This document shows positions 1 through 33,083 of a stretch of DNA of 33,083 nucleotides, piece by piece. The first letter of the stretch is position 1; every line of letters starts with the position of its first letter. Both the position numbers and the translations under genes were made by a program. The notes under the pieces are model-generated. The model saw only the letters and a program-made list of their open reading frames with translations. It searched no databases and had not been told where the DNA came from. The stretch is taken from the IMG/VR virus record IMGVR_UViG_3300025687_003918, positions 1-33,083 of that record. One strand, written 5' to 3'. The stretch comes from a virus.

Positions 1-616
1 TTTCGCTGATTCCAGGATGTGTTCTGATGCGTATAGGTTCATCTGTGAATTTTCGTATGCGGCGAATTGTATCCATACACCAGTCAACAATATTATTTCC
101 TCGAAGACTAGCATCTCCAGCAAGTTGTAGTGCTATCATTATTTCTGCTCGATCGTCTAAGTCTTCTGCCCAACCATTCCATTCTAGACCCATTTCTTCA
201 AAACGAGTTGACGGACAATCTAACGCATTCCAGTGTGCCGAATGATTTAAAAATCCATTAACGCCCATACGATAATATTGGTTAGGTTGAAATACACGTC
301 GCGTTAACAGTGGGGTTTCGATCACAACAAACACAGGTGCAGCATCTGCAACGCTGTTGCGTGTTATGTGGTGATCTTTGCTTCTGGGTTTCCAACTACC
401 AAAAATTACAGCAACATCGCACGGCGAATATTCATCAGCATAATCATATTCTACAGAATCTTCTTTGCCTTTCTTTAAAATTTTATCAAAGTTAAGAAAA
501 CGATTTGAAAATTTTTCTTTCTTCTTTAATTCTTGTTCAATGCCGTAACCGAATCGACGCAATATCTCGTATTCTGAGTTGTGCCCAGCCGAATTCATAA
601 AAATCTTAACTTTCAT
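1..616 (-). CDS. Capsule-synthesis-like glycosyltransferase, C-terminus beyond the window
   Basis: An open frame runs from an ATG at 614-616 to the left edge with no stop, about 205 residues, beginning MKVKIFMNSAGHN. Near residue 195 it has DEPIRIRTHPG, matching the DRPIIIRPHPRN segment of the protein at 2777-3718 and DRPIVIRERAK at 606-1373, so the three are related. In GT-B-like capsule polysaccharide proteins (KpsS/KpsC type) such a strand precedes the nucleotide-sugar site. The start overlaps the upstream stop by 11 nt, so it is the next gene of the glycan operon. The part that would hold the family's asparagine/serine-glutamate-glycine-proline motif is outside the window. Coding is certain; function is inferred from the paralogues. 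Confidence 0.75.
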   Translation of the reverse strand, partial: MKVKIFMNSAGHNSEYEILRRFGYGIEQELKKKEKFSNRFLNFDKILKKGKEDSVEYDYADEYSPCDVAVIFGSWKPRSKDHHITRNSVADAAPVFVVIETPLLTRRVFQPNQYYRMGVNGFLNHSAHWNALDCPSTRFEEMGLEWNGWAEDLDDRAEIMIALQLAGDASLRGNNIVDWCMDTIRRIRKFTDEPIRIRTHPGISE

Positions 617-1373
617 TTAATATATCCCAAGCCTTTCCTGATTTTATTTCTGTTATGTGAAACTGCCCATACGCTAGATGACAAGCCCAAGCATAGCGTT
701 CGTCGTCGGTTGGATAATAGGGTGTTTCAATTTTAGTCAAATCTTGCGATCCCACAGGTCCTGCTGCATTAGGTGCTAGTGTAAACACAGGTACACCATA
801 AAACACACTTTCTGTTGCTGCTACACTGTTAAATGTGACTAGCGCATGTACATCGTTACTTAGTGCTGATTCTAGTGGTTCATTGATTCTTTGAATGCGT
901 TGTTTAGCACGTTCCCTAATAACTATTGGTCTGTCTGTGTGTTGTTTGATCGTGTTTACGGTTTCTGCTAGCCATTGTTCCGGAGTTGTGTCATAAAATC
1001 GACACGGTTTTTCATCAGGCATAGCAACGATTATTTTACGTCCATGCTTCCACGGATGGATAGTTTTCTTAAATTTTTTAAATCTATCATCCGGCCGTTC
1101 TACGATATCTGTGTGTTGTAGATTGTTTTTAACAATCCTATGCCAAAACTTATAGGTGCCTTCGTTACCAAAGTAACCTGTATCTACATAATAAAAATCT
1201 CTGTTATCTTTCCAACACTGTTTCATTATCTTGTGTTTTAAGATGCCGCGCAATACTATAGGATCATTGCTACTATTATAATCAAAAGTTTCAGTATTAA
1301 CAGGAGTAGCGCAACTACCACGAGCAAAATCGTTAATGTATCGATCTTCTCCGTTTTTGCTAAGAAATATCAT
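606..1373 (-). CDS. Capsule-synthesis-like glycosyltransferase (KpsS/Kdo-transferase type)
   Basis: 255 residues. The C-terminal half contains TDRPIVIRERAK (about 150-161) and then VTFNSVAATESVFYGVPVF (about 180-198), which resembles the conserved asparagine/serine...glutamate...glycine-proline pattern of capsule polysaccharide export/Kdo transferase-like proteins, where it lies at the sugar-nucleotide site. It shares both segments with the protein at 2777-3718, so the two are divergent paralogues. It lacks the histidine of the usual RPHP segment (RERA instead), so the substrate or activity may differ. ATG at 1371-1373 overlaps the stop of the methyltransferase upstream by 14 nt. It probably transfers a sugar or acts on a surface glycan; the acceptor is unknown. 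Confidence 0.7.
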   Translation of the reverse strand: MIFLSKNGEDRYINDFARGSCATPVNTETFDYNSSNDPIVLRGILKHKIMKQCWKDNRDFYYVDTGYFGNEGTYKFWHRIVKNNLQHTDIVERPDDRFKKFKKTIHPWKHGRKIIVAMPDEKPCRFYDTTPEQWLAETVNTIKQHTDRPIVIRERAKQRIQRINEPLESALSNDVHALVTFNSVAATESVFYGVPVFTLAPNAAGPVGSQDLTKIETPYYPTDDERYAWACHLAYGQFHITEIKSGKAWDILNES

Positions 1374-1920
1374 TGTAGATATATGCTAGTTTTCGTTTTG
1401 ACTCATAGGGCATTAAATTGATTGCACCAATCTCATCGCAGAATTGTTTAACTCCGGGTAAGTTATAATCGTCAAAAAAGATAATGCGAGAATCTTTTAC
1501 CATTGAATAGTCGTGTTTAACTGTGTCATACGAATGTCCGCCATCAATAAAAACAAAATCAGCGATTATGGGTGAAGTTAATGTATCTGTTGTAAAACCT
1601 CGATGAAGTTCAAAACTAACACCCGGATTTGAGTTTTGTATCTTCTTTATTTTCTGTGCAGCATGTACATAATTGCCAATGCCTTTGCCGTTTCTTTCTA
1701 GCTTATTGGTTTCTTCGTTTGCTAATTCAAACAAGTCATACCCGATATAATGAATGCGATCATTATACTGCAATGCTCTTCGTATTAGTTTATGTGCTGT
1801 ATGTCCTTTGTTTGTGCCGATTTCAACAATAGTTTTTGGTTTAACTGCTTCTATTGCTGCATCAAAATATACTAGACGCCATCCCTTTTCACGATATTCA
1901 CCTGTTGGCCAATTAATCAT
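1360..1920 (-). CDS. Class I SAM-dependent methyltransferase
   Basis: About 186 residues. VEIGTNKGHTAHKL near the N-terminus is the glycine-rich motif I of a Rossmann methyltransferase, YIGYDLFE supplies the acidic residue at the end of strand 2, and ADFVFIDGGHSYDTV followed by IIFFDDY is typical of the Methyltransf_24 type found in glycan gene clusters. I chose ATG 1918-1920 because it forms an ATGA overlap with the upstream stop and has AAGGGAG 11 nt upstream; the earlier GTG at 1930-1932 would place the Shine-Dalgarno inside the start. It sits between glycosyltransferases, so a sugar O-methylation is the simplest guess. Small-molecule methylation cannot be excluded. Confidence 0.8.
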   Translation of the reverse strand: MINWPTGEYREKGWRLVYFDAAIEAVKPKTIVEIGTNKGHTAHKLIRRALQYNDRIHYIGYDLFELANEETNKLERNGKGIGNYVHAAQKIKKIQNSNPGVSFELHRGFTTDTLTSPIIADFVFIDGGHSYDTVKHDYSMVKDSRIIFFDDYNLPGVKQFCDEIGAINLMPYESKRKLAYIYNDIS

Positions 1921-2780
1921 TTGTTTTTCCACTCCCTTACAAATCTTGTATCTGTTTGTTCTTTTAGGTTAACTTTGCCTTTGTGTTCTTCCTCAAGTTT
2001 TTCTGGATCAGCGCCGGCAATAATAGCATTGATAAACGCATCCATTTCAGGATCTTGTTTACGTGCTGCTTTAAAGTGTCTAAAATACTTCCCTAGCTCG
2101 GTTTCTTTTAACGGACTCAGTGCTTTGCGTTCTGGATGAAAGTCTCGACATTGGACACCGTGTGCTTCTGCATCCAATATACAATCAATTAATACATATG
2201 CATCGTTGGGTTTTGGAAAACGAGTTTTATCCTCTTTAATAACATGACTGTTGTAGATATTCTCATAACGATCAACAAATGTTTTTGCATAAGGATGATG
2301 CGGATTAAACCAATATAACCCAGAATCTGAATGTGGTTTATCTATGCCTTTCCATTTTCCCTTGTTCATTGTTACACCCATGTAAGCAACAAGATTATTA
2401 TCCGGCAATACATTATCTAGCCATTGTTCAGTTACAGGCTTATAAGTAATAACATCGGCGTCTAAGTAAATTACTTCGTTAAAGTCTTTGAATGTTCTTG
2501 CCGAATCTATCCAAGTAAATGCTTTGTATGCAAATCCTCTGCTAAAGTGATCACCAATAAAATCTAAATAATTCTGTAAATTTGGATTGCAACGTTCAAA
2601 TACATTAACGCCAATAACATTAGGTGCGCTAGGTAATTCGCTTTTTTCCATATCTTCTAGGTAGCAAACAAGCATAACTTCCTTGGGCCAAAACTTTATA
2701 AATGTTTCAACCATGCGCTTCGCTAATCCATCATAGTAACTGCGATTGAATGTTGTAACTGCTAATACTTTCTTTTTCAT
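1917..2780 (-). CDS. GT-A type glycosyltransferase
   Basis: About 287 residues starting MKKKVLAVTTFNRSYYDG. EVIYLDADVITYKP contains the DxD metal and nucleotide-sugar motif expected of a GT-A fold enzyme, and HSDSGLYWFNP further on resembles the acceptor-side segment of GT8-like families. Start chosen at ATG 2778-2780, which overlaps the upstream stop as ATGA; the longer frame would begin with a TTG at 2808-2810. The last 70 residues are lysine- and glutamate-rich (EKLEEEHKGK) and look like a charged helical tail rather than catalytic domain. A member of the glycan operon; donor and acceptor are not readable. Confidence 0.8.
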   Translation of the reverse strand: MKKKVLAVTTFNRSYYDGLAKRMVETFIKFWPKEVMLVCYLEDMEKSELPSAPNVIGVNVFERCNPNLQNYLDFIGDHFSRGFAYKAFTWIDSARTFKDFNEVIYLDADVITYKPVTEQWLDNVLPDNNLVAYMGVTMNKGKWKGIDKPHSDSGLYWFNPHHPYAKTFVDRYENIYNSHVIKEDKTRFPKPNDAYVLIDCILDAEAHGVQCRDFHPERKALSPLKETELGKYFRHFKAARKQDPEMDAFINAIIAGADPEKLEEEHKGKVNLKEQTDTRFVREWKNK

Positions 2781-3718
2781 TTGAATACCAACGGTTTTAG
2801 ATGTGCCCAACTTTCGCCACTGCCGTGTTCTGCGCTAGTCCATTGTGTATATGCAATATCATATTGCCACTGTGTTATATCTACGTCATAAGATAAATTT
2901 TCAAGCTGAGATAGATCACGGTGTGCAATTGGCCATATCATTGACCCATTGTTTAATGCAAATGTCGGGATACCCTCACATACAGCTTCGATTGCACTTA
3001 AACTATTATATGTTACTACGCAATATGCTTGTGCTAGATCTTGATACAAGCCGTCTGCACGATTAGGACTAGACAAATAGTCTCCTAGAGAATCTGTATT
3101 TTCGCTAACTGTAATTGTTTTATCGTTAAGTTTCTTTTGTAATCTTGTAGCAAGTTTAATTCCTCTATCTCTATTACGAGGGTGAGGACGAATAATTATT
3201 GGACGATCTGAATATTTTCTTATTTCGTGTACTAGATCTTCGAGCCAATCATAAAAACTATCATAGGTCTTGTACATTTCTAATAGACTAGAATCCCCTT
3301 CTTTCTGACACATGATTACTATGGAATCACCTGGACTATTCCATTGTTTAAATTTAATGTTTGTTTCTTGTTCAAACTTGCGCCAACGGTCTGGCGGAGA
3401 ATTTTCGTTACCAAATACACCTTCGGTCCATTTGTAACTGTACCATCCTAATCTAGCCCAGCCTAAGTGTCTACGGAAACTTGGTGATTCGTTTACTAGA
3501 TAAGGTTTGCCTGAGTTTTTGATATACAGATATGCTTCGCGACGTAGGTCATTGCGTAATATCTTTGGTTTAATTAAATTAGTTTGAATATAACAATCAC
3601 CGTTATCGGCATCTTGCCATTTCACTGTTTCAAAATGATCGCCGTGACGTGCTAGTCCTTTTGCCAAAGATGGAAACACCGACTTTAGTGCATGCTCGAT
3701 ACCATAAAGAGTAATCAT
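2777..3718 (-). CDS. Capsule-synthesis-like glycosyltransferase (KpsS type)
   Basis: 313 residues. SDRPIIIRPHPRNRDRG near residue 175 and VVTYNSLSAIEAVCEGIPTFAL near 235 are the two recognisable blocks of capsule polysaccharide export/Kdo transferase-like proteins: a basic RPHP strand, then an asparagine-serine helix with a conserved glutamate followed by glycine-x-proline. It is the best-preserved of the three related proteins at the left end of the window. The start forms an ATGA overlap with the gene at 3715-4398. Family knowledge suggests a cytoplasmic GT-B-like enzyme acting on a nucleotide-activated sugar; the specific sugar is not predictable. Confidence 0.75.
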   Translation of the reverse strand: MITLYGIEHALKSVFPSLAKGLARHGDHFETVKWQDADNGDCYIQTNLIKPKILRNDLRREAYLYIKNSGKPYLVNESPSFRRHLGWARLGWYSYKWTEGVFGNENSPPDRWRKFEQETNIKFKQWNSPGDSIVIMCQKEGDSSLLEMYKTYDSFYDWLEDLVHEIRKYSDRPIIIRPHPRNRDRGIKLATRLQKKLNDKTITVSENTDSLGDYLSSPNRADGLYQDLAQAYCVVTYNSLSAIEAVCEGIPTFALNNGSMIWPIAHRDLSQLENLSYDVDITQWQYDIAYTQWTSAEHGSGESWAHLKPLVFK

Positions 3719-4398
3719 AGTCCGTGTTGCTCGCAGTATTCAGTTAAAATACGCTCGCGATGCCATTCACTACCCATCGGTGTATTAGCAAATTCGTGGA
3801 AACTTGGCGTGCCCAATGTATAATGCAATAGTTTAGCATCTGGGTTTTCTCCATATTCATCCGGAAGCCAGTTCCATTCTGCAGGCAATTCGCCAATGCG
3901 TTCGTCTTTGATCCAGGTAAATCTGTGAAGTTCTGCACCGGTTGCATTTTGCACAAACTTAGGTGTTACTCGTCGATTAGGATGACTATTACAGTTCCAA
4001 AGTATAACGCTTGACCAATTCTTACGTGGATAATTTTCGTTTTTACTACCTAGGTATTTGGTTTCCATCTTTGTTTCGTAATCATGTTTAACAACCATTA
4101 CGTCTTTGTCCATTTCTCGCAATTCCCAAAGTTTAACGATATCGTCGCGAACGATCATGTCACCATCCATAAAGATAGCCCAGCCTATATAATCCATTAA
4201 ATGAGGGACAAGGAAACGACTATAGATAAAATGATTGCTTCCGTCGGTGTGTGTTTCACTATAATCATCAAACAAATTTAATGCTAGCGGAATGATAGAC
4301 ACCGGTTTACTTGCGTGTCTAATAATACTATTAGCGCAAGTATGATAAGCAATTGCTTCTCGCGGATCGTAACCTATAAAAATTGGAATTGGTTTCAT
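3715..4398 (-). CDS. GT-A glycosyltransferase, GT8-like
   Basis: 227 residues. The N-terminus IPIFIGYDPREAIAYHTCANSI is typical of phage and bacterial GT8-like enzymes, and WAIFMDGDMIVRDDI carries the DxD motif (DGD). KNWSSVILWNC then matches the conserved segment after the metal site, and a histidine late in the chain (KLLHYTLG) fits the third metal ligand. Complete for the family. It is translationally coupled by ATGA to the nucleotidyltransferase-cupin gene upstream, which suggests that gene supplies its activated donor. High confidence in the fold, low in the substrate. Confidence 0.85.
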   Translation of the reverse strand: MKPIPIFIGYDPREAIAYHTCANSIIRHASKPVSIIPLALNLFDDYSETHTDGSNHFIYSRFLVPHLMDYIGWAIFMDGDMIVRDDIVKLWELREMDKDVMVVKHDYETKMETKYLGSKNENYPRKNWSSVILWNCNSHPNRRVTPKFVQNATGAELHRFTWIKDERIGELPAEWNWLPDEYGENPDAKLLHYTLGTPSFHEFANTPMGSEWHRERILTEYCEQHGL

Positions 4399-5168
4399 TG
4401 TCGTTCTATATCGTCTTCATCACAATCAGCACCATATTGTATTTCAACTACACGCAACGGTTCTTTAAAAGGATTAGTTAGTTGGTGCCAGCCTTCGACG
4501 GGAATGTGTGTTTCTTGGTGTGGATCAAGCACCAAAGACGGTAATTGGTATCTGCTATTGGTTTGCGTATTAACCATTGCACGACCTTCGCTGACAATCC
4601 AATATTCAGAGCGTTTAAAATGTCTTTGCATACTTAAACTTTCACCTGGATTTACTGTAAGTTCTTTAACTTTCATCCCGGGTACTTCGTGTAATACACG
4701 ATAATATCCCCATTGACGTTCTGTTTTTGGGGACTTCCATTCTTCTAGAATCCAGCTACTTGAGTTTGCTTTGTCTTCGCCGCCAACACCAAACGCAAAT
4801 TCTACTTCTTCAAATTTCATTTCCGGAATATTATCTTTAGTACGGTCGCCGCCATTGGCAAAAACAACACCTTCAAATGGGTACCAACTGTTTGGATTGT
4901 TACAAACTTTAAGTGCATGTTCAATAGCAGCGCACGCTGATCCGTCTGAATCATCAAATGCAATAACTTCGTCAACACAGCCAAGTGCACCTACAATAGC
5001 AGCACGCTCTTTCCAGGGCATAAAGTAACGTCCTTTTTTACGAACAAGCCAATCATCAGAATTTACGCCTACAATTAAATAAGCGCCTAAATCTTTTGCT
5101 GCTTCTAGATAGCGGATGTGTCCGCTGTGAATTGGGTCAAACCCCCCGGTTGCTACTACAATTTTCAT
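4395..5168 (-). CDS. Nucleotidyltransferase fused to a sugar-isomerase-type cupin
   Basis: 257 residues with two domains. Residues 1 to about 130 form a cytidylyltransferase-like domain: GGFDPIHSGHIRYL includes the HxGH nucleotide-binding motif (14-17), and ANGGDRT (104-110) fits the second signature. This resembles the HldE/RfaE adenylyltransferase half. Residues 149-257 are a cupin with QRHFKRSEYWIVSEG (181-195) and HIPVEGWHQLTNP, the core of type II mannose-6-phosphate isomerase/mannose-1-phosphate guanylyltransferase C-termini. The combination suggests isomerisation and activation of a sugar phosphate in one polypeptide. First gene of the left glycan operon; a late-type promoter ends 6 bases before its ATG and no Shine-Dalgarno is visible. 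Confidence 0.85.
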   Translation of the reverse strand: MKIVVATGGFDPIHSGHIRYLEAAKDLGAYLIVGVNSDDWLVRKKGRYFMPWKERAAIVGALGCVDEVIAFDDSDGSACAAIEHALKVCNNPNSWYPFEGVVFANGGDRTKDNIPEMKFEEVEFAFGVGGEDKANSSSWILEEWKSPKTERQWGYYRVLHEVPGMKVKELTVNPGESLSMQRHFKRSEYWIVSEGRAMVNTQTNSRYQLPSLVLDPHQETHIPVEGWHQLTNPFKEPLRVVEIQYGADCDEDDIERQ

Positions 5169-5173
5169 TGTAG

Positions 5174-5181
5174 TATTTATT
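5174..5181 (-). promoter_or_regulatory. T4-type late promoter box of the glycan operon
   Basis: Minus-strand AATAAATA followed by CTACA and then ATG. With T4 geometry (box at -13 to -6) transcription would begin exactly on the A of the start codon at 5168. There is no Shine-Dalgarno between box and ATG, and the HxGH motif close behind the first methionine rules out a later start. Confidence 0.6.
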
Positions 5182-5198
5182 AAGTACGCAGATAATGA

Positions 5199-5939
5199 TT
5201 AATCTTCGCCAAACCAGTGTAGGCTACGATCAAGCCATTCTAATTCAAGATCTTGCTGTCGTAAATAGCCAAAACGATTAATACTTGCACAAGCACTTGG
5301 CGGCAATAATTCTGTTTCTGCTAGATGATACCAACGTGTAGTACGAGGATCAAATGGTTCTGTTTCTGTTTTGTATGCAATTGCTTTAATCCAGGGATCG
5401 CCAGGATGTTTCTGCATAAATGCACAATCAAACCCATTAATTGCTAGCATGTGCAACAAACTAACTGTGGTATAGTTGTGGTATGCATAATCTGGTTGAG
5501 TAATAGATAATCTAGTGTATTCTACTTCAGTGTACGAAGGGACTACCATAGCGAGCATACCGCCAGTGGATAGTAAATTCCTCCAGCGTTTTAATGTTCC
5601 TAATGGATCCAGAGCATATTGAAAACTGTTGTTTGCCCATATAACATCAAACGGTTTATCTGTTTCGTATAATTCTAAGGTTTCAAATTCTTTTTTACGA
5701 TATGTAATATTTTTATAAGGTTTAATATCTGGTACATTGTCAACTAAGTCAACTCCAACACAGCGAATATTTAATGGTATAAAATCTCCATTATCGTCTT
5801 CAAGCGCACGTGTTGCCCACCAGATTAGATCTTGGCCTGTACCACATCCCATATCTAGTACAGAATCAACGCTTTCCATAAAACTATCATAAGATCCTAA
5901 TAGATCTAGTGTTGTCTGACCGGAATTAAACTGAAACAT
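5199..5939 (-). CDS. Class I SAM-dependent methyltransferase, Methyltransf_11/25 type
   Basis: 246 residues. VLDMGCGTG (27-35) is motif I, GVDL the acidic end of strand 2, FDVIWANNSFQYALDP motif IV and LLSTGGMLAMVVP the post-IV strand, the usual order of small-molecule or sugar methyltransferases. The C-terminal 80 residues (RTTRWYHLAETELLPPSAC and on) are a substrate cap I do not recognise. The ATG at 5937-5939 overlaps the end of uvsY by 14 nt with GGAAG just upstream, so it is co-translated with the recombination genes. It could act on a glycan precursor, given the next genes, or on an unrelated metabolite. Confidence 0.8.
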   Translation of the reverse strand: MFQFNSGQTTLDLLGSYDSFMESVDSVLDMGCGTGQDLIWWATRALEDDNGDFIPLNIRCVGVDLVDNVPDIKPYKNITYRKKEFETLELYETDKPFDVIWANNSFQYALDPLGTLKRWRNLLSTGGMLAMVVPSYTEVEYTRLSITQPDYAYHNYTTVSLLHMLAINGFDCAFMQKHPGDPWIKAIAYKTETEPFDPRTTRWYHLAETELLPPSACASINRFGYLRQQDLELEWLDRSLHWFGED

Positions 5940-6378
5940 CTTCCATTCCTGCTGTTCTTAACTTAACAATGTGGCCCATTTGCCATTGTTTTGTATCTAA
6001 TCCTTTCATGATACCTAACCAACGATTTCGTAACAATGCTACTTCGTTGATAATCAATTCCATATCGATTACTTCGGCTTCTCCGTCAACATACTTTTCA
6101 GCATCTCGACTTGTTAGTGCGCGACTGTATGCTTCAAGGTATTTTTGAAAGTGCTTACGCCGAATTTTACGCAATTCAATATTTAAAAAATTCAATACAG
6201 CTTCAATTTCCTGTAGCTGATTAAAACGATGTTCGGTAACACCCGGCAACAATTTAATATTTTGTTCTACATTACCGCCAATACGAACCTCTCGCTTTGC
6301 TTCCTGTAATTCATCATTGTAATAATCAATGAATCCAGGAAGCTCGCCAAGGTTCTTAGTTACCTTATTATACCACAT
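5926..6378 (-). CDS. uvsY: UvsY-like recombination mediator
   Basis: 150 residues, against 137 in T4. The C-terminal two thirds follow the T4 UvsY pattern: a basic helix (RKIRRKHFQKYLEAYSRALTSRDAEKY), a short acidic spacer, then a helix of the form LLRNRWLGIMKGLDTKQWQMGHIVKLRTAGME that parallels the end of T4 UvsY. Family knowledge: UvsY hexamers load the UvsX recombinase on ssDNA covered by gp32. Position supports the call, with uvsX two genes upstream and the ATG overlapping the preceding stop as TAATG. The N-terminal 40 residues match nothing I recognise. Confidence 0.75.
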   Translation of the reverse strand: MWYNKVTKNLGELPGFIDYYNDELQEAKREVRIGGNVEQNIKLLPGVTEHRFNQLQEIEAVLNFLNIELRKIRRKHFQKYLEAYSRALTSRDAEKYVDGEAEVIDMELIINEVALLRNRWLGIMKGLDTKQWQMGHIVKLRTAGMEDVSV

Positions 6379-6635
6379 TAGTAATTGTCGTTTTCGTCGT
6401 CGTCTTCGTAAAAGCCGTAGTCATCGTCGTCATCATCTTCGTATACTAATTCTTCATCAGCATACTCAGCTAAACTTTTAATAACATAACTATCTTGTGC
6501 AACTGCTGCAACGTCGTTAGCATTCATTCCGTTTTCAATTAATACGGCAGCAAAATCATCTGCTGCTTGTTGAAAGCCGCCGCTAATATGCGGACGCAGT
6601 GCTTCCCAAATTTCCATAGCCAAATCAGGACTCAT
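6378..6635 (-). CDS. Small acidic protein between uvsX and uvsY, unknown function
   Basis: 85 residues. The first 60 look helical (MEIWEALRPHISGGFQQAADDFAAVL), and the last 25 are almost entirely aspartate, glutamate and tyrosine. Such a tail could mimic DNA or bind a basic partner. The gene overlaps the end of uvsX by 11 nt and joins uvsY by TAATG, so it is embedded in the recombination operon and probably made in step with UvsX and UvsY. Small acidic proteins at this position occur in marine T4-like phages, but I know of no assigned function. Confidence 0.75.
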   Translation of the reverse strand: MSPDLAMEIWEALRPHISGGFQQAADDFAAVLIENGMNANDVAAVAQDSYVIKSLAEYADEELVYEDDDDDDYGFYEDDDENDNY

Positions 6636-7752
6636 ATTCTTCTTCTGCTCCTAGTGAATCAGCAACATCTTCGATAACATCTTCTGCAATGTCATCTACT
6701 GTGTTTACTTCTTCGGTACTTATCTGTTCTTCAGCAAAAGCAAAATCTTGCATGAGTCGATCGAGAATACCGTCGGCGTTAGATTCCCATGCTTTGCGGA
6801 AAGCAAGTACTTCTTCACCGGTAGTACGTTCTACAAAACGTAAACGGTTGCCTGATTTAGTAAGCAATCCTTTCTTTTCTGCTAGATCAACTAATCCCGA
6901 ATATGGATTCATTCCGGTTTCATAAGGAATCTTAACCTGTACTGCTTCAAACGGTTTTGCGTAACGAGTCTTCATTACCTTACACGCTGCACGAATACCT
7001 TGTACTTCTGAGGTTTTATTGCCATCCTCGTCTTCTTTAAGTTTAAGTTTACGCATTGCTACTACAATTGAACTTGCGTAAATAAATCCTTGACCACCCG
7101 AGATCTTATCATCTGGGTCGAACATATCTTGGCTTGCGTATGTGTGATTAGTTGCTACAAGTCCTACATTGTATGCGCCAATCATGTTGACTGTATTACG
7201 AACAAGTGCAGTTAGTGCCTTGGGCTTACGGCCCAGATCACCCTTCATGTCACCTTTTTCAAACTGATCAACATCAGTCGGGGTCAACAACATACCCAGC
7301 GAGTCAATGATAAACAGCACCTTTGGACGTTCTTCTTCGGGCATGCCTTTATAATCTTTCATAAACATTGAGATAGTCTTAGCAACATCGTCAATCATGC
7401 TCATGCTAAGTTTCAATAGTTTATCTTCTGAAGTGTCAACACCCAGCGCATGCAACCATGCTTCGTCTAGTGCGTTTTCTGAGTCAATCATTACAACAAA
7501 GATACCTTGTTGCTGTGCGTGTTTGGCAATATTGCCGGATACAAAGTACGACTTACCTGCACCCGATTCACCTGCAAATACAGTAACCTTGCCCATAGGG
7601 ACACCTTTGTGAAAATCTCCCGAGATAAGATAGTTAAGTGCGTAATTGCCGGTTGAAATCCAATCAGTTGGATCATTGAATCCAATACTAAGTCCGTCGA
7701 TAGATTTTGTGATATCTTTGCGGAACTTGCTTACATCAAATGGTTTAGCCAT
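6625..7752 (-). CDS. uvsX: UvsX, RecA-like strand-exchange recombinase
   Basis: 375 residues, close to the 391 of T4 UvsX. GESGAGKS (61-68) is the Walker A motif, VLFIIDSLGML (145-155) the Walker B strand, and VGLVATNHTY (197-205) the RecA-type strand ending in the polar sensor region. SGGQGFIYASS matches the L2-adjacent segment. An acidic C-terminal tail (ISTEEVNTVDDIAEDVIEDV) fits the family. UvsX forms filaments on ssDNA and drives recombination-dependent replication with UvsY and gp32, both in this window. A sigma-70-like promoter and an AGAGGAAG ribosome site lie directly upstream, fitting early or middle expression. Confidence 0.97.
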   Translation of the reverse strand: MAKPFDVSKFRKDITKSIDGLSIGFNDPTDWISTGNYALNYLISGDFHKGVPMGKVTVFAGESGAGKSYFVSGNIAKHAQQQGIFVVMIDSENALDEAWLHALGVDTSEDKLLKLSMSMIDDVAKTISMFMKDYKGMPEEERPKVLFIIDSLGMLLTPTDVDQFEKGDMKGDLGRKPKALTALVRNTVNMIGAYNVGLVATNHTYASQDMFDPDDKISGGQGFIYASSIVVAMRKLKLKEDEDGNKTSEVQGIRAACKVMKTRYAKPFEAVQVKIPYETGMNPYSGLVDLAEKKGLLTKSGNRLRFVERTTGEEVLAFRKAWESNADGILDRLMQDFAFAEEQISTEEVNTVDDIAEDVIEDVADSLGAEEEYES

Positions 7753-7782
7753 ATTCTTCCTCTTTTGTATTTTAATTTCTAT

Positions 7783-7811
7783 ATTATAAACTATATTGAT
7801 TAAGAAATCAA
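7783..7811 (-). promoter_or_regulatory. Sigma-70-type promoter of uvsX
   Basis: Minus strand TTGATT (7806-7811), 17-base spacer, TATAAT (7783-7788). The predicted start near 7776 gives a leader of about 24 nt containing AGAGGAAG before the uvsX ATG. The -35 element lies inside the last codons of the aminotransferase gene. Confidence 0.7.
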
Positions 7812-8492
7812 CTTGTTTTTAAAGTACGTATACCTATCTAAATTATGATAGTTTTTCCAAGACGGTACACATTCTATATCAGGTAAATTATCAAAAATTA
7901 TGATACCTCGAGCAGCGTCTTCAGGTGTCATATAATAGTGATAACCCGAACAACTAAAATCGCCTTGTTCTTGATCGTAAATATTCGTTCTTCCGTCATA
8001 TCTAACCAACTTTAGCCAATTTTTTGCATCTTCATTGTTAGTTAATATCATGCCTCCTTTCCCGATACAAAGCATCTTTTTTATTTGAAACGACACCACA
8101 AAGAAGTCATCTACAAATGTATTTGGCTTCCACAACGCTGCTGCATCCCAAATTGGATATGGATCCAGTTTATATATTCCTTCCCATTTCTCATCTGTTA
8201 ATGCAAAATTACAACCTGCGTGTTCTACTTGCATAGGAACGCTTCCGTATGTGTATCTAGGGAGTCGTATAGTGCCGGATGCATTTAAATATTTTAAACA
8301 AAGGAAAAGTCCATGACTACAACAATCAACCGCAATCCCGTATTTTGCACCAAAAAAACTAGCAATCTTATTCTCAAATATATCCACAATATCGTATGGG
8401 TCAGAAAATTCGTACCCTTGAGTTTTTAAATATTCTAATTCCGGTCGCCGGAACTGTTGGAATATATTATAAAGAGGCCATTTACTATGCAC
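7800..8492 (-). CDS. Short DegT/DnrJ/EryC1-type PLP aminotransferase
   Basis: 230 residues from a GTG at 8490-8492, preceded by AGGA; no ATG is available upstream of the conserved part. FFGAKYGIAVDCCSHGLFLCL (47-67) is the phosphate-binding start of the fold, WDAAALW (115-121) carries the ring-stacking aspartate of the usual E-D-A-A-H motif, and SFQIKKMLCIGKGGMILTN (134-152) is the SFHxxK lysine segment, placing the Schiff-base lysine at Lys139. Family members are usually 360-400 residues; here the C-terminal small domain is almost absent. The enzyme may be a minimal form or a degenerate remnant. It overlaps the glycosyltransferase-like gene upstream, and both are AT-rich. Likely role: amino-sugar synthesis. 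Confidence 0.8.
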   Translation of the reverse strand: MHSKWPLYNIFQQFRRPELEYLKTQGYEFSDPYDIVDIFENKIASFFGAKYGIAVDCCSHGLFLCLKYLNASGTIRLPRYTYGSVPMQVEHAGCNFALTDEKWEGIYKLDPYPIWDAAALWKPNTFVDDFFVVSFQIKKMLCIGKGGMILTNNEDAKNWLKLVRYDGRTNIYDQEQGDFSCSGYHYYMTPEDAARGIIIFDNLPDIECVPSWKNYHNLDRYTYFKNKLIS

Positions 8493-9537
8493 TATTTTGT
8501 CCTATATTAACAAGATCTCTATCGCATCGATCGTAGAATGAATTTATATATCCTTTACTAAAAAAATGATCATAATTAAACTCAAGTGTTTCATGTTCCA
8601 TTTCATGCAAATCATGTAAATCGTTAAACGATAGATTTTGGAATTTTCCTAACATCTCTAATATTTTTATCAACCGCTCAATTGGATTAATAATGTTATC
8701 AAAATCATAGTCAAATATACTATATTTTTTAAAACCAAGATATTCTTCAACGTAATTATGTATGTTATATGGACCATAGATTACAAATAGCCCTCGGCTA
8801 ATTATACTATAAACAAATTTTTCGCTTACACCCGACTGCTCGGTTGCCAGGGTTTCACTTACAATATGTACAAAACTTTCGGCGAGTCTTTTTTCTAAAA
8901 CTTGAAAATTTTTTTGATGATTATATCGCCGGTAGTCAATTGAAAAAATTTGCTTGTTAAATAGTTCATCATTGTATTCAAAAAATTTATTATAAAAATT
9001 CTGTTTACCTGTTGGTGATTCTTGTATAATGTTTCCATCTACTGTGTCTCTATCTAAAATAAAATTTTTTGTGCTGTAATCGGCATTGAACCACCCAAAT
9101 TTATGAAGAGCAGAGAGTAAAAATTGTCTAGATACATGCTCAGTTCCATTAAAAGATACTACGAAATTTTTTATATTTTTAGGTATATGAGTGTTACATT
9201 GATGTAAATCGTATACCAGCCCAAGCCATTGTACTGGGCTGTTCTCGACAAATTCTAAATTTTTATATTTAGATATAGATGCTTTAGTAAAAGATATAAA
9301 AGTATAGACTTTAATTTTTTTATTTTTTTGTTGAGCAAAATTATCGATAAACTCATATAAACTGTTTGTCCCGTCTGAGGATACTCCTCCTAAATGATCT
9401 GTTAGATAAATTTCTCCATATAATTCCAATATTGATGCAATCTTTTCAAAATTATCATAGTCAGCAGGACCAAGCTGTATTTCAACAGGAGGATTATATC
9501 CTAATTTTAGATAATCATATAATTTTTTAGTTATCAT
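8485..9537 (-). CDS. Glycosyltransferase-like protein of unknown specificity
   Basis: 350 residues. The recognisable part is the C-terminal third: FVHIVSETL, then SEKFVYSIISRGLFVIYGPYN and YLGFKKYSIFDYDFD, the SEK...P-x-I-x-x-G-P...LGF pattern seen in glycosyltransferase-like proteins of marine phages and bacteria. The N-terminal half (YLKLGYNPPVEIQLGP, GEIYLTDHLGG) has no motif I recognise. AAGGA stands 7 nt before the ATG. The gene is visibly richer in A+T than gp32 and uvsX on either side, with many AAA, TTT and ATA codons, suggesting recent acquisition with the aminotransferase downstream. Confidence 0.6.
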   Translation of the reverse strand: MITKKLYDYLKLGYNPPVEIQLGPADYDNFEKIASILELYGEIYLTDHLGGVSSDGTNSLYEFIDNFAQQKNKKIKVYTFISFTKASISKYKNLEFVENSPVQWLGLVYDLHQCNTHIPKNIKNFVVSFNGTEHVSRQFLLSALHKFGWFNADYSTKNFILDRDTVDGNIIQESPTGKQNFYNKFFEYNDELFNKQIFSIDYRRYNHQKNFQVLEKRLAESFVHIVSETLATEQSGVSEKFVYSIISRGLFVIYGPYNIHNYVEEYLGFKKYSIFDYDFDNIINPIERLIKILEMLGKFQNLSFNDLHDLHEMEHETLEFNYDHFFSKGYINSFYDRCDRDLVNIGQNSA

Positions 9538-9561
9538 TATTAGTCCTTAATTTAGCAAAGG

Positions 9562-9593
9562 ACTCACACCCGAGAAAGACCTCGGGTGTGAGT
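9562..9593 (-). terminator. Strong 13-bp hairpin after gp32
   Basis: The arms at 9562-9574 and 9581-9593 are perfect complements around a 6-nt loop (GTCTTT on the minus strand). It lies 15 nt past the gp32 stop and before the next gene. No T-run follows, so it may stabilise the 3' end of the gp32 message or mark a processing site rather than terminate on its own. Confidence 0.6.
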
Positions 9594-9607
9594 ATTATAC
9601 CCTTAAA

Positions 9608-10585
9608 TTATGAGGACTGCCGTGCGCGAATCATAGCAAGGATATCTTGTGCCTTGTCTGCGCTCGCTGCTGGCGCTGCTTCTACCTTAGGTTCTTCTAC
9701 AGGTGCTGCTGTTGGCGCTGATGCTACTTCTGCTACAGGTGCTGCCGGAGCCGCTGCTACTGGAGCAGGTGCTGCTGCACGAGGTGCATCATCGTTGCCA
9801 AAGTTCATACCTGCCGGTTTGAAATAAGACCCCCACTTATCTGGATCGTATGCCTTGCCATCAACTGATGCTTCAAACATTTCAGTCATAACCTTCAATT
9901 CAATGTCACCTGGCTTGTTAGGAAGGAACGATTTGAGATCAAATAAGCCATACTTTTCAATCGCTTCCATTTCGTCTGCATTAAGCGCAGATTCCTTACG
10001 AGCCCAACTCGAAGTTGAATAATCAGCATAACCACCCTTAGTGGTCTTTGTAATGCGGAAGTCAAGTCCATTATTATAATCAGTTGGCAATTCTTCCATA
10101 TCAGGATCCATTAGTGATGCCTTAATGGTAGTAAAGATTTGCGGACTAATAATGAACCGACGAATTGGATTCTCAGGTGTCTTGTCGTCTTCCATTGGAT
10201 TGGCATGAACAAAACCCTGGAACAAGTAACTACGCTTCTTCCAGTATTTGCGACCCATATCTTCTAGCGATGGATCTTTGAACCAAGTGCGAACTTCTGT
10301 CAAAATTGGACACGTTTCATTCCACATTTCTACGCAGGGTACTGTCACAACAACCTGCTTGTTATCTCCGCCTACCACGCCGTTGAATGGCAAACGAATC
10401 ATTTGGCGTTCAATCCAAAAGAATGGGTTAGAGGTGTCACCATCTGGAAGGAAGCGGACAGTTGCAGTATCCCCTTCATTAATGTTCCAGTGTGGGTAAA
10501 TGGCGTTGTCGCCTTGGAAAGTTGAGCCTGCGCTCTTGTTTTCTTGTGCTGCTAGACGAGCACGAATATCTGCTAAAGATGCCAT
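9608..10585 (-). CDS. 32: gp32 single-stranded DNA-binding protein
   Basis: 325 residues against 301 in T4. The start MASLADIRARLAAQENKS is the basic N-terminal cooperativity arm, followed by YPHWNINEGDTATVRFLPDGD and FFWIERQMIRLPFNG, the opening strands of the OB-fold core. The zinc region is reduced: only C84 and C92 are present, in ...VPCVEMWNETCPIL..., where T4 has three cysteines and a histidine. Residues 267-310 are an alanine/proline-rich linker, and the protein ends QDILAMIRARQSS, echoing its own N-terminus. It coats ssDNA during replication and repair and would work with UvsX and UvsY. Expression appears to be driven by overlapping early and late promoters and a repeat-bearing leader. 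Confidence 0.93.
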   Translation of the reverse strand: MASLADIRARLAAQENKSAGSTFQGDNAIYPHWNINEGDTATVRFLPDGDTSNPFFWIERQMIRLPFNGVVGGDNKQVVVTVPCVEMWNETCPILTEVRTWFKDPSLEDMGRKYWKKRSYLFQGFVHANPMEDDKTPENPIRRFIISPQIFTTIKASLMDPDMEELPTDYNNGLDFRITKTTKGGYADYSTSSWARKESALNADEMEAIEKYGLFDLKSFLPNKPGDIELKVMTEMFEASVDGKAYDPDKWGSYFKPAGMNFGNDDAPRAAAPAPVAAAPAAPVAEVASAPTAAPVEEPKVEAAPAASADKAQDILAMIRARQSS

Positions 10586-10595
10586 AGTATTTTCT

Positions 10596-10643
10596 CCTTA
10601 TGCCTTATGCCTATGTTTTTTACCTTATGCCTAAGTGTATGCC
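10596..10643 (-). promoter_or_regulatory. Repeat-bearing gp32 mRNA leader, candidate translational operator
   Basis: The 5' leader carries GGCATAAGG three times (10596-10604, 10603-10611, 10623-10631) and a fourth partial GGCATA (10638-10643), all in the same orientation. The copy nearest the gene runs into the AAGGAG ribosome site. T4 gp32 represses its own mRNA by binding cooperatively over an unstructured repetitive leader; the layout here suggests the same control with a different repeat. Confidence 0.5.
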
Positions 10644-10693
10644 TAGAATGTTTTTACTAAAACAAACAAAACTATTGCTACACTTACCTAGTA

Positions 10694-10723
10694 AGTATAA
10701 CACAAAAGTATTTAGCGTGTCAA
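10694..10723 (-). promoter_or_regulatory. Sigma-70-type promoter of gp32
   Basis: Minus strand TTGACA (10718-10723), 18-base spacer, TATACT (10694-10699). The predicted start near 10687 gives a leader of about 100 nt. Confidence 0.75.
10709..10716 (-). promoter_or_regulatory. Late-type promoter box nested in the gp32 promoter
   Basis: GCTAAATA followed by CT lies between the -35 and -10 elements of the sigma-70 promoter. Its predicted start is near 10703, so late transcripts would carry the same repeat leader. Confidence 0.4.
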
Positions 10724-10738
10724 CTCAAAAACGGTAAA

Positions 10739-11608
10739 TTATGTGCGAGATATTGTTAAAACACGATTCCACACACCTGTAGACACCTGTAGACCCTGTT
10801 TTTGAAAGTATTCCGGTGTTTTATCGCGATCTGTACCAAAAAAAGTTTTTATGTATGTAGGTGCGTGATCAGGCTCCGGTTGACCGCCATCATCGATTAA
10901 CCAATATTCAAAGCGCGATTGTTGCTTGTCTATTAAAATACGCCATGTTTCTAATAAATCCCACTCTGTCATACTTTGATGTTCTGCTGTAGGGCCGTAT
11001 CCAATAATACGTTCTTCTCGCATTAAGTTAAAATGAACAATGTTTGAGTCGTTACCGTTTACATCAGATATATGCCTATATAACCCATGTAAATCATCTC
11101 TAGATACCCATCTAACAGGAATATGATGCGTGTATACATTATCGCCGTCGATGTTTAATGTTTCGCTGATTCCTAGCATTTGTTTTAAATACGAATACTG
11201 CTGCGCATTAATTAATGTATTGTGCGTCTTTTGATAATTGTACGGAACTTCGTTTGCGGCAATTAGTCTTTCGCAAATAACATCTCCGTCTGTTACGTAC
11301 CAAAGATCACCAGGCAAAAATCTATCTAAATTTAGTTTTATCAGTTGTTGCCGTAACCATCCATCCCATATATAAGGAAATTTAAATTCCGAAAATAACG
11401 TGTAAGTGGGATTTAATCCAGGAAAATTTAGATTAATTGCTGTTTTTAAATCTTGTAAATAATTTGGCCAAGCATCCCATTGCGGACCCAAATCATCCAC
11501 AAAAATATACCAGGACGGACGCCATTCAGTTATTTCCAAAAAGTTTTTGATGGTACCTAGTGTGGATAAAAAATGGCCAGGATAATTTATGAGTGCTGCT
11601 GCGTGCAT
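10739..11608 (-). CDS. Glycosyltransferase-like protein (DUF6492-like)
   Basis: 289 residues. LWYVTDGDVIC near residue 102 supplies a DxD-type metal motif within a GT-A-like strand, preceded by FKFPYIWDGWLRQQLIKL, a pattern I associate with DUF6492 glycosyltransferases. YWLIDDGG and the C-terminal GTDRDKTPEYF are not diagnostic. It stands alone: a terminator lies upstream, its own late-type box abuts the ATG, and the gp32 promoter begins 11 nt before its stop codon. It is therefore probably a late gene used during virion assembly or host-surface modification. No Shine-Dalgarno is visible. Confidence 0.65.
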   Translation of the reverse strand: MHAAALINYPGHFLSTLGTIKNFLEITEWRPSWYIFVDDLGPQWDAWPNYLQDLKTAINLNFPGLNPTYTLFSEFKFPYIWDGWLRQQLIKLNLDRFLPGDLWYVTDGDVICERLIAANEVPYNYQKTHNTLINAQQYSYLKQMLGISETLNIDGDNVYTHHIPVRWVSRDDLHGLYRHISDVNGNDSNIVHFNLMREERIIGYGPTAEHQSMTEWDLLETWRILIDKQQSRFEYWLIDDGGQPEPDHAPTYIKTFFGTDRDKTPEYFQKQGLQVSTGVWNRVLTISRT

Positions 11609-11614
11609 ATAAAG

Positions 11615-11622
11615 TATTTAAC
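11615..11622 (-). promoter_or_regulatory. Late-type promoter box before the lone glycosyltransferase
   Basis: GTTAAATA followed by CTTTAT and then ATG. The predicted start is one base before the ATG, so the transcript would be essentially leaderless. Confidence 0.55.
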
Positions 11623-11624
11623 CA

Positions 11625-11650
11625 ATAAAAAACGGGCTAACGCCCGTTTT
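11625..11650 (-). terminator. Intrinsic terminator after the 1276-residue gene
   Basis: The minus strand reads AAAACGGGC, loop GTTA, GCCCGTTTT, then TTATT: a 9-bp stem (11642-11650 with 11629-11637) and a T-rich tail, 22 nt past the stop at 11673. It separates the large gene from the next late unit. Confidence 0.85.
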
Positions 11651-11672
11651 AGTTTAGCGTATATCGCCGGGC

Positions 11673-14600
11673 TTAGTTGCCCATTCCCGCTAATCGTTTG
11701 ATATCTGCTAATGCTGCATCAATTTGTGCGCTTAACTCAGCACCTTTATCAGCAATCTTATCGCCTAAGTTCTTTTCTTTAGGTTCTGCAGACACAATTT
11801 CAACATCCATGTCTGAGGGAATACCTACAGGAACATCAGTTGGCTCTAACATGCCCACTGGATTTTCTGGACGGTCTAGTTGGCTAGTAGCAGTAATGCC
11901 GTGTCCTAGTTCCAGGTCTAAGTCGTTTTCTAGTTCTGTTAAACTTTCATAAATGCCCTTGCCAAACATGTTTGATCCTCCGGTAGTTTCGCCTTCGCCT
12001 TCTTTTGCCATCTTGGTAGCAGTTGCGTACATGACTTCTTCACCACGCTTACCGTAACGCTTTTTGAAGTCTGCTTTTGATTTCTTCATGCCCTTAACAT
12101 ACTTTTCGCGTTTCTTTTCTTCGCCTTTGGTTAGAGAACGTTCGTCTAGTTTAGGTTCTTCACCAAAGAAAGCATCAACTTTCCTTTCGCCATATCTGTC
12201 ATCAAGGACTTGTCTAATTGCACCTGCTTTATCATAACCCTTTAGGTCAACAACACGATGATTGCGTCCAATGATGTTGCGAAGATCAGCAATGGACTTT
12301 TTCTTAAGTGCTTCGTAGTCTTTATAGATTGGTGAAGACTTATCTAACTTAGCTTCATCAAGTTCGACATCTTCTGCTACAGTTCTAATAATTTCAGCAA
12401 TCCTTGATGCTGTGGCTTGTGGATATGTCTTAACTGCCCACTCAAATTCTTTTTCAATCATTTTCTCAACCGCTTCAGGATTGTTGCCGTATTTTACTAG
12501 TAATTTAGCTACGCTATCTTTGGTAACTTGTGATTCATCATTGTTTTTCTTTTGCTGACTCTTCTTTTTTTGCATCATTGCAGCATAGTTTTTGGGTATT
12601 TTATAACCAGCTTCATCAAGGTCAGATTCTTTGCTTTCGCCTTTTAGCCCAAGATCCATTACATCCATTCCCATCTTTCTGGTAGTCGGAACTTTGCTCT
12701 TGCTACCGTCACCATGCTTGGCTAGGTATTGATTCCACGCTTCATCGCTGCCTGGAGCAAATTCACGTTCTTGATGTGCTAGTGCTGCGGTTTGATCTGA
12801 TGCTGGATTAGTGCCATACTTAGCACTTACACGATCTAGATCATCAATGTCCATTTGATCGCTCCAGCCTTGACCTACATTAAGTCCTTTCTTTTTACCA
12901 GTTAAGTTATCTAGACCTAAGTCCATTACTTTAATACCAGCGTTCTTCTTAAGACCTGCAAGTTCTTTATCTGTAGCAGCCCGGTTTCTTTCATAGTCTG
13001 CTGTAGAACCTGCATCACGACCTAGGATACGAGCAACTTCCATATCTCTATAGAACTTGTCTTCTTTATCCTGTGCTGCTTTTTTAATAGCATCTGCTTT
13101 TGATCTTGCTGCTGCTAGTTTTTCTGGTGTAACACCTTGATCTAAACCATACTTTTTAAGCATCATTGATCTACGTAGATCATTTCCGGCTTTGTAAGAA
13201 CCGCTAGTTAACCAATTTTCAATTTCGTCCCACTCATTGTCAGCATCCATATCGTACTTGGTCATGTTGTCTCTAGCCCAATAATCTGGATCCATGTTTG
13301 GATCTCTCCAGTTTGATAAATTTCCTGAAGGGCCTACTAACACTCCCTTAGGACCTACACGAGAATAACCCGGTGGTAATTCTTCTCTTGGTGCTTCTTC
13401 AAGTTTCTCGTCCTGCATGCCTTCTTTGCCAGGAACAATCTGTTCTGGATCTTCAATTTCGTTATCTTGCTGACCAAACTTACCAGCGTTAGCTTCTTGT
13501 GTCTTCTTTGCTCCGGGAGCAATTGTTGGCTGCGGCTTAGTTGGCTTACGATCAAAACCGTAATTAGGATCGTCACGTGGGTCGTCGCGTTCTGGATCGT
13601 ACGGTTCTGTGTCTGCTGGTGCAAACCAATCAACACCTTCCTTACCCAGTTCGCTTGCGTTTAGTTCGCCTAAAATATCATCGTTTAACTTAGCAGCACG
13701 TTCGTCTTCGGTCATTTCTAACAAGCCTAGTTCGCGTGCTTGTTTTTCTAGTTTAGCAATAGCATCCTGAATTGCTTGCATGCTTTCTAAATCTTTTAGA
13801 TTAGGATCCATCATCATGTTATACAGATGCTTGCTCTTGACTAGAAAATCTTCGCGATTTTTAATTTGTCCGCCTGTGCTTGGATCATCTAAATCGCTGT
13901 ATGCTTCCTGAACTGGTTCTTGGAATGCAGTAAAGTCTTCGTATACTTTTTCTTGCATGCCTGCTAGTTTGCGCCATGCATTCATTTCCAGCATGTGATC
14001 GCGCTCTTGTTTGCGTTGTTCTTCACCGGTGTCAATATCTAATTGCTCACCAACTGCTTCTTTGTTTAATTCATCTTCTTGATAGGCTTTTAGCTCATCA
14101 ATTGAGTCAAAAGGACCAGCAACAACTTTGCCATTTACTAGTGCAAAGAAACCTTGTGCGGTTTTAATAGCACTCATTCCATATTTGTTCATTCCACGTG
14201 CGCCAACATCCGCAGCTTCTTCAAACTCTAGTTCATCAGTATCGGTATCGCCAAATACACGAGCTGCTAGGTCTTCTAATCCAGGATAGCTATCGCTGTA
14301 TTCTTCAATCCAATCTTCAATTACGCTGCGAGCATCTGCTTCTGGGTCTTGATCTGCTAGTGTACCTAACCGATCAAACAGTTCATCATCTCCAATAATG
14401 TCGTATAACACATTAGTAGCGTTCATAGCGTCAACTCCAACTGGTAGAGGTTGTGCTAAAATATCTTTTAATTCTTTGATTTTAGCTTCGTCATCTGGAA
14501 TAGCCCAGGTGCCTTCAGTTACGTTTTCCGCCCAGTTGGCAAATTGATCAAATTCTTTCATGATTGGTTCCTTGGATTGGGATGGTTGTAAGTTTTGTGC

Positions 14601-15503
14601 AATATATGGAAGTGCTTCTTCAATCTGTGTCGGTACCGTTTTTGTTATAAACGATCCACGTAATGCGTCAACAACAGCAGAATCTTGTTCTAGTACAGCA
14701 GGATCCCATGATTCTTTATACGCATTGTAACCGCGTTTTCCTGCTAGACTTTTTAATCTACCGCGCACAGTTTGATAACGATCACGACCGGCAGCGACAA
14801 CTTCATATTGTTCTGCATCATCTTCAGTAATGGTTTTTGTTGTTCTTACAAATCTACTTAAAATATTTGCTTCGCGAACCATGTCTGTGATATGTTGTCC
14901 AAAAACATCATATGGTGTGCCGCCTTCGGCCACGTGACGAGCCATTGCACGTCCACCTACCAGTGTAGTAAATGGTAGTTTAAAGCGTTCACCTTCGGTG
15001 TTCTCAACATATAACTTTTCAATGTTGCGAAAGCGTTGTTCACCTTCGCCTAGTTCGCGGCTATGAACAATCTTTAAGCGTGTTGTGCCCGGCTTATCAT
15101 TGTAACTGGTACGTTTGGTTCCGTTCCAGCCTTCAAATAAACCTTCGTTAATAGCAGCCATGCCCTGCATGCTGTACTTTAACTTGTTTAGATTCTTTAA
15201 TGTAAATGTTAATAAGTTGCGTGTAGCGAATGTTTTTAGTTGGTTTAAGAAATCATACCAACTGTCTTTGTCATCGCCTTCCATGTTCTTGCCAACATTA
15301 TCGCCGTAATATACTTCAAAGTTTCCTTCGTCATCTAACAAAATAACCACAGTTCCGTAGTTGTTTTGAGATGTTTCAAAGTCAAACGAAAACATTTCAG
15401 CATCACCAGGATTCGTTTCTGGCTTGCCTTGATTAGTTAGTGTTTTGACTGTGTAGTCACGACTTACAAGTAAATTAAAAAGATCTGTTGCTGTGCTATC
15501 CAT
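11673..15503 (-). CDS. Large acidic protein of unknown function, probably virion-associated
   Basis: 1276 residues, the longest gene here. The N-terminal 400 residues look like one folded domain (LFNLLVSRDYTVKTL, GTVVILLDDEGNFEVYYGDN, YGTVVIL strands, FKLPFTTLVGGRAMARHVAEGG); I recall similar sequences as uncharacterised proteins of marine T4-like phages. From about 430 on it is acidic, low in hydrophobics and modular, with VMDLGL twice about 90 residues apart and a basic module near 1123-1168 ending KRYGKRGEEVMYATATKMAK that recurs in other marine phage proteins. Several (I/L)xE-A/G sites (INEG, LFEG, LDEA) would suit a T4-type prohead protease. A late box lies 24 bases before the ATG and a terminator follows, so it is a single-gene late unit. 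Function unassigned. Confidence 0.85.
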   Translation of the reverse strand: MDSTATDLFNLLVSRDYTVKTLTNQGKPETNPGDAEMFSFDFETSQNNYGTVVILLDDEGNFEVYYGDNVGKNMEGDDKDSWYDFLNQLKTFATRNLLTFTLKNLNKLKYSMQGMAAINEGLFEGWNGTKRTSYNDKPGTTRLKIVHSRELGEGEQRFRNIEKLYVENTEGERFKLPFTTLVGGRAMARHVAEGGTPYDVFGQHITDMVREANILSRFVRTTKTITEDDAEQYEVVAAGRDRYQTVRGRLKSLAGKRGYNAYKESWDPAVLEQDSAVVDALRGSFITKTVPTQIEEALPYIAQNLQPSQSKEPIMKEFDQFANWAENVTEGTWAIPDDEAKIKELKDILAQPLPVGVDAMNATNVLYDIIGDDELFDRLGTLADQDPEADARSVIEDWIEEYSDSYPGLEDLAARVFGDTDTDELEFEEAADVGARGMNKYGMSAIKTAQGFFALVNGKVVAGPFDSIDELKAYQEDELNKEAVGEQLDIDTGEEQRKQERDHMLEMNAWRKLAGMQEKVYEDFTAFQEPVQEAYSDLDDPSTGGQIKNREDFLVKSKHLYNMMMDPNLKDLESMQAIQDAIAKLEKQARELGLLEMTEDERAAKLNDDILGELNASELGKEGVDWFAPADTEPYDPERDDPRDDPNYGFDRKPTKPQPTIAPGAKKTQEANAGKFGQQDNEIEDPEQIVPGKEGMQDEKLEEAPREELPPGYSRVGPKGVLVGPSGNLSNWRDPNMDPDYWARDNMTKYDMDADNEWDEIENWLTSGSYKAGNDLRRSMMLKKYGLDQGVTPEKLAAARSKADAIKKAAQDKEDKFYRDMEVARILGRDAGSTADYERNRAATDKELAGLKKNAGIKVMDLGLDNLTGKKKGLNVGQGWSDQMDIDDLDRVSAKYGTNPASDQTAALAHQEREFAPGSDEAWNQYLAKHGDGSKSKVPTTRKMGMDVMDLGLKGESKESDLDEAGYKIPKNYAAMMQKKKSQQKKNNDESQVTKDSVAKLLVKYGNNPEAVEKMIEKEFEWAVKTYPQATASRIAEIIRTVAEDVELDEAKLDKSSPIYKDYEALKKKSIADLRNIIGRNHRVVDLKGYDKAGAIRQVLDDRYGERKVDAFFGEEPKLDERSLTKGEEKKREKYVKGMKKSKADFKKRYGKRGEEVMYATATKMAKEGEGETTGGSNMFGKGIYESLTELENDLDLELGHGITATSQLDRPENPVGMLEPTDVPVGIPSDMDVEIVSAEPKEKNLGDKIADKGAELSAQIDAALADIKRLAGMGN

Positions 15504-15526
15504 TATATTTCTTCATTAATACACAG

Positions 15527-15534
15527 TATTTAGC
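15527..15534 (-). promoter_or_regulatory. Late-type promoter box of the 1276-residue gene
   Basis: GCTAAATA followed by CT. The predicted start at about 15521 leaves an 18-nt leader with a weak GAAGAAA before the ATG at 15503. Confidence 0.6.
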
Positions 15535-15540
15535 CCACTT

Positions 15541-17151
15541 TTACAGTTTTACGTTTAGCCAATAATCTAAACGATCTTTAATTAACGATTGACTAAGTTG
15601 GTTTGCGTTTTTTAACTTAGATACATCTGTCTTATTGTAACGTCTATCAACGATATCTTGATGTGTCATTCCTAACGATCTTAAATCTGCATAATCTGAG
15701 AAGCCAAAAACTCCTCTGATCATTTTTGCATCTTCGGATAATCTATCTCTCTGTTTTATACACATTTCATTAACTTCTTTAAATGTTAATCCTTCGCTAT
15801 TAACCCAATTATCAGGGCTGATCCATTTAATCTCCCATTTTTCTGGGTCGCGTGCAAGTTTTGTTAATGCGTCATTTGTTACAATTTCAAAATGTTCTGG
15901 TGGAGTAACCCAAAGAGGGGTCCATAACGTTGAGAATAATAGATCGGTCTCTATTGTCCAATCCATAGTTTCTTGAATGCTTTGTTTATCTTCATATGGC
16001 AGCCCAGCAATAAAATTACCTACTAATAATACATCTGTGCCCCATTTTTCATGCAATAATTCTAGTGTGTTTAAAATCCTTTCCTTGCCGAGACCTTTAC
16101 CAACCTTTGCTCCTGCCTTTTTATGCAATGTTTCAATACCAAAACTACCAAATCGTGCACCTGATTCCTTTACGATTTCAATGCTCTCGGGATCAGCATA
16201 AAACATATCTAAACGCATATACCCGACCCATTCAGCTTTAAATGGCAATTTGCTCCATACATTATCGTAGAGATCTCGAACTTTATATTTGCTATCGTTA
16301 TATAGATCATCAACTAACATGTAGTTTGTAATTCCATATTCTTCGTAATTTCTTATCAGTTCTTCTCGCAGCACTTTTGGTGATTTATAATTGTCACGTA
16401 TATTTCTATGTTGAAAATTGCAATACGCACAGTTAAACCCACACCCTCGAGCAACTTCAAGGGAAAGCCAATTATCCGGTTTTAATAAATCATGTTTGGT
16501 GTATGTTATTACACTATTTTTAAAATCATACTCATCGTTGGGAACAAGAAACGGTGGACTAACGTTTGAGTCCTTTAATTTTTTCAAAGTAAATTCTTCA
16601 ACATACTTTTCTGCATAATTAGTGACTATCTGTGCATTTTTATGAATTTTTCCAAAATTTCCACCTTGCATATATGTTACCCAAGTGCCGCCAATTAACA
16701 CAGGGGCATTATATCGATCAGTAAATTCAGCAAGCCGATTAATTTCACCTTGTGACCAAACTAATTCTGTAGATGCAATAGCATCGTTAAATGCTCTACC
16801 ATCTTTAGAACCTCCGGAACCTCCAAAAAAGTCCAAATCCATGGTTAACTCGTTGCTTGTGTGCCAAATATTTCGGTAATATTCAAATTTATTTGATCTC
16901 AAAAACATTAATGTGCTGCTAATACCTACCCATAACAGATTATTACTATTATTATCAATAATCTGTTGAACCCCTTTAAATGTTAAACTTAAACAATTAC
17001 TAACTACCAAAACTTCAAACCCAAGACTACGCAATACCGATGCAATTTTATATGCACCTGCTGGATAATTATAATATGATGCTCCTGAACCAAGATCGGG
17101 ATTAATATAACTTTTAGGTGCTCGATCAGCGAATAGTATTACGTGTGCCAT
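15541..17151 (-). CDS. Radical SAM enzyme with an N-terminal B12-binding-like domain
   Basis: 536 residues. Residues 1 to about 185 have the alternating strands of a cobalamin-type Rossmann domain (AYKIASVLRSLGFEVLVVSN, LLWVGISSTLM, APVLIGGTWVTY), but the DxHxxG cobalamin motif is not present. RGCGFNCAYCNF (236-246) holds the iron-sulfur cysteines C237, C241 and C244, followed by the barrel (YMLVDDLYND, GSFGIETLHKK, GNFIAGLPYED), as in Elp3/MiaB-like radical SAM cores. The substrate is unknown. It lies just downstream of the large terminase with a 15-nt gap and no evident ribosome site, so it is probably co-transcribed with it. Candidate chemistries include methylation, methylthiolation or ring contraction. 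Confidence 0.85.
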   Translation of the reverse strand: MAHVILFADRAPKSYINPDLGSGASYYNYPAGAYKIASVLRSLGFEVLVVSNCLSLTFKGVQQIIDNNSNNLLWVGISSTLMFLRSNKFEYYRNIWHTSNELTMDLDFFGGSGGSKDGRAFNDAIASTELVWSQGEINRLAEFTDRYNAPVLIGGTWVTYMQGGNFGKIHKNAQIVTNYAEKYVEEFTLKKLKDSNVSPPFLVPNDEYDFKNSVITYTKHDLLKPDNWLSLEVARGCGFNCAYCNFQHRNIRDNYKSPKVLREELIRNYEEYGITNYMLVDDLYNDSKYKVRDLYDNVWSKLPFKAEWVGYMRLDMFYADPESIEIVKESGARFGSFGIETLHKKAGAKVGKGLGKERILNTLELLHEKWGTDVLLVGNFIAGLPYEDKQSIQETMDWTIETDLLFSTLWTPLWVTPPEHFEIVTNDALTKLARDPEKWEIKWISPDNWVNSEGLTFKEVNEMCIKQRDRLSEDAKMIRGVFGFSDYADLRSLGMTHQDIVDRRYNKTDVSKLKNANQLSQSLIKDRLDYWLNVKL

Positions 17152-17166
17152 GGGTAGAATAAAATT

Positions 17167-18732
17167 TTAAAATAGTATGAACGGCATTGGTTCGATAACT
17201 TCGTCACCAAAATCCGCAATTTGTGTGTTAAGTTCTGCATGATAGTTTTGTAGTACTTGCATCATGCGCACAGCAAGAACTGTTGCCATTACCAAATCGT
17301 CAGTTTCGCCAATCTTAGCAGCATAACTTGTACCGTGCGCTACGAACGTTTTGAATTCTGATATTAAACTTTTACTATTAATTATCATTTTTTTAGTTTC
17401 AACTAAGTTTTTAAGTTTAGCACAAGCAGAAATCTTAGACTTGTTAGTAGTGTTGAATCCTTTGCGGAAACGTCTTCCTGAACCAGCACTCTTAGGTTCA
17501 CTTAGCATCATCCCTGGAAAATTGTCTTCGCCAAATTCTGCTAGACTAATTAATGCTGCTTCGCCAATAGTATTGTTTTCAATGCTATAATAGATGCTAG
17601 TAGCATCTTGTGTTTTGTCGTAAATTGCTTTTATAATGTCATTTAAAATACGTATCTGTGTTGGGATTGGTGTTTTATTGTGTTTCCATTCTGCCATCTG
17701 TGTGGTAGTGTTAGCATCAAATACTTGAATAGCAGCAGGATCTCCTCCTGTTCCCAAACTTGGATCAAGTGCTACAACATATATTCTTCCTGCTTTTGGT
17801 TCTTCATACCAACGTACTTGACCAGTTTTGTAAACAGGTTCGACTCCTTCTAGATCTACAAGTGTCGTTGCATTAATTAGAGTCTCATCGTTGATGATGA
17901 ATTCGCAATCCATTTCTCGACGAAAGCGTTCATCGCCAATGCGTCCACGTTCTTCCTCTGCCCACTTATCGTCTCTGTCTGGGTGGTCTCTCCAATAACT
18001 TCTATATGCGCGAAATCCATTAATACCTAGTTCTGTTTCATTACCAAACTCGTCTTCGGTTTTGTTAGCCTGTTTCCAAATTAACGCAAATTGGTCTTCG
18101 TCTGAGTTTGGTGTACTTGTAATAATTGCTTTACCACCAGTTGACAGTGTAGGCGAAATTGAAGTCCAGAATTCTTTCGCAATAGTAGGTCGCACAAAAG
18201 CAAACTCGTCGCAATATAGGAGCGTGATTGACATACCACGTCCAGTATTTTCAGTAGTTGCTTGCGCTACAATACGTGATCCGTTATCAAATTCGATTGA
18301 TCCTTTGTTATATGACGTTACACCAGCACGTATATGATCTGGACATAGTTCATACGCATAACGAATACGCTGCATGATTTCCTGTGCGCCTGAGTATTTG
18401 TGCGCAGCAATAAGGATAGTTGAGTCTGGCTTAAACATTCCGTACCACAATAAAAATCCAGCAGCACTAGTTGATTTACCAGTCTGTCGAGGCATCAGAC
18501 TAATACTAAAACGATAGTTATGATATGTGTTAATTAATTCTTTTTGGTACTCAAAAGGATGATAAATCATTTTACCTTTAGTAGGGTGTTGAATGCTAAA
18601 GAAATTGTCCATAAAGTACATTGGACCAGTAACAGGATCAGCACACTTCGCAAACTCCTGTATTTGCTCAGGAGTATAGTTCATTTTGCTGTGCGCTTTT
18701 TTAACTAAAACACCTTCTAAAGATTTAGACAT
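17167..18732 (-). CDS. 17: Terminase large subunit gp17
   Basis: 521 residues against 610 in T4. The ATPase has PRQTGKST (81-88) as Walker A, ITLLYCDEFAFV (169-180) as Walker B with catalytic Glu176, and STPNS (206-210) as the coupling motif. The nuclease domain starts with VVALDPSLGTGGD (Asp323), then YYSIENNTIGEA and GETDDLVMATVLA with the later acidic residues, an RNase H-like set. It translocates DNA into the prohead and cuts the concatemer. Its ATG overlaps the upstream radical SAM stop by 8 nt. Unlike T4, where 16 and 17 are adjacent, gp16 lies about 6.5 kb upstream. Confidence 0.97.
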   Translation of the reverse strand: MSKSLEGVLVKKAHSKMNYTPEQIQEFAKCADPVTGPMYFMDNFFSIQHPTKGKMIYHPFEYQKELINTYHNYRFSISLMPRQTGKSTSAAGFLLWYGMFKPDSTILIAAHKYSGAQEIMQRIRYAYELCPDHIRAGVTSYNKGSIEFDNGSRIVAQATTENTGRGMSITLLYCDEFAFVRPTIAKEFWTSISPTLSTGGKAIITSTPNSDEDQFALIWKQANKTEDEFGNETELGINGFRAYRSYWRDHPDRDDKWAEEERGRIGDERFRREMDCEFIINDETLINATTLVDLEGVEPVYKTGQVRWYEEPKAGRIYVVALDPSLGTGGDPAAIQVFDANTTTQMAEWKHNKTPIPTQIRILNDIIKAIYDKTQDATSIYYSIENNTIGEAALISLAEFGEDNFPGMMLSEPKSAGSGRRFRKGFNTTNKSKISACAKLKNLVETKKMIINSKSLISEFKTFVAHGTSYAAKIGETDDLVMATVLAVRMMQVLQNYHAELNTQIADFGDEVIEPMPFILF

Positions 18733-19729
18733 TATCTACTCCACATACGTCGTTACATATAACCAACCTTCCTTCCTCAAATGTTTTTTTATTCCAAGAA
18801 TCTTCAACTTGACTGAACCAAGTAATACATTCGTGAATACTATATTTAAGCGCATTATTTTTTGTCAGCCATGAATTAAACTGTGCGTTTGCTGCCTGGT
18901 GATACTTTCCTTTGCCATATGTTTTTGGTTCGAATCCCAAGAAACAACAAGGATAAACATCGCCAATGCTTGAAATATATATTTCTTTTGATTGTTTAAC
19001 TTCGCAGTTAATACACTGGCAAGGCCGTTTATCGTTTATAATATCTTCTAATATTAAATCATTGCTCTTTCGTGTTTCAAGTTCTTTAAAAATTGTTGGT
19101 TCATTACGATTCAATATAAACACCAGGTTACCATTCTTGTCGTAACTGGAAAAATCTTCACGCGGATTATTAATTTTTTTAAACTGCTGAAATCCAATTC
19201 CCAGAAGCATCTTGCGTAAATCATCAAATTGATCAGAGTTATATCCAAGATCAATGAATTTTCCAGTTGCAATTCCCCCAGAATCAATAAAAATCTTTGA
19301 ATTTGTTATTATTTTATTAAAATTTGTGTCTTGTCTGTAAAGTTCGTGTGTACCCTCAAATCCGTCAATGTCAAATTCAACTGTGATGCCGGTTTTGCCA
19401 AGACGTTCCCAAAATCTTTTATTTTGTGCGGACCCGTTAGTTGATATTACAATGTTTAAGCCAGAATTTTCTTCAAGCATCCATTCCACTATATCTGGTG
19501 TACTGTTATTTGATACCGCATCTCCAAAGTTGCCGTTAATTCTTATGTGTGTGAGTTGTTTTATAATATCTTTAAAAATTGTTTTTGCTTCGTCTAATGA
19601 CATATTATGCTCAATATACCCATTGTTAAACGGATATCCAAACAAATTTCTCGGACATCCAGGACAACGGGCATTACACACAGAGCTTATTTCTAAATGA
19701 ACACGTTTTATGTCAGATACTTTGAACAT
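18725..19729 (-). CDS. Radical SAM protein with SPASM-like C-terminal cysteines
   Basis: 334 residues. HLEISSVCNARCPGCPRNL near the start gives C18, C22 and C25 (CxxxCxxC). LNIVISTNGS and VEFDIDGFEGTHELYRQ are typical strands of a MoaA/PqqE-like barrel. A cluster of cysteines follows: CQCINCEV, then YISSIGDVYPCCFLGF, then further cysteines near the C-terminus, resembling a SPASM/twitch auxiliary cluster. Relatives modify peptides or small molecules. Its stop overlaps the gp17 start, coupling it to packaging genes. A late-type box ends 7 bases upstream of the ATG and no Shine-Dalgarno is seen. Confidence 0.85.
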   Translation of the reverse strand: MFKVSDIKRVHLEISSVCNARCPGCPRNLFGYPFNNGYIEHNMSLDEAKTIFKDIIKQLTHIRINGNFGDAVSNNSTPDIVEWMLEENSGLNIVISTNGSAQNKRFWERLGKTGITVEFDIDGFEGTHELYRQDTNFNKIITNSKIFIDSGGIATGKFIDLGYNSDQFDDLRKMLLGIGFQQFKKINNPREDFSSYDKNGNLVFILNRNEPTIFKELETRKSNDLILEDIINDKRPCQCINCEVKQSKEIYISSIGDVYPCCFLGFEPKTYGKGKYHQAANAQFNSWLTKNNALKYSIHECITWFSQVEDSWNKKTFEEGRLVICNDVCGVDNV

Positions 19730-19735
19730 ATTTTT

Positions 19736-19743
19736 TATTTAAG
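19736..19743 (-). promoter_or_regulatory. Late-type promoter box, minus strand, radical SAM/terminase unit
   Basis: CTTAAATA, with a predicted start one base before the ATG at 19729. It overlaps the opposite-strand box at 19742-19749, so the two divergent genes share a 22-bp promoter region. Confidence 0.45.
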
Positions 19744-19749
19744 TAAATA
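19742..19749 (+). promoter_or_regulatory. Late-type promoter box, plus strand, HNH nuclease gene
   Basis: AGTAAATA followed by CT. With T4 spacing the start falls on the second ATG at 19755, which would make the transcript leaderless. Confidence 0.45.
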
Positions 19750-19751
19750 CT

Positions 19752-20297
19752 ATGATGGCTCACACATTAGTACTAGGTCCAGATTATCAACCTTTAAGTT
19801 ATATTCCGTTAAGTGCTGTTCATTGGCAGCAAGCGATTAAACTTCTATTCCTTGACAAAGTACATGTATTAGAATGGTATGACGATTGGGCCATTCATAG
19901 TCAGAAAACTGTTATGCGTGTTCCAGCAGTAATTGCATTGAAGAGCGGATATACTAAACGCAAAACAAAAACATTTAGTAGATCAAACCTATATGTTCGT
20001 GATATGTTTCAGTGTCAATACTGCGGCGATACTTTTGTACCAGCACAATTAACTATCGATCATGTTATTCCTAAAAGCTTGGGCGGAAAAACAGAATGGG
20101 ATAATTGTGTAACTGCGTGTAAACCGTGCAATTGGGACAAAAGCGACAAATTAATTAAACCTAAGCGTGCTCCATTTACGCCGGATTATTATCAATTAGC
20201 TAATCAAATACGCAAAACACAATTACGTATTAATCATCATAGTTGGGCTCAGTATCTAAACTTAGAACAAGAGCCTGTTGTTATTAATCAAAGATAA
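19752..20297 (+). CDS. HNH endonuclease
   Basis: 181 residues, or 180 if the second of two adjacent ATGs (19755) is used, as the promoter spacing favours. MFQCQYCGDTF gives the first zinc pair (C88, C91), LTIDHVIPKSLGG the catalytic His104 with Asp103, WDNCVTACKPCNWDKSDK the asparagine and second zinc pair (C123, C126): a complete HNH signature. The N-terminal 80 residues match a family common in bacteria and T4-like phages. One of only two plus-strand genes in the window, inserted between two radical SAM genes, which suggests a mobile homing-type nuclease or a host-derived gene. It ends against a bidirectional hairpin. Confidence 0.9.
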   Translation: MMAHTLVLGPDYQPLSYIPLSAVHWQQAIKLLFLDKVHVLEWYDDWAIHSQKTVMRVPAVIALKSGYTKRKTKTFSRSNLYVRDMFQCQYCGDTFVPAQLTIDHVIPKSLGGKTEWDNCVTACKPCNWDKSDKLIKPKRAPFTPDYYQLANQIRKTQLRINHHSWAQYLNLEQEPVVINQR

Positions 20298-20319
20298 AAA
20301 AGCCCGTTTTCACGGGCTT
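20294..20319 (-). terminator. Intrinsic terminator of the radical SAM/GIY-YIG unit
   Basis: The minus strand reads AAGCCCGT, loop GAAA, ACGGGCTT followed by TTTTAT: an 8-bp GC-rich stem with a GNRA-type loop and a T-run. The run is on the minus-strand side, so it mainly terminates leftward transcription; the plus-strand HNH gene ends in the same hairpin. Confidence 0.8.
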
Positions 20320-20400
20320 CTCACTTTAAAAGCAATGGTAGCGAGAGTTGCTTCTGGGTAGCTAGCACCAGACGCCTACGGATTTTGCCGTAAGCCGTGC
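20320..20400 (-). ncRNA. Structured non-coding segment, possible 3'-UTR small RNA
   Basis: 81 bases between the two converging genes hold three abutting hairpins: 20374-20395 (8 bp with one G-U), 20353-20372 (5 bp) and 20331-20352 (5 bp), followed by the terminator. The minus-strand segment CACGGCTT (20392-20399) could instead pair with the first arm of the terminator, AAGCCCGTG, with one bulge. No tRNA features are visible. Direct evidence is structural only. Confidence 0.3.
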
Positions 20401-21540
20401 CTATAAAGGTCCTAAGGCACAAGCCAGTTCAGGCCATAACTTATGAAATTGGCCTGCTTTATTGGGATGATATAGTGTTTCTATATCGTTTATGTGCTGT
20501 GCGAGCTTTGCTGACTCGTCTTGTTCTTCAGCACTGTTAAAATTATTTAGTGCTGTTTCAAAGAAACCGCGTTCGCTATTGGTTAAATCTGTTCTTTTTA
20601 ATAACCGTTTGATTTCTTCTCGTGCTAAGTTTCTTACTTCTTTTTTGTGTTTTAACGGATCAAGACACTCTGGTTGATACAAACTCTGCCATTGAATAGA
20701 TAAGTTGTGTTTGCGAGCCCAATCTGTAAAGTCATTTAGGTGTGTACAATTATACAGATTATACACAGCATGTATTCCGCCCCAGTGTCCTTGATTAAAC
20801 AATGGGTTGAGTAACTCTATATTGTGTTCTAGTTGCGCAAACTCTCCGCCATACCTAACATATTCATAACGATCGCCTATATTATCAAAACTCAAACTCC
20901 AACCCACTTTATTACGATTTGCTAACTTTTCAAATATTTTGTTCTTGGACAAGTCCATGCTAAAGTTTGTGATTACTGTTACAGTAACTCCATCTGGAAC
21001 GATATCAAGTAAGCGTTCGTTCTCTGGAAGTAACAGCGGTTCTCCACCCACTAATGCCACTTCTCTCATCCAATTTTGATACTGTTCTAAATATTCGTGT
21101 ACTTGTTGATAATACGGACGTACTTGTGATTTAAAAGGAATTCCGTTCAGTGCTGCCCACTTTGAACTACATTTATCGCCGCAATAATTACAACTTTGAT
21201 TACAGGTGATGTTCCAGCGGACGTCAACTAATACTGGTCGATGATAATCTAAATCTGCCTGTGTGCTATCAAAGTCTTCGCTGACATCGTTGTGCCAATG
21301 TCTTTCACTACGACCATAACGTTCTGCTTGAATACAGTTATAACAATACTGCTCATGCATATGCCCTTGTTTAAGAGTAGCACGTATTTCCTGAACTTTT
21401 TCGCCAAACAGAATATCTTTAATGCTTTGTGTATTTAGATCTCCTAGTATATTAGGATCTCCAGCACAGCATGTTTTTACATTTCCATTTGGATTAATAT
21501 GAAGCCCGTGCCAAGGAGCGGCACAATAAGTTTTACTCAT
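20401..21540 (-). CDS. Radical SAM protein with an N-terminal twitch domain
   Basis: 379 residues from ATG 21538-21540; the longer frame would start inside the nuclease gene. MSKTYCAAPWHGLHINPNGN is an N-terminal SPASM/twitch-like unit with C6, C24, C25, C66 and C69, and the radical SAM core follows: WNITCNQSCNYCGDKC (C113, C117, C120, plus C124) and VALVGGEPLLL, the GGEP SAM-binding motif. This inverted order fits the N-terminal-twitch radical SAM family I recall from marine phages; its substrate is unknown. The start lies 4 nt after the stop of the GIY-YIG gene. Auxiliary clusters in this class usually indicate peptide or protein modification. Confidence 0.88.
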   Translation of the reverse strand: MSKTYCAAPWHGLHINPNGNVKTCCAGDPNILGDLNTQSIKDILFGEKVQEIRATLKQGHMHEQYCYNCIQAERYGRSERHWHNDVSEDFDSTQADLDYHRPVLVDVRWNITCNQSCNYCGDKCSSKWAALNGIPFKSQVRPYYQQVHEYLEQYQNWMREVALVGGEPLLLPENERLLDIVPDGVTVTVITNFSMDLSKNKIFEKLANRNKVGWSLSFDNIGDRYEYVRYGGEFAQLEHNIELLNPLFNQGHWGGIHAVYNLYNCTHLNDFTDWARKHNLSIQWQSLYQPECLDPLKHKKEVRNLAREEIKRLLKRTDLTNSERGFFETALNNFNSAEEQDESAKLAQHINDIETLYHPNKAGQFHKLWPELACALGPL

Positions 21541-21544
21541 GTAA

Positions 21545-22069
21545 TTACTTATTGCGTGGTTCTGGATAGCGTGTAGAACTAGGGCGAGCTGGGTTATATT
21601 CTTTATTACATGCGGGGTTAATGATACCAACAATACGTGTTTCGATGTCAGACAAATACTTTTTAAACTCTGCTTCTTCGCCAGGAAATTCTGTACGACT
21701 TGCTACCGGAAAGAAACGCAATGTAATGTCTTTGAAATCGTCTAGTCCATATCCTGCTGCTTTAAAACGATCAGCAAACGCTTTCCAATTTTTCATTTGT
21801 TTAGCAGATGAACAATTATCTAATAGTTTTTGAATATGTTTATTCCAGCGTTCTGTAAAGTTGTCGGCAGCGGCAATACCTACATAAAAATATCCCCAGT
21901 CTGGATGATGCCAAACATAGACACCAGACTTTTTAACTTCTGCTGGTCTATCTCTGCGTAGTGATATTTTTAATTTTCCAGAATCCGCTATTCGCACAAA
22001 GGCAAAGATATCGTAAAAGTTATACTTTACGCTTTTACCCAGAGGAGGAAACACTTCTGAGATTAACAT
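21545..22069 (-). CDS. GIY-YIG-type nuclease
   Basis: 174 residues. KKSGVYVWHHPDWGYFYVGIAA (47-67) gives the GVY...YVG core, followed by RWNKHIQ (Arg74, His78) and a late glutamate in SDIETRIVGIINPACNKEYN, the layout of a GIY-YIG active site. The first 40 residues add a strand-rich extension. It starts at the base after the previous stop, in line with the genes around it, so it is part of the operon rather than an obvious free-standing insertion. It may be a homing nuclease, or degrade host or competing phage DNA. Confidence 0.8.
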   Translation of the reverse strand: MLISEVFPPLGKSVKYNFYDIFAFVRIADSGKLKISLRRDRPAEVKKSGVYVWHHPDWGYFYVGIAAADNFTERWNKHIQKLLDNCSSAKQMKNWKAFADRFKAAGYGLDDFKDITLRFFPVASRTEFPGEEAEFKKYLSDIETRIVGIINPACNKEYNPARPSSTRYPEPRNK

Positions 22070-23047
22070 TTACTTAGAACAGCGTTGGGCGCCTTTGTAA
22101 CCTTTAAATGGTTTAAATGGTGAAACTTTATTGACCGCACCAGGCTCATCGCTACCCATTGGTACATGAGTCTTCATTGGAATTCCCATAAACTTAAATG
22201 CTGCTTTTGCCATTTCAAGTTCTTCAGGGGTATATGTTACTAGCATAGGAGCATTGTTAATCCAACTATACGCATCAATATCGCTAAAATCTTCGCTTGA
22301 ATGTTTATTGGATAAGCGACCCATTAGCATGCTAGCACGATACATATCATAATACTTGTCTGCGGTGTATACAGAACCTGGATTTGCTTCCCAATAGTTT
22401 AATGGCATTTTACCTGTTTTTGTTTCAGAAATCATCTCTTTCGCTTGTTGTTTCATTTCAGATACAATTTTACTAACTGGTTTACTGGTCCAGTAATTTA
22501 AATGCCATGTATTGTTTTCAAATGTTAATTCACTTTCGGTTGTTTTTTCTGGTTTTGATAATGCGGCTAATTTTAAATCACGCGGCATTGTAATGACGTG
22601 TTGTTTACTTTTTGGTGCCCACTGATAATCTAATTCTGGAATTGCTTTTGCATACATAGCAATTTGATTAGAAGTAATTCCTGGTGCTTCTTTTTCTAGT
22701 ATTTGATTTAGTACATCATCACGGATGATCAGAACAATATCGTTATCTGTAGTATGTTTGTCAATTACACGAGGGTTGTTAGACCACTTTAGTACTTGTA
22801 ATAATGCACGTCCCCATGCACTGTAACGACCGATGCGATCAAAGTCAACAACAGAACCTTCCGTTAATGAATTTGCTTTTGCGTGTTTTACAATTTCTCG
22901 TGTAACTGGATCCATTACGACTGTAATACAATCAGTTAGATTAGTAATTTTACTTTCAATTACATATTCGTCGTTGACACTAATAACCACGCTATCGTTG
23001 ATGCGTGGTTTTTGTGCATTATAAATGTAATCTTTTAAAGTTTTCAT
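22070..23047 (-). CDS. Uncharacterised protein, possible internal head protein
   Basis: 325 residues, not recognised. The start MKTLKDYIYNA resembles the capsid-targeting leader of T4 internal proteins, which as I recall it runs MKTYQEFIAEA, but asparagine replaces the glutamate needed before the prohead-protease cut. LTEG occurs further in (near 62-65). The rest is soluble and mixed alpha/beta (VIESKITNLTDCITVVMD, NDIVLIIRDDVLNQILEK), with a basic, glycine/lysine-rich end (FKPFKGYKGAQRCSK). The start overlaps the preceding stop by TAATG. It may be packaged and injected with the DNA; this is inference from the leader and from its neighbours. Confidence 0.8.
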   Translation of the reverse strand: MKTLKDYIYNAQKPRINDSVVISVNDEYVIESKITNLTDCITVVMDPVTREIVKHAKANSLTEGSVVDFDRIGRYSAWGRALLQVLKWSNNPRVIDKHTTDNDIVLIIRDDVLNQILEKEAPGITSNQIAMYAKAIPELDYQWAPKSKQHVITMPRDLKLAALSKPEKTTESELTFENNTWHLNYWTSKPVSKIVSEMKQQAKEMISETKTGKMPLNYWEANPGSVYTADKYYDMYRASMLMGRLSNKHSSEDFSDIDAYSWINNAPMLVTYTPEELEMAKAAFKFMGIPMKTHVPMGSDEPGAVNKVSPFKPFKGYKGAQRCSK

Positions 23048-23490
23048 TAATCGTTTTTATCAAATAATTTACGATTACCTAACGTGCCAAACGGTTGTTC
23101 ATAAATGCTCATAACAACTGCTTGGTTGTCGTGTTTGGCTTTTAGTTGATCAGCAAAACGCTGTGCTTGTTTTTGTACATCTTCGTCGTCTTTGGCGTAC
23201 ATGTACATTTCAACACTCACAAGATAGCGTTTTTCATCAATGGCTTCTTTGATAGCATCAATCGCATTGACTGCTCGTGTTAGCGCAGGTGAATAGCCAC
23301 CGCTGCGGATATCATCCAGCCATTCTTCATAGGACATATCGTAATCATTTTCTTTGTATACACTAACTAGATATGCTTGTGCTTCGCGTTTGCTACCATA
23401 ACCTTCCACAACGTTATATGGGTTTTCCGTTAGCATATAGTCTCTGGAGACGATGTCTTGATATCTTTTAAGAATGTCTGCTTCAGTCAT
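23047..23490 (-). CDS. Uncharacterised small protein
   Basis: 147 residues, not recognised. Mostly charged helices: SKREAQAYLVSVYKENDYDMSYEEWLDDIRSGGY, then ALTRAVNAIDAIKEAIDEKRYLVSVEMYMYAKDD and an alpha/beta end. No membrane segment or signal peptide. AAGG stands before the ATG at 23488-23490. Embedded in the same run of genes as three proteins with internal-head-protein-like leaders, but without such a leader itself. Confidence 0.75.
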   Translation of the reverse strand: MTEADILKRYQDIVSRDYMLTENPYNVVEGYGSKREAQAYLVSVYKENDYDMSYEEWLDDIRSGGYSPALTRAVNAIDAIKEAIDEKRYLVSVEMYMYAKDDEDVQKQAQRFADQLKAKHDNQAVVMSIYEQPFGTLGNRKLFDKND

Positions 23491-23492
23491 GT

Positions 23493-23888
23493 TTATACCT
23501 TTTTATATAAATCCCAAAGACCACGCATTAGGTTTTCTTCGTTAACAGCCATAGCATTGTCACCTGGATATTCCTTGCGATACATTTTTTGCTGTTTGCC
23601 TAATCCACCTGATAGTTGATTAACCATATAATCAACACTCATGTTTTTCTCATCTGGTTCATTAGCGTATTCTTCTTCAACTTGCTCGCCGCACGGTGTA
23701 GCAGCAATAATTTTTGCTTCTTGTTCTTTATATGGCAGACCTGCTGCTTTTAGAATAGCAACTAATGTGTGTGCATCTTCGTCTGTGGCGTTAACGCTAA
23801 CATTATCAGGCTGGTCGGTGCCTGCGGTTGTGGTGATTGTTAAAGACTCATTAAGAGCAGTGTTAAATTTTTCTTCAAATTCGTTCAT
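23493..23888 (-). CDS. Possible shorter product from an internal in-frame start
   Basis: Met253 of the 383-residue protein (ATG at 23886-23888) has AAGGAAAG 7 nt upstream, a better ribosome site than most genes here. Starting there gives 131 residues beginning with a short amphipathic leader and LNE-S, like the leaders of its neighbours. No stop separates it from the upstream module, so full-length and short proteins could both be made. Confidence 0.4.
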   Translation of the reverse strand: MNEFEEKFNTALNESLTITTTAGTDQPDNVSVNATDEDAHTLVAILKAAGLPYKEQEAKIIAATPCGEQVEEEYANEPDEKNMSVDYMVNQLSGGLGKQQKMYRKEYPGDNAMAVNEENLMRGLWDLYKKV

Positions 23889-24644
23889 GGTACTTTCCTT
23901 AGGTTTTTCCATGCTTAATACATTATAATTTGCATATAGAGCATTACGTGCTTGACGCAGGCCTTCTGGTGTTTTATCAAAACTTTGTACAACTTCGCCG
24001 TCGGCATTTTTTAAATGATGTCCTTTGCTGTCGCTGAACACAGTAGCAGCAACTTCATTAATATTTTTGTCATCAAAAATATTATAACCTTCTTCATCCC
24101 AATAACGTCTAGCAGGTGGCATGAGTCTGTATAAAACCTTAAATAGTTTTTCTGATTCGGCTGTGTTAGGAACCCAATATGATTTTCCATCTTGTGCTTT
24201 AACGCTAACTGCGTTTTTTTCATTTGCGGTATCAATCCATTTTTCAGCAATTTCTAATGCAACCATATACATCGGATGAAGAGCTGATCTTGGATAGGTA
24301 TTAGCCCAGTTTCTTCCTGGCCCTAATGCTACATTTAAAATAACGCCAGCAGCCGGAACCCAAGGTTTATACCCAAACTCATGCAACATCATTTTATCTA
24401 AGTGATCAATACCAGTTGGCATAGCATTAGGGTCTTCGGGCTTATACCTACTATAATCAAAATCATCATCGTCATCCCAATCATCGAACCCATCGTCGCC
24501 TTTATGATAAGGATGCTGTTTTTCTATTGCTTTGATGCAGTTTAGATCACCTTTGCAATTTTTAATTGCTTGTTGATATTCATCATCTACTGGCCCTTCG
24601 GTTATAGTTTGAATGCTTTCTAAAATTTTATAAATATCGTTCAT
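23493..24644 (-). CDS. Uncharacterised two-module protein, possible internal head protein
   Basis: 383 residues, not recognised. The leader MNDIYKILESIQTITEG has two (I/L)xE-S/G sites (after E9 and E16), the T4 prohead-protease consensus. An aspartate-rich stretch (51-63) precedes a folded region with WVPAAGVILNVALGPGRNW. From residue 253 a second module opens with its own leader-like MNEFEEKFNTALNES and continues ITTTAGTDQPDNVSVNATDEDAHTLVAILKAAGL, a segment I recall as separate small proteins in marine phages. The whole may be a fusion of two genes. AGGAAG precedes the ATG at 24642-24644, which lies 1 nt after the previous stop. Confidence 0.8.
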   Translation of the reverse strand: MNDIYKILESIQTITEGPVDDEYQQAIKNCKGDLNCIKAIEKQHPYHKGDDGFDDWDDDDDFDYSRYKPEDPNAMPTGIDHLDKMMLHEFGYKPWVPAAGVILNVALGPGRNWANTYPRSALHPMYMVALEIAEKWIDTANEKNAVSVKAQDGKSYWVPNTAESEKLFKVLYRLMPPARRYWDEEGYNIFDDKNINEVAATVFSDSKGHHLKNADGEVVQSFDKTPEGLRQARNALYANYNVLSMEKPKESTMNEFEEKFNTALNESLTITTTAGTDQPDNVSVNATDEDAHTLVAILKAAGLPYKEQEAKIIAATPCGEQVEEEYANEPDEKNMSVDYMVNQLSGGLGKQQKMYRKEYPGDNAMAVNEENLMRGLWDLYKKV

Positions 24645-24645
24645 A

Positions 24646-25200
24646 TTAACTTCCTACTGGACTTTTTGTGCCTTGTGGAAGATCGTTTGTAGTTTGTGCT
24701 TTTGGTGTTTTGCCGCCTGCAATTTCGTACTCACGCTTTTCCATATCTGCAACCACATTCTGAAAACTATTACCATATGCTGCGCCGGCTGCTTTTTGTT
24801 CTGCGTTTTGTTCGGGGAGTGTTTGGTCGTCTAGTAATGCGCCTTCGTGTTCTTTAGCAGCAACTTCTGCATCCATGCTGTCGTTAAATCTACGATCTAG
24901 GATTACAATGCGATTTTCAGCAATACCTAATTTTTGCATTAGTTCTGCTAGTTGTCCTGTGCTTGCTGGATATTCAAAAACTACGTCAAAAATGTTTACA
25001 GACTCATTTTCTAAGCCTGGAAAATCATATGGACATTTCATAACAGGTGTAGTTTTCATGTCAGACATACTAACCATGTTAAATTTAGCAAAAAGTTTCT
25101 TTAGTGCATCGACGTGTTCTTTAGGACAGTCGCCTGCAATTTTGACGCGATATTCGTAGTTCTTTTTAGATTCTGTTAAAAATTCTGTTAGCGAGCGCAT
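24646..25200 (-). CDS. Uncharacterised protein with a T4 internal-protein-like leader
   Basis: 184 residues. MRSLTEFLTES matches, position for position by type, the capsid-targeting leader of T4 internal proteins (basic residue at 2, E-F at 6-7, then hydrophobic-x-E at 8-10), with a predicted prohead-protease cut after E10. The body has an alpha/beta part (YEYRVKIAGDCPKEHVDALKKLFAKF, NIFDVVFEYPAS) and a disordered, glutamine/lysine-rich C-terminus. Expected role, if the leader works: packaged in the head and delivered with the DNA. Translation appears controlled by the hairpin over its ribosome site. Function of the mature protein unknown. Confidence 0.8.
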   Translation of the reverse strand: MRSLTEFLTESKKNYEYRVKIAGDCPKEHVDALKKLFAKFNMVSMSDMKTTPVMKCPYDFPGLENESVNIFDVVFEYPASTGQLAELMQKLGIAENRIVILDRRFNDSMDAEVAAKEHEGALLDDQTLPEQNAEQKAAGAAYGNSFQNVVADMEKREYEIAGGKTPKAQTTNDLPQGTKSPVGS

Positions 25201-25202
25201 TT

Positions 25203-25222
25203 ACTTAACTCCTGAGTTAAGT
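25203..25222 (-). promoter_or_regulatory. Hairpin covering the ribosome site of the 184-aa gene
   Basis: ACTTAACTC and GAGTTAAGT (25203-25211 and 25214-25222) are perfect complements around two bases, giving 8-9 bp. The AGGAG ribosome site (25209-25213) lies in the loop and 3' arm, 8 nt before the ATG at 25200. Messages reading through from gp16 would fold it completely. Confidence 0.65.
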
Positions 25223-25223
25223 A

Positions 25224-25231
25224 TATTTATG
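25224..25231 (-). promoter_or_regulatory. Late-type promoter box of the 184-aa gene
   Basis: CATAAATA overlaps the gp16 stop codon. The predicted start near 25218 lies inside the 5' arm of the hairpin at 25203-25222, so late transcripts would lack most of that arm and leave AGGAG accessible. Confidence 0.6.
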
Positions 25232-25715
25232 CGTCGTTGTTCTTATTTGGATTCAATAGTTTGTCAAGAAGTTCGTTTCTATCAAGAACATGACCAGTTG
25301 CTGTTGCACCGCCTTCGTTATCGCCTCTATCAGCATCAAGTTTTGCCTTCTTTAATTGTAAATCAATCATTTTAAGTTTCTTGTTCATCTTAGCAGTTTT
25401 AGCAGTAATAGCGTGCCCAAGCAACGAACTTGCTACACTAAAGATTTCTGAGCTGAATCTTGCTTCAACATTCATACCTAGGTCAACTAGATCTTGGTAC
25501 GTCTTCATTGCTGTTTCAGCAAGTTGATCCATTTCTTTATCAGATGCTTCAAGATTCTTAACAGCAGGAAGTGCAGCATCAATCTTTTCTAGATTGGTAT
25601 ATCCTTCATAGGTTTGTGGAATACCAAATGACTCTTCAGGTTCGTCAACAATGTCTACTTCTTCATCAGATGAGGAGGGAGGTAGATTAAATAGTTCTTC
25701 TAGTTTTTGTGACAT
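25227..25715 (-). CDS. 16: Small terminase subunit gp16-like
   Basis: 162 residues, against 164 in T4. An acidic start (SSSDEEVDIVDEPEESFGIP) leads to helices matching the gp16 layout: SDKEMDQLAETAMKTYQDLVDLG, then FSSEIFSVASSLLGHAITAKTAKMNKKLKMIDLQLKKAKLD as the central coiled coil, and a flexible C-terminus with VLDRNELLDKLLNP resembling the TELMDEI end of T4 gp16. gp16 forms rings that recognise DNA and regulate gp17. A late box ends 6 bases before its ATG and there is no close Shine-Dalgarno. It follows gp4 by 8 nt. Confidence 0.75.
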   Translation of the reverse strand: MSQKLEELFNLPPSSSDEEVDIVDEPEESFGIPQTYEGYTNLEKIDAALPAVKNLEASDKEMDQLAETAMKTYQDLVDLGMNVEARFSSEIFSVASSLLGHAITAKTAKMNKKLKMIDLQLKKAKLDADRGDNEGGATATGHVLDRNELLDKLLNPNKNNDA

Positions 25716-25720
25716 AAAGA

Positions 25721-25728
25721 TATTTAGC
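25721..25728 (-). promoter_or_regulatory. Late-type promoter box of gp16
   Basis: GCTAAATA, then TCTTT, then ATG. The predicted start coincides with the A of the ATG at 25715. The box overlaps the stop codon of gp4. Confidence 0.55.
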
Positions 25729-26164
25729 GGCTCTTTCCTTGATGAAACATATCTTTTTCTGTAATAACTCTAAAAGTTATTCCTTGACGCTTACACCAAT
25801 GTTGTGCAGCTTCCCATTTGGCGTAATTAACTGCTACTGTAGCACGTTGTTGTGGATTTTGTTTTTCGGTGAGCATGCTTTGTCCAGACGGTTTAATTTC
25901 TACTAACTCTGCTCGCTGCTTGCCATTTTTATCTCTATAAATTACTAAAAAATCAGGCACATAAATTGTTTGTTTGCCTGTTAGAGGATGTCTGTACGGA
26001 ATACTAATACTTTCGCTTGCCCACTGCATTATATGTTCGTTGTTATCTAAAAAGTTCATAAAAGAAAGTTCCCACGAACTACGATAACGAGGTTTGCCTT
26101 TACCAACATACTTGTTAGCGTTCCGAACTTCATAAACTCCTTGTGAGAATTTAGGTTTAGCCAT
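25724..26164 (-). CDS. 4: Head completion nuclease-like protein gp4
   Basis: 146 residues. RYRSSWELSFMNFLD (Glu32), ISIPYRHPLTGKQTIYVPDFLV (Pro70-Asp71) and ELVEIKPSG (Glu89, Lys91) form a TnsA-like PD-(D/E)xK arrangement, the signature of T4 gp4/gp50 homologues; T4 gp4 is about 150 residues. The basic N-terminus (KYVGKGKPRYR) fits the marine phage versions I recall. The protein completes the filled head before tail joining, probably by trimming or protecting the DNA end. It follows the previous gene with a 1-nt gap within the structural operon. Confidence 0.85.
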   Translation of the reverse strand: MAKPKFSQGVYEVRNANKYVGKGKPRYRSSWELSFMNFLDNNEHIMQWASESISIPYRHPLTGKQTIYVPDFLVIYRDKNGKQRAELVEIKPSGQSMLTEKQNPQQRATVAVNYAKWEAAQHWCKRQGITFRVITEKDMFHQGKSR

Positions 26165-26165
26165 T

Positions 26166-26519
26166 TTAGATTGCTACGTTTCTCGCAGCGTAATAGTCTG
26201 GTGTAATAACTTGTCCAACACCTAATAATGTTGAATTTGAACGTGTACTATTTAGATAGTAGGCCATACTCATTGTTAATTGCATTTCATTTTGACCTTG
26301 GAGATTCTCAAGGTAAGTCTGTACAGAAACACCAGTGTCTTTGGCAATTTGAAAAATATTAGCAGCAAATTGTTCTGCTAGTACAGGGTCTGTCATCATT
26401 TTTTTAAAAAATGACACTGTAAGATCGTATTCGGATGTACTAACTACAAGTTCTACATTATAAAATTTGTCATAAATTTTAGTTGTGGTTGTGGTTCGTT
26501 CAATATTTACAGTTGCCAT
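26166..26519 (-). CDS. Small conserved protein of the tail/head operon, unknown function
   Basis: 117 residues starting MATVNIERTTTTTKIYD. ATG at 26517-26519 forms a TAATG overlap with the previous stop and has GGGAAG upstream; the longer frame would use a TTG. Helical in the middle (EYDLTVSFFKKMMTDPVLAEQFAANIFQIAK), then a polar helix (EMQLTMSMAYYLNSTRS), and an end VITPDYYAARNVAI. Similar small proteins sit beside the tube and head-completion genes of marine T4-like phages and are called structural without a defined role. No catalytic motif is visible. Confidence 0.75.
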   Translation of the reverse strand: MATVNIERTTTTTKIYDKFYNVELVVSTSEYDLTVSFFKKMMTDPVLAEQFAANIFQIAKDTGVSVQTYLENLQGQNEMQLTMSMAYYLNSTRSNSTLLGVGQVITPDYYAARNVAI

Positions 26520-27868
26520 TATTCTTCCCAATAATAATTTACGTTGCTTCCGTTACTCGATACATCAGACTGTTGGGTACCTGGTTTTAGGCTTGGGTCT
26601 GTTGCTGGTAAATTTGGATTTACCCAAGGTTTAGCTATTGGATTAGTTGCTGCTGATGATGCAGATGTGCTAACAAACGTTGAACCTGTGTTTGGGTTAG
26701 TCCAGTTTGTTGCACTAGTAAATCCACTATTACTTACTGTAGTTCCAGACCCTAGTGGTAAATTATTAGTTGCGCCTTCGGCTTTGGGAAAAATAAAATT
26801 ACTAATTGAATTTTGTACATTTTGATTAGTTAATACTGCTGTAGTTGCCAATGCTAATTGGCCAACACCTTCTTCAGCAAGCATGCTGCCAAGGTCAGAA
26901 TCTTTATATGTGTTATAAGCTGTTCCAGCAGTTAGCAATGCTCCAAGAACATTTCCATTTTGTAGGTCGCTGATAACATCTGCACCAGCATCCAATAATC
27001 CGCCTGCGCCAAAAATAGTTTCTGTGCTGCCTGGTTTAGATAATTTACTCGGTTCAGTATCATACATAGAACCTTCACCAAATCCACGCACTGCTCCACC
27101 TTTAACTTGACCGCGTTGATATTTGACAGTTTCGTATTTAATGGTCATTTGATTAGTCATTGTGCCGCCACCTTGACTGTAGTCAAACTGATCATGCGCC
27201 CAATTAGTGATCATTGGATTTATTAATGTATACTGTACAAAGTTTCCTCTATTAAGTCCATAAATTTTAATGTCCTTGAAGAAATTTGGTTTGTAATCAG
27301 TTGGTCCAGTTCCTTGATATCCCCATTCGTTTACATTGCGCAAATTATCGTAAATATCTCTGCGATTATAATCAAATATACCGTTGCCCAAACCAGTACT
27401 TGTGTCAGTGCCAACTCCATCGTAGCTGTGTTTTGCATCAGAAAAATAATAGGTATAATAGTTATACCACATGCTGCGAGTTAAATCACTACCGTCGTCG
27501 TGAAAAGAAATATTAACAGGCTCGTAATTTAACTTAGTTTGTACGTAACGTTTGCGATTGTACTGGTTCAGCTCAGCAACATCAATATTGAACCGCGGAA
27601 GGTCGGCGGTTTTGACCATCATGCCGATAGTAGCCCTATCAGTTGCCGAGGTTCCTAGTGCTTGAGCTAAACCAGGAATCACATCAGTGTTTATTGTAAA
27701 ATAAACATGGAATAGGTATTTGGTTTGCGGTGCAAGCGCATATCCGTCCGATAAGAACGTTTTGCTTGCGTGTTTGTAATCCTTTAAGTAGTCGCTGCCA
27801 AACAGTCCTTGTGTAAGACCATCGCCAAAACCACTTAGTAAATTACTAAGTGTGCTACCAAATCCCAT
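26519..27868 (-). CDS. Tail-tube-fold protein, probably baseplate tube initiator or cap (gp48/gp54-like)
   Basis: 449 residues. YLFHVYFTIN (about 51-60), VKTADLPRFNIDVAELNQYNRKRYVQTKLNYEPVNISFHDDG and SMWYNYYTYYFSD follow the strand pattern of a T4-type tube protein: a fibre-forming hairpin, NYEPVNISF and a conserved tryptophan helix. It is much longer than the tube protein next to it and ends in a glycine, serine, threonine and asparagine-rich tail from about 350. T4 makes the tube with gp19 and uses tube-fold relatives gp48 and gp54 to start it on the baseplate; position directly after gp19 fits that role. Which of the two it is cannot be told. Confidence 0.7.
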   Translation of the reverse strand: MGFGSTLSNLLSGFGDGLTQGLFGSDYLKDYKHASKTFLSDGYALAPQTKYLFHVYFTINTDVIPGLAQALGTSATDRATIGMMVKTADLPRFNIDVAELNQYNRKRYVQTKLNYEPVNISFHDDGSDLTRSMWYNYYTYYFSDAKHSYDGVGTDTSTGLGNGIFDYNRRDIYDNLRNVNEWGYQGTGPTDYKPNFFKDIKIYGLNRGNFVQYTLINPMITNWAHDQFDYSQGGGTMTNQMTIKYETVKYQRGQVKGGAVRGFGEGSMYDTEPSKLSKPGSTETIFGAGGLLDAGADVISDLQNGNVLGALLTAGTAYNTYKDSDLGSMLAEEGVGQLALATTAVLTNQNVQNSISNFIFPKAEGATNNLPLGSGTTVSNSGFTSATNWTNPNTGSTFVSTSASSAATNPIAKPWVNPNLPATDPSLKPGTQQSDVSSNGSNVNYYWEE

Positions 27869-27874
27869 TGCTTA

Positions 27875-28492
27875 TTAGCCAGTTACTACTGAACCTAGTG
27901 TACGTCCTATCGCTGTACCAACGCCTGAATCAAGAGGAGTTTGTAATGCATTATCAAAGCGAATGTTTAATCCCATAGTAACAGGAGCACTATCGCTATA
28001 TGCTAAATCGTTGTAGTTAACACTGGTTAAATAACAACCGTAAAGTTCCCAGGTCTCTAGTACAGTCGGTTCATTTGCGCCATTGCCGCCATCTAAGATT
28101 TCGCAACGTGTAATAAACTTGTAGTCAATACCAGAACTTGCTGAACTCATTTCCATAAAGTCAAATTGCTTTTGTAGTTGTTCGCCAACTAGCTTACTAA
28201 CATTACCTGCAGCATCGTCACGTAAGTTAACTGTAGTGTCATCCCAAGTATGCTTGCCAGCTAAACGTACTTTTGAGTTATAGATATCAATTGTCATATC
28301 ATCAAAACTTACGCTTGGGCGAGCAAAGTCAATTACTTGTTTGGTTAGTTCTGTACGTGGTGTGCTTACACCAAAGTTTTCAAAAATAATGCGAAAGCGA
28401 TATTTTAGCTTTGGCATTAATAGACCTTGAGTCGAGCTTGATTGGTCACTCGCTAAAGGTACTGTCATTCTAGTTAATGATGAAACCGCCAT
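27875..28492 (-). CDS. 19: Tail tube protein gp19
   Basis: 205 residues, longer than the 163 of T4. KLKYRFRIIFENFG, TKQVIDFARPSVSFDDMTIDIYNSKVRLAGKHTWDDTTVNLRDD and VLETWELYGCYLTSVNYNDLAYSDSAPVTMGLNIRFDN are the classic tube strands: the DIYNSKVRLAGKHTW segment and the W-x-LYG-x-Y turn are particularly clear. It polymerises as hexamer rings into the inner tube through which DNA passes. It lies directly after the sheath gene but has its own late promoter and an AGGAG ribosome site, and a terminator separates the two, so tube and sheath doses can differ. Confidence 0.93.
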   Translation of the reverse strand: MAVSSLTRMTVPLASDQSSSTQGLLMPKLKYRFRIIFENFGVSTPRTELTKQVIDFARPSVSFDDMTIDIYNSKVRLAGKHTWDDTTVNLRDDAAGNVSKLVGEQLQKQFDFMEMSSASSGIDYKFITRCEILDGGNGANEPTVLETWELYGCYLTSVNYNDLAYSDSAPVTMGLNIRFDNALQTPLDSGVGTAIGRTLGSVVTG

Positions 28493-28523
28493 TTTTGTTT
28501 CTCCTAATTAAAGTATATGCTAT

Positions 28524-28531
28524 TATTTATC
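28524..28531 (-). promoter_or_regulatory. Late-type promoter box of gp19
   Basis: GATAAATA; predicted start near 28518 and a 26-nt leader containing AGGAG before the ATG at 28492. Confidence 0.65.
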
Positions 28532-28544
28532 CAGAACCCGGAGT

Positions 28545-28574
28545 CAAAAAAAGGGGGTCTTAATTGACCCCCTT
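28545..28574 (-). terminator. Intrinsic terminator between gp18 and gp19
   Basis: The minus strand reads AAGGGGGTC, loop AATTAA, GACCCCCTT, and a T-run that continues to about 28546. The 9-bp stem lies 25 nt past the gp18 stop. Confidence 0.92.
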
Positions 28575-28598
28575 AAATTATTATAATAGTTTATTCTA

Positions 28599-31500
28599 TT
28601 ATAAACCTGCTGCGATTGAGCCAGTGTTCTTAATACGTACTGGAATGTAAACGTATTCCACAGCCTTAACTGGTTCAATAGCAATGTCAACGTATAGTTC
28701 ATTACGATCAATTCGTGCTGCTGTGTTATTTGATTCATCACACACAACTAGATAATCGTAGATACCACGTTTTGCGATTAGATCGTTCATTAAGCCTTCG
28801 ATCTGATTCTTAATTTCATCACGTGTTAGTTTGTCATTTGGTTCAAAGATGAATCCTTTAGCAATTGATTCAACTTGATTACGAACAAACGCTACTAAAC
28901 GTGCCACGTTAATACGATCTAATGCTGTACCACTTTGTGTAGTCTTATTACCATAGTTAACTAGACCAGTGCCTGGAATAAAGGTTAGTGGGTTAACATT
29001 GTTTTCGTATAGTGTATCACGAACGCTTGAACGGTTTGCAATTTGTACAAACGAACCTGTTTGCGCATTTACATAACCTAATGCACTAACATTATCAATT
29101 GTACCACGGCGTGTACCTGCTGGTGCTAGCCATGGATAACCAATTTCGTCATTGCGGATTAATGTGCGTAACATCATATGACTTGGCGGAACAACCACTG
29201 TATTGCCACTTAAATCGTTTGTTTGTCCGCTTGGATAGAAAACACCTAAATAGTTGTCAGTTGTTGTTAATCCGTCTGCTGTGCTTAGTCCGGTACCTGA
29301 ATTATTTGTAGCCCAGTCAATTAAGCTAGCGCCGCTATCGTCTAATCGTAGCGGAGTGTCGCCAACTACAAAACCAGTTTGATTACGATCGTTGTTTAAT
29401 GCAACCAGGTTTGAAATCAATTCTGGATAACCAGGAGCAGCAATTAAGTTAAACACACGTTGTTCTTCACGAATTTCTGTGTTGGCATCAATACCACTTG
29501 CTAGAGCACGTGTAACAATACGACGCTGTGCTTGACGTCCCATATATGGGCTACCGTCGTTCTTATTGCCAGATGCGGTTACCCACGCATTCTTTTCTGT
29601 TGGTAATGTTTCACCTGGATAATCAGTTGCATTAAAGTGATTTAACACAAACTGCTTAACATTGTAACCACTGCGACGAGTGTTAAACAACAACGTACCT
29701 GCTGGATAGTTAGCAGCTTCTGGAGCATCTAAATCTAAGTAGTTACTAGAGAGCAAGCTAGAAATTGTTGGAACGCTGTCAGTAATAGGATCAACTGTAC
29801 CTGCTGTACCCCAGCGTGCATCTGCAAATACAACGCCATTCTCAGTTGTGCTATCCGTATTATCAATCGTTACCCATTGATCAACACCGTCAACTGCTTC
29901 CCAACGCTTAATCATTGGGTAGTTTTCTAAATCTGATGTATCAATCCATAAGTCGCCGTAAGCAAGTGCTGTAGCATCGCTTTGTGTAGTTGGTGCTGTA
30001 GCGCCAACTTGTGGGCCTGCAGGATCTGTATCAGTTAGGTCAAAACCGCGAACATCGTTGCTAACAGTTAGATAACCTTTCCAGTTACTACCATCATGAA
30101 CCATAATGTCAACTTCATTAATTGTACTGTAATACCAATATGTACCGTCCGCTGGGTCTTGACCTGGTGCTGTACTATTAGCAGAGTAACCTGAACCGTC
30201 TGGATTCTCTAGTGGGATCCAGTTGCTTAGAATAACACCTTCTGCTGTACCATCAATTAAGCGAGCAGTTACACCGTCAACAGATGTAGCAAATCCAGCA
30301 TCTGCAACAGGAGTACCTGATGTATCTTCTAAGTGAATAACACCACCTTGTGTATGAGTAATACGAATAGCACCTGTTGTTAGTACTTCTGCTGTAGTAT
30401 TTGCAACACCTGCTGCTAGGAATGCTGCAACAAAATCTGCTGCGCCAGTGCCAGCTAATGTAGCTGTTAACGGAGCACTCATTGTAGCACTACCTTTACT
30501 GCTTGCGCTAATAGTAAATGTTTCCCCGCTAGTAAATGATGGAGTAGTTGTATTACCAACAATTGCGGTAGAACCACTTGCTTGACGCTGGAATAATTTT
30601 AATGTAGCAGTATTGTTATCGCTGATATCATAACGTGCATATGTTGAACCAACAGCTAACGCACTGCCGCCGTTGCTTGGATCTAAGTTATAGTTTGCAG
30701 TTTCGTCGTTTGCATAAACCGAGCAACTCTGCGATACAAAACTACCAAGTGTGCTATCGTATTTCTTAACGCTTAGGCTAGTACCTAAATTAACATTAGT
30801 TGTTTTAACCCATACACTTCCCGTTGGACGCGGAGTAGTATCAGTGCTTCTCCAACGCGGAATAGAAGTGTGTGCTGATTGTTGTAATACAGGAGCATAA
30901 TATGTACCTGCAGTAATACCTAAATCAGCCAACGGAGTACCTGAACCATTTGCAATAGTAACACTAATGTCTTCAGAACTTAAATCGTCGCCTGCGCCAG
31001 ATTCAACATGAATAGCTAGCTTGCTGCTAACTGCGGATGCGGTAACACCTGTAATTGCAGCACCATTGATATCACTAACAACACTTGCAAGTGTTGTGCC
31101 AGTTAAACTAATTGTGGTACCGTTAATAACAATGCTATTACCGTTAGTAACCGTTGGCGATGTAGTAGAACCTAAAATAGTGTTTAAACTTGCTTTCCAA
31201 TCATCTGAACCAATTAATACCCAATCATTACTTAAATTCTTGCGGTAAATTGGATTGTTTACATTTGTTGCAACAACAGCGTAACTACCAATTGTTCCTA
31301 AACTGTCTTTAGGAATGCCAGAATCTAAATCGCTAGCATTAGTAATAACTAGTGGTACTTTATTAGTGAATGCGCCGGTTGTTGAGCTCCATTCAAAAAT
31401 ACCCCAAGTTGTCGAAACTGTGTCTAACCACCAAGTGCCATTATCTGGGCTACCAGTTGGTCGAGTTAAACTAGCAGCTAGTTCAGCTAGGTCAACATCA

Positions 31501-31835
31501 ACACGCTGTACATAAGCACGGTTGCTAACACCCAAAACTGAATAAGCAGCTAATAAGCCATACTCGTTTAATTCATAACCGTTAATTGGAGTACCTGCGG
31601 TTGTATTATAAAAGAATGGATTACCAAAAGTGTTCACAAGTTCTCTTTGACTTGTGATTAAATAAGTAGCGTTAGCGTTTGAAGCCAATGTGCCTGCTGC
31701 AACGCCTGTTCCTGCTGCGTTAACTTTATTCTGTGCTGTAGCAATTAGAATAAATGGTACGCTGTTGGTAGCAGACGAACGGTATGCGCTCTCATCGATA
31801 ATTGAGACTTCTACGCCTGGTGAAACTAGTGCCAT
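28599..31835 (-). CDS. 18: Contractile tail sheath gp18 with a very large insertion
   Basis: 1078 residues against 659 in T4. MALVSPGVEVSIIDES is the conserved sheath start and residues 675-1078 carry the conserved C-terminal half (LASGIDANTEIREEQRVFNLIAAPGYPELISNL, then RNDEIGYPWLAPAGTRRGTIDN and AVEYVYIPVRIKNTG). Residues about 125-670 are an extra surface region: GxxW units at 133 (GTWWLDT), 339 (GSVWVKT), 564 (GTYWYYS) and 627 (GDLWIDT), and two related domains at about 224-315 and 430-525, both with an SGTP(L/V)AD(L/A)G turn. The first looks like a hook-IN-type segment (IVINGTTISL...ITGVTASAVSSKLAI). The sheath contracts to drive the tube through the cell envelope. Confidence 0.95.
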   Translation of the reverse strand: MALVSPGVEVSIIDESAYRSSATNSVPFILIATAQNKVNAAGTGVAAGTLASNANATYLITSQRELVNTFGNPFFYNTTAGTPINGYELNEYGLLAAYSVLGVSNRAYVQRVDVDLAELAASLTRPTGSPDNGTWWLDTVSTTWGIFEWSSTTGAFTNKVPLVITNASDLDSGIPKDSLGTIGSYAVVATNVNNPIYRKNLSNDWVLIGSDDWKASLNTILGSTTSPTVTNGNSIVINGTTISLTGTTLASVVSDINGAAITGVTASAVSSKLAIHVESGAGDDLSSEDISVTIANGSGTPLADLGITAGTYYAPVLQQSAHTSIPRWRSTDTTPRPTGSVWVKTTNVNLGTSLSVKKYDSTLGSFVSQSCSVYANDETANYNLDPSNGGSALAVGSTYARYDISDNNTATLKLFQRQASGSTAIVGNTTTPSFTSGETFTISASSKGSATMSAPLTATLAGTGAADFVAAFLAAGVANTTAEVLTTGAIRITHTQGGVIHLEDTSGTPVADAGFATSVDGVTARLIDGTAEGVILSNWIPLENPDGSGYSANSTAPGQDPADGTYWYYSTINEVDIMVHDGSNWKGYLTVSNDVRGFDLTDTDPAGPQVGATAPTTQSDATALAYGDLWIDTSDLENYPMIKRWEAVDGVDQWVTIDNTDSTTENGVVFADARWGTAGTVDPITDSVPTISSLLSSNYLDLDAPEAANYPAGTLLFNTRRSGYNVKQFVLNHFNATDYPGETLPTEKNAWVTASGNKNDGSPYMGRQAQRRIVTRALASGIDANTEIREEQRVFNLIAAPGYPELISNLVALNNDRNQTGFVVGDTPLRLDDSGASLIDWATNNSGTGLSTADGLTTTDNYLGVFYPSGQTNDLSGNTVVVPPSHMMLRTLIRNDEIGYPWLAPAGTRRGTIDNVSALGYVNAQTGSFVQIANRSSVRDTLYENNVNPLTFIPGTGLVNYGNKTTQSGTALDRINVARLVAFVRNQVESIAKGFIFEPNDKLTRDEIKNQIEGLMNDLIAKRGIYDYLVVCDESNNTAARIDRNELYVDIAIEPVKAVEYVYIPVRIKNTGSIAAGL

Positions 31836-31866
31836 ATTGATTTCCTCATTAATATGTTGTTATATC

Positions 31867-31874
31867 TATTTATT
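31867..31874 (-). promoter_or_regulatory. Late-type promoter box of gp18
   Basis: AATAAATA; predicted start near 31861 and a 26-nt leader with GAGGAAA before the ATG at 31835, the same leader length as gp19. Confidence 0.65.
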
Positions 31875-31922
31875 AGTTTCACCATAAATCAGCGGTTTAT
31901 AAAGACCTTTCAAAGGCCTGTG

Positions 31923-31930
31923 TATAAGTA
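31923..31930 (+). promoter_or_regulatory. Late-type promoter box of the HNH-like gene
   Basis: TATAAGTA followed by TCTGT and ATG. The T4-spaced start falls exactly on the A at 31936. One base (G at position 6) departs from the consensus. Confidence 0.5.
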
Positions 31931-31935
31931 TCTGT

Positions 31936-32277
31936 ATGGAAAGACCGCTATGTTCTGAGTGCAAAAAGCAACCTTGTGCTATAAATTACAAAAAAGAAGG
32001 TAAAACTTTCTACAGATCTAAATGTAACAAGTGCAACGGCAAGCGTAAAAAGCCTTACGTTCCTCGCTGGCGGCAAAAAGGATATAAGCAGAAGGCAGTT
32101 TGTGATAGATGTGGATTCCGTGCAAAGTATCCTTCACAAATAGTTGTGTTTCACATCAACGGGGATTTAAACGATGCTACTATTACAAATCTACGTAGCG
32201 TTTGTTTAAATTGTGTGGTGGATATTGATAAGCAAGATTTACCTTGGAAGCAAGGCGATCTTACGCAAGACTTTTAA
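31936..32277 (+). CDS. HNH-like zinc-binding protein
   Basis: 113 residues. Two cysteine pairs, C6/C9 and C30/C33, form an N-terminal zinc finger; a second site uses C56/C59 and C90/C93. Between the latter lies VFHINGDLNDATITNLRSVC, with His73, Asn75 and Asn85 in HNH-like order, but the catalytic region is short. I recall related proteins in T4-like cyanophages near structural genes. It may be a homing nuclease, a processed packaging nuclease or a DNA-binding factor. On the plus strand, divergent from gp18 and overlapping the convergent exonuclease by 17 nt. Its late box implies a leaderless transcript. Confidence 0.75.
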   Translation: MERPLCSECKKQPCAINYKKEGKTFYRSKCNKCNGKRKKPYVPRWRQKGYKQKAVCDRCGFRAKYPSQIVVFHINGDLNDATITNLRSVCLNCVVDIDKQDLPWKQGDLTQDF

Positions 32278-32785
32278 CGTTTAGTTTTTTAAACGTGCGC
32301 TGTAACAGCCCAATCTGTAGAATAACATCTTCAAAAGCATGGTGACTGTTGCCTAGTTTTTCACGATCAGGGCTCATTTTATATACGGTACGAGCATCCA
32401 TTACTTTATAGTATTGCCACGGTATTGGCATTCCATAACTCTTAAATGCATGTTCAATAATGGTCATATCAAATGCAATACCATTGGCCCAAATGCGCTC
32501 AGCATGCCACATTAGTCCTTTGAGTTCTTCTAATGCATCTTTTAGTAGAACACGATCTGCTTCGCCAAACGCTTCTTCTTGTGCCAGTGGACCTTGTTTC
32601 GCCCACCATTCAACAGTTAGATCGTCAATGCTGCGATCATCTTGACATTCGGTATCGATGCGACGATACATTGCGTGTTGATCATATATTGTATCAGAGA
32701 ATGGATCAAACGCACATGCTGCAATGTTTAAGATTACAGAGTCGGGTGCGGATCCAAGCGTTTCAATATCTAGCATTATGTCCAT
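32261..32785 (-). CDS. DEDDh-type 3'-5' exonuclease
   Basis: 174 residues. MLDIETLG supplies the first acidic pair (Asp6, Glu8), WANGIAFDMTIIEHAF the second motif with its aspartate, and GNSHHAFEDVILQIGLL the histidine and last aspartate, giving a DEDDh set close to Rv2179c-like exoribonucleases and T4 DexA (which is longer). Substrate could be RNA or DNA. The ATG at 32783-32785 is used because the strong promoter starts one base before it; Met4 (32776) is an alternative with the DIE motif still intact. Probably an early gene, acting on host or phage nucleic acid. Confidence 0.87.
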   Translation of the reverse strand: MDIMLDIETLGSAPDSVILNIAACAFDPFSDTIYDQHAMYRRIDTECQDDRSIDDLTVEWWAKQGPLAQEEAFGEADRVLLKDALEELKGLMWHAERIWANGIAFDMTIIEHAFKSYGMPIPWQYYKVMDARTVYKMSPDREKLGNSHHAFEDVILQIGLLQRTFKKLNVKSLA

Positions 32786-32792
32786 ACTAGTT

Positions 32793-32821
32793 ATTATAGT
32801 AGAGGTTTAGATTTTTGTCAA
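32793..32821 (-). promoter_or_regulatory. Consensus sigma-70 promoter of the exonuclease
   Basis: Minus strand TTGACA (32816-32821), exactly 17 bases, TATAAT (32793-32798). The predicted start near 32786 is one base before the ATG. The -35 overlaps the stop codon of the upstream gene. Confidence 0.88.
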
Positions 32822-33078
32822 CCTTTGCGTGCTTTGTTTAGCGCACGAATCAGTCTGCTTGCTGTGTTGATACGTTTAGAACGCTCGCTTCTGCGGGCTT
32901 GTTGTTTGTAAGTTTGTGCCCTTGTGCGCTTCATTTTTTCACGCTTGGCTACGTTGATTGGTTTGTCGCAATCTGAAACAGAAGGAACAATACGTCCTTT
33001 ACGCTTACCAGAAGTACAACGCCATTTTAGTTTTGCTTTGCCGCCACGTGTTGTAGTTTTAGCACGACTCCAGACCAT
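32818..33078 (-). CDS. Small basic protein, unknown function
   Basis: 86 residues from ATG 33076-33078, five bases from the window edge, so a longer N-terminus is possible. Very rich in lysine and arginine (GKRKGRIVPS, KREKMKRTRAQTYKQQARRSERSKRINTASRLIRALNKARKG), with two cysteines (WRCTSGKRKGRIVPSVSDCDKP) that could bind a metal. The C-terminal half is probably a single basic helix, suited to binding DNA or RNA. Similar small basic proteins occur in marine T4-like phages, without an assigned role. The promoter of the next gene starts over its stop codon. Confidence 0.7.
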   Translation of the reverse strand: MVWSRAKTTTRGGKAKLKWRCTSGKRKGRIVPSVSDCDKPINVAKREKMKRTRAQTYKQQARRSERSKRINTASRLIRALNKARKG

Positions 33079-33083
33079 TTCGT

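Follow-up and report, generated by a model that had tools for sequence, protein, structure and literature searches.

Late transcription in phage T4 is a textbook system, and its late genes carry Shine-Dalgarno (SD) leaders. The T4 late promoter has its box at -13 to -6, and the -35 region is not conserved (PMC2988020). Translation of T4 e, soc, 49 and I-TevI is restricted to the late period, and in the longer RNA a hairpin masks the SD or AUG (PMC3014915). Leaderless phage mRNAs have been described singly, lambda cI being one example (PMC9031893). In Deinococcus-Thermus, genes lying next to a -10 motif give rise to leaderless mRNA, the hexamer directly before the start codon standing in place of an SD (PMC12340547).

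The window, the whole 33,083-nucleotide stretch of viral DNA that was analysed, had been read from its sequence alone as carrying T4-late-type boxes that abut six ATGs. All six are present, at a distance of 5 nt (5168, 19755, 25715, 31936) or 6 nt (11608, 19729). The accompanying remark that CT usually comes next is borne out at three of the six boxes. The boxes and their genes are:

5174-5179, minus strand: TAAATA box (AATAAATA in full), 5 nt from the ATG at 5168 of gene 4395-5168
4395-5168, minus strand: predicted leaderless gene, nucleotidyltransferase / cupin (cytidylyltransferase-like plus mannose-6-P isomerase C-terminal domain)
11615-11620, minus strand: TAAATA box, 6 nt from the ATG at 11608, preceded by a terminator-like hairpin with a T-run
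10739-11608, minus strand: predicted leaderless gene, DUF6492-like
19736-19741, minus strand: TAAATA box, 6 nt from the ATG at 19729 of the radical SAM gene 18725-19729
19744-19749, plus strand: TAAATA box, 5 nt from the ATG at 19755 of an HNH endonuclease gene
19755-20297, plus strand: predicted leaderless HNH endonuclease gene, starting at 19755 and not at 19752
25721-25726, minus strand: TAAATA box, 5 nt from the ATG at 25715
25227-25715, minus strand: predicted leaderless gene (162 aa) downstream of the head-closure gene
31923-31930, plus strand: variant box TATAAGTA, 5 nt from the ATG at 31936
31936-32277, plus strand: predicted leaderless HNH endonuclease gene

Boxes 19736-19741 and 19744-19749 face opposite ways inside one 25-bp divergent region. 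Orthologues of the radical SAM gene are few.

A distant box together with an SD had been reported for gp18, gp19 and a gene for a 184-aa virion protein, and the spacings are indeed 31, 31 and 23 nt, with an SD at each. The promoters of gp18 and gp19 have the form usual in T4. A further long-spaced gene, 11673-15503, was absent from the sequence-only reading.

31867-31872, minus strand: TAAATA box, leadered class, 31 nt from the gp18 ATG, SD present
28524-28529, minus strand: TAAATA box, leadered class, 31 nt from the gp19 ATG, SD AGGAG
25224-25229, minus strand: TAAATA box, leadered class, 23 nt from the ATG of the 184-aa virion gene, SD present
24646-25200, minus strand: 184-aa virion gene, leadered class
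15527-15532, minus strand: TAAATA box, 23 nt from the ATG of the 1276-aa structural gene 11673-15503, SD weak

The TATAAATA-type box, with its TAAATA core, is positioned relative to genes beyond chance. TAAATA is under-represented across the window (37 occurrences against a shuffled mean of 50), and five of the 37 sit 4-7 nt before the ATG of a called gene, where 0.07-0.3 would be expected (P about 2e-8 at an expectation of 0.07). No shuffle of the upstream regions matched these five in 2000 trials. The start at 31936 is rightly counted with them because, of the variants one letter away from TAAATA, TAAGTA alone shows a clear excess at 5 nt in relatives (16, where the mean is 1.45). The whole decamer TATAAATACT was not found in the window, and an Rfam search of the window gave no match.

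Box-to-ATG spacing was also counted in eight related clade contigs. Its sharpness relative to chance had been set as the point on which the proposal could fall, and the distribution proved far sharper than chance. It is bimodal. A sharp peak of 129 boxes at 4-7 nt (mode 5) is separated by a trough at 9-16 nt (20 boxes over eight positions) from a broad mode that spans 17-35 nt. About 40% of the start-linked boxes in the clade lie at 4-7 nt, whereas T4 has no box at 4-7 nt and most of its boxes stand 17-35 nt ahead of an ATG with an SD. The absence of an SD from genes with a start-adjacent box, also part of the sequence-only reading, extends to the clade: an SD precedes 7 of 142 short-spaced starts, fewer than the 10% obtained with shuffled sequence. 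The corresponding figures are 164/215 for long-spaced starts (Fisher P about 1e-45 for the difference) and 670/1282 for starts without a box (1e-31).

The spacing class is conserved gene by gene among orthologues at about 50% amino-acid identity. Short spacing is found in 17/17 orthologues of the HNH endonuclease gene 19755-20297, in 28/28 of its counterpart 31936-32277 (4-6 nt) and in 7/10 of gene 4395-5168, every one at 5 nt. The two close orthologues of gene 10739-11608 (92% and 78% identity) have a spacing of 5, likewise with a terminator; at its more distant orthologues the box was not found. For gene 25227-25715 the spacing is 4-5 nt in 63 of 74 orthologues, only one of these 63 having an SD, while nine of ten orthologues without the adjacent box have an SD instead. 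Long spacing is equally persistent: 25/29 for gp18 (SD in 25/25), 55/55 for gp19 (SD in 55/55) and 56/56 for the 184-aa virion gene. The 1276-aa structural gene 11673-15503 is long-spaced in the window, yet short-spaced in 39/45 orthologues. The box occurs at gp18, gp19, portal and virion genes; it is found at 0/34 gp32 and 1/32 uvsX genes, and 65/66 of these gp32 and uvsX genes have an SD.

The resemblance to T4 late promoters (gp55 / gp33 / gp45) includes the TAAATA core, the lack of a -35 element and a gp55-family sigma factor in relatives, and would extend to the distance from box to transcription start. In the logo of 74 clade promoters with 5-nt spacing, positions -40 to -12 carry at most 0.25 bits each and no conserved -35 element was found; the two bases ahead of the core are weakly conserved in the clade. 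Counting from the end of the box, the sixth base is preferentially A or a purine in long-spaced promoters of both the clade and T4, and 90% of the 5-nt class carry a pyrimidine at -1. Together with the published T4 geometry, the purine preference predicts a +1 about one helical turn from the box, on the A of the ATG. A gp55-like sigma had been postulated, and gp55-family genes were found in 8/10 clade records (via phrog_234); none was found in the 33-kb window, itself a partial genome. Terminator-like hairpins lie upstream of 12/141 short-spaced and 15/215 long-spaced boxes, against 7/1281 starts without a box.

The start-adjacent boxes are best explained as gp55-type late promoters that would give leaderless or near-leaderless (0-3 nt) late mRNAs, a reading to which we assign a probability of about 0.85. 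The original proposal of late promoters placed for leaderless mRNAs is supported by the spacing mode, the absence of an SD and the conservation of spacing class, and is backed further by initiator-like bases at the predicted +1, the gp55-like genes of relatives and the terminators upstream of boxes. At a spacing of 4-5 nt, +1 would fall on the A of the AUG; at 6-7 nt it would fall within about 3 nt upstream, and these sub-classes may have leaders of 1-3 nt instead of none, the 7-nt sub-class probably a 3-nt AYY leader. The SD-less late mRNAs would be translated through initiation at a 5'-terminal AUG. The second set of late genes (gp18, gp19 and the 184-aa virion gene) follows the T4 layout, with the box 17-35 nt upstream and an SD in the leader. 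The leaderless and SD-leadered late modes would coexist in the same phages.

The start-adjacent layout would require almost no intergenic space and might also affect timing. Ribosomes would make little use of an SD-less AUG within a read-through transcript from upstream, and for this reason we infer that genes of the leaderless class would stay off until the late sigma initiates right at the start codon. Adjacent boxes probably also block translation from read-through transcripts, and the absent SD would serve in place of the SD-masking hairpins of T4 e, soc, 49 and I-TevI. As in those genes, homing endonucleases included, a start-adjacent late promoter would yield the only translatable transcript; however, T4 retains an SD and masks it, whereas here the SD is simply absent, and a comparable small hairpin occurs only in orthologues of the gene starting at 25715. 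With lambda cI the predicted mRNAs would share a beginning at the AUG, but cI is a single gene and not a genome-wide late class.

An unlikely alternative is that the boxes are late promoters serving mainly genes further downstream, the adjacent gene being translated chiefly from read-through RNA by termination-reinitiation coupling or SD-independent internal initiation. It draws on the 69 of 142 short-spaced genes that have a same-strand gene no more than 30 nt ahead, on box 25721-25726, whose TAA doubles as the stop codon of the upstream head-closure gene, and on the many box-less starts that also lack an SD. However, 40 of the 142 have a divergently oriented neighbour and another 32 are separated by more than 30 nt from a same-strand gene, and coupling predicts neither the exact 5-nt spacing nor the SD in nine of ten box-less orthologues of the gene at 25715. 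Coupling could nevertheless contribute at some starts, since those 69 genes trail a neighbour so closely.

It is considerably less probable that the element is an RNA signal, such as a UAAAUA hairpin loop by the AUG that is bound by a regulator or cleaved. A stem of at least 4 bp surrounds the box in 19/47 orthologues of gene 25227-25715 (maximum with permuted arms 15, 500 trials), but no excess was found in the other families tested (31936, 19752, 5168, 15503), and the hairpin was rejected as a general feature. An RNA signal is also at odds with the same box lying far upstream of gp18 and gp19 with an SD, as in T4, with terminators directly upstream of boxes, and with boxes at divergent genes, which have no same-strand transcript upstream.

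Equally improbable is that the boxes are -10 elements of the host primary sigma, with leaderless transcription and no gp55-like factor. The architecture does match the -10-adjacent genes of Deinococcus-Thermus (PMC12340547), in that a promoter hexamer by the start codon replaces the SD. There, however, RpoD reads the hexamer as a sigma-70-type -10, whereas here a phage late box also serves a leadered class, the T4-style gp18 and gp19 included. TAAATA at -11 to -6 does not fit the sigma-70 hexamer (TANNNT), since it puts T at the most conserved A(-11), and its positions 1-6 are the T4 late core. The near-absence of the box from gp32 and uvsX, early/middle genes in T4, and the gp55-like genes of relatives also argue against a host sigma. 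Chance in an AT-rich genome or wrongly chosen start codons, which the short box, the 62% A+T of the window and the placing of start 19755 as second of two ATGs might suggest, can be dismissed, being refuted by the shuffles and by the spacing in relatives, where the mode stands out in the one with the highest GC content (G006, 50% GC; 20 boxes at 4-7 nt, none at 9-16 nt) and nearly absent from AT-rich PA5oct (33% GC), and where short-spaced starts agree with GenBank annotation in Pelagibacter phage HTVC008M.

The start-adjacent late box is a trait of the whole clade, not of this phage alone. The short mode is also present in HTVC008M, with 12 boxes at exactly 5 nt; 17 of the 17 short-spaced starts listed are GenBank-annotated starts, many belonging to virion genes. 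It was not found in T4, Syn9 or GAP32. Counts of TAAATA-N4-6-ATG against N10-12 gave no clear excess in Melnitz, P-SSM2, S-PM2, KVP40, Sf-CH5 and two single-cell marine viruses, these being raw pattern counts with no gene filter in which a few sites could hide (Melnitz has four 5-nt sites). A short mode general to T4-like phages was rejected; the 4-7 nt mode is specific to the clade and the pelagimyophages, and the gp17 tree implies two origins of the trait. We put at even odds the broader proposal that a dual late programme arose in two separate T4-superfamily lineages, a widespread environmental jumbo-type clade and the pelagimyophages. Under it, the late sigma would in effect choose the start codon, genes would change mode by trading the adjacent box for an SD, and the leaderless mode would lock translation against early read-through expression. 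Phage-encoded bS21 was rejected as the cause of the trait, as S21 genes and the short mode do not correlate: S21 genes occur in 5/10 clade records and HTVC008M, and also in PA5oct, Atu_ph07, Phosso, SCTP-2 and Vibrio 2.275.O, all without a strong short mode, while G004, G006 and G007 have the mode without S21 genes.

If the leaderless reading is correct, such a late class, spread across the clade, gene-specific and deeply conserved, would turn leaderless translation from a curiosity into a routine strategy of lytic phages and would link the choice of promoter to that of start codon. HTVC008M is a cultured isolate, in which this reading is directly testable, and on Ca. Pelagibacter ubique HTCC1062 it would offer a cultured system for studying how ribosomes handle leaderless mRNA during infection. 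Late-promoter prediction was unsuccessful in a pelagimyophage study (PMC7029224); the spacing signal provides a sequence-only route to late promoters where earlier methods failed. Box spacing also corrects start-codon calls. Box 19744-19749 lies only 2 nt from the alternative ATG at 19752, and close orthologues of the HNH endonuclease begin at the position matching 19755. Among starts at 4-7 nt spacing, ATG predominates (134, with five GTG and one TTG).

Six T4-late-type boxes (promoter core TAAATA) lie next to start codons in the window, at genes 5168, 11608, 19729, 19755, 25715 and 31936 (named by start position), and direct reading of the sequence bore out all six boxes and spacings described in the sequence-only reading. 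TAAATA is scarcer in the window than expected (37 copies against 50), and five copies fall 4-7 nt upstream of the ATG of a called gene, against 0.07 expected, a number reached in none of 2000 shuffles. The sixth box is the variant TATAAGTA. In relatives, TAAGTA is the sole one-letter variant clearly enriched at 5 nt (16 against a mean of 1.45). Genes 19729 (-) and 19755 (+) diverge from ATGs 25 bp apart, and this stretch contains two opposed boxes, with leader space on neither side. A similar divergent layout, 18916 (-) / 18943 (+), separates the end-protector and head-closure genes of the cultured Pelagibacter phage HTVC008M.

The distribution of box-to-start distances, which that reading had proposed as a check, was obtained for eight records of the clade (the T4-related giant phages around the window phage) and eight comparison phages, using genes from a simple codon model and 200 kb each of SCTP-2, GAP32, Atu_ph07, Vibrio 2.275.O and record G002; other records were used entire. 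In the clade, boxes peak 4-7 nt before the start (mode 5), thin out at 9-16 nt and form a second, broad mode at 17-35 nt, with 129 boxes over the four positions 4-7 versus 20 over the eight positions 9-16. Permuted box letters give 5-19 at 4-7 nt; three permutations, which in a shifted register share bases with the box or closely resemble it, score higher (59, 61 and 30). The peak is no less sharp in record G006, at 50% GC, than in AT-rich clade members.

Boxes at 4-7, 9-16 and 17-35 nt before start codons
T4: 0, 9, 33
GAP32: 0, 4, 34
Syn9: 0, 1, 22
PA5oct: 2, 8, 44
Atu_ph07: 1, 5, 32
Vibrio 2.275.O: 2, 5, 27
SCTP-2: 4, 4, 37
G006 (50% GC): 20, 0, 18
HTVC008M: 16, 2, 13 (12 at exactly 5 nt)

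Each of the 17 short-spaced starts listed for HTVC008M (4-8 nt) is also the start annotated in GenBank, and the genes include those for head-closure, baseplate, tail-completion, DNA end protector and tape-measure proteins. The short mode recurs, more weakly, in its IMG/VR relatives.

The claim that short-spaced genes lack a Shine-Dalgarno sequence (SD) held across relatives: a 4-letter match occurs at 7/142 starts with a box 4-8 nt upstream (shuffled sequence, 10%) versus 164/215 with a box 17-45 nt upstream, and at 670/1282 box-free starts. The SD is thus absent precisely where T4 geometry allows no leader. In T4 the late box spans -13 to -6, and the -35 region is not conserved (PMC2988020). 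At clade long-spaced promoters the sixth base after the box is enriched in A (55%), likewise in T4 (A+G 77%). With 5-nt spacing, that position falls on the A of the ATG, and the base before it is a pyrimidine at 90% of starts, compared with 47% at box-free starts. With 7-nt spacing, the fifth base is A in 77%, and two pyrimidines separate it from the ATG; the portal gene L195:9474-11252 (a record of a relative) exemplifies this strong TAAATA-NNNNA-Y-Y-ATG pattern, which suggests a separate sub-class with a fixed 3-nt AYY leader. From base composition and T4 geometry we infer these +1 positions. At 4-7 nt the start codon is ATG in 134 cases, GTG in 5 and TTG in 1.

The window, an entire virus record of 33,083 bp, covers part of the genome of a myovirus in the T4 superfamily. 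By gp17, the named phages closest to it are Phosso, Atu_ph07 and Pseudomonas phages of the PA5oct type, with identities of just 50-54%; IMG/VR has many nearer relatives, the longest contig reaching 341,990 bp. Besides HNH endonucleases, radical SAM proteins and sugar-type enzymes, the window encodes:

5926-6378 (-), UvsY
6625-7752 (-), UvsX
9608-10585 (-), gp32-like protein
17167-18732 (-), large terminase gp17
25724-26164 (-), head-closure protein
27875-28492 (-), tail tube gp19
28599-31835 (-), tail sheath gp18

Box class among orthologues, counted as distinct upstream sequences
HNH 31936: short-spaced 28/28
HNH 19755: short-spaced 17/17
Gene 25715: short-spaced 63/74, SD in 1/63; SD in 9/10 of the box-free ten
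Gene 5168: short-spaced 7/10
gp17: short-spaced 26/56
1276-aa structural gene: short-spaced 39/45; window copy long-spaced
Gene 11608: short-spaced 2/7; few close orthologues, conservation weakly tested
Gene 19729: short-spaced 2/4; few close orthologues, conservation weakly tested
gp19: long-spaced with SD 55/55
gp18: long-spaced 25/29, SD 25/25
184-aa virion gene: long-spaced 56/56
gp32: box 0/34
uvsX: box 1/32

Predicted leaderless or leadered expression is therefore a stable property of each gene, and loss of the adjacent box is accompanied by an SD. The proposed contrast with SD-bearing gp18 and gp19 is upheld by their orthologues. The portal and several other virion proteins of relatives fall in the short class.

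Translational coupling could be considered for the 69/142 short-class genes that come within 30 nt after a same-strand gene. It is no explanation for the 40 that diverge from their neighbour or for another 32 whose nearest same-strand gene is more than 30 nt away. Hairpins resembling terminators, each with a T-run, stand just upstream of 12/141 short boxes, 15/215 long boxes and 7/1281 box-free starts, and fit transcription-unit boundaries, as expected.

Most likely, a gp55-type holoenzyme begins transcription on the A of the AUG, and the leaderless mRNA would be translated through initiation at its 5'-terminal AUG. Within read-through RNA the same AUG, having no SD, would be largely ignored. 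Late-only expression of T4 e, soc, 49 and I-TevI relies on RNA structures covering the site where translation initiates (PMC3014915), whereas here the missing SD would do this job. A small stem (at least 4 bp) surrounds the box and abuts the ATG in 19/47 gene 25715 orthologues, above chance (permuted-arm maximum 15), and could serve as a further, T4-like lock. Among these orthologues (records L031, L038, L146 and L158, for example) the box often lies in the loop between the arms of a small inverted repeat ending at the ATG, and the arm sequences differ (GCGG-TAAATA-CCGC, GCCA-TAAATA-TGGC); the window's own copy lacks the repeat. Because T4-type homing endonuclease genes are likewise silent on early transcripts, the two window HNH genes fit the T4 late-only parallel.

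The window contains no sigma gene, as previously noted. The gp55 family (phrog_234) was matched in 8/10 clade records, in open reading frames some 300 aa long, and in 14/14 named phages searched; the two unmatched clade records, of 213 kb and 92 kb, are possibly fragments. In the gp17 tree the clade forms a single supported group (95/95), and HTVC008M groups with Syn9, itself without the short-spacing trait, with at least two changes of label needed. Since the tree has only 20 rows and a very long T4 branch, it supports two origins of the trait short of proof.

The start-adjacent boxes probably form a variant of T4-type late promoter control. In Deinococcus-Thermus, leaderless genes that directly adjoin a -10 element have already been described (PMC12340547), and lambda cI exemplifies a leaderless phage mRNA (PMC9031893). 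No description of leaderless late genes in T4-like phages was found in the literature searched, which covered few of the subscription journals where start-site maps for cyanophages or phiKZ may have appeared. Start-adjacent boxes may explain why late-promoter prediction failed in a pelagimyophage study (PMC7029224).

Three radical SAM-type proteins (15541-17151, 18725-19729 and 20401-21633 (-)) flank the terminase gene, an odd cargo for a packaging region. Agrobacterium phage Atu_ph07 has its large terminase subunit divided between two annotated genes (L162:19983-22174). The window tail sheath has 1078 aa, versus 496 positions in the general profile phrog_23, whose match is limited to residues 696-1072. 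Both of the neighbouring genes 26519-27868 and 27875-28492 (-) have tail-tube family matches; the product of the first is extended, at 449 aa, and this pair is also present in PA5oct, Atu_ph07 and Phosso.
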